Shown piece by piece: positions 1-43,605 of a DNA stretch of 43,605 bases (its first letter is position 1; each line of letters opens with the position of its first letter). The DNA is taken from the IMG/VR virus record IMGVR_UViG_3300045996_001347, positions 1 through 43,605 of that record, one strand, 5' to 3'. Below the pieces are notes generated by a model. It saw only the letters and a list, made by a program, of their open reading frames with translations, did no database searches and was not told the DNA's origin. This DNA comes from a virus. The translations under genes were made by a program, and so were the position numbers.

Positions 1-136
1 CGATTACAAAAATATTGGTCGATACGAAGGTTATTCACAAGAGCAAATTACTGAATATGGCGGATACATTGATATGATTGCATCTTTCCATGAATTGCAC
101 AAAATGCCTGTAATTGAAAATGCAGAGGTAGCGTAA
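1..136 (+). CDS. C-terminal end of the hexapeptide beta-helix protein (cut by window edge)
   Basis: The frame starting at base 2 encodes 44 residues ending ...MPVIENAEVA and a TAA stop. They are identical to the C-terminus of the complete gene at 42555-43595; the one base difference (127) is a synonymous GAG/GAA change. This is most simply the same gene seen again across the circular junction of the genome rather than a second gene. Confidence 0.75.
   Translation, partial: DYKNIGRYEGYSQEQITEYGGYIDMIASFHELHKMPVIENAEVA
1..136. repeat. Terminal direct repeat, left copy
   Basis: Identical to 43460-43595 except at base 127. The first 126 bases match without a gap, and the copies diverge straight after the TAA stop. 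This fits a circular or terminally redundant genome with a small variant at the join. Confidence 0.85.
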
Positions 137-140
137 AAAC

Positions 141-401
141 ATGGCAAAGGTTACAACCAAACAAAAAGAAGTGCTTTCAAAGGCATTTGATAACTGCCTG
201 AATAATACGGTTAATCATTTGTTGGAGTACAAAAAAGCACTACTGGAAACAGTTGATGAGCATGATTTAAAATGTTCTGATTTAGATTTTAAAGATTTGG
301 CTATTAGCGGATTTCTTATGCATTTAAAAAAAATAGAAGAACACTATTCAACAATGAGAAGCCTTAAAAAAGAAATCAACGACATTTTAGGTAATGAGTA
401 A
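141..401 (+). CDS. Hypothetical early protein, 86 aa
   Basis: ATG start 4 bases after the beta-helix stop, in a rightward run of tightly spaced small genes. The product is charged and helix-rich with no signal peptide or membrane segment. I do not recognise a family. Position suggests an accessory early gene expressed from the rightward lysogeny-switch promoter through the circular junction. Confidence 0.6.
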   Translation: MAKVTTKQKEVLSKAFDNCLNNTVNHLLEYKKALLETVDEHDLKCSDLDFKDLAISGFLMHLKKIEEHYSTMRSLKKEINDILGNE

Positions 402-427
402 TACAACAGAGCTATTAAATCTGATTC

Positions 428-778
428 ATGCGTAAAGTAAAACACGATACAACAGCTTTCAACAGCAGGTACTACAAATCTTCTGATAATCCTGAAAAGA
501 TAAGATCATTAGATGAAATTGAAATACATAAAAGTAAACATGCCAGAGTTGAAGAAAGGATAGCATGGGCAGCCAGCAAATATAAGTTAAACGGTGAACC
601 TTGTTATGTCCAGTTTTCACACATGAAGTTACAAAAGTTTGTGAGCTATACCATATTCAATATGAGTAATGAAGAAATAGGAAGTTACTCAATGTATTAT
701 GCGGTATGGGTTAGTGCTAAGTCAGGACATGATTTTAAGATAAATGTTTCAGGAATAAAATTAAAAGGTGAATACTAA
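428..778 (+). CDS. Hypothetical early protein, 116 aa
   Basis: Complete frame from ATG to TAA. The last 38 codons are duplicated at 1548-1664 with a few substitutions (SGHD versus SGYD near the end), so this gene was the donor or recipient of a local duplication. The product is soluble, with no recognised domain. Confidence 0.55.
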   Translation: MRKVKHDTTAFNSRYYKSSDNPEKIRSLDEIEIHKSKHARVEERIAWAASKYKLNGEPCYVQFSHMKLQKFVSYTIFNMSNEEIGSYSMYYAVWVSAKSGHDFKINVSGIKLKGEY

Positions 779-793
779 AAATAAAGAAATGGT
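663..793 (+). repeat. Early-region duplication C, copy 1
   Basis: About 130 bases covering the 3' end of the 116-aa gene and the start of the next gene, nearly identical to 1548-1678. Both copies end in the same AAATGGT start context, so two different downstream genes (74-aa protein and Dam-like methylase) share one 5' leader. Confidence 0.9.
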
Positions 794-992
794 AGATTTT
801 AAAAAACACTCACAACTAAAGAAAAACCTAAAAGCGGTTTACGATCTAATTGATGGTAAGGAAGCTGTACAACCTTCAGATGAAGAAATACAGGAATTAT
901 TTGATAGGGGCTATTTAGATTTTGCGCCTACTGGATTCGGATTGAAAACATCAAAAGGCAAGGCTCTTTTAGGCATCCTAAGAATGTTATAA
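789..992 (+). CDS. Hypothetical protein, 67 aa
   Basis: A GTG start at 768 is possible, but the ATG at 789 is preferred because the preceding 21 bases belong to the duplicated leader and overlap the previous gene. The product begins MVDFKKHSQL and looks like a small helical protein. No family recognised. Confidence 0.5.
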   Translation: MVDFKKHSQLKKNLKAVYDLIDGKEAVQPSDEEIQELFDRGYLDFAPTGFGLKTSKGKALLGILRML

Positions 993-995
993 AGT

Positions 996-1178
996 ATGCA
1001 GGTATTACATAGGCCTACCAATACCATAATGAGGATTAAAAGACTTCGGAAAATTGTTGCTACCTGCTATCTGGAAACTAAAACCTTTAACAGGAATACA
1101 GAGCAATACGAATACGATATAGCTATAGTAAGGATAGCACCTGCAATTTACGGAAAGCAACTGGTTGCAATTATTTAA
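996..1178 (+). CDS. Hypothetical basic protein, 60 aa
   Basis: ATG three bases after the previous stop, stop 13 bases before the next start; the spacing argues for a real gene. Basic N-terminus (RIKRLRKIV). No recognisable domain. A reading frame on the opposite strand here is a shadow. Confidence 0.45.
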   Translation: MQVLHRPTNTIMRIKRLRKIVATCYLETKTFNRNTEQYEYDIAIVRIAPAIYGKQLVAII

Positions 1179-1191
1179 ATCATATTGAATA

Positions 1192-1386
1192 ATGAAAGTA
1201 GTAATAGAACTAAATGAATATTGCCATACCTGCGGGGATGGATGCTGCACAGATTATGGCACGCAGGTAGTAGTAAACGGCGTAGAAATGCCAGCGCATA
1301 ACCAAGATGCAAAGACGATTTTAAGACAGGTAATGGAGCATTTAGGCTATGAAGTAGAAATTATTGAAAACTACGAAACGGATTAA
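1192..1386 (+). CDS. Cys-rich hypothetical protein, 64 aa
   Basis: The N-terminal third carries a cysteine cluster, CHTCGDGCC, which could bind a metal, followed by an acidic tail. No family recognised. The stop is followed directly by duplicated block A. Confidence 0.5.
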   Translation: MKVVIELNEYCHTCGDGCCTDYGTQVVVNGVEMPAHNQDAKTILRQVMEHLGYEVEIIENYETD

Positions 1387-1442
1387 ATCAATAGTTCAAT
1401 CACGTAGAACTAATACTAAAATTAAAAAATACAAAATAATGG
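1381..1442 (+). repeat. Early-region duplication A, copy 1
   Basis: About 60 bases of AT-rich leader ending in an ATG, repeated at 2164-2227 with a 2-base indel. Copy 1 leads into a broken ERF fragment, copy 2 into a DUF551 gene. It looks like a mobile leader or a recombination seam. Confidence 0.85.
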
Positions 1443-1558
1443 CAACCAAAGAAATAGCAACAACCAAAAATATATACCAAAAGCTGCTTTTAATTCAGCA
1501 ATCAATTAACGGCTTAGGAAAAGATAAACTGCTATACGATATTCAATATGAGCAATGA
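1439..1558 (+). pseudogene. Truncated ERF gene fragment
   Basis: Encodes 39 residues. Bases 1461-1529 are identical to 2482-2550, the N-terminal coding part of the intact ERF gene. The frame then runs into a copy of the 116-aa gene's 3' end and stops at TGA 1556. It is an N-terminal fragment joined to unrelated sequence, most likely a scar of illegitimate or short-homology recombination. Confidence 0.7.
1461..1529 (+). repeat. Duplication B (ERF 5' end), copy 1
   Basis: 69 bases identical to 2482-2550 inside the intact ERF gene. Confidence 0.9.
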
Positions 1559-1664
1559 AGAAATAGGAAGTTACTCAATGTATTATGCGGTATGGGTAGA
1601 TGCTAAGTCAGGGTATGATTTTAAGATAAATGTTTCAGGAATAAAATTAAAAGGTGAATACTAA
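1548..1664 (+). pseudogene. Duplicated C-terminal fragment of the 116-aa gene
   Basis: ATG at 1548 opens a 38-codon frame equal to the C-terminus of the protein at 428-778 with a few changes. It overlaps the stop of the ERF fragment. Whether it is translated is unknown; it is best read as part of the duplication scar. Confidence 0.6.
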
Positions 1665-1674
1665 AAATAAAGAA

Positions 1675-2169
1675 ATGGTGGAGCAATTAGAATTATTTAA
1701 AAATAAAGTGCAACAACCAAAGAATAAGTTTCACGAAGGCAATGGAGATGATGGGAAACATTACTGGCTAACTCCGCCAAAACTAATGCAGGAACTACAA
1801 CTAAAATTCAATTTTGATTTTGATCCTTGCCCATTCCCAAAGCCAGAAGATTTTGATGGGTTAAGCTGCGACTGGGGCAACTCAAACTATGTTAATCCGC
1901 CTTTTGGATCCATAATACATAAAGGCAAAAATGATAAAAAAGCCAAGAAAAAAGGAATGACCGCTTGGGTACGAAAAGCGATTGAGGAAAATAAAAAAGG
2001 CAAGAGGGTTGTGATAGTTTTTCCTTTAGATAAGTGGGTTTTAATGCTTGTAGAAGCAGGGGCAAAGATCAGCAATTTAGGAGATGTAAAATGGGTTGCA
2101 ACCGAAGATGGATCAGAGGGCAAAGGTACAGGCAGACATATAGCGCAATTCGTACTCGAAGTAGATTAA
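1675..2169 (+). CDS. Phage Dam-type N6-adenine DNA methyltransferase
   Basis: About 164 aa. It shows the phage N6A-MTase pattern: WLTPPKLMQEL near the N-terminus, FDFDPCPFP, then the catalytic NPPF motif in YVNPPFGS. These enzymes methylate adenine in phage DNA, often to evade host restriction. An upstream GTG at 1654 lies in the duplicated leader, so ATG 1675 is preferred. The position next to the ERF gene is common in temperate-phage early operons. Confidence 0.8.
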   Translation: MVEQLELFKNKVQQPKNKFHEGNGDDGKHYWLTPPKLMQELQLKFNFDFDPCPFPKPEDFDGLSCDWGNSNYVNPPFGSIIHKGKNDKKAKKKGMTAWVRKAIEENKKGKRVVIVFPLDKWVLMLVEAGAKISNLGDVKWVATEDGSEGKGTGRHIAQFVLEVD

Positions 2170-2227
2170 ATCAAAATAGTTCAATCACGTAGAACTAATA
2201 CTAAAAATAAAAAATACAAAATAATGG
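2164..2227 (+). repeat. Early-region duplication A, copy 2
   Basis: Second copy of the 1381-1442 leader, ending at the DUF551 start codon. Confidence 0.85.
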
Positions 2228-2445
2228 AATGGATTTCAGTAGGAGATGAATTGCCGCCAATAGGCGAAGGTATTTTAGCTGTAATTAACGGCGAAACTTG
2301 CTATGCAAAGCGCACAGACGATCCGCTATACGATTACAATTTCATTGAAGATGATTTTGATACTACAGAAGGCTATGAATACAACGCTATTCTACCAGGA
2401 GTTGTAAAATATTGGATGCCTAAGCCTAAGCCAAAAGTAGATTAA
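2224..2445 (+). CDS. DUF551 family protein, 73 aa
   Basis: Opens with MEWISVGDELPPIGEGILAV and closes with VKYWMPKPKPKVD. This matches the DUF551 layout (WISV-D-LP at the start, a WMP-LP/KP signature at the end) common in phage early regions. Function unknown. Confidence 0.7.
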   Translation: MEWISVGDELPPIGEGILAVINGETCYAKRTDDPLYDYNFIEDDFDTTEGYEYNAILPGVVKYWMPKPKPKVD

Positions 2446-2477
2446 CCAAATATAATATCACTAAAGAAAAAGAAATA

Positions 2478-3143
2478 ATGGCAACCAAAAATATATACCA
2501 AAAGCTGCTTTTAATTCAGCAATCAATTAACGGCTTAGGAAAAGATAAACAAGCGTTCGGTTACAAATATGTTACAGGTGACAAAGTGCTGGAAAACATA
2601 AAGCCTTTAATGAATGAGCATGGCTTACTTCTCAAACAGGAAGTTATAAGCATAGAAAACACACGCCAGGACTATAAGACAAAATCCGGTGAAACATCTG
2701 AAATCAATTCCAAAGTAATGATGAAGTTCACTTGGATAGATGCTGATAGCGGAGAAAAAGAAGAATGTTTATTTGGTGCGAATGGCCAGAACGCATGGGA
2801 TAAAGGCGTAGGTTCTGCTCTTACGTATGGCGAAAGATATTTTCTTTTAAAGTTCTTCCATATTGCCACAGATGAAGATGATATAGATAATCCAGACCGC
2901 AAAGAAAATGATTTAACAGCCAAAATGGAAAGGCATATTGATAATACCGCAAAACCTCAGCTTCTATCTGCCGAACAATCAGAAAAGCTAACCACGCTAC
3001 TTTCCCACGAATCATTCAGCGCAGAGTATAAAAAGAAAATGATGGGTAAAATAGATACCTACACACCTGTAATGGCTGATAAAATGATCGGCATACTTGA
3101 CGATGAAATTACAAAGTGGAAAGTAAATAATAACCGGCAGTAA
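2478..3143 (+). CDS. erf: ERF-family single-strand annealing protein
   Basis: 221 aa. The N-terminal ~140 residues show the ERF superfamily core: IYQKLLLIQQSI, FGYKYVTGDKVLENIKPLM, and GVGSALTYGERYFLLKFF followed by IATDEDDIDNPD. ERF proteins pair complementary single strands for phage recombination and genome circularisation. The C-terminal ~80 residues are a variable helical tail. The 5' end is duplicated at 1461-1529, which fits short-homology recombination around this gene. Confidence 0.85.
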   Translation: MATKNIYQKLLLIQQSINGLGKDKQAFGYKYVTGDKVLENIKPLMNEHGLLLKQEVISIENTRQDYKTKSGETSEINSKVMMKFTWIDADSGEKEECLFGANGQNAWDKGVGSALTYGERYFLLKFFHIATDEDDIDNPDRKENDLTAKMERHIDNTAKPQLLSAEQSEKLTTLLSHESFSAEYKKKMMGKIDTYTPVMADKMIGILDDEITKWKVNNNRQ

Positions 3144-3213
3144 TACCCGAAGTATAGGAGTAGACACCAACGGATTAAAAGATAAAACTATAATAATTAA
3201 AGATTAAATAGAT

Positions 3214-3588
3214 ATGTACGTTTATTCAGGAAAAGTTAGAGAAGGATTATGTGGTGATGCCACACCGCTTGTTGATGTTGATGGCAAACCTCTATTTGTC
3301 GGTGATATTGTGATCCCCTCTACAATTGATGAATTTGGAATTTGCTACAATACAGGTTTATCGGTTGTGGTTTCGGACAGATACACAAGTTATTCAAACG
3401 GCTCTCACGTTGAGAAAGAAGGCGAAATCGAATACTTTGTAATGGGAATTAAGAGTGTAAACTTTATGAATAAACCCGCTCAAGACCAATACAAAAAAGA
3501 GTGGATGGTTAAGAAAGTCAAGTCTTATGAGGACGTTGTGGATGGTGAGCATTGGAAGGATTACGGCTTTAATTTTAGTGAAGTTTAA
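3214..3588 (+). CDS. Hypothetical protein with a YopX-like segment, 124 aa
   Basis: ATG to TAA. The segment VDGKPLFVGDIVIPS resembles the GK-IYEGD turn of YopX-like phage proteins, but the rest does not align convincingly by eye. Acidic and soluble, role unknown. About 70 AT-rich bases separate it from the ERF gene. Confidence 0.5.
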   Translation: MYVYSGKVREGLCGDATPLVDVDGKPLFVGDIVIPSTIDEFGICYNTGLSVVVSDRYTSYSNGSHVEKEGEIEYFVMGIKSVNFMNKPAQDQYKKEWMVKKVKSYEDVVDGEHWKDYGFNFSEV

Positions 3589-3653
3589 AATACAGGATAA
3601 ATAGCAAGGGGCAATGGAGTACTTTGGAAAGATTATAAAAAGACATTTGAGCC

Positions 3654-4013
3654 ATGAATACAGATACCTTTAAACAATATGAATTAGCATGGAGTGAGTT
3701 CCTGGAATGGTTTGAAGTTAAGTATCATTTTAAACTCCTTGAAAAAGATTTGCCATATATACTCGATGTTTGCATGCTCGCTATACTGCAACAATACTTA
3801 GATGAAAAAGGAATTAGGGCTTATTACAATCCGTATCACCAAGACAGTCTTTATAGGTCTTATGTAATGGTAAAAGACTTCGAAACCGAAGTTAGAGGGT
3901 TGGTTTGGGGTTCAAGAGTAGCATCTGATAGAGTTGAAACAGCCACCGAAGCATTATACGCTGCCTGCATTAAAGGTTTTGAAATAAGAAATAAGCAGTT
4001 AAAAGAAATATAG
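3654..4013 (+). CDS. Hypothetical protein, 119 aa
   Basis: Soluble, aromatic-rich, ends two bases before the next ATG, indicating an operon. No family recognised. A 19-codon frame at 3614-3673 overlaps its start and could be a leader peptide, but nothing else supports it. Confidence 0.6.
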   Translation: MNTDTFKQYELAWSEFLEWFEVKYHFKLLEKDLPYILDVCMLAILQQYLDEKGIRAYYNPYHQDSLYRSYVMVKDFETEVRGLVWGSRVASDRVETATEALYAACIKGFEIRNKQLKEI

Positions 4014-4015
4014 AT

Positions 4016-4333
4016 ATGAATACTGAAATATTAAATAAATTCATGGAACTTATGGAAATGGCTTCAGAACGCGGAGCAGAAAAAGTGATAAGAAAATTAC
4101 AAAAAGAAAAGATGCTGCCCGACAACATGCCCACGTATACCTTTTCTGAAGCGCAACTCTTGCATTTGAAAGGCGAGCCATTTACAAAAGTTTCGCCGGC
4201 AACACTTATAAAGTGGGAAAAAGAAGAAATAATAAAGAACTACGGATCTCCACGCAACAAAAAATACAGGGAAGATGAATTGATTGAAGCCATGAAAAAT
4301 AAAGGCAGGCGTAAACATGATTTAGCTGCCTAA
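4016..4333 (+). CDS. Excisionase-like helix-turn-helix protein, 105 aa
   Basis: The middle carries a MerR/excisionase-like layout: a short helix region, then VSPATLIKWEKEEIIKNYGS with PRNKKYREDELIEAM, typical of a winged helix that reads DNA. It is the last gene of the rightward operon and overlaps the 3' end of the convergent integrase by 12 bases. That position suggests a recombination directionality factor made when the lytic operon is active. Other DNA-binding roles are possible. Confidence 0.6.
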   Translation: MNTEILNKFMELMEMASERGAEKVIRKLQKEKMLPDNMPTYTFSEAQLLHLKGEPFTKVSPATLIKWEKEEIIKNYGSPRNKKYREDELIEAMKNKGRRKHDLAA

Positions 4334-5545
4334 TATGCCACCCATGTTCTCCTGCATTTTCTTAGATATTTCTTCCATGTTTGGAACCTGATAAGCTTCT
4401 ATTTCAACATTGTTACCAAGTATCTGCCGCATTTGTGCTGCATCGAAACCAGCAGCAGTAAGCAAAGAAATCAAACTCTTTCGCCCGATTTTGCTGGAAA
4501 CTACAGACCAAAGCGGAACAACTTCATATTGAACTTTCCCGTTAGGCGCTTTCTCTTTTATTACAGGCCTGTCAATACCTGCTTTTTGACACAGCAATTT
4601 TGCGTTCTTCCAAAAATTCCAAAAAGACATTTTAGGCATTGGCTTATTCAAAACTTCAAGAAGATAATTGGTCAGTGGAATTGTTGCCAGCCTGGAATTC
4701 TTTTTACCTCTGTTTAATAAAAAATCGCCCTGCCGTGCCAGTAAATTAAGCTCCCTATCGCTCCACCGTACACCGGAAGTAATAAGCCTGAATAGTAAAT
4801 CTTTAGTATCTTGAAATTCGCCTTCCGCTTCAAATGCATATAGTTTTTTGATTTCGTCCGGCGTGAATGCGTGAGCTTGTTTTTTTATGTATGCGAGCTT
4901 CCTGTTTGGCTTAAACTCTTTATTTATAGTTGGGTGTTTGTAATAGTGACAAACCGCTCTTATTGTACTAAAATTAATAGAAACATAAGAAGGATCATTA
5001 CCAGCTTCAAGTTCGTGTTTTACGAATTCATTAAGCAAATCGGGTGTTATTTGATCAAGTCGAATATCGTTGCAGTTTTTATTTATTAAGAATTTTTCAA
5101 AAATCTTGCAAGCTGTGTTGTAGGTAATTAATGTGTTTTTAGATGCAGATTCATTTGTTTTTCGAAACTCCATCCATGCAAGAAAACTATTTTTCCAACT
5201 CTCGTTTGTTTTTATTTCTTCTTTCCACCACGCTCTTTTTATACATTCTTTCTTTAAATCGGCAACAGAGAAAGAGTTTGGTTTCCTTTGCCGGAAGTCA
5301 TCCGCAATTTCTTCGGCAAGATCGTAAAGTTTATTGATACGTTTGTTTATTTTTGCCGAGAATTTCACTTCAAGCTTTAGCTGGAATTTACCGGCTTCAA
5401 GATAAAGCGGGTCTAATTCATTTTCATTTATGCGTTCAGGCGTTAGAATAAGTTGCGGAATACCTTTGTGTGAGAACTTAATATAAAGCTGTTGCCTGCC
5501 CTTAGAATCTTTTCCGCCCTTTAATATTAAACTTTCTGTAGCCAT
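4322..5545 (-). CDS. int: Tyrosine recombinase integrase (Bacteroidetes arm-domain type)
   Basis: About 407 aa from ATG 5545; a longer TTG start at 5563 is less likely. The N-terminus (KGGKDSKGRQQLYIKFSHKG) resembles the arm-binding domain, residues ~105-200 the SAM-like core-binding domain, and the C-terminal ~180 residues the catalytic domain. Visible catalytic residues are Arg in ITSGVRWSDR, Arg in KIGRKS where the usual His is Lys, and Tyr in VEIEAYQVPN. The box II His and box III His/Trp are replaced, so this is a divergent member. It integrates the phage into the host chromosome. Confidence 0.85.
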   Translation of the reverse strand: MATESLILKGGKDSKGRQQLYIKFSHKGIPQLILTPERINENELDPLYLEAGKFQLKLEVKFSAKINKRINKLYDLAEEIADDFRQRKPNSFSVADLKKECIKRAWWKEEIKTNESWKNSFLAWMEFRKTNESASKNTLITYNTACKIFEKFLINKNCNDIRLDQITPDLLNEFVKHELEAGNDPSYVSINFSTIRAVCHYYKHPTINKEFKPNRKLAYIKKQAHAFTPDEIKKLYAFEAEGEFQDTKDLLFRLITSGVRWSDRELNLLARQGDFLLNRGKKNSRLATIPLTNYLLEVLNKPMPKMSFWNFWKNAKLLCQKAGIDRPVIKEKAPNGKVQYEVVPLWSVVSSKIGRKSLISLLTAAGFDAAQMRQILGNNVEIEAYQVPNMEEISKKMQENMGGILGS

Positions 5546-5552
5546 AAGGCGG

Positions 5553-5560
5553 CAAATATA
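5553..5560 (-). promoter_or_regulatory. Host-type -7 box ahead of integrase
   Basis: TATATTTG on the minus strand, matching TAnnTTTG, with its last G 8 bases from the ATG at 5545. The predicted transcript would carry only about 4 bases of leader. No clear -33 TTTG is seen. Confidence 0.4.
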
Positions 5561-5563
5561 CAA

Positions 5564-5752
5564 CTCTTTATTTTAGTCTCGGTTTTGTTTGCAAAATATC
5601 TTTTAATTAAGATGAATAATTTATAACTCATATAGGTAAATTATAAATTATTCATATTGTACAACAATTAAAAACCAAAGGTTATACTTTTGCAGAAGCA
5701 TTTTATTAATTATATTTGCTTAATAGTCAATTAGTTATATTATAATAGTCTT
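5564..5752. other. Candidate attP / integrase control region
   Basis: AT-rich non-coding stretch next to the integrase. It holds a perfect 12-bp inverted repeat (5614-5625 with 5642-5653) and one copy of the 12-bp direct repeat AGTCTCGGTTTT (5575-5586; the other at 5759-5770). Such repeats are usual for integrase arm and core sites. The true core cannot be located without the host junction. Confidence 0.4.
5689..5718 (+). promoter_or_regulatory. Host-type promoter pointing away from integrase
   Basis: TTTG (5689-5692), 18 bases, TATATTTG (5711-5718). Downstream on this strand no gene opens; a transcript would run antisense to the 31-aa gene and the spanin gene. The spacer is one base shorter than usual. 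Confidence 0.35.
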
Positions 5753-5848
5753 TTATAAAGTCTCGGTTTTTAAAAACTCAGCTACTTTTAAGGGCACAAT
5801 TCCCTGCTTGCGATTGTAAAGCCATTCCCGCCGTTCCTTATCGTTCAT
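5753..5848 (-). CDS. Tiny coupled protein at the end of the lysis operon, 31 aa
   Basis: ATG overlaps the TGA of the spanin gene (TGATG), a typical translational coupling. The peptide starts MNDKERREWLYNRKQGIVPL, is basic and has no membrane segment. Function unknown. Confidence 0.45.
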   Translation of the reverse strand: MNDKERREWLYNRKQGIVPLKVAEFLKTETL

Positions 5849-6417
5849 CACCGTTTTAGTAAGAGTGCGCCAAAACCACCTGTAAGCATCGCTACAAATA
5901 TTATCAGTAACCACCAATACCATTTTAAACCGGCTTCTTTGATTACCGGTTTTATAACAGCCTTATCGGTAATGATTTGCTTATCAATTCCTATTTTCAG
6001 CTTATCGCCAACCTGCCAAACTTTTACAGTTATTCCTTTTTCAGTATAACGCAAAGAATCGCCGGCTGAAATACAAGGTTTGTTTTTATACAAATTCCCT
6101 ATCTTATCTGCTATCTTTTTTTTATTTGATTTAGATAAGGAATTTGTATTTAACACGCTATCATTGTGTATGTTATAATTTGACTTAGTGTGATTGCTAT
6201 CTAATAACAATGCAAGTAAACTGTCTATTTCTTTGGTATCTGCAATCGGCAACTGGATACTTACGGTATCATGTACAAATACGGTGTCTTTTGTAAATAA
6301 CTCAGGATGATTTTTATATAGCCTGTTAAGCCTCTGTTGGGGAGTTTTACATCCGAACATTGCAATTATCAATAGCAGAAACAGAAAAACCAGTAAGCCT
6401 TTGATATTATATTTCAT
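5848..6417 (-). CDS. Unimolecular spanin (lipoprotein with C-terminal membrane anchor)
   Basis: 189 aa. The N-terminus is a lipoprotein signal with a lipobox ending AMFGC (Cys 23), which would anchor the protein in the outer membrane. A ~140-residue charged and helical middle follows, then a C-terminal membrane helix (KWYWWLLIIFVAML...GALLLKR) for the inner membrane. This two-anchor layout defines u-spanins such as T1 gp11, which fuse the two membranes at lysis. It lies with the endolysin and holin-like genes and overlaps its upstream gene by 4 bases. Confidence 0.7.
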   Translation of the reverse strand: MKYNIKGLLVFLFLLLIIAMFGCKTPQQRLNRLYKNHPELFTKDTVFVHDTVSIQLPIADTKEIDSLLALLLDSNHTKSNYNIHNDSVLNTNSLSKSNKKKIADKIGNLYKNKPCISAGDSLRYTEKGITVKVWQVGDKLKIGIDKQIITDKAVIKPVIKEAGLKWYWWLLIIFVAMLTGGFGALLLKR

Positions 6418-6755
6418 TGTTCCGGTTCGTTTTCAGGTTTATCTTTTTTCTCCGCATTTACTATTGTTTTAAGAGATTGGATTTGCCCGAATGTTATGAT
6501 CCCGAAAAGCAATAATATCATTGCCAATGTGGCAACATAGAAATCGTAAAGCAAAGACATTGCGCGCGTATTGGTATCTGAAATAACTACCGCCCTGGTT
6601 ATTATCAGCCATTGCATAATAATAATTGACAGTGATTGTACTGTGGCAATTATTACGAACCAGAACGCGGTTGTTTTCCGGCTGGATATTTTTCCATCGT
6701 TCCCTTTGAACGTGCTTGAAATAGCACTAATCAGGCTTTGAAGCATCTTTCCCAT
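6414..6755 (-). CDS. Holin candidate, two membrane segments, 113 aa
   Basis: Two hydrophobic segments (about FWFVIIATVQSLSIIIMQWL and an LLYDFYVATLAMILLLFGII stretch) and a charged C-terminal tail (KKDKPENEPEQ), the usual small-holin layout. It sits between the endolysin and the spanin with overlapping ends. A holin would make the inner-membrane holes that start lysis. No family is assigned by sequence. Confidence 0.55.
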   Translation of the reverse strand: MGKMLQSLISAISSTFKGNDGKISSRKTTAFWFVIIATVQSLSIIIMQWLIITRAVVISDTNTRAMSLLYDFYVATLAMILLLFGIITFGQIQSLKTIVNAEKKDKPENEPEQ

Positions 6756-7041
6756 CTCTTTTATTTAGCTGGTTTTTAACATCAACTATTGCCTTCAGTA
6801 ATTCTGAATTCCATTTTTTGAAAGCCGCCCAGTACTCACTTTCACGTACAAAATCTTTATAGAATTTTATAGTAGTGTAAATAGCGCCGATCAACACAGC
6901 ATATACCTTTATACCTTCAAAGAAACTTACTTCCGCACTCATAAACCACAGCATTATACCATTCAACCAAACAACCTTAGACTGTATAAAACTTTGCAGT
7001 GTGCTTATTAATATTTTCCTGTATGGCATTTGAGCTTCCAT
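6727..7041 (-). CDS. Second holin-like membrane protein, 104 aa
   Basis: Two moderately hydrophobic stretches in the first 60 residues (VWLNGIMLWFMS and YAVLIGAIYTTIKFY) followed by a charged, helical C-terminal half. It overlaps the next gene by 29 bases and starts three bases after the endolysin stop. A holin/antiholin pair with the neighbour is plausible; direct evidence is lacking. Confidence 0.5.
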   Translation of the reverse strand: MEAQMPYRKILISTLQSFIQSKVVWLNGIMLWFMSAEVSFFEGIKVYAVLIGAIYTTIKFYKDFVRESEYWAAFKKWNSELLKAIVDVKNQLNKRDGKDASKPD

Positions 7042-7043
7042 TT

Positions 7044-7586
7044 TTAACTACATGGTAAATTATAAAGTGCGTTCGCCCTGTTCTTCCAACCCTTCAGAAA
7101 TTTCTTTTGTGTTGGCTTCCTTGCTGCCAAACCTTCATAAAATAATATTCTTGTTTCATGGTATAATTTGCAGAAATCAACCGGCGAAACACTGTTTAAA
7201 GCGTTTACTGTTTTTTGCCCGAAAACACCATCTACAACAAGGTTATTCCCCAATTTATTAAGTACAGTTTGCGCTGCCTTTGTTGCATAACTACCGGAAT
7301 TCCAAACCCAATCAACAAGCATATTCGCCATTCGCTGGTCTTTGATGGAATCGCCTTGCACCCTGTTCCAAAACTGATATTTAAAAATCATCCCCCACTG
7401 TTCCATAGTCATTTTAGATAGGTCAGCGGCATCAATATCTCCGTCATGGTCATTGTCATAGCCTTTTAATTTCCATGTGCCGATTGTAACACCTTTTACA
7501 GTATATCCGCCGGCATCATCAGGGTCATTGCCTGAACCGCCTTCCCATTGAAGTATAAAAGGTATTATTTTTTTATAGTCAGCCAT
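7044..7586 (-). CDS. Endolysin: GH108 N-acetylmuramidase with peptidoglycan-binding C-terminus
   Basis: 180 aa from ATG 7586 (a TTG at 7592 is less likely). The N-terminal FILQWEGG...NDPDDAGGYTVKGVT is the glycoside hydrolase 108 signature, with Glu 15 as the likely catalytic acid. Residues 44-55 (DNDHDGDIDAAD) form a canonical EF-hand-like calcium loop. The C-terminal half (about QTVLNKLG...VDGVFGQKTVNALN) matches the peptidoglycan-binding domain that follows GH108. It cleaves the host cell-wall glycan for release. No signal peptide, so it depends on a holin. Confidence 0.85.
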   Translation of the reverse strand: MADYKKIIPFILQWEGGSGNDPDDAGGYTVKGVTIGTWKLKGYDNDHDGDIDAADLSKMTMEQWGMIFKYQFWNRVQGDSIKDQRMANMLVDWVWNSGSYATKAAQTVLNKLGNNLVVDGVFGQKTVNALNSVSPVDFCKLYHETRILFYEGLAARKPTQKKFLKGWKNRANALYNLPCS

Positions 7587-7588
7587 AA

Positions 7589-8020
7589 TCAATTAAGTTT
7601 AGAGATAAGTAATTCAGAAATAGAAGCGTATGCAAACCAAATAAGGATATGCCAGTATTCTAATATACAGAGGTCGCAAGGCATTAAGCCCAACTCAAAG
7701 AGATGCCTGATAAAAGCGTTCAAAACGAGGTAAACCGGTATTGACATCCATATTGCAAAGCAGTGAATACAACCGCCCAATGGTTTATAAAAGAATGTTT
7801 TTTCTTCCGCCTGTTTTAAGAGTTCTTCACGGTATAATTCTGAATCCTCACGTATGCCGGGTATGCTTAGTTTTTTACCCAATAGTTTTTTTGCGAGCCA
7901 TACCCTGTATTTTTCGAATATCATTCCTTTGGATAAACCACGATCTAAAGCCATCGCCAAAGAAGCGTTTATAAAAGGGAAAAATCCTAATAACAGGAAT
8001 ATTATTATTAATAAAATCAT
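7589..8020 (-). CDS. Multi-pass membrane protein in the lysis cluster, 143 aa
   Basis: Hydrophobic N-terminus (MILLIIIFLLLGFFPFI), a charged cytoplasmic-like stretch, then two more membrane segments near a GGCIHCFAIW motif and at the C-terminus. Cysteines are spaced CxxC. It abuts the endolysin start. It could take part in lysis, but the family is not recognised. Confidence 0.5.
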   Translation of the reverse strand: MILLIIIFLLLGFFPFINASLAMALDRGLSKGMIFEKYRVWLAKKLLGKKLSIPGIREDSELYREELLKQAEEKTFFYKPLGGCIHCFAIWMSIPVYLVLNAFIRHLFELGLMPCDLCILEYWHILIWFAYASISELLISKLN

Positions 8021-8208
8021 ACTTCTTTTTTTTCAATCCTTACCCACTCACCATCTAATAATTCCCATTCGTTATAATCGAGAATATTGAATGGCTCGTC
8101 TGTTACTAAAATACCATCATGCGGCTCGTTGTCTTTCCAGTTGTCTTCACCATAGCAGACAACCCGTATCTTTTCATCTCTTTCTTCTGTCCTGTAATAG
8201 TTATCCAT
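8017..8208 (-). CDS. Hypothetical acidic protein, 63 aa
   Basis: Overlaps the start of the next gene and the end of the fibre gene by a few bases. Rich in Asp, Glu and Trp (EWELLDGEWVRIEKKEV), soluble. Similar short proteins often follow phage fibre genes, but no role can be assigned. Confidence 0.55.
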   Translation of the reverse strand: MDNYYRTEERDEKIRVVCYGEDNWKDNEPHDGILVTDEPFNILDYNEWELLDGEWVRIEKKEV

Positions 8209-9787
8209 TTTCTAAAAGCATATTATTGCACATCATTTTCAAAAACTCGAAGCCTACACCGAAATTCCCTACCGTGAAATATCCCAAGTAAGCAGCATTA
8301 CCCGTTTGCCCCGGATGTAAAACATGAACTCTTGTATTGCCCTGGCTTGAAGAAGTACCGCCACTCATAGCATATACACGGTTAGAGCCTTCACTCCAGA
8401 ATACAGTGCTTGTGTTTACTTCGCCTGATTCAATAGATGCCTTAGTAATTCGTGTGCCGCCGGTATTGGTAGCCATATCCAATACCCATAAAAAATTACC
8501 CGAGCCGAATACTCCTGCCCCACCAATTAACTTATCATTGTTCCGGCAGTAAGCCACCCCTCCTGTTGCATAGCTTGTAGGTGTTACGGCTGTTACAGGC
8601 TTAAAATTGGTGTCTTTTATGGAAACATTAGAGGATTCCGTAAAATAATACCTGCCGTATTTAGGGGAAAATACCTTCCCATTGCAGTTTTTTCTCAGTC
8701 CGTATTTTATCGTATGGTTGACAGCATCGTATAATGTTTCATCGCCTGCGTTCCCTGTTAATAAAAAACATTTATCCTGTGGTGAGTAGCTAACGTGGTT
8801 TACTAATGTAAAATCATAGCCCGACCGTGTTAAGGTTGTTTGTGTAACATTGGTAACAGGATTGAATATATGTACGCCTTGAGAAGTTGTGCCTGCTGCA
8901 ATACAAAACAAGTCATTAATATAATCGTAGGCAACACCATGAAATTGCTGTGTCGGAAAAATGGTTAAAGTGGTCGCTGCATTTTGCACCCCGGCCATAT
9001 TATATACATTCAGGAAAGTAGCAGAACTTGGGTCGGCATCAATTCTACATACCAAATTTAAGCCGAAAACATACCATGATTTATTTACATGGCGGTAACT
9101 TCCGCATGTTGGGGCAAACCCTAATGGCATAGACAATATCGCTACAACAGGATTTACCGGCCATACACCACCACCTGAATAAGCACTGCCCGAAATAATG
9201 CTTTCCTGTATAATACTTACTGTATTTGAATATCTGCAAAATATAGGAATATGCGTACTTACCGCTTTATCAGGAACACTTAGTGTGTCCGTAGAATCGC
9301 TGTAAATGCCGCTAAGCACAACACTTGAAGCCAGTGCCGTATTTGCTACAGTTGGGGTAACTTCTATATAATCTCCCTCTGCTGCTGTTATAGGGATTGT
9401 TACGGTGGTAGTTCCTGCGCTGTTTATCTTTTTATAGATAACTGAAGTAACATTTGACAGCGTTTCTGTATCTATAATACCTGCCGCCCGTACTTTGCAA
9501 TAAGCAGGCTTAGCGGTTCCGGTGAAGGAATTATTGTATATGAATTTATTGGCTAATAGCTCTGTAACTTCTGTGAGTTGTGGTTCGCCATTGGTAACAA
9601 GATCGTTATAAATTTCTTCGCCTGTCATCAGGTCGAGAATATCGGTTGTGCTGATATTCTCTCCAGGCGACAGAACTATAAGTTCCGATGCATCAGCCTT
9701 AGAAATAGTTACATCAGGGCATGCCGATAATCCCGCTATTTTAGCTGTTAATTCAGTATTTACTATTTCCCCTCGCAAAGTTTCCAT
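8201..9787 (-). CDS. Tail fibre or receptor-binding protein candidate, 528 aa
   Basis: Large beta-rich protein, high in Thr/Ser/Gly/Val, with repeated short strands (e.g. VAILSMPLGFAPTCG, HGVAYDYINDLF) suggesting a propeller- or solenoid-like C-terminal half. The last structural gene before lysis, and the position, suit a host-recognition protein. It shares one base with the upstream gene's stop. No named family recognised. Confidence 0.5.
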   Translation of the reverse strand: METLRGEIVNTELTAKIAGLSACPDVTISKADASELIVLSPGENISTTDILDLMTGEEIYNDLVTNGEPQLTEVTELLANKFIYNNSFTGTAKPAYCKVRAAGIIDTETLSNVTSVIYKKINSAGTTTVTIPITAAEGDYIEVTPTVANTALASSVVLSGIYSDSTDTLSVPDKAVSTHIPIFCRYSNTVSIIQESIISGSAYSGGGVWPVNPVVAILSMPLGFAPTCGSYRHVNKSWYVFGLNLVCRIDADPSSATFLNVYNMAGVQNAATTLTIFPTQQFHGVAYDYINDLFCIAAGTTSQGVHIFNPVTNVTQTTLTRSGYDFTLVNHVSYSPQDKCFLLTGNAGDETLYDAVNHTIKYGLRKNCNGKVFSPKYGRYYFTESSNVSIKDTNFKPVTAVTPTSYATGGVAYCRNNDKLIGGAGVFGSGNFLWVLDMATNTGGTRITKASIESGEVNTSTVFWSEGSNRVYAMSGGTSSSQGNTRVHVLHPGQTGNAAYLGYFTVGNFGVGFEFLKMMCNNMLLENG

Positions 9788-10122
9788 TATACCGATTTGC
9801 TATATGCCTCTTTTAATTCAATATTATCAATCCTGCAAACCACCTTTTCACCATTGGCACGTGTACCCAATATTTCAATGTCCATGCGCCCCGTTTTCAT
9901 CACTTTCGTAACCGTTCTTAATAAGGTGAAAATAAGTTTACTCGTATCCGTACCATCAATAGTTAAGGTATCATACCCTGCAAGTGCATTAAGGCTGTAT
10001 TTCGCAACCTGCTGCCTGTTGTTATGGACAAAAGCAAGAATATCAGTGTAGGTGCTTAAATCTTCGGCACTACTATCATTTTCAATGCTTATGGTTATTA
10101 CTCTTTCTTCGCCCTGGTACAT
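9787..10122 (-). CDS. Small beta-sandwich structural protein, 111 aa
   Basis: Starts MYQGEERVITISIENDSSAE and alternates strands and turns, in the style of the N-terminal domain of BppU-like baseplate or fibre-attachment proteins. Directly upstream of the fibre candidate, so it may anchor the fibre. Weak assignment. Confidence 0.45.
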   Translation of the reverse strand: MYQGEERVITISIENDSSAEDLSTYTDILAFVHNNRQQVAKYSLNALAGYDTLTIDGTDTSKLIFTLLRTVTKVMKTGRMDIEILGTRANGEKVVCRIDNIELKEAYSKSV

Positions 10123-10125
10123 AAC

Positions 10126-10644
10126 TTATTTTGTTAATGGCTCAATACATGGCTGCTCTGTTGCCGGGTAATGAAGCGTAAAATCTATACTTAAAAAATC
10201 CATCTTATCGGAGAATGCTTTTTCCTTGCCTGTTTCCGCTTCGAATACTTTATAGCTGTCCAAAACAGCACTTTCCAATTCAATAGTACTTTGATTGATG
10301 GTATAGGAAAGTAAGTCGCTTCTTAACTTTTCCTCTACCTTAAAAGCATCCATATTCCGCGCAACCACTACCAATCGTAAATTCACAGAAATCCGCGTTC
10401 TTTTATATCCATTGTTCGGAAGTGCGCTGTATCTGAAATCCTCGCCATCCCGAAACCGCAAATAGAAGAAATTGCCCTTTTGGTCTGAAATACCTACATA
10501 TTGCCCTTTTTTGCCATCATACAGCATCACTACACCTTTATCATTGCGCCGCGCTGTTTCGAATCCATTATCAAAAAAGACACTGTTATTATACATCAGG
10601 TACACGGCCAATGCCGTAAATTCCTGCCGTACTGCCGCTACCAT
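10126..10644 (-). CDS. Tail completion / tail terminator candidate, 172 aa
   Basis: Mixed alpha/beta protein between the gp10-like connector and a fibre-linked gene. Size and the strand-helix-strand pattern (RISVNLRLVVVARNMDAFKVEE, then MDFLSIDFTLHYP) resemble phage tail terminators. Overlaps the upstream gene by 7 bases. Assignment rests on position and shape only. Confidence 0.45.
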   Translation of the reverse strand: MVAAVRQEFTALAVYLMYNNSVFFDNGFETARRNDKGVVMLYDGKKGQYVGISDQKGNFFYLRFRDGEDFRYSALPNNGYKRTRISVNLRLVVVARNMDAFKVEEKLRSDLLSYTINQSTIELESAVLDSYKVFEAETGKEKAFSDKMDFLSIDFTLHYPATEQPCIEPLTK

Positions 10645-11117
10645 GATTTCAGCACCTCCGATACCTTATTTTTAATGGCAATAAGAACCGCCTTATTTGC
10701 CGCAGCCGTTTCTTCCACCGATGGAGTGAATATCTTTTTGTTGCGCTGCTTTTCCTGGAATCCTGCAATCTCATAAGGTGTTGCTTTATCACTTTTGCCC
10801 CGTGTAAATCCTAAAACCGTATCGCTTCCCGATTTACCTACCTGCAAACTTTTCATCAAAGTATCACCCGACATTTGCAGATCCACGTAAGATGTTTGCG
10901 CGCCGTATTCCTTCCTTTTCTTGATATGGCTTTTGGACTTATATTGTCCAATTTTACTTCCATCGGTAGCTGCACCGCGATTGAATATGCGTTTTTTCAT
11001 CATTCCTTCCACAGTCTTACATGCCACTAACTGCAAGCTGTTATTGTCTTTTATGACAGTATCAGCCAGCGTTGGCAGCATTGCCGCTAATCTTTCAGGA
11101 GTGATGGTATTCGCCAT
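10638..11117 (-). CDS. HK97 gp10-like / virion morphogenesis protein, 159 aa
   Basis: The N-terminal helix region is followed by RIFNRGAATDGSKIGQYKSK, where small virion-morphogenesis proteins commonly show 'F.. .g.dG.pi..Y', then LQMSGDTLMKSLQVG. This fits the head-tail joining protein that links the neck to the tail tube. Its ATG overlaps the stop of a 21-aa upstream gene (TAATG). Confidence 0.55.
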   Translation of the reverse strand: MANTITPERLAAMLPTLADTVIKDNNSLQLVACKTVEGMMKKRIFNRGAATDGSKIGQYKSKSHIKKRKEYGAQTSYVDLQMSGDTLMKSLQVGKSGSDTVLGFTRGKSDKATPYEIAGFQEKQRNKKIFTPSVEETAAANKAVLIAIKNKVSEVLKSW

Positions 11118-11182
11118 TATTTTCTTTTTGTTGTGCGTGTGGTTTTTTTACCGCCACAGCTTGAGCATCCTTTATTTTTCAT
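11117..11182 (-). CDS. Tiny Cys-containing basic protein, 21 aa
   Basis: Encodes MKNKGCSSCGGKKTTRTTKR plus Lys. It fills exactly the gap between the 316-aa structural gene (stop at 11184) and the gp10-like gene, sharing TAATG with the latter. The CxxC pair and basic tail could bind metal or nucleic acid. Fit to the gap is the main evidence. Confidence 0.45.
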   Translation of the reverse strand: MKNKGCSSCGGKKTTRTTKRK

Positions 11183-11183
11183 A

Positions 11184-12134
11184 TTATCCTATATATCTGT
11201 TTGAGGTACATTTCAGGCATACATCATCCATATTCGATAAGTAGCCCGATAAGTTTTTAACTAATATTTTCCACCTTATATCGTATTCCGACTGCCACGT
11301 TTCCATTGTTTTCTGCGCATCTTCCTCTCTGTGAATAGTAAAATAATTCAGGTTTGAGGAGCTTAATTGTTCCTTTAGTAATTCAATACCACACTTAAAT
11401 AAGCCAATGAATTTTAACTGTGGTTTTAAGGCGCATAACACCTCTTCAGCATCACATATAATTGTGAACTCTGCTGCTATGCCATAGCTCTTACTGTCCG
11501 TTCCTGTGCCGTTGTAACCGTATAATGAATAGTAGTTTGAATTCACGGCAGAACTTGAGCAGGTAGTACAGGAAGTATTCAATTTCCCGTTATCCACCTC
11601 CAAAGTAGTGTTATCCATTACGATCTGAACCGTATCATTTTCGGCTTTGTAATCAATGGGTATATTTACAATACCACCGCCAACAGGCAAAGTGAATTCG
11701 TATTCCGTTTCTACATAGCCATCAATAATTTTTAATGTGCGCTCGAGTACATCGTCTGTTGCGCGCGCACGAACTTTTATTGCAGATATAAGAATACGGC
11801 TAAATCTTGTTTTGGTGATGCGTATTTCCTGCCCTCTTTCTGTTGCGGAAACCGCTAAATAATCACCTGTAAAGCTGCCTTGTTTATATCCATCAAGCAG
11901 CGTATTTATCCTGAAATTGGGAATTAAATAAACGCTAAGGTCATCCAAAACCAATGATAGCGCGAAGTCTATTTTCCTTTGAATAAAGGTTTCAACATCC
12001 ACATCGGTATCTTCCTCCATGATCGCCTCAAACCTGTTGAAGTTCAATCCTGCAAGGTCAGTGATATAACCTCCTGAAGTGGAAGCCGTACCAACACCGC
12101 GATAGATGCCTATGTAGTTATCAAAGCACTGCAT
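11184..12134 (-). CDS. Structural protein of the connector region, 316 aa
   Basis: Beta-rich with a helical N-terminal third (RFEAIMEEDTDVDVETFIQR) and several cysteines (SCTTCSSS, MDDVCLKCTSN). It lies between the capsid/tail-tube genes and the connector gene, overlapping the upstream gene by 14 bases. Likely a virion component of the neck or baseplate; no family recognised. Confidence 0.5.
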   Translation of the reverse strand: MQCFDNYIGIYRGVGTASTSGGYITDLAGLNFNRFEAIMEEDTDVDVETFIQRKIDFALSLVLDDLSVYLIPNFRINTLLDGYKQGSFTGDYLAVSATERGQEIRITKTRFSRILISAIKVRARATDDVLERTLKIIDGYVETEYEFTLPVGGGIVNIPIDYKAENDTVQIVMDNTTLEVDNGKLNTSCTTCSSSAVNSNYYSLYGYNGTGTDSKSYGIAAEFTIICDAEEVLCALKPQLKFIGLFKCGIELLKEQLSSSNLNYFTIHREEDAQKTMETWQSEYDIRWKILVKNLSGYLSNMDDVCLKCTSNRYIG

Positions 12135-12564
12135 CGCCTTCTTTCACACCTAAATAAACAGCGTTTTCATTATGCCAGAAATCCAGCCCGCGCGATTCTG
12201 CTACCTTCTGCGCTGCATCGCGTAAATAGGCTCTTACAGGCTTTATATTGTAGTGGGTTGCTGCCGTGAATGTTACACCCTTTGCATGGCCGTTGGTATC
12301 TTTGGTATGATGCCCGATGAACTTATGCCCCATATATTCAATATTGGCTGTTTCATCAATTTCATTCATTCCGGCTTCGGTACGTAACTTATTTACGGTA
12401 GTTATCTTTTTACCTTGCGCCTGGATTGCTTTGAATTGTTCGGGTTTCAAATCGCCATACAGCAATAATATATCTGTTTTGGCTTTCACTGCCTCGTGAA
12501 CTTCGGAAACGGCTTCGCGTAAAGGAAAAGATATGGTTGAAAGGAGTGCCTCGTTCTTTATCAT
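12121..12564 (-). CDS. Hypothetical protein downstream of the tail-tube candidate, 147 aa
   Basis: First gene after the terminator at 12577-12611, overlapping the next gene. Contains KPEQFKAIQAQGKKITTVNK and a YNIKPVRAYLRDAAQKVAES helix. Soluble, possibly a head-completion protein. No family recognised. Confidence 0.5.
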   Translation of the reverse strand: MIKNEALLSTISFPLREAVSEVHEAVKAKTDILLLYGDLKPEQFKAIQAQGKKITTVNKLRTEAGMNEIDETANIEYMGHKFIGHHTKDTNGHAKGVTFTAATHYNIKPVRAYLRDAAQKVAESRGLDFWHNENAVYLGVKEGDAVL

Positions 12565-12576
12565 TTGGTTTGGTTT

Positions 12577-12611
12577 TAAAAAAAAAGGCCGCCACCCAAA
12601 TAGCGGCCTTT
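12577..12611 (-). terminator. Rho-independent terminator after the tail-tube candidate
   Basis: Perfect 9-bp stem AAAGGCCGC/GCGGCCTTT with a 10-base loop, followed on the minus strand by a run of T. It separates the capsid/tail-tube genes from the connector genes, so it likely reduces expression of the latter rather than ending the operon. Confidence 0.85.
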
Positions 12612-12636
12612 CCCTGATATAAATAGTAAGTAATGG

Positions 12637-13185
12637 TTAAGCTAATACTGTTTCCAGCGTTGGTACTGAAACGCCTGCCGGCTGCTCGTAACCGTTCCAC
12701 ATTACCGTTACATCCCAATAAGCAGAACCCGATTCTGAATCCTCCTCCGCTACAAATCCCGCCTCTACAGAGATATTCTCAAAGAACCCGAAAACATAAC
12801 CGTTGGCATCATAGTATGCGAAGTGATATTTCTCTGAATTTGCATTCAGGTCATCATAGAAATCGTGTGCCGCTGAAGATGTATTGTAATCGCGGTATGT
12901 TACGGATTGTGTGCCTCCGATAATCTTTTCCGGTGCTGCTGAATCCACTTTCCTTTTCGTGAAGGTAGGTTTGGGCCTTTGCCCTACAATACGCCCTGTG
13001 GCATGAACCTTATCCGCTGTGATAGCGGTAGTCCAGTCAGCAAGTGTTGTAAGTGTTGTTAATGCTGTATAGTTACACGCTTTGAAAATAGCGCGAATGA
13101 TACCGCCTTTGCTTGTAGTAACCGCACACCCACCCGCACCCATGTCGGGAACTGTGATTGTACAGCTTGTTGCGCATATTGCCAT
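12637..13185 (-). CDS. Major tail (tube) protein candidate, 182 aa
   Basis: ATG 13185 is preferred over a GTG at 13218. Starts MAICATSCTITVPDMGAGGC, then mostly beta structure (ISVEAGFVAEEDSESGSAYW near the C-terminus). It follows the capsid gene directly, lies before a strong terminator, and has the size and strand richness of tail-tube subunits. An alternative is a capsid decoration protein. Confidence 0.45.
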   Translation of the reverse strand: MAICATSCTITVPDMGAGGCAVTTSKGGIIRAIFKACNYTALTTLTTLADWTTAITADKVHATGRIVGQRPKPTFTKRKVDSAAPEKIIGGTQSVTYRDYNTSSAAHDFYDDLNANSEKYHFAYYDANGYVFGFFENISVEAGFVAEEDSESGSAYWDVTVMWNGYEQPAGVSVPTLETVLA

Positions 13186-13299
13186 AATAAGTAATGGCGA
13201 ACGATGTATTTTTTTCACAATGGTATCTTTAAAGATTTGGAAAATAAGTTTAAGAGCCGCCCGCCCCGCTGTTACCTGGAGCAGGCTAAACCCTAATTT

Positions 13300-14472
13300 T
13301 TATACCGCCTTAGTAGCGTTGTAATGGAACGTGCCATTTGTTTCATACAGATCGTCAGTTGCTGCATAAGCCGCTGTTGGCATGAAATACACTTCGTACC
13401 ATAATGACAGCCATATTTTCCAGTCTTTACCGTTCGGGCAAGGATTGTAATTCATATCCAAATCCCATTTGATGCCTGTGTACGGATCTACCAATGTTCC
13501 GTGTGCGAACATGGCTTCTTCCTGCGCGTAAGCACCCTGGTTTTTATTGAATGTGATAAGCTGAACTGCGCCCGGCTCAAGTACTGCGAAACGATCAGCA
13601 CCGCCAAATACCGTACCTGCAAAACGATCACGGTAGAAATCAAAAGCGCCTGCCTGGCCCATGTCCTGTCCGCCATCATTGCAGCATCCAATATCCGCCA
13701 TACGTGCGTAATGCCCGATTTTACCGGAACCGATAACTAACGGCCTGCCCTTACCGCCCACATCTTCGTAATCTTCCATGATGGTAGATTCGCCAAAGAA
13801 TTCAGCTTTATTATCAGCAGTAAGCATGATAACATCTTTTGGAAGTACAACTGTAGCATCCAAGAACTTACCAAAGTTTGCCGCCTGCAACGCAAGTGCT
13901 AACTGGTTAAGTTTTACGGTTGCCGGGTTCAATAAGGTATTGATAACACGTGCGCGGTATTCATCCGGCCCTTCGCATAATTTACGCATTTCATCGCTGG
14001 AGAATGAATGCCCAACGGTACGCACAAAGCGGTTTACCGTAATGGTATCTTCCCAGGGTGCGCGTTCTTCCGGTGCAAGACAGTCAAATGCTGTTGTAGT
14101 AACATCATCTGCCGTTCCGCGTGTTAAGCCTGTAATACGTACATCGCGCGTTTGTCCTGTTTGTGTAACAGGTACTGCTGTAATGCCGCTTTTATTTTCC
14201 GGTGATTGTAGTGCGCTTATATATCCTGTCGGATCGCGCTTTATTTCAGGTGAGTTTTGACCTGCTAATTCATTTACCGATGTCTGCAATGCAAGACATA
14301 ATCCTTCTGTAATAGCACCTAAATGCATTTGAGGAGGAACGATATTGAGAATTGCTACGCCTAAAGCGATTTGAGCATATACAGGAAGTGCAATAACTTC
14401 CTGATGAAAAATGGCACAAGAAACAAGTGCAAACAAGGTTAATCCTAAGTATAGGAGCTTTTTAGTTTTCAT
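13300..14472 (-). CDS. Major capsid protein candidate, 390 aa
   Basis: Lies right after the scaffold gene, with the size and mixed alpha/beta composition of HK97-fold capsid proteins (helix near SDEMRKLCEGPDEYRARVIN; FGGADRFAVLEPGAVQLITF late in the chain). The first ~48 residues are hydrophobic and include a lipobox-like FALVSC, odd for a capsid protein. An internal ATG at 14328 (MHLGAITEGLC) could be the true start. Assignment rests on order and shape. Confidence 0.65.
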   Translation of the reverse strand: MKTKKLLYLGLTLFALVSCAIFHQEVIALPVYAQIALGVAILNIVPPQMHLGAITEGLCLALQTSVNELAGQNSPEIKRDPTGYISALQSPENKSGITAVPVTQTGQTRDVRITGLTRGTADDVTTTAFDCLAPEERAPWEDTITVNRFVRTVGHSFSSDEMRKLCEGPDEYRARVINTLLNPATVKLNQLALALQAANFGKFLDATVVLPKDVIMLTADNKAEFFGESTIMEDYEDVGGKGRPLVIGSGKIGHYARMADIGCCNDGGQDMGQAGAFDFYRDRFAGTVFGGADRFAVLEPGAVQLITFNKNQGAYAQEEAMFAHGTLVDPYTGIKWDLDMNYNPCPNGKDWKIWLSLWYEVYFMPTAAYAATDDLYETNGTFHYNATKAV

Positions 14473-14643
14473 TTTACTGAATGTTTAACTTTAAAAAAAT
14501 TGGTTGTATTCCCGATCTTTTAAAGGCGCCAGGTAAAATGCCTCCTACACTTTTTTAAAGGGAAATGTAACCCTCCGGCAATCTTAGTTTACAGGGTACG
14601 AACAAGCGATGCAAAAACAAGACGGCCTGTCGTACCCATATTT
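14473..14643 (-). other. Structured leader between scaffold and capsid genes
   Basis: Non-coding stretch of 171 bases. It holds an 8-bp inverted repeat GGGTACGA/TCGTACCC around 14597-14638 and a shorter one (AAAGGGAAATGTAACCCTCC) nearer the capsid gene. No promoter of either class is seen. It probably shapes mRNA processing or capsid translation. A 16-codon frame inside it is not convincing. Confidence 0.45.
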
Positions 14644-15450
14644 TTAAGCTGCTTTTTCAGCCAGCTTTTGAGCGTTTTCCTGTGCGGCTGCTAAATGTGG
14701 GTTCTTAAATGTTCCCTTAGCATTTGTGCCGCTTATTGTTGTTGCAGTTGCTGCGGTTTTTGTAGTTGCCGTTTCCCCTGCATTACTTTCTTTTTTGATC
14801 TTGTATTTAGAAGCCGTGCTATCCAGTATTTCATCAATAGTGAATATCTTGGTGCGCGTTTCATTCATCGGCTTATTGCCTTCCTTGTCCAATATAACAA
14901 GGTCGCCATTTTCATCAAGCTCCAGTTTATTGGACTTAGCCAGTTGCGCTTCCAAAATCATCATGGCCGCTTCAGGATCAATACTTAATGGCATAGAAGC
15001 AATTTTCTTTGTCAGTTTGTCTTTAATAACATACTGCTTTTTAAAATCTTCCTTCTCCTGTTCTTTTGCCGGGATAATTTCTTCCTCGTACTGCTTTATT
15101 TTTTTATTGGCTTCTACAAGCTGCAACTGAATTTCATCGGTTGTTTTGCTTTTAGAATTGCCAACCTTTTCTTTAGCCAATTCTACGATCTGATCGAATG
15201 TTTTTTCCTTCACTTCTTCGGGTGTAAGGTCAAACAGTCTTTTTATTTTGGTTTCGTGCGATGCCTGAATCTTAGCGCGTTCTGCCGCCTGTATAGGTTT
15301 TACAATTTCAGGATCATTAGTAAACAGTTCCTTTTGCTTTGCGCGGAATGAATCCACGAAGGGCGTAATATCAATGCTTTCATCAGAGAACTTATCTAAG
15401 TCCGCCTGAGTGAAACCTAATGCTAAAAGTAATTCGTCTTGTTTTTGCAT
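14644..15450 (-). CDS. Capsid scaffolding protein candidate, 268 aa
   Basis: Highly charged and helical, with a coiled-coil middle (LQLVEANKKIKQYEEEIIPA), no cysteines, and an Ala/Thr-rich C-terminus. It sits immediately upstream of the capsid gene. These are the hallmarks of phage scaffold proteins, which guide prohead assembly and then leave. Confidence 0.65.
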   Translation of the reverse strand: MQKQDELLLALGFTQADLDKFSDESIDITPFVDSFRAKQKELFTNDPEIVKPIQAAERAKIQASHETKIKRLFDLTPEEVKEKTFDQIVELAKEKVGNSKSKTTDEIQLQLVEANKKIKQYEEEIIPAKEQEKEDFKKQYVIKDKLTKKIASMPLSIDPEAAMMILEAQLAKSNKLELDENGDLVILDKEGNKPMNETRTKIFTIDEILDSTASKYKIKKESNAGETATTKTAATATTISGTNAKGTFKNPHLAAAQENAQKLAEKAA

Positions 15451-15455
15451 ATATA

Positions 15456-15632
15456 TTATTCTTCAGATGTGCTTACATGATCGAAATCTTCACCCGCTTC
15501 TTTCAACAATGCTACTGTTGCGGAAGGAAGTGTTTTTTCTTCGCCGTTGTGAACAATGGTTTGCGTTCCTGTTTTGCGTGGTGCTTTTGCCACTCTTTCT
15601 TTAGCTGGTTTTGATGTACTTTTCTTTGCCAT
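15456..15632 (-). CDS. Small protein ahead of the scaffold, 58 aa
   Basis: Basic N-terminus (MAKKSTSKPAKERVAKAPRK) then an acidic tail ending DHVSTSEE. It starts about 29 bases after the phage-type promoter at 15661-15689 and stops five bases before the scaffold start, so it is the first gene of the head operon. Could be a DNA- or scaffold-binding peptide; unrecognised. Confidence 0.6.
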   Translation of the reverse strand: MAKKSTSKPAKERVAKAPRKTGTQTIVHNGEEKTLPSATVALLKEAGEDFDHVSTSEE

Positions 15633-15660
15633 TATTACAGTTTTTTATTGCTTAAAACCG

Positions 15661-15689
15661 TATAACGGAATACACGAAAAAAAATCGCT
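15661..15689 (-). promoter_or_regulatory. Phage ECF-type promoter, head operon
   Basis: AGCGAT at 15689-15684, 16-base spacer starting with a T-run, then CGTTATA at 15667-15661. Matches the other five copies in spacing and core. It points to the small gene at 15632, scaffold and capsid. Confidence 0.75.
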
Positions 15690-15701
15690 AACTATTTTTA
15701 A

Positions 15702-15709
15702 TATCTTTG
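15702..15709 (+). promoter_or_regulatory. Host-type -7 box with start codon at the predicted +1
   Basis: TATCTTTG whose last G is four bases from the ATG at 15713, where the first transcribed base is expected. It would give a leaderless message. It lies back to back with the phage-type promoter. No -33 TTTG at the right distance. Confidence 0.4.
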
Positions 15710-15712
15710 AAC

Positions 15713-16003
15713 ATGCCTGATTATTTCGAAGCATACAATAAGCACGAGGAAAAGGAAACAGCTATTTCGCTGCCTGATACATACGCCTTTTTTATCCGGT
15801 ATTACGATACGGAATTAAAAGAGAAAGTTGATTTAACGCACAGGCTTATCCCGAGAAGCATTACACAGTTACGGCCCTTAAAGGATAATGATGTTTTACT
15901 GATAATAACTTTTGGCGATACTGTATTACACAGGAAAATAAGTTCATGGGATTATAAAAAGCATATTGCCATAAGAGAGGATTTCAACATTGAAGATACC
16001 TGA
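15713..16003 (+). CDS. Hypothetical protein, 96 aa, with in-frame continuation after UGA
   Basis: Starts MPDYFEAYNKHEEKETAISL; soluble, mixed alpha/beta. The TGA at 16001 is followed in the same frame by 55 further codons of protein-like sequence up to 16171. It is the first gene of a plus-strand trio opposite to the surrounding late genes. Function unknown. Confidence 0.6.
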   Translation: MPDYFEAYNKHEEKETAISLPDTYAFFIRYYDTELKEKVDLTHRLIPRSITQLRPLKDNDVLLIITFGDTVLHRKISSWDYKKHIAIREDFNIEDT

Positions 16004-16171
16004 CTGTTAAGTGAAACAGATCTGTCGAAGTTTTTCAGGAAGTCTTACATTGGTGGCTTGGCACACTCCAAAAAAGATTTTCGGCATTGGATAGATAATT
16101 TGAAAAACGAAGGTTATACCGATGAGGATTTGGAAAGGCGAATGCCTGGATGGAGAGAAGATTATTATTGA
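16004..16171 (+). other. In-frame extension beyond the UGA stop
   Basis: 55 codons in the frame of the gene at 15713, without a good start codon, beginning LLSETDLSKFFRKSYIGG and rich in charged and aromatic residues (DFRHWIDNLKNEGY). It is either a readthrough domain or the tail of a gene broken by a stop mutation. Confidence 0.5.
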
Positions 16172-16212
16172 ATGATTTTTAATGCATTATTTACAATAAA
16201 TTTACTTTTTGC

Positions 16213-16317
16213 ATGAAATATACACCAAAGAAGCTCGGAATATGGATGCTGCTGATTGAAGCATTAATTGGGTTGTTTCGCAAAAAGAAGAAACAGAATA
16301 AAAACTATTGGGATTAA
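16213..16317 (+). CDS. Tiny basic, partly hydrophobic protein, 34 aa
   Basis: Starts MKYTPKKLGIWMLLIEALIG, then a run of basic residues (FRKKKKQNK). Its TAA overlaps the next ATG (TAATG), indicating coupled translation. It could be a small membrane-associated peptide. Unrecognised. Confidence 0.5.
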   Translation: MKYTPKKLGIWMLLIEALIGLFRKKKKQNKNYWD

Positions 16318-16535
16318 TGGAAGAATATACTGAAAACTACTATACATCTCAGCGATTAATGGTAGAGCAGCTAAAGAAAAACATTGAAGGTATTAATGTG
16401 CTTGCTGCTAATATGCTGCACCCGCACGAAGAATATCCTGTCTTTGTGAAGTTGATGCAGAAGCTGGTTAAAAGCTATTCCGAAGGTTTGGAGGGTGAAC
16501 CGCTTTTTGAAAGTAAGAGTATTTGGGATTATTAA
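16317..16535 (+). CDS. Hypothetical helical protein, 72 aa
   Basis: ATG 16317 is preferred over an upstream TTG. Mostly helical (RLMVEQLKKNIEGINVLAAN), soluble. Last gene of the plus-strand trio before the oppositely oriented tRNA genes. No family recognised. Confidence 0.55.
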   Translation: MEEYTENYYTSQRLMVEQLKKNIEGINVLAANMLHPHEEYPVFVKLMQKLVKSYSEGLEGEPLFESKSIWDY

Positions 16536-16568
16536 AAGCTAAAGCCGCTCATTTCTGGGCGGTATATT

Positions 16569-16644
16569 GTCCCGAGTAAAGGATTCGAACCTTTAAAATC
16601 TTGTTTCTAAGACAAGCATGTTTACCAGTTTCATCAACTCGGGA
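16569..16644 (-). tRNA. tRNA-Leu (UAG anticodon)
   Basis: Acceptor stem TCCCGAG/CTCGGGA, anticodon stem CTTGT/ACAAG with loop CTTAGAA (anticodon UAG), T-arm with TTCGAAT. The D-loop is Leu-like, but the variable region is only about 5 bases rather than the long arm usual for tRNA-Leu. CCA is not encoded. Confidence 0.8.
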
Positions 16645-16652
16645 TTTCAATG

Positions 16653-16725
16653 AGGGCTTAGAGAGATTCGAACTCCCAATAGTTTGGTTCGTAGCCAAAT
16701 ACTTTATCCATTAAGTTATAAGCCC
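16653..16725 (-). tRNA. tRNA-Arg (ACG anticodon)
   Basis: Acceptor stem GGGCTTA/TAAGCCC, anticodon stem TTTGG/CCAAA with loop CTACGAA (anticodon ACG), T-loop TTCGAAT. CCA not encoded. Confidence 0.85.
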
Positions 16726-16729
16726 ATTA

Positions 16730-16801
16730 GGTGTTATATGGGATTCGAACCCATATCAACTGCTTCACAGGCAGTCCGCTTAACCATTAGCGTAATAACA
16801 C
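16730..16801 (-). tRNA. tRNA-His (GUG anticodon)
   Basis: Acceptor stem GTGTTAT/ATAACAC, anticodon stem ACTGC/GCAGT with loop CTGTGAA (anticodon GUG). Position 73 is C, as in tRNA-His, but the base before the first pair is T, so the extra G(-1) is not encoded. Confidence 0.85.
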
Positions 16802-16803
16802 AG

Positions 16804-16874
16804 TTACCCTACATGGATTCGAACCACGATAAACAGAATCAAAGTCTGTTGTCCTGCCGTTAGACGATAGGGTA
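16804..16874 (-). tRNA. tRNA-Gln (UUG anticodon)
   Basis: Acceptor stem TACCCTA/TAGGGTA, anticodon stem ACAGA/TCTGT with loop CTTTGAT (anticodon UUG), T-loop TTCGAAT, discriminator A. Confidence 0.85.
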
Positions 16875-16925
16875 ATAAAAACATAGCGAGGCTAAAGGTA
16901 GGCGCGAAATGTCGCCTCGTTTTAG

Positions 16926-16996
16926 TGCGGGAGAGAGGATTCGAACCTCTGACCTCCACTGCCATCAGTAGTGCGCTGCCGCTACGCTACCCCCGC
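16926..16996 (-). tRNA. tRNA-Ile (GAU anticodon)
   Basis: Acceptor stem GCGGGGG/CTCCCGC with one G-U pair, anticodon loop CTGATGG (anticodon GAU), T-loop TTCGAAT, discriminator A. The last anticodon-stem pair is A-C, a minor flaw. Confidence 0.8.
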
Positions 16997-17055
16997 AATG
17001 GATTCCCTTTTAGCTGATTATTTCTTCTTTCGAAGTTTCTCAACTCGCTATGTTA

Positions 17056-17132
17056 GTCGGGGTAGCAGGATTCGAACCTGCGAACACTACATCCCAAGTG
17101 TAGCCCGTGTAGCCATCTGCGGAACACCCCGA
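17056..17132 (-). tRNA. tRNA-Pro (UGG anticodon)
   Basis: Acceptor stem TCGGGGT/ACCCCGA, anticodon stem CTACA/TGTAG with loop CTTGGGA (anticodon UGG), T-loop TTCGAAT. It follows the terminator at 17136-17170 on the same strand. Confidence 0.85.
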
Positions 17133-17135
17133 AAT

Positions 17136-17170
17136 AAAAAAAGCCCCGAACGGTTTTCCGAACGGGGCTT
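17136..17170 (-). terminator. Rho-independent terminator upstream of the tRNA cluster
   Basis: AAGCCCCG/CGGGGCTT stem, an internal AA/AA bulge and an inner CGG-TTTT-CCG hairpin, followed on the minus strand by seven T. It ends the short transcript predicted to start near 17272. Confidence 0.85.
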
Positions 17171-17272
17171 AGGTAAATTATTTATGCAAGTTTTTACATA
17201 TACCAATCCCGTTCAACGCTTATGGGGCGAAGTTGCTGCGGGAGTTGAGTATGTGTAAAAATCATTTTCACG
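17137..17272 (-). ncRNA. Candidate stand-alone small RNA (~135 nt)
   Basis: Its own host-type promoter (17276-17307), a strong terminator at the 3' end, and in between a folded segment (17200-17262) with outer arms ACATATAC/GTATGTGT and inner CCCG/CGGG and CAAC/GTTG pairs. A 23-codon frame (starting MIFTHTQLPQQLRPISVERD) also fits inside, so it could encode a small peptide instead. Confidence 0.55.
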
Positions 17273-17275
17273 ATG

Positions 17276-17307
17276 CAAATATAATAGTTATTAACTAATT
17301 AACCAAA
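17276..17307 (-). promoter_or_regulatory. Host-type promoter of the small RNA
   Basis: Minus strand TTTG (17307-17304), 20 bases, TATATTTG (17283-17276). Both elements and the spacing match the Bacteroidetes housekeeping consensus. Confidence 0.7.
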
Positions 17308-17330
17308 AACAAGTTTATTTGAGGGAAGTT

Positions 17331-18170
17331 TTATTTATCTTTTTTTAACACTTCTTTATAAACTGGAATTGCCTGATGTCTGCAATTATAACCGCCGCGA
17401 TTGGCACAGAAATTAGCAGGGGTTGTATTTGGAATCATTCCGTTTCCCTTTACATTGTATTTTTCAATTTCCTTTGCCAAATTTTCAACAGGTATAAAAT
17501 CCATGTTCGCCCACCTAACGCATTGTGGCCGTGAATCTTTTATTACCGAACCGACATAGATAATAGCATTCATATCAAACTCCTGTAAAACCATGCTATT
17601 AATAGCACCATCGTATTGGCTTACAGCATCCCTCGCTATCTGCCCTGAATATCTTACAAGCTGTCCCTGCTTATCCTTATCGCCTAAAATATAGCTTTTC
17701 AGTTCCTTGCTTAATTCACTTATAGGTGAACCTAAAGTAATATTCTTGAATAATGTAGCTTTTACAGGTGCAACAAAATTGGCATCCATACCGGCGCCAA
17801 TTAAATTATCAGCCGTTGCATTGATAAGTTCCTGCTTAAAGGTATTCAGCTTTTTAACATCAATATCGACATCGCTTAAAGTGGAATGCAGTTCGGTATT
17901 CAGCTTTTCTATTTCATCAAAATCTTTAAGATATTTGGTAAGGTCTGTTTTCCCCGCTTCTTTTTTCAGCTTATTGGTGAGGGCGTTTATCCTGTCGTAA
18001 TTTGCTTTGGTGCGTTTGAATTTACCATCCTCATTCTCAAATTTATTCAGCTCATCGGCAATAATTTCATAAATGGACTTTTGCAGTTCTTCAGCATTTT
18101 TAACAATAGCATCTTCGGAAGCTGAAAATAAAGCATCCTTCTTATCAACTATTTTATTAACCTTATCCAC
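17331..18170 (-). CDS. MuF-like minor head protein, 279 aa
   Basis: The C-terminal ~110 residues show the MuF/SPP1 gp7 head-morphogenesis signature: ARDAVSQYDGAIN, a D-S-R-P-Q-C-V-R-W box and the closing ANRGGYNCRHQAIPVY. The N-terminal half is helical. GTG start overlaps the portal stop (TAGTG), so the two are coupled. It is packed with the portal in the procapsid. Confidence 0.75.
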   Translation of the reverse strand: MDKVNKIVDKKDALFSASEDAIVKNAEELQKSIYEIIADELNKFENEDGKFKRTKANYDRINALTNKLKKEAGKTDLTKYLKDFDEIEKLNTELHSTLSDVDIDVKKLNTFKQELINATADNLIGAGMDANFVAPVKATLFKNITLGSPISELSKELKSYILGDKDKQGQLVRYSGQIARDAVSQYDGAINSMVLQEFDMNAIIYVGSVIKDSRPQCVRWANMDFIPVENLAKEIEKYNVKGNGMIPNTTPANFCANRGGYNCRHQAIPVYKEVLKKDK

Positions 18171-19864
18171 TATGCGGCAGCCTGGTTATCCTGCAAAGGA
18201 ATTATTGTAGCTGTTTTAGGAATGTACAGCCCAATAATTGCATCCATTTCTTTAGCAATGGTATCATAAGCCGATTCTATAAATTTATCGCCCAATTTCT
18301 CCGCCGCAAGGCTTACCGCTTTATAAGCAACAAGATGCTTGATATGCATTTCCGGTGTAACCGTTCCTGACGCTAACATGGTGGTTATTTCATCTTCAGT
18401 CATGCCGAATAATACATCATACATGGAAGTAATATCTATCATGCGCTGTATCTTCTCAGAATTCGAGAAACTCTTACGTGATAGTGCTTTAAACGCTTCC
18501 ACTTTAAAAACCTGCGGGGCATTACTTTCTGATAACGATTTCAGTTTACCCAATAGATCGCTTTCCGTTTCAATCTTAAAATCAGTTGGCTTGTAAACAA
18601 CAGGTACTTCGGGTTTAGTGATGTTCCTGTATTTTTCGCAATACCATAGCGAATTATAAAAGATATTATCGAAGAAGTTATTGGATATTTTAGAAAGTGT
18701 GGAGAACTCTTCCTGATGATCCCATTCTTTCGCAACACCCGATTGCGCTTCCTGTGCGAAAACAAGGCTTAATGCTTTCTCGCCTTCCTGAATGTAATCT
18801 TTATATGCTTCACGCTGAATTGATAATATAGCGGTATCAGGCGCAAGGAAACGCACCATTGGCGTAGTATCCAATATTTCATCCCCAATACCGGCTTGTG
18901 CTTTGCGTTGGTATGTACCTAATGGAGAGCGTAAAACAAGTTTATGTGTACCACCGCATTTAGTACATTGCTTTTGGCAGTTTTCCGCTGCATCATATAC
19001 CAAACCATTCGTACAGGAATCGCAATCCATATACGCTTCCTCAACCAATGGAAATCCACATTTAACCATTGATGCCTGGTGCTGTGAGAATTGCACAATA
19101 GCTTCATCTGCAAACGGCAGGTATAAAGCAAAATAGCTTTCGAAGTAGCCTTCCATTTCCTCACCGCCCAGCACGATAACAGGAACTTCGCCAAAATTAT
19201 GCTTGTAAACAGGTAATAACTGGAATTTATAATCTGACTTTAACCCGTATTGCTCTATCCTGTAAAATTCGGTTTCGGTCAATAAAAAATATACTTTGCC
19301 CTCCGCTTTATTCTCACCATTTACGGAAACAATACTTTTTTCATCGGTTAAATAGCAAACCGCCTCTGCCGTTAAGGTGTGGATTTTATCGCTATCAATC
19401 AACTCAGGTTTAACTTCCACTTTAACGGTTTCATCTGTTAAACCTTCGCCGCTTGGCAACCACACCAATAAACCATTTGGATCTTCGATCATTCTGCGAA
19501 TAACCATCTTATCGAGGTACATCCAAAAGTCTAAATTCTCACGCTCACTTACTGCGAACTTCTTCGTATCGAGGTATTCCGCTAATTCTTTCGAGATGTT
19601 ATATGTATAGTTCGCATCATGGAAAAAACTATGCAGGCGCGATATAGCACGGTTTACCGGCCCTTTGGTTATTGCCCTGTAATTCGCTTTACGGAAATCA
19701 ATACTTTCCTGCTGTTCGTTCGGGAACACCTGCTCGATAAGTTTTTTAGGATATGTGCCGCGCGTATGTATCTTCATACTTTCGGCATGTTCCACCCAAT
19801 CCTTGCTATTGGCAGGCTTTGCTTTATAATCGAATTCCTTTATAAAATCTTCAGCTATAAACAT
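18170..19864 (-). CDS. Portal protein candidate, 564 aa
   Basis: Position directly before the MuF gene and size fit a phage portal. ATG 19864 (MFIAEDFIKEFD) is preferred to a TTG at 19885. The chain includes a portal-like wing region and a long C-terminal helical stretch. An unusual insert at about residues 281-307 (CDSC...CQKQCTKCGG) is a zinc-ribbon-like knuckle. The portal is the DNA gate at the capsid vertex. Confidence 0.65.
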   Translation of the reverse strand: MFIAEDFIKEFDYKAKPANSKDWVEHAESMKIHTRGTYPKKLIEQVFPNEQQESIDFRKANYRAITKGPVNRAISRLHSFFHDANYTYNISKELAEYLDTKKFAVSERENLDFWMYLDKMVIRRMIEDPNGLLVWLPSGEGLTDETVKVEVKPELIDSDKIHTLTAEAVCYLTDEKSIVSVNGENKAEGKVYFLLTETEFYRIEQYGLKSDYKFQLLPVYKHNFGEVPVIVLGGEEMEGYFESYFALYLPFADEAIVQFSQHQASMVKCGFPLVEEAYMDCDSCTNGLVYDAAENCQKQCTKCGGTHKLVLRSPLGTYQRKAQAGIGDEILDTTPMVRFLAPDTAILSIQREAYKDYIQEGEKALSLVFAQEAQSGVAKEWDHQEEFSTLSKISNNFFDNIFYNSLWYCEKYRNITKPEVPVVYKPTDFKIETESDLLGKLKSLSESNAPQVFKVEAFKALSRKSFSNSEKIQRMIDITSMYDVLFGMTEDEITTMLASGTVTPEMHIKHLVAYKAVSLAAEKLGDKFIESAYDTIAKEMDAIIGLYIPKTATIIPLQDNQAAA

Positions 19865-19871
19865 AACTTTG

Positions 19872-20798
19872 TTAATTACAGTCAAATGTTAATTCGGTAT
19901 TATCTCTTTCCAGTTCGGTTTCAATGATCCACATATTGCCATCGGGATTATTCTTTTGAATGCCTTTTGCCCTTATAAATTCTATTCCATCCACCGTAAA
20001 TGTTGGCGCTGATAATACATTAGCTATCCGTTTAGCCTGATAAGGCGGAACCGGTGCAAGCCTTAATGTATATACTTCATTCTGTTTCGAAGCAATGGTA
20101 AATGTGCCTGTTTGTGTTTGGCTGATATTTACGGCTTCATTAATCAATTCACCCTCAACACGTATCTGTAAGGTATGCCCTAAAACAGCATTCCCTATAT
20201 TCGCATCGCCGCCGCCATAAAAGAAGTTGAAATTATCGAACCTTGTATAATCACCTGATAATAGAATAGTATTTTGGCAGTCAACCAATTTAAAAGGCTC
20301 TGTATAATAGGTTGTAAGAGTGCTTCCATCTTCGCCTTTTACCTTAATACGGAAATAAAAGCAATCTGGCCATGTATAATTTACCTGTATATTCTGAAAT
20401 GAAAAGCCGCGTTCGCTCCATGCTGCGGAATAAAGCCCGACAAAATTATTCATATCGGATTCTATCACAGTGCCATCAACATTCAATATCTCAATGGATA
20501 TATACCAGCTTACAGCATCATGTTTCCAGCCTGCCGTTGGATTTTCGTTATCGGCACTTACATAATCCGGGAATTGAAAATGCAGGTTAATGGTATCGCC
20601 ATCCGCAACAAGGTTTGAATACATTTTGTCATTCGCTCCTAAATTGCAGTTATACGAATCGGTTTCGGCAGCAAGTAACAATCCATCATTTACCAACTCT
20701 GCGCTTGGGTTTGCAAACAAAGCACGGTAACGCGCATAGGTAAATGTATCCTCGAGAGAATAAGTAATGGGAAATACTATTTCGTTGGTAACGCTCAT
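19872..20798 (-). CDS. Tail-associated structural protein, 308 aa
   Basis: Beta-rich with a run of immunoglobulin-like strands (e.g. VSWYISIEILNVDGTVIESD) and a C-terminal IETELERDNTELTFDCN. It ends just before the portal start and follows other tail-tip genes. Probable virion component; no family recognised. Confidence 0.5.
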   Translation of the reverse strand: MSVTNEIVFPITYSLEDTFTYARYRALFANPSAELVNDGLLLAAETDSYNCNLGANDKMYSNLVADGDTINLHFQFPDYVSADNENPTAGWKHDAVSWYISIEILNVDGTVIESDMNNFVGLYSAAWSERGFSFQNIQVNYTWPDCFYFRIKVKGEDGSTLTTYYTEPFKLVDCQNTILLSGDYTRFDNFNFFYGGGDANIGNAVLGHTLQIRVEGELINEAVNISQTQTGTFTIASKQNEVYTLRLAPVPPYQAKRIANVLSAPTFTVDGIEFIRAKGIQKNNPDGNMWIIETELERDNTELTFDCN

Positions 20799-20801
20799 TT
20801 T

Positions 20802-21071
20802 TTAAAATCTCCAGTTATTATCTGCTTCGTTTACCTGAAACCTTTTAGGCATGTTCCCCGTGTGAAAAATTCTTAATCTCCAAAACAGGAAATAATACAT
20901 GGTTTCTATTTTATAATTTCCATCCCATGTATTTACACATTGAGGAAAGAAGTAGCAATACTTGGTTCTTATCAACTTCCAGTATTTTTTATTTCTGAAA
21001 AGAGTAGGCTTCTCGAAATTTATAATTCCAAAAAGCTCTTTTGTAGTTGAGTTATACATCATTATCTTCAT
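20802..21071 (-). CDS. Hypothetical protein, 89 aa
   Basis: Aromatic-rich (KYCYFFPQCVNTWDGNYKIE), ends four bases before the 308-aa gene. Small proteins of this type often sit among tail fibre genes. Not recognised. Confidence 0.45.
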   Translation of the reverse strand: MKIMMYNSTTKELFGIINFEKPTLFRNKKYWKLIRTKYCYFFPQCVNTWDGNYKIETMYYFLFWRLRIFHTGNMPKRFQVNEADNNWRF

Positions 21072-21166
21072 TTATTAAATGGTGAAGTTCTTGATAGGCT
21101 TTCTCGAGAATCCTTTTTTTGAAAGCACCATTTTTGCCTAACTCATCTTCGTCAGCTTTGCCATTT

Positions 21167-23104
21167 CTATACTTTTTTAGCCAAAGCGATTACACTATAT
21201 AAAAGCGAACTATCTAATTCATTGGTATCTATTGTGAAACTCGCAATCTTTGTTACGGCATCATACGTTACATCAACCGCACTCATGGTATCATTCGTAA
21301 GCTGGTCTAACCTTACACTCGCATAGCTCTCTTCCTCAATAACATTAGCCAGTCCGAAAACCTGCTTATCCAATAATGCCAAAAGGTTATATGAATCCGC
21401 AACAGCACCAAATAATTTAGCTTCCACGATATATGAATTGCCGGGTATGATAACATTGGTATAATTGCCGGAAACAGCATTTTTATATTTAACACTTTCG
21501 ATTATTGTTCCACTGCTATTCTCATATTCCCGTACATCAATCTTTTGTGTATAGGTAATGGCATCGTAATATGGATTAGGTGCGTTGTAATAATTCAGCG
21601 TGAGCTTATATTCGAGATAAACCGTTTTGCCAACCCATGTATTAGTCGCTTCATCACGTATGCGAAAAGTAGTTTCAATAGTAGCTTCGCCATCTGCGTT
21701 TGTAGTAAATTCGGCATCAATATCTAAGTTATTTGATTTATTGACTAAGTTATATTGATACGGCCCAACATCACCAACAGAAAAGCCAACCTGGTCAATA
21801 TATGCTGAATCTACAATGGTTCGTGTTGTGCCATCCAATGTATAAAATGTAATATCAAGCCTTGCAAAATATGCCCATATAGAAATAAAGCCTGTCCAGT
21901 AATTCGCTATGCAGGTAGCCAAATCAAGCCCATCAATGGTAATGGTAGATTTTATCCTGTCCAAAGGTGCTGCCGTAATATAATCGCCATAAGTCCTGTT
22001 ATAGCATTTTAAAGAACCTGTGAAATCAGGAGAACAACCCGGCGGATAAGCATCTGCAAGGATTTCTCCTGATATAAAGCTGTTTACAAGGCTCCCGCCA
22101 TCGTAGTAAAGTGCTATGATCCTGTATGTGCCGTTAAAATCAAGGTTTGCAGGTGCTATATTGAATGTTGTTTCTTTCTCACCACCTACCACTGCCAACG
22201 CTGTTACCGGCCCTTGTATATTATTATTTATAATAGCACTCGATCCCGTTGTAGTTAATTGTGTAAAGCTCGCTTCATAATTGGCATAAAATGTTTTATT
22301 ATTATTTGCCGTATCAGTCCGTATAAGCCATGCCGCCACTGCATTGGGCGCACCGGTAATATACATTTTGACTGTTGTAATTTCGTAAGTGCTTAGTTTT
22401 GTAGTATCCGCCCCGGTGCTATCTAATAATTCCAAACGCGGATCTGTGAACTCACTCGCTCCTGCGTTTAATCCTGAATCAAAGAAACGTAGATTGAAGT
22501 TTACCGGGTGAAATATGGAATCTACCAATAATGAACCTTCAACAACAAACTGAACATTTATGTAACAAAGCAACTGCCTTACGCCATTATACACACTCGC
22601 ATCGCTGTTATCCAAAACATCGGAATTGGTAATGTTATTTTTTAGCAGCCTGTCATTATTCTGAATTGGTAAGCCTGAAATAAAGCCGTTAATATCTGCG
22701 GTAAGGTAGAATTCTAATTGTATGGAAAAATCGCCAACTGTGGCACTCGGTATATAATAACACTTCCAGTTTTGATTTACCGATTGATACGAACCATTGC
22801 CGAATAATGCCATTTCATACGGTGTGCCGCTTGACATAGATGAATAAGGTGCTATATAATAACCCGCTCCGCTTTGATCGGGGTAGAAGCCTGCCGATAT
22901 AAATAACGCAGGATTGAATATTACCTCTTTGCCTACTAATGAATTAGTACCGGTTGTATCGGGATTAACGAATGTGCATGCAAGCAACAGTGTTTTTTTA
23001 TCACCAATAGCACCTAATGTATAAACAGCATTTGCCGCCAATATTATATCAGGCAGTAAGGCGTTATGTGTTTTTACTGTTGTTGTATTTACTGTGATAC
23101 TCAT
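21167..23104 (-). CDS. Large tail fibre/tip structural protein, 645 aa
   Basis: Almost entirely beta structure with repeated Thr/Asn/Val-rich modules (TTVKMYITGAPNAVAAWLIR; TEATIETTFRIRD-like segments), no cysteine knots or signal peptide. Lies between tail-tip genes. The annotated end ...IALAKKV sits on an A6 run, and another frame continues with protein-like sequence into the next gene. Likely a host-contact or tail-tip protein. Confidence 0.55.
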   Translation of the reverse strand: MSITVNTTTVKTHNALLPDIILAANAVYTLGAIGDKKTLLLACTFVNPDTTGTNSLVGKEVIFNPALFISAGFYPDQSGAGYYIAPYSSMSSGTPYEMALFGNGSYQSVNQNWKCYYIPSATVGDFSIQLEFYLTADINGFISGLPIQNNDRLLKNNITNSDVLDNSDASVYNGVRQLLCYINVQFVVEGSLLVDSIFHPVNFNLRFFDSGLNAGASEFTDPRLELLDSTGADTTKLSTYEITTVKMYITGAPNAVAAWLIRTDTANNNKTFYANYEASFTQLTTTGSSAIINNNIQGPVTALAVVGGEKETTFNIAPANLDFNGTYRIIALYYDGGSLVNSFISGEILADAYPPGCSPDFTGSLKCYNRTYGDYITAAPLDRIKSTITIDGLDLATCIANYWTGFISIWAYFARLDITFYTLDGTTRTIVDSAYIDQVGFSVGDVGPYQYNLVNKSNNLDIDAEFTTNADGEATIETTFRIRDEATNTWVGKTVYLEYKLTLNYYNAPNPYYDAITYTQKIDVREYENSSGTIIESVKYKNAVSGNYTNVIIPGNSYIVEAKLFGAVADSYNLLALLDKQVFGLANVIEEESYASVRLDQLTNDTMSAVDVTYDAVTKIASFTIDTNELDSSLLYSVIALAKKV

Positions 23105-23304
23105 GCAATCGCTTCGTTATATGCTTTAATAACTGCCTCTTTAGCTTGTTTTTCAGTTCGGCATAATTTGCCTCTAATAATTTTATTGTCTTTTGATAGC
23201 AACCAAGCCGTTTCTCCGTGTCTTGTATTTTTTAATGATAAATCATATCCATTTACCGTAGCATAGCAATCACCTTCTTTACCTATCCACAATATTTCTT
23301 TCAT
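23101..23304 (-). CDS. Hypothetical tail-region protein, 67 aa
   Basis: Beta-hairpin-rich N-terminus (ILWIGKEGDCYATVNGYDLS) and a helical C-terminus (EKQAKEAVIKAYNEAIA). Overlaps the next gene by 4 bases, and a phage-type promoter lies 81 bases upstream inside the preceding gene. Function unknown. Confidence 0.5.
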   Translation of the reverse strand: MKEILWIGKEGDCYATVNGYDLSLKNTRHGETAWLLSKDNKIIRGKLCRTEKQAKEAVIKAYNEAIA

Positions 23305-24950
23305 TACACTTTGCCTTTAACTGTCATTGTTTGCGCCTTGCGGTTTACGGCAATACTTTCTATTGAGCCTGTGCCGGTTTCGAGAATAACGGAATTCGCG
23401 GAATTTAATCGCTCGTACTCCTCACAATTATATTTGAAAGTAAATTCGTACTCATACCGCTTTGCCGGAACTTCCCTGGAATCCTCAATATAAAAGAAAT
23501 CGGCATAGATATTATTTTCCTCATCAGGCAGGAAACGGAACGCCTTATTATTCTCTTTCACAAAAGCATAACTGCGTGGTGTTTTGGAATCCCACAGCAA
23601 TACTTTAGGCAGGCCGATTGTTTCTTTAGAAAATATTACCGCCTTCGTGGTTTCCTTTATAACCTTACCAAAAAGGGCGGAGGAAACATACATCTCGAAT
23701 ATCGTCTGTTCTGCTAAATCCCCGTTAAACCTCGGAACGCCGTAAGGAATAACAAATTTCTTATACTCGTTTTTAAAGGGCGAATACGGCTCTCGCATGG
23801 ATATATTCAATGTGAACTTCTCGCGCAATACTTCAGAACCGGTATCATCCACCCCATCATGCATATAGGTAAATGTTGCGGCAGCCGGTGAACCTGTATT
23901 TATCCATTTATAGGAAACGCCCGAAATAAGCCTGGCGCCTAATTGTTGCACATCAATAAATACTCCCGTACCGTTGATAATGTCTTTGCGTTCAAAATAT
24001 AAGATACCATCGCGCACCCGCCACTCAGCATTGAACTGTTGCTTTATTTCATCTAAGAATTCTACGCCTGTCATTACCGGTTTATTGTCATCTATCCAAT
24101 ATATGTTGCTTGTTTTTGATACACCGCCCTTTATTGATGCCGTGAGGTAAACAGAATCATAATAATAGCTTGCAGGATCATTTAAAATACTCGAGCGAAA
24201 TTCCAATCCTGCCGTTGTGCAAATGTTGTTTATATAATCGCGGATAAGTGGTGCGGGGTGTACGTTCCCGGTTCCTAATGCCCTGTTTTTTATCTGGTCT
24301 ATCCAATCAGTTGCTTTATTCAGCGCATCGGAATAATCTGTTATATCATTGGGTATATTACCGCCAATCACAGCTTTAATAACTTTCGCCTGTTCCCGCC
24401 AGTAAATAACCCATGCCACAACAGGCTTAAAAGCATCGAATACAACAACTATGAATGATGTTAATGCCAGTACGATATAATGCAGCCAGCGCGGTTTCAA
24501 TTCATTGTTATACGCGATGCGCGGGTGTTCAATATCCTGTATAGCACCATCGCTGATTAGCGTTGTTTTCAGGATGTTTAAAGCATAGGCATCTGCGGAA
24601 ATATCTGTGAGTTCTGCCGTAGCGTAACAATGTTGTGAATCCCAATCTAAGCCTTTGCCCCAAATTGCCCCTGTTATCGGTGTTTCCTCATTGCAGCAAT
24701 CATCGTATATATATACCGTGAAATAACTTTCAGCAGCATTTACGGCATCAATGAGGTAATCTTTAATGAGGTCATAACCATCATCAAAGAATGTTAATTC
24801 AGAGGAATAGGAAGTAGCCCCTTCGCCTGTATAATTCTTATTAATGGTGAGTTCATCCAAACCGGTTATCCGCCCTGTTATGGTTCGGGTGAAACTCAGA
24901 TATTGCCCTGTTGTGGGGTGTGGCCCTGTGTAATTAAATACTACTCTCAT
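23304..24950 (-). CDS. Tail tip protein (distal tail/Tal-like), 548 aa
   Basis: Directly downstream of the tape measure gene, the usual place of distal-tail and Tal proteins. N-terminal beta domain, then a hydrophobic stretch near residues 155-185 (HYIVLALTSFIVVVFDAF...VAWVIYW) that could insert in a membrane, and a C-terminal region like the Tal/gp27 family. The start overlaps the upstream stop (TAATG). Confidence 0.55.
   Translation of the reverse strand: MRVVFNYTGPHPTTGQYLSFTRTITGRITGLDELTINKNYTGEGATSYSSELTFFDDGYDLIKDYLIDAVNAAESYFTVYIYDDCCNEETPITGAIWGKGLDWDSQHCYATAELTDISADAYALNILKTTLISDGAIQDIEHPRIAYNNELKPRWLHYIVLALTSFIVVVFDAFKPVVAWVIYWREQAKVIKAVIGGNIPNDITDYSDALNKATDWIDQIKNRALGTGNVHPAPLIRDYINNICTTAGLEFRSSILNDPASYYYDSVYLTASIKGGVSKTSNIYWIDDNKPVMTGVEFLDEIKQQFNAEWRVRDGILYFERKDIINGTGVFIDVQQLGARLISGVSYKWINTGSPAAATFTYMHDGVDDTGSEVLREKFTLNISMREPYSPFKNEYKKFVIPYGVPRFNGDLAEQTIFEMYVSSALFGKVIKETTKAVIFSKETIGLPKVLLWDSKTPRSYAFVKENNKAFRFLPDEENNIYADFFYIEDSREVPAKRYEYEFTFKYNCEEYERLNSANSVILETGTGSIESIAVNRKAQTMTVKGKV
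23385..23413 (-). promoter_or_regulatory. Intragenic copy of the phage ECF-type promoter
   Basis: AGCGAT at 23413-23408 and CCGTTAT at 23392-23386 with the same 16-base spacer, inside the 3' end of the tail-tip gene. It would serve the 67-aa gene and the 645-aa fibre gene. As coding sequence it could be chance, so confidence is lower. Confidence 0.5.
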
Positions 24951-27109
24951 TAGTTGAATTTACCGTTACGCCTGTCATGCTTGAATTGCAGTCTTTGCAC
25001 TGAAGCGAATATGCCGCGTTCATCAATTACCATAGAACTTTTTTCCTGCCCGAGAATAGCACGTTCTATACGGTCTAATCTTGTTTCAACACCCTTGTTA
25101 TCGAATTTAGGATTGGAGCTTTGTAGTAATCCTGCGAAATTTGGCGTTTGAATGCCTGCCAGTTGCGCCATTAATGATTCGGGGCGTAATCCTTTGTTTT
25201 TATGTAGTGCCTCAAATACGCCCCTGTGTTTGCGTGTTGTTTCCTGGTCGAATACGAACTCTCCTTTGTGAACTTTACCTGCAACATCATATTTACCACC
25301 ATCACCGGTATAACCACCTTCAGCAAATCCGGCATCTTTTAAGGCTTGTGCTTGTGCAATACCACCACCAACGGCTACAAGTACCGCCGCTATTAAAGGA
25401 AGCGCACCCAATCCACCACCTTGCGCGGCTGCTTTTGCTATTGCAACAGTCATTTCGGATGTAAACTCTGCCGCGTTAATTATTGCCTGTGCTTTGGCGA
25501 ACTTCTCACGTTTGGATTGTAATTCATCTAATCGCGCCTGCTCTGTTTCGAGTAAGGAAATATTGCCTTCTTTGGCGAGTTCTTCAGCACGTGCAACTTT
25601 CGCTTCTTGTGCGGATATTTCTTTGTCGATGTTAGATATTTGGAGTTGTAAGAGGTTGTCTGCAATTTCCTTTACGGTGTTGGCAATATCTGCATAAAGC
25701 TGTTTACGTTTTTCTGCTTCTTCCTCAACCTTTTTTGTTTTCGCTTCTTCCAGTTTATCGTGATGTTCTGCCGCATCTTCACGTAGCTTTGATAGTTGTT
25801 TTTCTTTGATACCTTCCGGCATATTATCAACATCTACATTTGATAATTCAACATCAACTTTTTCTAAGTTCTTCCTGGCTAAACGTTGTTTTTGCAAGGC
25901 TGCTTCTTCATCTCTTTTTGCGTTTTCTTTTGCATTTTTTCCGGTGGCATCATCTATCTGCTTTTGGACTCTATAAATTTCCTTTTGTATTTCTAAGAAT
26001 TTAGAAGAACCAATAATTTGCTTACCAAGCATTTCTTCATACATTGCCTTTTCCTGCTTCAGGCCATCTAATGTAACCTTTGACCTTTCCTTTTCAATTT
26101 GTTTAAGTGCTTCGTTTTCTAACATCTGCTTAGCTAATAAATCACCTTTATTTGCAGCAGACTGTAAGCTTGAATACAATCCATCTAAAAATTGACTGCC
26201 AACTCTTTTACCGGAATTTTTTACAACATCGCCCGGCAGCGTTCCTTTAAAAAACCATGTTAATCCAATATCCAGTTTTTCTAAACCTTGCGCAAGTACA
26301 ACGCCCATATCAATCAGCATTTTACCAAAACCGATCTTGAAATTATTCCATTGGGCTGCATACCTGTCAACCTTAACCGATGCACTATCTAAAATTTCCC
26401 CTTGCTTCGCCACTTCCTGGGCCATGATGTTTGAAACAGCGGTTGCAAAATCACCTGTTTTCTTCATTTCATCACGCACAGCAGCAGCAGAAATGCCCAA
26501 GTTGTCAATAATCATTATTGACTGTCTTGAAATACCTAATACTGCGGATTCTACAAGGAAATCAACACTTTCACCTGTATCTTTTGCGCGTTGCTGAGCG
26601 AAGGCAAACATGTTAGCCAATGCATCCAAAGGAATTTTGAAGTTATTCGCTTTAACAGCGTTTTGCATCAAAACAATATCACTAACCGTACCCCTGGTTG
26701 CTGCTCGTAACTTATCCAGTAAATCAGGCCTGTTTAATTTGGCAAAAGCTCTTTCAATACCTTCTGCCTGTAATGCCGCTTGTGCCGCTTCTTTAGCGAA
26801 ATTCAGCATTATATTAAGCGCACCAAAAGCCGCTAATGCCTTTCCTGCGCTCTTTAAATTATCGGATAAGCCGGATGTAGATTTAGCCGCGTTGCCTGTA
26901 TCTCCGCTAAGTTGGCGTATTTTAGTTTGAGTAACGGCTAATTGTGTATTGTATTCTTTTAAATCTGTGTCATTATTGGCGGCATCTCGCGCCTTTGCTA
27001 ATTCTTTTTCTTTCTCTATAAGAGCTTTTAAAATTACGGCAGTTTGTTTTAATTGTTCATCGTCTGATGTGAATTTATTCGCCCAAATAATATCTTTTAT
27101 CTCTTGCAT
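24950..27109 (-). CDS. Tail tape measure protein, 719 aa
   Basis: Start ATG 27109 (MQEIKDIIWANKF), not the TTG at 27142, which overlaps a promoter. Long helical and coiled-coil chain (residues 30-110, 340-520), a hydrophobic Ala/Gly-rich segment (GGLGALPLIAAVLVAVGGGI) and the typical C-terminal GGYTGDGGKYDVAGKVHKGEF. Its length sets tail length, here consistent with a siphovirus tail of roughly 100 nm. Confidence 0.8.
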   Translation of the reverse strand: MQEIKDIIWANKFTSDDEQLKQTAVILKALIEKEKELAKARDAANNDTDLKEYNTQLAVTQTKIRQLSGDTGNAAKSTSGLSDNLKSAGKALAAFGALNIMLNFAKEAAQAALQAEGIERAFAKLNRPDLLDKLRAATRGTVSDIVLMQNAVKANNFKIPLDALANMFAFAQQRAKDTGESVDFLVESAVLGISRQSIMIIDNLGISAAAVRDEMKKTGDFATAVSNIMAQEVAKQGEILDSASVKVDRYAAQWNNFKIGFGKMLIDMGVVLAQGLEKLDIGLTWFFKGTLPGDVVKNSGKRVGSQFLDGLYSSLQSAANKGDLLAKQMLENEALKQIEKERSKVTLDGLKQEKAMYEEMLGKQIIGSSKFLEIQKEIYRVQKQIDDATGKNAKENAKRDEEAALQKQRLARKNLEKVDVELSNVDVDNMPEGIKEKQLSKLREDAAEHHDKLEEAKTKKVEEEAEKRKQLYADIANTVKEIADNLLQLQISNIDKEISAQEAKVARAEELAKEGNISLLETEQARLDELQSKREKFAKAQAIINAAEFTSEMTVAIAKAAAQGGGLGALPLIAAVLVAVGGGIAQAQALKDAGFAEGGYTGDGGKYDVAGKVHKGEFVFDQETTRKHRGVFEALHKNKGLRPESLMAQLAGIQTPNFAGLLQSSNPKFDNKGVETRLDRIERAILGQEKSSMVIDERGIFASVQRLQFKHDRRNGKFN

Positions 27110-27124
27110 AGCACTGCTTTTGCT

Positions 27125-27153
27125 ACAAACGAATGAGAGCAAAAAAAATCGCT
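27125..27153 (-). promoter_or_regulatory. Phage ECF-type promoter, tape measure operon
   Basis: AGCGAT (27153-27148), 16 bases, CGTTTG (27131-27126). The tape measure ATG at 27109 lies about 15 bases past the -10-like element. The -10 half is the least conserved of the six copies. Confidence 0.65.
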
Positions 27154-27201
27154 AATTATTTTTCAGCATTGATTTTGTATTATTGCAGAAAATAATACAC
27201 C

Positions 27202-27555
27202 ATGAAATATTTAATAATATTTTTTTCGTTTGTACTTGCCTCATGTGAAGCAAATCAACAGGCAGAAACCCAAAAAAATACAATTGTTTATGACACAATT
27301 ATATTAAATGAGAATGGCCATTTATTACATAAGATACCCAATGGTGTAGGTGGGTTTGACTATATTGGTGAAGTCAATTTATGGAATGCCATAGAAAAAG
27401 ATAAAGGTATTGCAGCGACTGTTTCAACTATTAAAACAAAAGTTGTAGTACATAAGTCAATTAATACGGGTAGTCAAACTTATTTTTATATAACTACTGA
27501 CGAAGGTAAGAGCGGTTGGCTGTTAAGTGATTGGGTTGAGATAAATGTAAAATAA
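27202..27555 (+). CDS. Small lipoprotein with SH3-like C-terminus, 117 aa
   Basis: Signal peptide MKYLIIFFSFVLASC ends in a lipobox (LASC), so the mature protein is lipid-anchored. The C-terminal TDEGKSGWLLSDWVEI resembles bacterial SH3-like domains. It is expressed from the plus strand, opposite to the late genes. Typical lysogenic-conversion or superinfection-exclusion candidate; the role is not shown. Confidence 0.6.
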   Translation: MKYLIIFFSFVLASCEANQQAETQKNTIVYDTIILNENGHLLHKIPNGVGGFDYIGEVNLWNAIEKDKGIAATVSTIKTKVVVHKSINTGSQTYFYITTDEGKSGWLLSDWVEINVK

Positions 27556-27611
27556 ATTTTCACTTATCAGCACCACGTATTAAAAAGTGTTGTATATTCG
27601 TATCACTTTGT

Positions 27612-27736
27612 TTGCAAGACGAGTAACTATATGAATACACACACTATCTTATTTAACAATAAACCTCGCGGTGGAACATTAATTTGTTCCAGTATCCTTT
27701 ATTGGTTACCGTCTTGCAACCCGCGGGGCTTTTTTC
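27612..27736 (+). promoter_or_regulatory. Leader RNA switch with terminator (a-t-a'-t' design)
   Basis: Strand a (27612-27627) can pair with a' (27705-27719), 15 bp with one bulge. Between them terminator arm t CCTCGCGG (27664-27671) pairs with t' CCGCGGGG (27721-27728), followed by CTTTTTTC. A small hairpin GGAACA/TGTTCC lies in the loop (27673-27690). The two pairings interlock (pseudoknot) or compete. A copy of strand a also begins the next gene. Confidence 0.6.
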
Positions 27737-27776
27737 AACATTTTAATAAATTTACCAAATGCAAGACGGTAACCAA
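27702..27776 (+). repeat. Perfect 17-bp inverted repeat covering a start codon
   Basis: TTGGTTACCGTCTTGCA at 27702-27718 and its exact complement at 27760-27776. The right arm begins at the T of the ATG (27759), so pairing would hide the start of the 92-aa gene. Confidence 0.85.
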
Positions 27777-28037
27777 ACAATCACACAAGCTGTAAACAGC
27801 ACAAGTACTGTAATATCTGTTGATAATTACGGATGCCACAAATTCAATCAGGACAAACTATTTGCTGCAATAGCGGATTTCAACTGCTACGATAATCAGT
27901 TATTGCAAAAGCTATTATTCGATGTTTCAATACTAATTGGTAAATCCGATTATGTAAAAAAATACAAGTCGGATATGTGGTTTCGATTGAACCATATTCA
28001 GGAATTCATTATAGCTCTTAAAGAAGCGCAACAATAA
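27759..28037 (+). CDS. Hypothetical protein, 92 aa, under leader control
   Basis: Starts MQDGNQTITQAVNSTSTVIS. Its first five codons are one arm of the 17-bp inverted repeat, and a terminator follows at 28051-28099, making a compact transcription unit. Soluble, helical C-terminus. No family recognised. Confidence 0.5.
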   Translation: MQDGNQTITQAVNSTSTVISVDNYGCHKFNQDKLFAAIADFNCYDNQLLQKLLFDVSILIGKSDYVKKYKSDMWFRLNHIQEFIIALKEAQQ

Positions 28038-28050
28038 CAATACAGTGTGT

Positions 28051-28099
28051 AAAGGGCAGGGAACGCCACTTTAGCAATGCTATTGCTCTGCCCTTTTTT
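28051..28099 (+). terminator. Terminator after the 92-aa gene
   Basis: AAAGGGCAG/CTGCCCTTT stem (28051-28059 with 28088-28096) enclosing a second hairpin AGCAAT/ATTGCT, then a T-run. Confidence 0.85.
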
Positions 28100-28149
28100 A
28101 AATTTATTTCATTGAATATCAACGTTATGCAAAATATTTTTAAAAATGT

Positions 28150-28178
28150 AGCGATTTTTTTTACGCTATTCCGTTCTC
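28150..28178 (+). promoter_or_regulatory. Phage ECF-type promoter, antirepressor unit
   Basis: AGCGAT (28150-28155), 16 bases with a T-run, CGTT (28172-28175). The only copy on the plus strand. It drives the structured leader and the Rha antirepressor, tying that gene to the late programme. Confidence 0.75.
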
Positions 28179-28181
28179 AGC

Positions 28182-28496
28182 ATAACCACGTTAAAATTTA
28201 ATGTAAAATGATAGCATATTTTCAAGTCCGTACTTCCTTCATTCAGATTTTTGCGTGGTTGCATACACTTCTTTACAGGTGTACGGACTTTTCCTTTACA
28301 GAACGGCAATCCTATTCAAGTCAGGTATTTGAAAAGGAATGCCGTTTTTATTTAAAATTATTCACCGACCTAAATAATTTTTGTCTAACTTTAAGTAAAC
28401 AGAACGGCACGAGCCATTTTATAAACCGAAAGCCCTTCCACGCCAATGGAAGAGCTTTCAAAACCTTTATTAACAGTTCACTAAAAAAGTAAAAAA
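28182..28496 (+). promoter_or_regulatory. Structured 5' leader of the antirepressor gene
   Basis: About 315 bases with three stems. Stem 1: AAGTCCGTAC (28224-28233) with GTACGGACTT (28281-28290) and T-run; strand AACCACG (28184-28190) can pair with CGTGGTT (28254-28260) across it. Stem 2: 28302-28312 with 28336-28346, one mismatch, then T5. Stem 3: 28428-28440 with 28447-28459, one mismatch. The 11-base ACAGAACGGCA occurs twice (28298, 28399) and could swap partners. A 94-codon frame across it is not believed. Confidence 0.6.
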
Positions 28497-29327
28497 ATGA
28501 ACAGTACAAAACTAACACAAATTTCAGAAACAAATGGTTTCAATTACGAAGAACTGGTATCTGTCTTAAATGACGAAGTAATTACATCTTCGAAAATCCT
28601 TGCAGAACGCTTTAACAAAAGACATGACGATGTTTTGAAGGCAATCCGTAATCTTGAATGTAGCGATAACTTTCGACTCCGCAATTTTGCGGAGTCCTCT
28701 TATCTTAACGAACAGAACAAGTTACAGCCTGAATTCCAAATCTCACAAGATGGTTTCATGTTTCTTGCAATGGGTTTTACCGGAAAAGAAGCTGCAAAAA
28801 CGAAAGAGCAATTTATTTATTCTTTCAACAGAATGCGCGAGGCTTTAAATGCCATAAAGGAACGCGCTATGCAGACACAGCCTATTTCTGATAGCGAGAT
28901 TATGGCAAAGGCTCTAATGATAGCGCAAAAGCAGATTGCAGCCACTACGCATCGGCTGCAACATGTAGAAGAAGAAAAAAAACTACTCGAAGGCACTATA
29001 AAAGAGCAAGCGCCAATAGTTGAATACGCTAATAACGTACTTCTTTCACCAAACGCATTAAGAGCTACACAAATTGGTAGCGAGTTTGGAATGAGTGCGA
29101 TAAGGTTTAATAAACTATTGCAGCATTTAAAAATACACAGGAAGGTTAACGGCCAATGGGTTCTTACATCACAATATCAGGGATTTGAATACACCAAAAC
29201 TGAAACTCACCATTTTACACATAAAGATGGAACTCCTGGAACCAGCACATCTACAGTTTGGACTGAAAAAGGAAAGCAATTTTTACATGAAGTTTTGAAA
29301 GATTACAAACCTAAAAAACAAGCATAA
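28497..29327 (+). CDS. rha: Rha-family antirepressor with KilAC-like C-terminus, 276 aa
   Basis: N-terminal ~110 residues show the Rha pattern: VITSSKILAERFNKRHDDVLKAIRNL, then ISQDGFMFLAMGFTGKEAAK and YSFNRMREAL. A helical linker follows (residues ~125-170), then a KilAC/ANT-type domain (LRATQIGSEFGMSAIRFNKLL and GKQFLHEVLKDYK). Such proteins act as phage antirepressors or regulators. The gene lies opposite to the late genes. Confidence 0.8.
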   Translation: MNSTKLTQISETNGFNYEELVSVLNDEVITSSKILAERFNKRHDDVLKAIRNLECSDNFRLRNFAESSYLNEQNKLQPEFQISQDGFMFLAMGFTGKEAAKTKEQFIYSFNRMREALNAIKERAMQTQPISDSEIMAKALMIAQKQIAATTHRLQHVEEEKKLLEGTIKEQAPIVEYANNVLLSPNALRATQIGSEFGMSAIRFNKLLQHLKIHRKVNGQWVLTSQYQGFEYTKTETHHFTHKDGTPGTSTSTVWTEKGKQFLHEVLKDYKPKKQA

Positions 29328-29635
29328 TGATTTTTAAATTAGCGGGTGAAAAACATTCGTTTGTTAAAAACGATGAAACCAACTGTTGGGACAGAACGAA
29401 AATAAGCGATAATGCCTATGTAATTCATACTGTTGCATTAAGCGATGGGATCCGACAATACGCTTACGCTATGCAGCAAAATAACAGAAAATGGATTTGG
29501 GTTCTAAATGGAATGACTTCATTGGATGATTTTGGTCTTGCAGATGACAGTTTTGAAGAGCCAATAACCGAATATAACACCTTAGACGAATGTTGTCAAG
29601 GGTTATATGATTGGTTTACATGCGAAAAGCTTTAG
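29327..29635 (+). CDS. Hypothetical protein, 102 aa
   Basis: ATG shares a base with the antirepressor stop (TAATG), so the two are coupled. Acidic, aromatic-rich (RKWIWVLNGMTSLDDFGLAD), soluble. A terminator follows. Not recognised. Confidence 0.6.
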   Translation: MIFKLAGEKHSFVKNDETNCWDRTKISDNAYVIHTVALSDGIRQYAYAMQQNNRKWIWVLNGMTSLDDFGLADDSFEEPITEYNTLDECCQGLYDWFTCEKL

Positions 29636-29652
29636 TTATATAAATTTGTTTG

Positions 29653-29690
29653 AAAAGGCCAGTCTGCATATTTACAGACTGGCCTTTTTT
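29653..29690 (+). terminator. Strong terminator closing the plus-strand island
   Basis: Perfect 14-bp stem AAAAGGCCAGTCTG/CAGACTGGCCTTTT with an 8-base loop and T-run. The flanking A-run means it may also work on the minus strand, ending the tail-chaperone message. Confidence 0.85.
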
Positions 29691-29787
29691 ATCTCCTATT
29701 CGGATTAGCCATACTCACCGTTTTCGGTGTACGTGTTGCTGTTGGTTTGGTCTGCTTCTTTGGAGTAGGTTTTTTCTTTGTTGCCAT
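29689..29787 (-). CDS. Tiny Lys/Thr/Pro-rich protein, 32 aa
   Basis: MATKKKPTPKKQTKPTATRT then PKTVSMANPNRR. Very basic and probably disordered. Starts a few bases after the tail-chaperone frameshift product ends and stops at the terminator. Could be a nucleic-acid-binding peptide. Confidence 0.4.
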   Translation of the reverse strand: MATKKKPTPKKQTKPTATRTPKTVSMANPNRR

Positions 29788-29792
29788 AATGA

Positions 29793-30625
29793 TTATTTGT
29801 TTTTTATTCTTAAAAATGTATTTAGAATGTTGTAAAATTCATCTGAAGAAAGCTTTTCGAGTTCGCGCTGCTTAATAGGATCTCTATTCGCCATAGCATA
29901 AGCCATATCGTTTATATCAGCGAAATACTTATCAATGAGTTTCTTTATTGATAGCGGTCTAAATCCTGCTGCGTCTCCGTAAGATAATTCATGATATTGA
30001 TGCCTGATAATTCGCCAGAACTGTTGATAGAACTGTAAACCGAAGACAAAAAAAAAGCTTTAGCCTGTTGGTCTTTATTCCACAATTCTATTTTCTTACG
30101 CTGAAATGGAATATCGTATGCTTCCGGATCTTCATCTTCCGACAAAAAATAAACTGTTGCGAGGTCAAGCAATGTTTTTTCTTCAGCGCATAATGCCAGG
30201 CGTGTTTCAATCTCTGAAATATATTTGAATGCCTTTACGATGTTACCGGCATTGCACTCGTTTTTGATTTCCGTAATAAGTTTAGTTAAATCATCGCGCG
30301 TTATATTCATGGAAAGGTAACGTGTTGCAACTTCAGCCGCTATGCCCCTGCCATAAGGTATCTGGGTGATGTTTTCGTAAGTGTACCAACGTTTGCCGGT
30401 ACTGTCCGTATAAACATGCTTTAGGCTGTAATTTTTCTTTTGCAACGGAGCGAATAGCAATAAACTTGCACGCGCTGCTGCCTCCTGATCTGTTTCTAAT
30501 AACCTGTCAACAACTTGCCTGTTTTCTTTCAGGTATGTATCAATAACTTCAAGATTGTTTAATACCGCCACTTTAAGTAGCTCCTGGCGCTTGGAGATGT
30601 ATTTGAGAACAAGTTTATTTATCAT
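29793..30625 (-). CDS. Predicted -1 frameshift product of the tail assembly chaperone gene, 277 aa
   Basis: A run of nine T on the coding strand (30056-30048) ends in the slippery T TTT TTG. Slipping back one base leaves residues 1-192 unchanged and continues with 85 more (FGLQFYQQFWRIIRHQYHEL..., ending FLRIKNK) to a TAA at 29793. The extension fills a gap that has no other gene. Lambda-type gpG/gpGT tail chaperones use the same -1 shift just upstream of the tape measure gene. Confidence 0.55.
29945..30625 (-). CDS. Tail assembly chaperone candidate (unshifted form), 226 aa
   Basis: Helical, soluble protein (e.g. LLKVAVLNNLEVIDTYLKEN) just ahead of the tape measure gene, with only the plus-strand island between. 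The final 33 residues after Leu193 are an alternative to the frameshifted tail. Assignment rests on order, size and the slippery run. Confidence 0.5.
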   Translation of the reverse strand: MINKLVLKYISKRQELLKVAVLNNLEVIDTYLKENRQVVDRLLETDQEAAARASLLLFAPLQKKNYSLKHVYTDSTGKRWYTYENITQIPYGRGIAAEVATRYLSMNITRDDLTKLITEIKNECNAGNIVKAFKYISEIETRLALCAEEKTLLDLATVYFLSEDEDPEAYDIPFQRKKIELWNKDQQAKAFFLSSVYSSINSSGELSGINIMNYLTETQQDLDRYQ

Positions 30626-30626
30626 A

Positions 30627-30881
30627 TTATTGATTTAATATATTCTGTATTTTTTCTTTTAATTCTGCGCTATCAGTCTTAATGCTAAATCGAACTTGCT
30701 TTACGTCTCCGGTTATTTCAATAGTAACTGGCTGATTCTCTGTATTTATTTTTTTGATTTTTTTGATAATAGAGTCAACGCCTTTCTTTACTCCTAATCC
30801 AATTAGGTAATCTCCATCAATTACAATATCTGTTCTTTTAACAGGATACTTAATGTTGTTTACGATTAATATTTTTGTCAT
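30627..30881 (-). CDS. Hypothetical protein, 84 aa
   Basis: ATG 30881 (MTKILIVNNIKYPVKRTD) is preferred over the GTG at 30905, which lies in the leader stem. Alternating beta strands and a basic helix. It starts the tail-chaperone unit and ends one base before the chaperone ATG region. A tail-tube subunit is conceivable, but the protein is small. Confidence 0.5.
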   Translation of the reverse strand: MTKILIVNNIKYPVKRTDIVIDGDYLIGLGVKKGVDSIIKKIKKINTENQPVTIEITGDVKQVRFSIKTDSAELKEKIQNILNQ

Positions 30882-30895
30882 CTTAATAAATTTAA

Positions 30896-30975
30896 AAAGC
30901 CGCACCTGCTAACCGGTCAACAACAACTCGGTGGAAAGCAAATACGGCCTTAAAATATTTTTTAGAGTTGTTGTT
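30896..30975 (-). promoter_or_regulatory. Leader RNA of the tail-chaperone unit (a-t-a'-t' design)
   Basis: On the minus strand, strand a AACAACAACTC (30975-30965) pairs with GAGTTGTTGTT (30929-30919), 11 bp. Interlocked with it, AAGGCCG (30951-30945) pairs with CGGCTTT (30902-30896), running into a T-rich stretch. Same order of elements as at 27.6 and 28.2 kb. Confidence 0.5.
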
Positions 30976-30980
30976 ATGCC

Positions 30981-31009
30981 TATAACGGAAACGGCTGAAA
31001 AAAATCGCT
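30981..31009 (-). promoter_or_regulatory. Phage ECF-type promoter, tail-chaperone unit
   Basis: AGCGAT (31009-31004), 16 bases, CGTTATA (30987-30981); the core is identical to the 15661 copy. Confidence 0.75.
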
Positions 31010-31101
31010 TGTTTTTAAATTATCTTACTTCCGTACAAAAGCAATATTAGCCTGAGTAACAAATTGAGCGAAGGAATAAAAAACGTTATCTTGTTTAAAT
31101 C

Positions 31102-31239
31102 CTAATTTAGATAAAATACAAAGTTGTGAATAACAGGTGCGATATACACCATGCCCTGTTTCGGTTCTTGCTGGCAGATAAAAGCATAATGCGCTGTATG
31201 CTTGTACTTAATGAGGTAGGATAGCTTGAAGTATTGCAT
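31102..31239 (-). CDS. Uncertain small protein, 45 aa, with a -1 frame continuation
   Basis: Starts MQYFKLSYLIKYKHTAHYAF. A second, protein-like frame (-1; e.g. LPARTETGHGVYRTCYSQL) overlaps and runs to 31025, filling the otherwise empty stretch up to the promoter. Either a frameshifted gene of 71 codons or two overlapping pieces; unresolved. Confidence 0.35.
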   Translation of the reverse strand: MQYFKLSYLIKYKHTAHYAFICQQEPKQGMVYIAPVIHNFVFYLN

Positions 31240-31269
31240 TTACTGCAAATTACCAAAACTATGCCTGAG

Positions 31270-31452
31270 TTACTCTAATGGTTTACCGGCCACAATACCA
31301 TTTGGAGTTATATAAAATGGTGTCTTTCCAATTATATAATCCCATATCAGAGGTTCTTGAAACGTTATTTCAGGCTGTTCTATCGCTTTTATCCTCTCAA
31401 GTATGTCTGCCTGTTGTTTTAGAATTAAATCTAATTTGTCTTGATTTTCCAT
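31270..31452 (-). CDS. Hypothetical protein after the terminase, 60 aa
   Basis: ATG 31452 is preferred over the TTG at 31458. Helical N-terminus (KLDLILKQQADILERIKAIE) and a beta C-terminus. A host-type -7 box (31463-31456) places +1 on its ATG. Function unknown. Confidence 0.5.
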   Translation of the reverse strand: MENQDKLDLILKQQADILERIKAIEQPEITFQEPLIWDYIIGKTPFYITPNGIVAGKPLE

Positions 31453-31455
31453 ATA

Positions 31456-31463
31456 CAAATATA
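31456..31463 (-). promoter_or_regulatory. Host-type -7 box with start codon at the predicted +1
   Basis: TATATTTG on the minus strand, last G four bases from the ATG at 31452, as at 15702-15709. No clear -33 element. Confidence 0.4.
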
Positions 31464-31469
31464 ATATTT

Positions 31470-32858
31470 TTATGCCTGTTTTTTATACATTCCTATCTGC
31501 TTTGAAAAATCTACCAGCCACGTGCTTTTTACATAGCGTACACAATCTAAGCAATCCCCACGCTGGTTTTCATCTTCGCGATTATCTTTCAAAATACCAC
31601 TATCCTCTTTCGCTTCGGTAAATTGCAATTCATTAACTGTTGTAGTCATTGAAGGATGAAACTTCAGATCAGGGTGCAAAGCAAATACCAGGTTAACGTG
31701 ATTTCTGTTGGTTGCTACATTCGGGTTTGCCTTAGGTACATTCAGCCTTGCATTGCTAATATGTAAGGTTTGCTGCAAATACAGCCAGTCATGGATATTA
31801 TCTCTCGTGGATGTCGTTCTTTTACGTGAGGTAGCATCACCTGTAAATAAAGCATTGTATAATATTTCGGGCGGGAACTCGTCCATTATCCTGTCCGCCA
31901 TTTTATATACATCACCAGGCTCCAGTATTATTTCTCTGAAGTAGTGCGTATGCATTCCCTCGCTATCGATCCAGTGATGTAAGCATAAACATACCATTGG
32001 GCTAACGTTAAAGTCAAGAGAGAAGCGGACAGGTATATTCGGGTTGAATTGGGCCTTTTCGCTTACATGGCGGTTTTTGTCAAAGTTATGTACCCAAGGG
32101 TTTTTTATTTCTTTTTTACCCCATAATCCTTTAGTAAAAACGAAATAATAAAATGGGTTTACTTTGCTTAATTGCTCAAGATTAGCCGCTCGTTGTGGTG
32201 AGCAATAAGGATTATCGTTGTAGGTTGTGTGAGTGGATGTGTACTTAATTGTGTAAGTCCTGCCATCTGCTAATCGTTGAGTAGTTGTTGATGTAAAGTT
32301 TTTGTAAATATCCCCAGGATAGTTAGCGAAATAGGTTTGATACAACCAAAAGTTTTCATAATCCCCATCGCATTCAGGATTAAAAGAAAACCACATTTGT
32401 ACTGCTGAATTATTACTTCTTAGCGATGTTGAAGCAATAATAAAATCGTCTAAGGTTAATTGATTCCCTTCCTCAAACCATGCGTGTGAAGGGTTGGCAA
32501 TAGATTTTAATTTACCGGGTTTGTCGCAGCCTCTCGCAATAAACTTATTTCCGTTAACGCATCTTATTTCAAGTGGTGAGGAATAAAAGTCAAATAAATG
32601 GCTCAAACCCCAGTCATCAACAATATCTTTAATAGTTTGCCATTGGGCATCTTTGATGCTTTCGGCTGTTTTCTTTATAAGAATACACCGAAAGTAATCT
32701 TTACTTAAACAATCTAATATTAATTTTTGGGCAATAAAATGAGATTTGCCGCTATCCCTGCCGCCCCAAAGAAAATTTATATCTGCATCACTTTCCAGTA
32801 AGTGTTGATAAGCAGGTAAAAATATATCTTCATCAATTTCAATTTCGGCAATTGCCAT
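31470..32858 (-). CDS. terL: Terminase large subunit, 462 aa
   Basis: ATPase domain: Walker A in LWGGRDSGKSHFIAQ and an acidic Walker B in HAWFEEGNQL. Nuclease domain: RFSLDFNVSPMVCLCL, LFTGDATSRKR and DCLDCVRYVKSTW supply the metal-binding acids. It drives ATP-powered DNA packaging and cuts the concatemer. Its ATG shares the small-subunit stop region. Confidence 0.9.
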   Translation of the reverse strand: MAIAEIEIDEDIFLPAYQHLLESDADINFLWGGRDSGKSHFIAQKLILDCLSKDYFRCILIKKTAESIKDAQWQTIKDIVDDWGLSHLFDFYSSPLEIRCVNGNKFIARGCDKPGKLKSIANPSHAWFEEGNQLTLDDFIIASTSLRSNNSAVQMWFSFNPECDGDYENFWLYQTYFANYPGDIYKNFTSTTTQRLADGRTYTIKYTSTHTTYNDNPYCSPQRAANLEQLSKVNPFYYFVFTKGLWGKKEIKNPWVHNFDKNRHVSEKAQFNPNIPVRFSLDFNVSPMVCLCLHHWIDSEGMHTHYFREIILEPGDVYKMADRIMDEFPPEILYNALFTGDATSRKRTTSTRDNIHDWLYLQQTLHISNARLNVPKANPNVATNRNHVNLVFALHPDLKFHPSMTTTVNELQFTEAKEDSGILKDNREDENQRGDCLDCVRYVKSTWLVDFSKQIGMYKKQA

Positions 32859-33295
32859 TATTTTTTCTTAATGATGACTTTTATTCCCTGTTGCTTATTA
32901 TCAATCTCAAAGAAACCAATATGCTTACCGATCATTTCAGTAGCTTTATTAGCGCCTGAGCTATCAAATTGGTAAATGTTGTTATCATCGGCATCTTTTG
33001 CATGTACCATGCTTTTATCGGCAGGACTCCAAATCATTACCGGTTCAGCCTGCATACACCTGTCGGATATTGACTTTAGCCTTTGCAACACCCATGTAGC
33101 ATCTATTTCAAGTTTTTCCGCCCTCGCTTTTTGTAGTTCTTCTATACGTGCGCGGATGTTAAGTTTTGCTAAGAGTTGAGAAGATTGTTCATTAGCTGTT
33201 TTTTCAGAATAACCTGCCCTTATAGCGGCTTGAGTACCGTTTAAGTCAATCAGGTATTCCTGGCAAAATATGTCTTGTTTTGTTGTGAGTTTCAT
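32858..33295 (-). CDS. terS: Terminase small subunit, 145 aa
   Basis: The N-terminus KLTTKQDIFCQEYLIDLNGT and QAAIRAGYSEKTANEQSSQL match the Terminase_2 helix-turn-helix, which recognises the packaging site. It lies directly before the large subunit. A gene ending TGA overlaps its start codon (ATGA). Confidence 0.85.
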   Translation of the reverse strand: MKLTTKQDIFCQEYLIDLNGTQAAIRAGYSEKTANEQSSQLLAKLNIRARIEELQKARAEKLEIDATWVLQRLKSISDRCMQAEPVMIWSPADKSMVHAKDADDNNIYQFDSSGANKATEMIGKHIGFFEIDNKQQGIKVIIKKK

Positions 33296-33359
33296 TGTAA
33301 TTCTTCCAGTTGAATATGAAGTCCTTTTATCTGTCTGCTCAATTCTTCTTTTATGTTTT

Positions 33360-33563
33360 TTATAAACACCTTGCCTGCTTCATTAAAATTACTTGTTGGA
33401 TTTTCAATATAAACATCTGTGATATAACTTCCTCGCGAAGCTGAACACCCACCTCCATTTGAATAATTGTTTCTTTCACGGATTCTTTGTGTTCCTTTTC
33501 AAAGTCGTAATCCTTAGCAATTTCATTTAAAGATTCCTGCAAACGTTTACAAAAGTTTTCCAT
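33360..33563 (-). CDS. Helical protein, 67 aa, probable frameshift into a longer form
   Basis: The N-terminal ~40 residues (MENFCKRLQESLNEIAKDYD...) look genuine; after that the reading becomes less protein-like, while the -1 frame is convincing (SYITDVYIENPTSNFNEAGK ... ELSRQIKGLHIQLEELQ) and ends at 33292, overlapping the terminase start. The real product may be about 90 aa. Function unknown. Confidence 0.45.
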   Translation of the reverse strand: MENFCKRLQESLNEIAKDYDFEKEHKESVKETIIQMEVGVQLREEVISQMFILKIQQVILMKQARCL

Positions 33564-33567
33564 TATA

Positions 33568-33741
33568 TTACGGATTGATATTCTTATTCCGGTAATGGTT
33601 AACCAGGATTATAATTACCACGAATACAACTGCCGATATTGCAGCACAGATGTAATAGTTTGGGTTTTGCTCTACATAACCGAAGTATATCAGCACAAGA
33701 ACAATTATTGCGAATACTATTTTCATTGCTAAATCTTTCAT
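33568..33741 (-). CDS. Small two-segment membrane protein, 57 aa
   Basis: Encodes MKDLAMKIVFAIIVLVLIYF, a polar turn, then a second hydrophobic stretch (CAAISAVVFVVIIILVNHY). Fits tightly between the 129-aa membrane gene and the next gene. Could be a holin-like or exclusion protein; no evidence beyond topology. Confidence 0.6.
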   Translation of the reverse strand: MKDLAMKIVFAIIVLVLIYFGYVEQNPNYYICAAISAVVFVVIIILVNHYRNKNINP

Positions 33742-33746
33742 GTTTG

Positions 33747-34136
33747 TTATTTTAGGATTATTAATAGAATGATCGTTAGTAAGAGTAACCCGAACTTAAT
33801 GATGTATTGGTTTACTTTGGCATTGGGAAGTTTTAGAAGCTGTTTATCAATGAATGATGTTTCACCGATATAGTCATAAGGCAGTTCACGAAATCTATTC
33901 AGGATTATATCGAATGCTATCCAGCGAATGGCAAGAGTTACCAAAACAAGCGCATTGGCGAACCATGTAATGCCAAATATGCCATTGGCAAGGGGAATAC
34001 ACAGCAGAATGTATATGGTGGATTCTACGCCATGCTTGGGCCATAATAAAGCCTGAATCTGCTTCTTATCAAACCACGCATTGAATACCATAGCGCCAAT
34101 CGCTATCAAAAAGTATATTGTTATTTTGAGTAACAT
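33747..34136 (-). CDS. Four-helix membrane protein, 129 aa
   Basis: Hydrophobic segments at the N-terminus (LLKITIYFLIAIGAMVF), two in the middle, and at the C-terminus (FGLLLLTIILLIIL). Its ATG coincides with the expected +1 of the phage-type promoter at 34142-34170, so the message may be leaderless. Role unknown. Confidence 0.6.
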   Translation of the reverse strand: MLLKITIYFLIAIGAMVFNAWFDKKQIQALLWPKHGVESTIYILLCIPLANGIFGITWFANALVLVTLAIRWIAFDIILNRFRELPYDYIGETSFIDKQLLKLPNAKVNQYIIKFGLLLLTIILLIILK

Positions 34137-34141
34137 AGCCT

Positions 34142-34170
34142 TATAACGGATTTTGTGAAAATTAATCGCT
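34142..34170 (-). promoter_or_regulatory. Phage ECF-type promoter, membrane/terminase block
   Basis: AGCGAT (34170-34165), 16 bases, CGTTATA (34148-34142), overlapping the 3' end of the upstream gene. First copy downstream of the sigma gene. Confidence 0.75.
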
Positions 34171-34656
34171 TTTAATCCTGTAATTAAGTGGAAGCAAGTA
34201 TTTATTGCCTTTGAATTCCTGTTGAAATCTCTCTTTAGAAATTGTTACAATATAATCTTCAAGCCTTCTGCCCGGTTGTTCAAAATACCTTGCGCTCTGT
34301 GGTGATTTCCTTTTAAGGGAAAAGCCTTGCACATCCGGGGAAATGGAATATTTATAAACCGGTAAGCCAAATATTTTATATTGTTGCTCCCATGTGCTTA
34401 TATCGCCCCTGTATCTTTTTGGATTTTCGGTATATATAAAAGCTGCTATTGCGGAAGCGATATTTAAAAGCACCGGGAAAGATTTTCCGAACCTTGTATC
34501 TGTTTTACTCTCCATATTTAAAATGTTTATTTTCTCACCTGCGTTATAGTATCGGGAAACAGCACCACATAAATCAATAAATCGCTTTTCTTTCGTGCGG
34601 TATTCATAAAGTCTTTTAGGCAGTAGGCCTATTGGTGGTTTTATGCTATTCTCCAT
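34162..34656 (-). CDS. Hypothetical protein next to the sigma gene, 164 aa
   Basis: Basic N-terminus (MENSIKPPIGLLPKRLYEYR) resembling conserved small proteins of Bacteroidetes phages and prophages. A weak hydrophobic segment lies near SFPVLLNIASAIAAFIY. Overlaps the sigma gene by 11 bases, so it may be co-translated; an anti-sigma role is conceivable but unsupported. Confidence 0.5.
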   Translation of the reverse strand: MENSIKPPIGLLPKRLYEYRTKEKRFIDLCGAVSRYYNAGEKINILNMESKTDTRFGKSFPVLLNIASAIAAFIYTENPKRYRGDISTWEQQYKIFGLPVYKYSISPDVQGFSLKRKSPQSARYFEQPGRRLEDYIVTISKERFQQEFKGNKYLLPLNYRIKSD

Positions 34657-35170
34657 AGTTATCTTTTCTGAATTTCTTTTGAACGTTCTTTTTGCTATGA
34701 TATAAACGGCTCCACACTGTGCTGATTGGGATGTTTTCTTCTTTGGCTATATCCTCATATTTGTAGCCATTTGCCCTGTATTCAATCATTTCCTTTTGGC
34801 TGTCGGGCAACGTGTTGAATACTTTGCGAATATCCTCTGCTGCAAGTGAACGCGCACCTTCGTTTACCGCCGTTAGAATATTATCGGGTAAACGGTCTGT
34901 TGCGAGGAAACTCTTTTGCCGGCGCACCTCATCAATGAAAAGGTTGTGCAAAATGCGTAATAGCCAGTTTTTCAGGTTTGTTCCTTCCTCGAATGATTCC
35001 TGGTAAACCAGTGCTTTCACGTAGGTATCCTGCACAAGATCTTCTGCGAGGTCGGTGTTTTTGGTTAGGAACTTTGCATAGTTGAACAAAGCAGCATGAT
35101 GTGCCGGTATTTCTTTGTCAAGAGAAGTTTTCCGCTGTTTTTTCATGGTTGGTATTTTTAGTAGTTCCAT
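34646..35170 (-). CDS. ECF-type RNA polymerase sigma factor, 174 aa
   Basis: Region 2: HHAALFNYAKFLTKNTDLAE, DLVQDTYVKAL, WLLRILHNLFIDEVRRQ (core-binding and -10 recognition). Region 4: LPDSQKEMIEYRANGYKYED, IAKEENIPISTVWSRLYHSK (helix-turn-helix for the -35). There is no region 1 or 3, as in ECF (group 4) sigmas. It would redirect host RNA polymerase, probably to the AGCGAT-N16-CGTT promoters found only in the late region. Confidence 0.8.
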   Translation of the reverse strand: MELLKIPTMKKQRKTSLDKEIPAHHAALFNYAKFLTKNTDLAEDLVQDTYVKALVYQESFEEGTNLKNWLLRILHNLFIDEVRRQKSFLATDRLPDNILTAVNEGARSLAAEDIRKVFNTLPDSQKEMIEYRANGYKYEDIAKEENIPISTVWSRLYHSKKNVQKKFRKDNYGE

Positions 35171-35182
35171 TTATGTCTTGTT

Positions 35183-35317
35183 TTATGCTGCAATGTCTAA
35201 GTCAATATCTTTCGTAATTCTTTTTAGTGCCGCTATACTTTGGTAATGGTTGTTTAAGGTTTCATAGGCAATGCTGTTACCAACTCCACATTCGAAAGCG
35301 ATATTCACCACTCTCAT
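35183..35317 (-). CDS. Small HTH-like protein, 44 aa
   Basis: Starts MRVVNIAFECGVGNSIAYET, ends in an acidic tail. The frame is open further upstream to the TGA of the DUF559-like gene, which is in the same frame, so a readthrough fusion is possible. Resembles a short helix-turn-helix; role unknown. Confidence 0.4.
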   Translation of the reverse strand: MRVVNIAFECGVGNSIAYETLNNHYQSIAALKRITKDIDLDIAA

Positions 35318-35377
35318 TTTGGGCCGCGATAAATGCAACCTGATAATTTTTGCAACTTGTATGATAATCGAGTTGCT

Positions 35378-35728
35378 TCATATTCCCAGTGTTTTACAGT
35401 CCTTTAAAACTTCTGTTATTGAATCTATTGTGCTTTTAAGTGTAAGCTGTTGCGGAGTGAACCGTAATAGCTTGTAGCCTTCTAAAGTGGCAGCATTGTA
35501 TTTTTCCATATCACCCAAATAACCACTACCTCTTGTATGCCTTCCGTTGCTGAAAATGCCGCCTTCAACTTCTACTGCTAATTTTACTTCGGGCCAGCAA
35601 TAATCAAACCTCCACTTTCTTTTTTCATGAAACTTATATTCCTGTTTCGGCAAAGCAATTCCTTTCTGCTTCAGCAAAGCGTAAAATATTTTCTCATTTA
35701 AAGTTGTGGAGGTTTCAATTTTCGACAT
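35378..35728 (-). CDS. DUF559/Vsr-like endonuclease, 116 aa
   Basis: Contains the PD-(D/E)XK style core: RFDYCWPEVKLAVEVEGGIF, a GRHTRGSGYLGDMEKYNAAT helix and GYKLLRFTPQQL, as in DUF559 and Vsr-like endonucleases. May act in host DNA degradation or recombination/repair. Confidence 0.7.
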   Translation of the reverse strand: MSKIETSTTLNEKIFYALLKQKGIALPKQEYKFHEKRKWRFDYCWPEVKLAVEVEGGIFSNGRHTRGSGYLGDMEKYNAATLEGYKLLRFTPQQLTLKSTIDSITEVLKDCKTLGI

Positions 35729-35731
35729 GGC

Positions 35732-36295
35732 TTAGGCTGCTTCTTTAAACCCCAGTTCTAATTGTTTCCCTAATGCAGATTTACCGCCGATGTAAAGCAT
35801 TACTTCAGTTACCAGCGTTTCAATATCTTTACTTAGTTCGTAGCTGAAATAGTAATCTTCGCTTTCAAATGCTGTGAACGGCGTGATAAGGTTTAGCACC
35901 TTTTTGGTTGAAAGCTCCTTTTGTGCAACAAGAACAACACCCGCGCTTTCACCAATACCGCCCCATGTAACGCCTGTTACTTTGATATTTTTAGTTTCAG
36001 GGATGTATAAATCACCTGATTGAATTTCTTTTAAGTCTTTACCTGTTATGTTTGATTGTATTAACTCGCACATTAAAAGAACATGAATTCTTAACCTGTC
36101 AAAAGCATTTAAAAGGTCGGCGTGTGGTGTAAGCCTTGAGTTTACTGTGTATTCTACGATTGGCGGCGTTTCATCTTCATCAACATTTTGAAGCATATTG
36201 CTGATTTCTACATACAAGCCGCCATCTTTAGGTTGTAGCTTTACTTTTTTAATCTCAACCATTGTTGAGCCTTGAGGTAATAGTTGTGTGTTCAT
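35732..36295 (-). CDS. Hypothetical early protein, 187 aa
   Basis: Beta-rich N-terminus (VKLQPKDGGLYVEISNMLQN) and a helical middle (ADLLNAFDRLRIHVLLMCEL), soluble. Lies between the methylase group and the endonuclease in the leftward early operon. No family recognised. Confidence 0.55.
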   Translation of the reverse strand: MNTQLLPQGSTMVEIKKVKLQPKDGGLYVEISNMLQNVDEDETPPIVEYTVNSRLTPHADLLNAFDRLRIHVLLMCELIQSNITGKDLKEIQSGDLYIPETKNIKVTGVTWGGIGESAGVVLVAQKELSTKKVLNLITPFTAFESEDYYFSYELSKDIETLVTEVMLYIGGKSALGKQLELGFKEAA

Positions 36296-36366
36296 TGTCT
36301 TGTTTTTATAATTGTTTTAGTAAGATATTTCAGAATGGATTTAGTGAGGTTGTTGGCGTTACTCAT
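36292..36366 (-). CDS. Tiny coupled protein, 24 aa
   Basis: MSNANNLTKSILKYLTKTII plus KTRQ. Its ATG overlaps the upstream TAA (TAATG) and its TGA overlaps the next ATG (ATGA), a fit unlikely by chance. Possibly a small regulatory peptide or only a coupling spacer. Confidence 0.5.
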   Translation of the reverse strand: MSNANNLTKSILKYLTKTIIKTRQ

Positions 36367-36731
36367 TAATCGAGTCTTAATTTAAGTTTAGCGATCTGTT
36401 GCTCCATTTCTCTTTTGTAGTAAGTATTGAAATCTTCGCCTTTGCCTTGCTGCTCCCATATCTTGTAATAGACAGCGCGCATTCTTTGGCTCTGTGTTTT
36501 TGGCTTGCCGTTAAATGCTTCAATCGCTTCTTCATCAAGCTCCGTTAAGTCATCAAGCATTATTGTTGAAAACAATGCAAAGCCTTGTGTGCGGTGCAAC
36601 TGAAACAGGTTCGCCATTTGTGTGGGTGTTAGTTCCTGCGTAACCTGTTCAATCTTTATAGATCCATCAGCCAATGTTCTTACGTTGCTGAAAAATACGG
36701 GTAGTATCACCCTGTTGCGGTTATCTTCCAT
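36366..36731 (-). CDS. Hypothetical protein, 121 aa
   Basis: Helical, soluble (e.g. AIEAFNGKPKTQSQRMRAVY). Starts at the stop codon of the methylase gene (shared base). No family recognised. Confidence 0.55.
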   Translation of the reverse strand: MEDNRNRVILPVFFSNVRTLADGSIKIEQVTQELTPTQMANLFQLHRTQGFALFSTIMLDDLTELDEEAIEAFNGKPKTQSQRMRAVYYKIWEQQGKGEDFNTYYKREMEQQIAKLKLRLD

Positions 36732-37549
36732 TATGCGAATAGTTTTTTCTGAATGTTCTTCAATACTTTTTCGGTTGCAGCTTTATAGAAATCCTTTTTA
36801 ATTTCAAAGCCGTATGCCTCCCTGTCATTTTGGAATGCTGCCAATAATGTTGAACCGCTCCCGGCACAAGGATCTATAACCACATCGCCTTTATCCGTGA
36901 ATAATTCTATGAGGTTGCTAAGTAGTTTTACAGGCTTTTGCGTTGGGTGTACTTTTGGCGTTGTTGTATCTTTTTGCCAGTCTAAGCAGTTGAAAACCAT
37001 TTTGCCATTGTTATTAAACTTTGGCAGTTTTTCACGGTATAGCAAAACAGCATATTCACAATTCCCAACTACTCGCATATTTGCTTTTAGTACCTGCGCT
37101 GAGAAGTTCTTACGGAAAACAAGATTGATATAATTATTTAGCCCGTATTTCTTTGCCTTTTCAATCAGTTCAAATTGCTGTTCAAAGGCACAAAAAACAA
37201 TCATACACGGTGCTTTGCCTGTTTCTTTTGGTTCTTTCCGCATCATGGTTGAGCAGAAATGCAGGAACTCGGTAATACGAAAATCCTTATCAGTATCAAA
37301 GAATTCTTTGCCTGCTAATTCGCTTTGCCCGTTAGCGTTATCACCACCGATATACCATGAAGGGTTTGAACCGTATGCGTTTTTGCCTACATTGTACGGT
37401 ATATCCGCAATGATTAACTGTGCCTTTGGTATGTTGTAAGATTTGTAATTCTGAAAATGATCGTTAATTAAACGAGGTGGTTTTATGTTGGCAGTAAATG
37501 CAATAGGCTTTACTTTGGCCGGTTCTTGTATGTTTGTTAGCTCAAGCAT
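36731..37549 (-). CDS. Beta-class DNA methyltransferase (N6A/N4C type), 272 aa
   Basis: The catalytic DPPY-like motif reads ADIPYNVGKN near residue 50 (Ile in place of Pro), then the target region, and HPTQKPVKLLSNLIELF with the SAM motif VIDPCAGSGSTLLAAF near the C-terminus. Motif order is beta class (catalytic before SAM). Probably modifies phage DNA against restriction or regulates expression. Confidence 0.8.
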   Translation of the reverse strand: MLELTNIQEPAKVKPIAFTANIKPPRLINDHFQNYKSYNIPKAQLIIADIPYNVGKNAYGSNPSWYIGGDNANGQSELAGKEFFDTDKDFRITEFLHFCSTMMRKEPKETGKAPCMIVFCAFEQQFELIEKAKKYGLNNYINLVFRKNFSAQVLKANMRVVGNCEYAVLLYREKLPKFNNNGKMVFNCLDWQKDTTTPKVHPTQKPVKLLSNLIELFTDKGDVVIDPCAGSGSTLLAAFQNDREAYGFEIKKDFYKAATEKVLKNIQKKLFA

Positions 37550-37611
37550 TATGCAGCGTTTTTAATTTGTTGAAGGCATTTCTCTATTGCCTGTGATACG
37601 TGGATTAGCAT
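37549..37611 (-). CDS. Tiny coupled frame before the methylase, 20 aa
   Basis: Starts at an ATG over the upstream stop and shares TAATG with the methylase start. Sequence MLIHVSQAIEKCLQQIKNAA. Its fit is the only support. Confidence 0.3.
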   Translation of the reverse strand: MLIHVSQAIEKCLQQIKNAA

Positions 37612-37796
37612 TTTTGCAGGTAGTTAAAGTTTGGTTTGCTGTTTAGATAATGGGTAAGTATTTTTGATATTGTACCTGTTGAAACCCTGTACATATCAGC
37701 TAATTTCTGTTCTTGTGTTACACCGTTGTTGAATAGAAAAATGATTGTTTTCTGATCTTCCGGTGTAAGCCTGCGGATTTTGTTAACTATTGGCAT
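37605..37796 (-). CDS. Small helix-turn-helix protein, 63 aa
   Basis: IRRLTPEDQKTIIFLFNNGV and ADMYRVSTGTISKILTHYL form a clear HTH with a Ser/Thr-rich recognition helix, like the small sigma-like/HTH proteins of phage replication regions. Probable regulator in the early operon. Confidence 0.65.
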   Translation of the reverse strand: MPIVNKIRRLTPEDQKTIIFLFNNGVTQEQKLADMYRVSTGTISKILTHYLNSKPNFNYLQKC

Positions 37797-38454
37797 CGGC
37801 TTCGTTATTTTGGTTTTCCCACTCTTGCTTTTGTTTCAGGTTGTAGCGAAGTAATTCAGCTTTGAATTTTGGATCGTCAAGCATTTCGCGCATATTGGTT
37901 TGAATCGGCAAAATCTTATATTCATCGGGGTATAGTTCGCGGAGTTTGTTAAGTACCATTTCACCGCTTGCACCCAAATCGTGAGAATGTTTTTGCTCTG
38001 TATGTTTTTGTTCCAGGTGTGCCTCGCGTTGTTCGTTGTAAATACTTAGCCATTCGAATATCATTGCTCTGTCGAGGCGGTCATATACTTTTCCGAAATC
38101 GCCGTTCTTAGATTTTTCAATGAATAAATACAGCTCCGCAAGTTTCAACCACCAATATTCACGAATTATAGCCCGGGCAATATCAACGCTTTGTTTTTCA
38201 TCAAATCCGTTTTTGATGTTGTATGTAGCTTGCAGGCTTAGAAGCATCGCGCTTAATTGCAACGCAAGATTCATTTCACCAGCTTCGCGTTTATAGTAGC
38301 TCAACTGTTTGCCTTTAATGGCAAGGTCAATAGAGAGCTTACCGCTTTCAAAGTGCTTTTGCACATTCTGCACTGCATTAAGCAATTCAAGAGACTGAGA
38401 ATGATTCTCTAATTGCATCCTCGAGTTTTGATTTACTGAATTGTTTTGCGCCAT
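37783..38454 (-). CDS. Hypothetical early protein, 223 aa
   Basis: Helical and acidic, overlapping the replication gene by 68 bases. Has a Gln/Asn-rich N-terminus and a C-terminal QNNEADANS. Possibly a replication partner; no family recognised. Confidence 0.5.
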   Translation of the reverse strand: MAQNNSVNQNSRMQLENHSQSLELLNAVQNVQKHFESGKLSIDLAIKGKQLSYYKREAGEMNLALQLSAMLLSLQATYNIKNGFDEKQSVDIARAIIREYWWLKLAELYLFIEKSKNGDFGKVYDRLDRAMIFEWLSIYNEQREAHLEQKHTEQKHSHDLGASGEMVLNKLRELYPDEYKILPIQTNMREMLDDPKFKAELLRYNLKQKQEWENQNNEADANS

Positions 38455-39298
38455 TTTTTTTGTTATTTGAACTGGTTAGAACTGGTTCTATGATTTCATT
38501 TTCCCATGCATTTTTTTTCAGGTATCGAATGGGATCTTTGCGGAAACGTTTTTCTGTAACCGACACATATCGCGGCAGGTGGTGAAGCATGATTTCTTCT
38601 TTTTGCCGGTCTTTGAGTTTTTGCCATTCTTTCAGGCAATCCGGCTTATCAATTTTTTTATCGTACAACTCCCAAAAATCATCAAAAGGGAAGTCTTCTA
38701 AAATTTCGGCTTCCGGTATCTCTTCTTTTTTTTCTGTTTCTAATGGGATTGTTTTTTCTTCAATATTTTTTTTTGGGAAACCCATACCCCCATTATTTAT
38801 TAAAAGAGGTTTTATAGGTTTTATAGGTTTTAAGAGTTTATATATGCAGTCAATGCTTTGGTCGATGCTTTGTGTGTTGCTTTGGTCGATGCTTTGACAA
38901 TTTTGGCGAAGCGTTTCATTTGCTTCAGTCGGTGGTTCGGGTGTTGCTTCGACATTTCTGTCAAAGCATATTTTTATTTTATTGCATGAATATTGATTTC
39001 TGCTTTTGATTTCCCATTGAATAAATCCCCATTTTTCAAGGTCAAGCAAACAATTTTTGTAAGTAGTGAAATTCCCAATCCTGCTGCCTTCCATTGAATA
39101 ATCGGTAGGCATATCAATCAATTCTTTCCAGCCGCTTTTATTTGCGCGCTCTATAATGAAAAAATATAATGATGTATGATGAGGTTTTACATCTTCGCTT
39201 TCTTCATAAATAAAATCAAACCAGGCCCGGCTCAAATCATATCCTGATGGTTTTTTTGACTTCATATAATCAGGTGATAGTTTAGTTACTGCTCCCAC
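38387..39298 (-). CDS. Replication initiator-like protein, 303 aa
   Basis: N-terminal winged-helix region (YDLSRAWFDFIYEESEDVKP, TTYKNCLLDLEKWGFIQWEI) typical of phage replication/DnaD-type proteins, a Ser/Gln-rich linker, and a C-terminal 'FWELYDKKIDKPDCLKEWQK ... KDPIRYLKKNAWE' segment seen in phage initiator partners. GTG start at 39298; ATG 39265 is an alternative. Likely organises phage DNA replication. Confidence 0.65.
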   Translation of the reverse strand: MGAVTKLSPDYMKSKKPSGYDLSRAWFDFIYEESEDVKPHHTSLYFFIIERANKSGWKELIDMPTDYSMEGSRIGNFTTYKNCLLDLEKWGFIQWEIKSRNQYSCNKIKICFDRNVEATPEPPTEANETLRQNCQSIDQSNTQSIDQSIDCIYKLLKPIKPIKPLLINNGGMGFPKKNIEEKTIPLETEKKEEIPEAEILEDFPFDDFWELYDKKIDKPDCLKEWQKLKDRQKEEIMLHHLPRYVSVTEKRFRKDPIRYLKKNAWENEIIEPVLTSSNNKKNGAKQFSKSKLEDAIRESFSVS

Positions 39299-39393
39299 TT
39301 GTGAAGATGTTATGATTTTTATACTTTACTTCCTGGCTGCCGTACATTTCCATTACTTTATCGAAAGTATCTTTACGGCATTTGTATATGTTC

Positions 39394-39477
39394 TCACTTT
39401 TTTTTATTGCAATCCATAGCGTTGCGCTGTGATATTACTATTATGTCATAAAGCTGATCTTCAGTGAGTACAATCAT
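39394..39477 (-). CDS. Very small protein before the replication gene, 27 aa, possible frameshift
   Basis: MIVLTEDQLYDIIVISQRNA then MDCNKKK and TGA. A +1 shift at an A8 run continues with SENIYKCRKDTFDKVMEMYG... to 39282, which looks coding. Either a frameshifted 64-codon gene or a pseudogene. Confidence 0.35.
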   Translation of the reverse strand: MIVLTEDQLYDIIVISQRNAMDCNKKK

Positions 39478-39481
39478 GGTT

Positions 39482-39637
39482 TTAGCACTTAAATTTTACC
39501 GGGTAAGACTCAGGTATTTTATTCGCCTCTTTTGTAGCTTCCATCCAGCAGCGAGGCAAAAAGCATATTACATTTAGTACGATGCTCCATAGGAATAATG
39601 TGAGCCAATACAGTACGTAGCCGATCTTGTTAAGCAT
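39482..39637 (-). CDS. Small one-segment membrane protein, 51 aa
   Basis: N-terminal hydrophobic stretch (YVLYWLTLFLWSIVLNVICF) and a polar C-terminus. Second gene of the leftward early operon. Phage early membrane peptides are often host-inhibitory or exclusion factors; no proof here. Confidence 0.5.
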   Translation of the reverse strand: MLNKIGYVLYWLTLFLWSIVLNVICFLPRCWMEATKEANKIPESYPVKFKC

Positions 39638-39665
39638 GGATTTGTTTTTTATGGTGAGTAAAATT

Positions 39666-40010
39666 TTATGCTGCTTCTTTCACAGGTTTTTTAGCTATTT
39701 TTAAGCAATCGGCAACTTTGAATTTTGCCCATGTTCCAAAACCTTCGGGAATAATATCGCCGGAACGTATTTTCCTGGAAAAATAAGAGTAGTTAAACCC
39801 TGTTATTTTTACAGCTATCTCTCGTGAAACCATATCGTCCGGAGAATAAAATTTTCCGTCAATAAATACTTTAATATTGGTATTTTCCATAGTTCTGTTT
39901 TTTGAATTAATAATAGGCTGCTCGCCAGTTTTTGTGCATGGCATATTGTTTGCCAACTTAGATGCCGGTAGCTGTTTGTTGGAATGTGTTGTTTGTTTTG
40001 TGGCTGCCAT
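39666..40010 (-). CDS. Excisionase-like DNA-binding protein at the head of the leftward operon, 114 aa
   Basis: The C-terminal ~70 residues (DGKFYSPDDMVSREIAVKIT, FNYSYFSRKIRSGDIIPEGF) look like a small winged-helix/excisionase fold. An internal ATG at 39889 (MENTNIKVFID) could be the true start, since the first 40 residues are low complexity. First gene under the leftward promoter, so it is placed where a Cro- or Xis-like regulator would be. Confidence 0.55.
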   Translation of the reverse strand: MAATKQTTHSNKQLPASKLANNMPCTKTGEQPIINSKNRTMENTNIKVFIDGKFYSPDDMVSREIAVKITGFNYSYFSRKIRSGDIIPEGFGTWAKFKVADCLKIAKKPVKEAA

Positions 40011-40031
40011 TTATTAGATTTGATTAGGCAA

Positions 40032-40046
40032 TGTAAATTATTTACA
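40032..40046. promoter_or_regulatory. Operator site 1 (TGTAAA-TTA-TTTACA)
   Basis: Perfect palindrome with a 3-base spacer, overlapping the +1 of the leftward promoter. Confidence 0.65.
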
Positions 40047-40049
40047 CTG

Positions 40050-40080
40050 CAAATATAGTAAACTTTTTACAATAATCAAA
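40050..40080 (-). promoter_or_regulatory. Leftward early promoter
   Basis: Minus strand TTTG (40080-40077), 19 bases, TATATTTG (40057-40050), the Bacteroidetes housekeeping consensus. Predicted +1 near 40046; first gene at 40010. Operator site 2 lies between the two elements. Confidence 0.75.
40057..40071. promoter_or_regulatory. Operator site 2 (AGTAAA-CTT-TTTACA)
   Basis: Palindrome with one mismatch, within the leftward promoter spacer. Confidence 0.6.
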
Positions 40081-40087
40081 TAAAAAG

Positions 40088-40102
40088 TGTAAAATTTTTA
40101 CA
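40088..40102. promoter_or_regulatory. Operator site 3 (TGTAAA-ATT-TTTACA)
   Basis: Perfect palindrome, upstream of the repressor -7 box; suited to autoregulation. Confidence 0.65.
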
Positions 40103-40107
40103 TAGAA

Positions 40108-40115
40108 TATTTTTG
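40108..40115 (+). promoter_or_regulatory. Repressor promoter -7 box
   Basis: TATTTTTG matches TAnnTTTG, about 20 bases before the repressor ATG. No good -33 element, as expected of a promoter helped by a bound activator or repressor. Confidence 0.5.
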
Positions 40116-40134
40116 CGGCAAAACAACCACCACA

Positions 40135-41055
40135 ATGTCAGATAAATATGATAGGGTTATTGAATTAATCGAAGCCCTAAATAAGCAAGGAATTAATCAA
40201 AGCAGACTCGCTGAAATAGCTGGTTACCGGCCTCAGAATATTGCCATGATGAAAAAGCGAAAAGGCTTTTTTAATGAAATGGCATTGCACCGTATTCAGG
40301 AAAAATTAAAAGTTAATACCGACTGGCTGAAAACAGGCAAGGGTGAAATGTTTTTAGGGGATATAACTGGCCTGAAATTAGTAAAAGCTGAAAAACACAC
40401 AGATAAAGGAACAATTTTTCCTTCACTAAGAAAGCATGGCGAAAAACTGTTCGATTATGGGAACCCGCATTTGCAAGTACTTACTGTTCCGGTGGATAAT
40501 GAAAATATAGAATGGTGTACTGTTGTGCCTGAATTTGCTTTGGCTTCATATAGTGAGTTGTTTTCAGATCAGCATTTTATAGATGAATTACCAAAGGAAA
40601 CCATACCCGAGGATCTCCGCAGTCATGGCACTGTAAGAAAGTTCGCTGTACATGGCGATAGCATGGAACCGGCTTTTTACCAGGGGGATTCCGTTTATGC
40701 TTCATATACGGAAATAACAAACCGCAGCCAGTTAATATACAAGATTCAGCAAAAGCGGGTGTATGTTGTAAATTCTGTAAGAGGCTTGTTTTTAAAACGT
40801 GTAACGTACATTGATGGCGATGACCATATAAACCTTTATTCTGTAAACAAAGCACACCCACCGTTCCCTATGGCATTAGATGAATTACGGGAGCTTTGGT
40901 ATGTACGGAGGCGCTACACGGCGCAATTCAGGCCGGATGAAGAAGAACTCGCGCACGATGTTTTGTTGCTTCAAAAAGAAGTATGGCAAACCAACCAGCG
41001 AATTGATAAAATTGATAACGGCATAAATGATATAAAGAAATTATTAGGTAGCTAA
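40135..41055 (+). CDS. Xre/S24-type lysogeny repressor, 306 aa
   Basis: N-terminal Xre HTH (RVIELIEALNKQGINQSRLA, EIAGYRPQNIAMMKKRKGFF) then a linker and a LexA/CI-like S24 domain: HGDSMEPAFYQGDSVYASY (catalytic Ser) and LFLKRVTYIDG (Lys). No Ala-Gly cleavage site is obvious, so autocleavage is uncertain. It would bind the WGTAAA-N3-TTTACA sites and hold the lytic promoters off. Confidence 0.85.
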   Translation: MSDKYDRVIELIEALNKQGINQSRLAEIAGYRPQNIAMMKKRKGFFNEMALHRIQEKLKVNTDWLKTGKGEMFLGDITGLKLVKAEKHTDKGTIFPSLRKHGEKLFDYGNPHLQVLTVPVDNENIEWCTVVPEFALASYSELFSDQHFIDELPKETIPEDLRSHGTVRKFAVHGDSMEPAFYQGDSVYASYTEITNRSQLIYKIQQKRVYVVNSVRGLFLKRVTYIDGDDHINLYSVNKAHPPFPMALDELRELWYVRRRYTAQFRPDEEELAHDVLLLQKEVWQTNQRIDKIDNGINDIKKLLGS

Positions 41056-41070
41056 AAAGTTATAAATAGT

Positions 41071-41078
41071 TATCTTTG
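41071..41078 (+). promoter_or_regulatory. Host-type -7 box of a short transcript
   Basis: TATCTTTG with the ATG of a six-codon frame (MFCCKP) at 41081 close to the predicted +1. No -33 element seen. Confidence 0.4.
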
Positions 41079-41081
41079 CAA

Positions 41082-41158
41082 TGTTTTGTTGCAAGCCTTA
41101 GAAATTTGGCGATACAATAATTTAAACCCGGAGCTGTGGTGGCTTCGGGTTTTCTTTT
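41082..41158 (+). ncRNA. Candidate short regulatory RNA between repressor and rightward operon
   Basis: About 75 nt from the -7 box to a strong terminator, with a 5' GCAA/TTGC hairpin. May be only the end of the repressor message, or a small regulator of the kind found in other phage immunity regions. Confidence 0.4.
41124..41158 (+). terminator. Terminator downstream of the repressor
   Basis: AAACCCG-G-AGC/GCT-T-CGGGTTT stem (41124-41134 with 41142-41152, one G-U pair), then TTCTTTT. Confidence 0.8.
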
Positions 41159-41180
41159 ATATATAGGTGTAAAAATAATT

Positions 41181-41195
41181 AGTAAATTTTTTACA
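41181..41195. promoter_or_regulatory. Operator site 4 (AGTAAA-TTT-TTTACA)
   Basis: Same spacing as sites 1-3; lies upstream of the rightward promoter. Confidence 0.6.
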
Positions 41196-41201
41196 TTTTT
41201 A

Positions 41202-41233
41202 TTTGGTTGTTGTAAAAAGTTTACATATCTTTG
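41202..41233 (+). promoter_or_regulatory. Rightward early promoter
   Basis: TTTG (41202-41205), 20 bases, TATCTTTG (41226-41233), housekeeping consensus. Predicted +1 near 41237; first gene ATG at 41260. Operator site 5 fills its spacer. Confidence 0.75.
41211..41225. promoter_or_regulatory. Operator site 5 (TGTAAA-AAG-TTTACA)
   Basis: Perfect palindrome between the -33 and -7 elements of the rightward promoter, 30 bases from site 4. Confidence 0.65.
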
Positions 41234-41259
41234 CTTCGTTAAATGTAAACAACAAAACA

Positions 41260-41643
41260 ATGAACAACACCACAAACACACAAACACTCTTAATCACCAC
41301 TTACGAAAAGCGCAACATAGGCTTTGAAGAAATGATGTCCGCTATTGATCCTGATAAACAGGCAATGGAGAAATATCTTCAGCAAAATAGCGGCAGAGTG
41401 AAATTATCTGCCGAAGAAATGGAGATGGATATTTTCGATGTAATGGAAAAACATTTTCCTTACCAGCCAAGCGGCTTACAAAAAAAGGTTACCGCGCACA
41501 TTATTGAAATCGCTCAGGAACTCGGATGCAAAGAAGAGGCTGTTGCCTTTACTTCAAAGCAATACATAACGCTGAATGAACTCAATGCTTATTTCTCGGC
41601 ATTGATGCATGTTGCTTATTCAACCCAATCAAAAGCAGCTTAG
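41260..41643 (+). CDS. Hypothetical first gene of the rightward operon, 127 aa
   Basis: ATG 41260, chosen because the longer frame starts inside the promoter. Helical and acidic (e.g. DIFDVMEKHFPYQPSGLQKK). As the first gene after the rightward promoter it is expressed at induction. No family recognised. Confidence 0.6.
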   Translation: MNNTTNTQTLLITTYEKRNIGFEEMMSAIDPDKQAMEKYLQQNSGRVKLSAEEMEMDIFDVMEKHFPYQPSGLQKKVTAHIIEIAQELGCKEEAVAFTSKQYITLNELNAYFSALMHVAYSTQSKAA

Positions 41644-41645
41644 TC

Positions 41646-41834
41646 ATGGTAAATACATTCATAGATCCTTTAACCGGTAAAGAAGAAATAGTATTTACCG
41701 GTGTCTGCCGTAATTGCCATAACCCGCTTTTAATATCGGAAGTAACCCGCTTTAATGGTAACTGTGAGAACTGTTGGGAATACGGGAATCAGCATGATTT
41801 AGATTGTTGGAACGCATCACAAAATGAGTATTAG
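41646..41834 (+). CDS. Zinc-knuckle-like protein, 62 aa
   Basis: Four cysteines as CRNCHNP ... CENCWEY, a CxxC-x(n)-CxxC metal-binding layout, short and acidic. Likely a small zinc protein; target unknown. Confidence 0.55.
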   Translation: MVNTFIDPLTGKEEIVFTGVCRNCHNPLLISEVTRFNGNCENCWEYGNQHDLDCWNASQNEY

Positions 41835-41835
41835 T

Positions 41836-42240
41836 ATGAGAGAGATAAAATTCAGAGGATATTCAGAAGAGTATAATCAGTGGCTTTATGGAAGTTATGT
41901 AAAAACACAAAACGGCTGCTTTATAATTGATGAAAGCTGCAAAGGATCAGATAATCCTAATAGGCCATTTGAATATTTCAGAGAAGTAAAACCTGAATCA
42001 GTCGGGCAATACGCAGGCATTCAGCTAAGTGGTAAAGATATTTACGAAGGTGATGCAATTGATAATTCAGTTGCAAGATGGAAGGTTATATTTAATCATG
42101 GCTGCTTTTCAGCGCAAATAATTGGCAAAAACTTACGCCCAGATAATGATATTCATATTGCTTTACGTGCCATTAAAGGAGCGATTTTAATCGGCAACAT
42201 CCACGAAAACCCCGAACTATTAAACACCCCACAGCCATGA
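41836..42240 (+). CDS. YopX-family protein, 134 aa
   Basis: MREIKFRGYSEEYNQWLYGS, ESVGQYAGIQLSGKDIYEGD and a final IGNIHENPELL match the YopX family common in phage early regions (function unknown). ATG 41836 is preferred; an ATG at 41824 overlaps the previous stop. Confidence 0.75.
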   Translation: MREIKFRGYSEEYNQWLYGSYVKTQNGCFIIDESCKGSDNPNRPFEYFREVKPESVGQYAGIQLSGKDIYEGDAIDNSVARWKVIFNHGCFSAQIIGKNLRPDNDIHIALRAIKGAILIGNIHENPELLNTPQP

Positions 42241-42527
42241 TAATACCATTAGAATCAACCGAAATAAAACTTCGTGATGCAATAATCAGTGAAGAACTGA
42301 GATGTGAAATGCGAAACGAGATAATCAGGATATTCAGCCAATACGATGCAGAAAAAGATGCTATTGATATGCAAAGATTATTCCCGACAATGCCGGAAGT
42401 ACAGGCTACATACCACCACGTTTCAATACTACATTTAAAGATGTGGAAGCTAATGTTGAAGGCGGCAGGTGATTCAGTACACCTCGCATGCTTAATGAGA
42501 AGTTGCAATAAAGCCCAGGTAGCGTAA
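42237..42527 (+). CDS. Hypothetical protein, 96 aa
   Basis: Helical, starts on the YopX stop (ATGA overlap). Contains IRIFSQYDAEKDAIDMQRLF. No family recognised. Confidence 0.55.
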   Translation: MIIPLESTEIKLRDAIISEELRCEMRNEIIRIFSQYDAEKDAIDMQRLFPTMPEVQATYHHVSILHLKMWKLMLKAAGDSVHLACLMRSCNKAQVA

Positions 42528-42554
42528 TGGAAAAATCTAAAAACATATAAAATA

Positions 42555-43595
42555 ATGCAAAACGAAACACAAGTATATCTATACGTTTCAGGCGAAGGCT
42601 GGAAACTATTTAACTTATCTGATACAAAAGAATTTGAAAAAAGGAATATACGTATCGGTTACGAAGCAAGTATCGGTAATAGAGCAAGTATCGGTAACGG
42701 AGCAAGTATCGGTAATAGAACAAGTATCGGTAATAGAGCAAGTATCGGTAATAGAACAAGTATCGGTAATAGAGCAAGTATCGGTGACGAAGCAAGTATC
42801 GGTTACGAAGCAAGTATCGGTAATAGAGCAAGTATCGGTAATAGAGCAAGTATCGGTAATAGAACAAGTATCGGTAATAGAGCAAGTATCGGTGACGGAG
42901 CAAGTATCGGTGACGAAGCAAGTATCGGTGACGGAGCAAGTATCGGTAATAGAGCAAGTATCGGTAATAGAACAAGTATCGGTAATAGAGCAAGTATCGG
43001 TGACGGAGCAAGTATCGGTAATAGAGCAAGTATCGGTGACGAAGCAAGTATCGGTTACGAAGCAAGTATCGGTAATAGAACAAGTATCGGTAATAGAACA
43101 AGTATCGGTAATAGAGCAAGTATCGGTGACGAAGCAAGTATCGGTTACGAAGCAAGTATCGGTAATAGAGCAAGTATCGGTGACGGAGCAAGTATCGGTA
43201 ATAGAGCAAGTATCGGTAATAGAGCAAGTATCGGTTACGAAGCAAGTATCGGTAATAGAGCAAGTATCGGTGACGAAGCAAGTATCGGTGACGGAGCAAG
43301 TATCGGTTACGGAGCAAGTATCGGTGACGGAGCAAGTATCGGTGACAGAGCAAGACCTAAATGCCTATTTATTTTAGGTTCACAACACGCTGTTGCTTAT
43401 TGGGGAGAAGATAAGATTCAAATCGGATGTAAACAAAAAAGTGTTTCCGAATGGGAAAGCGATTACAAAAATATTGGTCGATACGAAGGTTATTCACAAG
43501 AGCAAATTACTGAATATGGCGGATACATTGATATGATTGCATCTTTCCATGAATTGCACAAAATGCCTGTAATTGAAAATGCAGAAGTAGCGTAA
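42555..43595 (+). CDS. Hexapeptide-repeat left-handed beta-helix protein, 346 aa
   Basis: A 33-residue start, then 39 uninterrupted six-residue units of the form I-G-x-x-[A/T]-S, and a 79-residue C-terminal domain (KCLFILGSQHAVAYWGEDKI...EYGGYIDMIASFHEL). The repeat obeys the left-handed beta-helix rule ([LIV]-G-x-x-[STAV]-x); three units make one coil, so 39 gives 13 whole coils. Variation sits at positions 3-4 (N/D/Y and R/G/E) and 5. Phage proteins with this design and tail are known but unexplained. Confidence 0.75.
   Translation: MQNETQVYLYVSGEGWKLFNLSDTKEFEKRNIRIGYEASIGNRASIGNGASIGNRTSIGNRASIGNRTSIGNRASIGDEASIGYEASIGNRASIGNRASIGNRTSIGNRASIGDGASIGDEASIGDGASIGNRASIGNRTSIGNRASIGDGASIGNRASIGDEASIGYEASIGNRTSIGNRTSIGNRASIGDEASIGYEASIGNRASIGDGASIGNRASIGNRASIGYEASIGNRASIGDEASIGDGASIGYGASIGDGASIGDRARPKCLFILGSQHAVAYWGEDKIQIGCKQKSVSEWESDYKNIGRYEGYSQEQITEYGGYIDMIASFHELHKMPVIENAEVA
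42654..43355 (+). repeat. 39-unit 18-bp tandem repeat
   Basis: Perfect 18-base period coding the hexapeptide units, with a few unit types (e.g. IGNRAS, IGNRTS, IGDGAS, IGDEAS, IGYEAS) in mixed order. Because no unit carries a stop, frames on both strands stay open here. Confidence 0.95.
43460..43595. repeat. Terminal direct repeat, right copy
   Basis: Copy of bases 1-136 with one mismatch. The last 10 bases of the window (CCCTCATGCG) do not match what follows the left copy. Confidence 0.85.
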
Positions 43596-43605
43596 CCCTC
43601 ATGCG

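Follow-up and report, generated by a model that had tools for sequence, protein, structure and literature searches.

A phage-borne ECF-type sigma factor and six predicted late promoters in a temperate, probably Bacteroidetes, phage

Phage-encoded sigma factors that direct blocks of phage genes are known. Salmonella phage 7-11 encodes the sigma factor SaPh711_gp47 and carries eight late promoters of the form GTAAtg-(16)-aCTA (PMC8948821). The same study describes gp36 of phage phiEco32 as a sigma factor for middle and late genes with six mapped promoters, and its authors predicted that more sigma/promoter pairs of such a kind would be found (PMC8948821). Among cellular ECF sigma factors, the open complex of Mtb SigH provides a structural reference: its -35 element, GGAAYA, occupies -34 to -29, GTT occupies -11 to -9, with an optimal spacer of 17 bp (PMC6411747).

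Here, we describe a comparable arrangement in a viral record (IMGVR_UViG_3300045996_001347), analysed as a single window of 43,605 nt. A pattern scan of both strands found six exact copies of AGCGAT-N16-CGTT, all on the minus strand except for one on the plus strand, in agreement with a preliminary description of this DNA. Dinucleotide shuffles of the window (n=100) gave a mean of 0.12 copies and a maximum of one, and none of the 100 held six. AGCGAT by itself occurs 37 times in the window, so the signal lies in its pairing with CGTT at a single fixed spacing. With an 18-nt tandem repeat (42652-43354) set aside, AGCGAT/CGTT was the top gapped dyad of the window (p ~2e-9). The best chance dyads of control phages had p values of 2e-8 to 1e-6, which makes the dyad alone strong but not overwhelming. 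The reality of the six-site set is settled beyond this statistic by the full element. In the weight-matrix scan that the preliminary description had proposed, the six sites scored 34-41 bits and the next-best site 15, which is inside the shuffle range; no seventh site scoring near the six was found in the window. When each site was left out of the matrix in turn, the omitted site ranked first among all untrained positions. Equally good copies elsewhere or in shuffled versions, which would have spoken against the set, were thus not found.

In SigH numbering, the invariant positions are AGCGATT at -34 to -28, TT at -24/-23, T at -14 and CGTT at -12 to -9. The form given earlier as usual, TCCGTTATA, proved loose: TCCGTT holds in five of the six copies, but the following ATA in only three. 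Short two-part matches can arise by chance, as the control-phage dyads (down to p ~2e-8) illustrate, and a mobile or repetitive element could have been copied around the genome. Nevertheless, with no shuffle holding six copies and the next-best matrix site at the level of noise, chance is an extremely improbable source of the set. The same holds for a mobile element, as the copies differ from one another in their flanks and in most of the spacer, and one of them is part of a coding sequence.

The copies, with predicted transcription starts set 9 nt after CGTT, and the genes most relevant to them are as follows.

34145..34170, minus strand: predicted promoter copy 6; predicted start 34136; leads to the small and large terminase genes (Pfam)
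31470..33295, minus strand: terminase large and small subunits, in the first late block (Pfam)
30984..31009, minus strand: predicted promoter copy 5; predicted start 30975; ahead of 30627-30881 and 29945-30625
28497..29327, plus strand: Rha-type regulator with KilAC/ANT antirepressor domain (Phage_pRha and ANT domains; TIGR02681 above cut-off)
28150..28175, plus strand: predicted promoter copy 4; predicted start 28184; rightward, ahead of Rha/Ant 28497-29327
27128..27153, minus strand: predicted promoter copy 3; predicted start 27119; tape measure ATG at 27109
23388..23413, minus strand: predicted promoter copy 2; predicted start 23379; inside the 3' end of ORF 23304-24950
15664..15689, minus strand: predicted promoter copy 1; predicted start 15655; ahead of 15457-15633, 14644-15450 and 13300-14472

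All six copies point toward a downstream gene, and four lie wholly outside genes. From the predicted start to the next same-strand start codon, the distances for copies 6, 5, 4, 3, 2 and 1 are 0, 94, 313, 10, 75 and 22 nt, respectively. Five of the six predicted starts are therefore no more than 110 nt from a start codon, compared with 8.7% of random sites (P ~3e-5). The block after copy 6 comprises 33747 and 33360, followed by the small and large terminase genes. Since its predicted start falls on the first base (A) of the ATG that opens ORF 33747-34136, the late minus-strand message from 34136 may be leaderless. Behind copy 5, gene 29945-30625 has homologues in relatives identified through the terminase. 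Copy 3 precedes the tape measure gene and 23304; the former most likely starts at the ATG at 27109 rather than at the listed TTG at 27142, which falls inside the element.

Copy 2 leads into a block that runs from 23101-23304 through the portal gene, which has a weak PHROG match and homologues in relatives, to 17331. After 17331 comes a 1.6-kb stretch without a minus-strand protein gene, within which six tRNA genes (Pro, Ala, Gln, His, Arg and Leu; 16569-17131, minus strand) are clustered, with a host-type promoter of their own just upstream at 17306. The block after copy 1 extends from 15457 through probable capsid, tail and endolysin genes; the probable capsid gene (13300-14472) is conserved in relatives, and the endolysin gene lies at 7044-7592.

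The preliminary description had placed five copies just ahead of late blocks or the antirepressor gene and regarded the sixth as simply internal to the tail-tip gene. The first part stands, but copy 2, at the 3' end of its gene and 75 nt from its predicted start to the next start codon, also precedes a gene block. Copy 4 is oriented towards the antirepressor gene as described, but is less close than 'just ahead' implies, with a 313-nt leader (28184-28497, plus strand) separating its predicted start from the Rha/Ant start codon. An ORF within that leader (28208-28492) has one weak Pfam match, below cut-off, and no convincing family; the region may go untranslated or may hold a small gene that escaped recognition.

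A candidate reader of these elements is encoded in the same genome.

34646..35170, minus strand: ECF-type sigma factor, 174 aa, regions 2 and 4 only (Pfam, PHROGs, PDB phmmer, Foldseek)

Its identification as an ECF-type sigma factor, proposed earlier, is borne out by matches to Pfam (Sigma70_r2, 2e-14; Sigma70_r4_2, 1e-9), the phage sigma family phrog_1740 (2e-29), NCBIfam superfamily TIGR02937 (above cut-off), and, in PDB phmmer searches, EcfG-type RpoE (4e-18) and Mtb SigH (8e-16). Foldseek also returned Mtb SigH among its top matches; the structure model is modest (pLDDT 69, with unreliable inter-domain placement), so only family-level matches were taken from the fold search. ECF (group IV) sigma factors were defined as having sigma2 and sigma4 only, joined by a linker of <50 residues, and the product of 34646-35170 has region 2 at 23-86 and region 4 at 112-161, with a linker of ~25 residues. 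The gene lies upstream of copy 6, although not directly adjacent as first described, with gene 34162-34656 in between. This neighbour has no family match and no relative among the viral contigs searched, and no family match of the other sigma neighbours names an anti-sigma. An ECF sigma factor with the same FEEGTNL loop was also seen in two very AT-rich (23% GC) phage contigs, L110 and L111, where it sits in a 511-aa open frame and thus has a long C-terminal extension.

The protein and the DNA element can be compared position by position through SigH. The phage element, read as AGCGAT, 17 bp and GTT, is in the exact register of the SigH open complex, including the optimal 17-bp spacer, and upholds the earlier view that the spacing is that of ECF -35 and -10 elements. 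The SigH residues that form the -10/-9 pocket are F72, T76, N77, W81, I85 and N88 (PMC6411747). By alignment, these correspond to F60, T64, N65, W69, I73 and N76 of the phage sigma, all identical (FEEGTNLKNWLLRILHN); N92 of SigH, which touches the -11 pair, is Asp. The CGT expected in an ECF -10 element is present, as CGTT, in all six copies, and the -10 of the DNA agrees, at the level of aligned residues, with what the sigma protein predicts.

The -35 element presents a different picture. The AAC typical of ECF promoters is absent, with AGCGAT in all six copies; this hallmark stems from early studied ECF members and is not an absolute rule (PMC8103513). S182, the SigH reader of G-33, is kept in the phage sigma, and G-33 is kept in the element. 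R186, which reads G-34 in SigH, is His, and -34 is A; M181, which contacts -31/-30, is Trp, and these positions are G and A. The -35 match thus consists of consistent paired residue and base differences, without amounting to a proven code.

Upstream of the sigma gene, a repressor gene flanked by operator-like palindromes was identified.

40135..41055, plus strand: CI-like repressor with HTH and S24 peptidase domains (Pfam and PHROGs)
40033..40101, no strand assigned: three operator-like palindromes GTAAAnnnTTTAC; they overlap the predicted promoter of the next entry
40079 to 40050, minus strand: predicted leftward host-type promoter, TTG...TATATTTG
41182..41233, no strand assigned: two operator-like palindromes GTAAAnnnTTTAC, overlapping a rightward host-type promoter at 41203 (TTG...TATCTTTG)

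Five copies of the palindrome (at 40033, 40058, 40089, 41182 and 41212) flank the repressor gene, and the window also encodes an integrase (PHROG 1, 1e-11), a combination of features expected of a temperate phage. Both the leftward (40079) and rightward (41203) promoters are of the Bacteroidetes type, with TTG, a spacer and TAnnTTTG, and the phage host is probably a member of the Bacteroidetes. The leftward operon carries a replication gene and a methyltransferase gene and continues to sigma. This anatomy accords with the preliminary description, in which early genes used ordinary host promoters and a sigma factor made under the leftward promoter switched on the late blocks, with the timing remaining an inference. 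A sigma-70 promoter scan and a terminator scan of the window did not rise above shuffles and were left unused.

At the ends of the record, positions 1-136 and 43460-43595 form a repeat of 99.3% identity that carries the 3' end of a hexapeptide-repeat gene. The ends may overlap because the record is circular, despite the sequence difference, or the gene end may have been duplicated. The 18-nt tandem repeat mentioned above (42652-43354), which comprises 39 copies and also has a higher period of 108 nt, encodes this hexapeptide-repeat protein (42555-43595).

Dispersed, non-palindromic repeats upstream of operons could also be operators, and the phage encodes Rha/Ant and several small proteins of no assigned function that might bind them as activator, repressor or antiterminator. 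That the six elements are such binding sites rather than core promoter elements is nevertheless very unlikely: their two blocks keep a single exact spacing while the bases between them vary, they are directional, they stand in exact ECF register with the -10 expected from the loop of the sigma factor, and the repressor operators of this phage are a different palindrome.

The order of genes and promoters instead suggests a cascade from repressor to early operon to sigma factor to late blocks. Lytic induction would lift the CI-like repressor off the leftward promoter at ~40050, and the early leftward operon would then be transcribed into the sigma gene. The phage ECF sigma would join host core RNA polymerase and direct it to the six promoters through AGCGAT at -34 to -29, a 17-bp spacer and GTT at -11 to -9, with transcription predicted to start 9 nt after CGTT. 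The late blocks and the Rha/Ant gene would thereby be switched on, and the antirepressor made from copy 4 could lock the lytic decision. The window scan found no motif copy upstream of the sigma gene (35170), and hence no sign of the positive autoregulation of ECF systems; the design looks feed-forward. What the sequence itself shows is where the six sites lie, which way they point, that they precede genes, that the protein is an ECF sigma and that its DNA-reading residues match the motif; beyond this, we consider it very likely that the phage ECF sigma drives six late promoters, including that of Rha/Ant, under a repressor-controlled early operon.

How far this pairing extends to other phages was assessed in several sets of relatives. 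Searches of IMG/VR and GTDB genomes found only distant sigma homologues and no close ones, and the motif was absent from the viral contigs searched apart from a single chance match on an 86-kb contig. Among terminase relatives, the closest of which are 38-46% identical, sigma region 2 was found in none of 55 records. The DNA available for them also lacked the motif, although with ~3 copies expected by chance at the composition of the window, this absence is weak evidence alone. The portal gene, the probable capsid gene and 17331 were common to several of the eight terminase-relative records compared. A tape measure domain is shared with Porphyromonas gingivalis phages, and sigma was absent from both of those tested.

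The preliminary description had anticipated the same motif near homologous sigma genes; however, no N6-N16-CGTT family was found in DAC19, BS162P1, cr10_1, KZY1, MT835510 or phiM9, six phages with distant sigma factors of the same family. Motif discovery in such sigma-bearing phages recovered host-type promoters in DAC19 (TACCTTTG) and BS162P1 (TTTG-TATA) and T4-like early-type promoters (GTTTAC...GATA) in phiM9, but no ECF-type promoter set. An upstream scan based on gene calls missed even the motif of the window itself, probably due to wrong automatic gene starts or too few copies, and so provides weak evidence of absence elsewhere. With no close homologue, the case for sigma and motif having been inherited together comes from a single genome and from absence in distant relatives; the pair appears to be tied together by this genome and the residue-level fit, and its generality is unproven.

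These comparisons bear on whether a host ECF sigma could read the six promoters, tying late expression to a host stress signal and leaving the phage sigma to act on host genes. A CGTT/GTT -10 is used by host ECFs that share the GTN loop (EcfG, SigH and SigR types), and Bacteroidetes genomes carry related ECFs (NF058625 and TIGR02985 matches). Such a role is unlikely, however, as AGCGAT departs from GGAAC/GGAAY where the reader residues of the phage sigma differ, the sigma gene lies in the same genome one gene from the first site, and relatives without the sigma also lack the motif. The phage sigma, rather than a host ECF, would thus be the reader of the six sites.

Overall, this appears to be a temperate, probably Bacteroidetes phage, and we regard it as probable that its lytic late programme is run by its own ECF sigma with an altered -35 (AGCGAT for GGAAC), rather than by a lambda-Q-type antiterminator or activator, and that sigma factor and all six promoters together make up a self-contained, orthogonal pair controlled by a CI-like repressor. 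To our knowledge, late gene control in temperate Bacteroidetes phages is largely undescribed. Here, a regulator, its recognition sequence and a whole phage regulon are readable from one genome, so that a known kind of viral gene switch can be read directly from sequence in a new phage group. The changes associated with the -35 (Arg to His and Met to Trp) offer a direct test of ECF region 4 specificity, and the sigma-promoter pair could serve as an orthogonal expression tool.

Compared with known systems, the phage sigma shares its region 2 loop class (G-T/S-N-L-K) with Mtb SigH, Streptomyces SigR and EcfG, and its element shares the GTT/CGTT -10, at the same spacing, with those of SigH and EcfG (PMC6411747, PMC8103513). 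These relatives are stress regulators of cells, act with anti-sigma partners and read a GGAAY/GGAAC -35 (PMC6411747, PMC8103513), whereas the present sigma is phage-borne, is paired with AGCGAT and has no recognised anti-sigma. Bacteroides phages DAC16/19/20/22/23 and SJC03 and crAss-like phages carry members of the same broad sigma family (23-37% identical), but are large or uncultured, and those tested have no comparable N6-N16-CGTT set. Unlike the region 4-bearing sigma and bipartite element found here, phiEco32 gp36 has no homology to region 4 and works with one element only, tAATGTAtA (PMC8948821).

Phage 7-11 is closer. Both phages have a sigma factor with region 4, bipartite N6-(16)-N4 late promoters before several late blocks, and early genes on host-type promoters (sigma-70 in 7-11) that are transcribed leftward (PMC8948821). 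The present window accordingly holds the sequence elements of a 7-11-type system: a sigma with regions 2 and 4 and several bipartite promoter-like elements before late blocks, distinct from host-type promoters. However, 7-11 is a lytic enterobacterial podophage with different -35 and -10 elements; its sigma gene lies in the late cluster, rather than in an apparently early operon, and receives feedback from late promoter P48, whereas no copy precedes the sigma gene here; and the text consulted describes no CI-like repressor for it (PMC8948821). The earlier suggestion that such an arrangement was undescribed in temperate Bacteroidetes phages holds within our partial literature collection, where no example was found, but the principle is not new, since lytic 7-11 does likewise with GTAAtg-(16)-aCTA (PMC8948821). 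What is new here is the temperate, probably Bacteroidetes setting, with predicted repressor control and the sigma gene in an apparently early operon, and the non-canonical -35.
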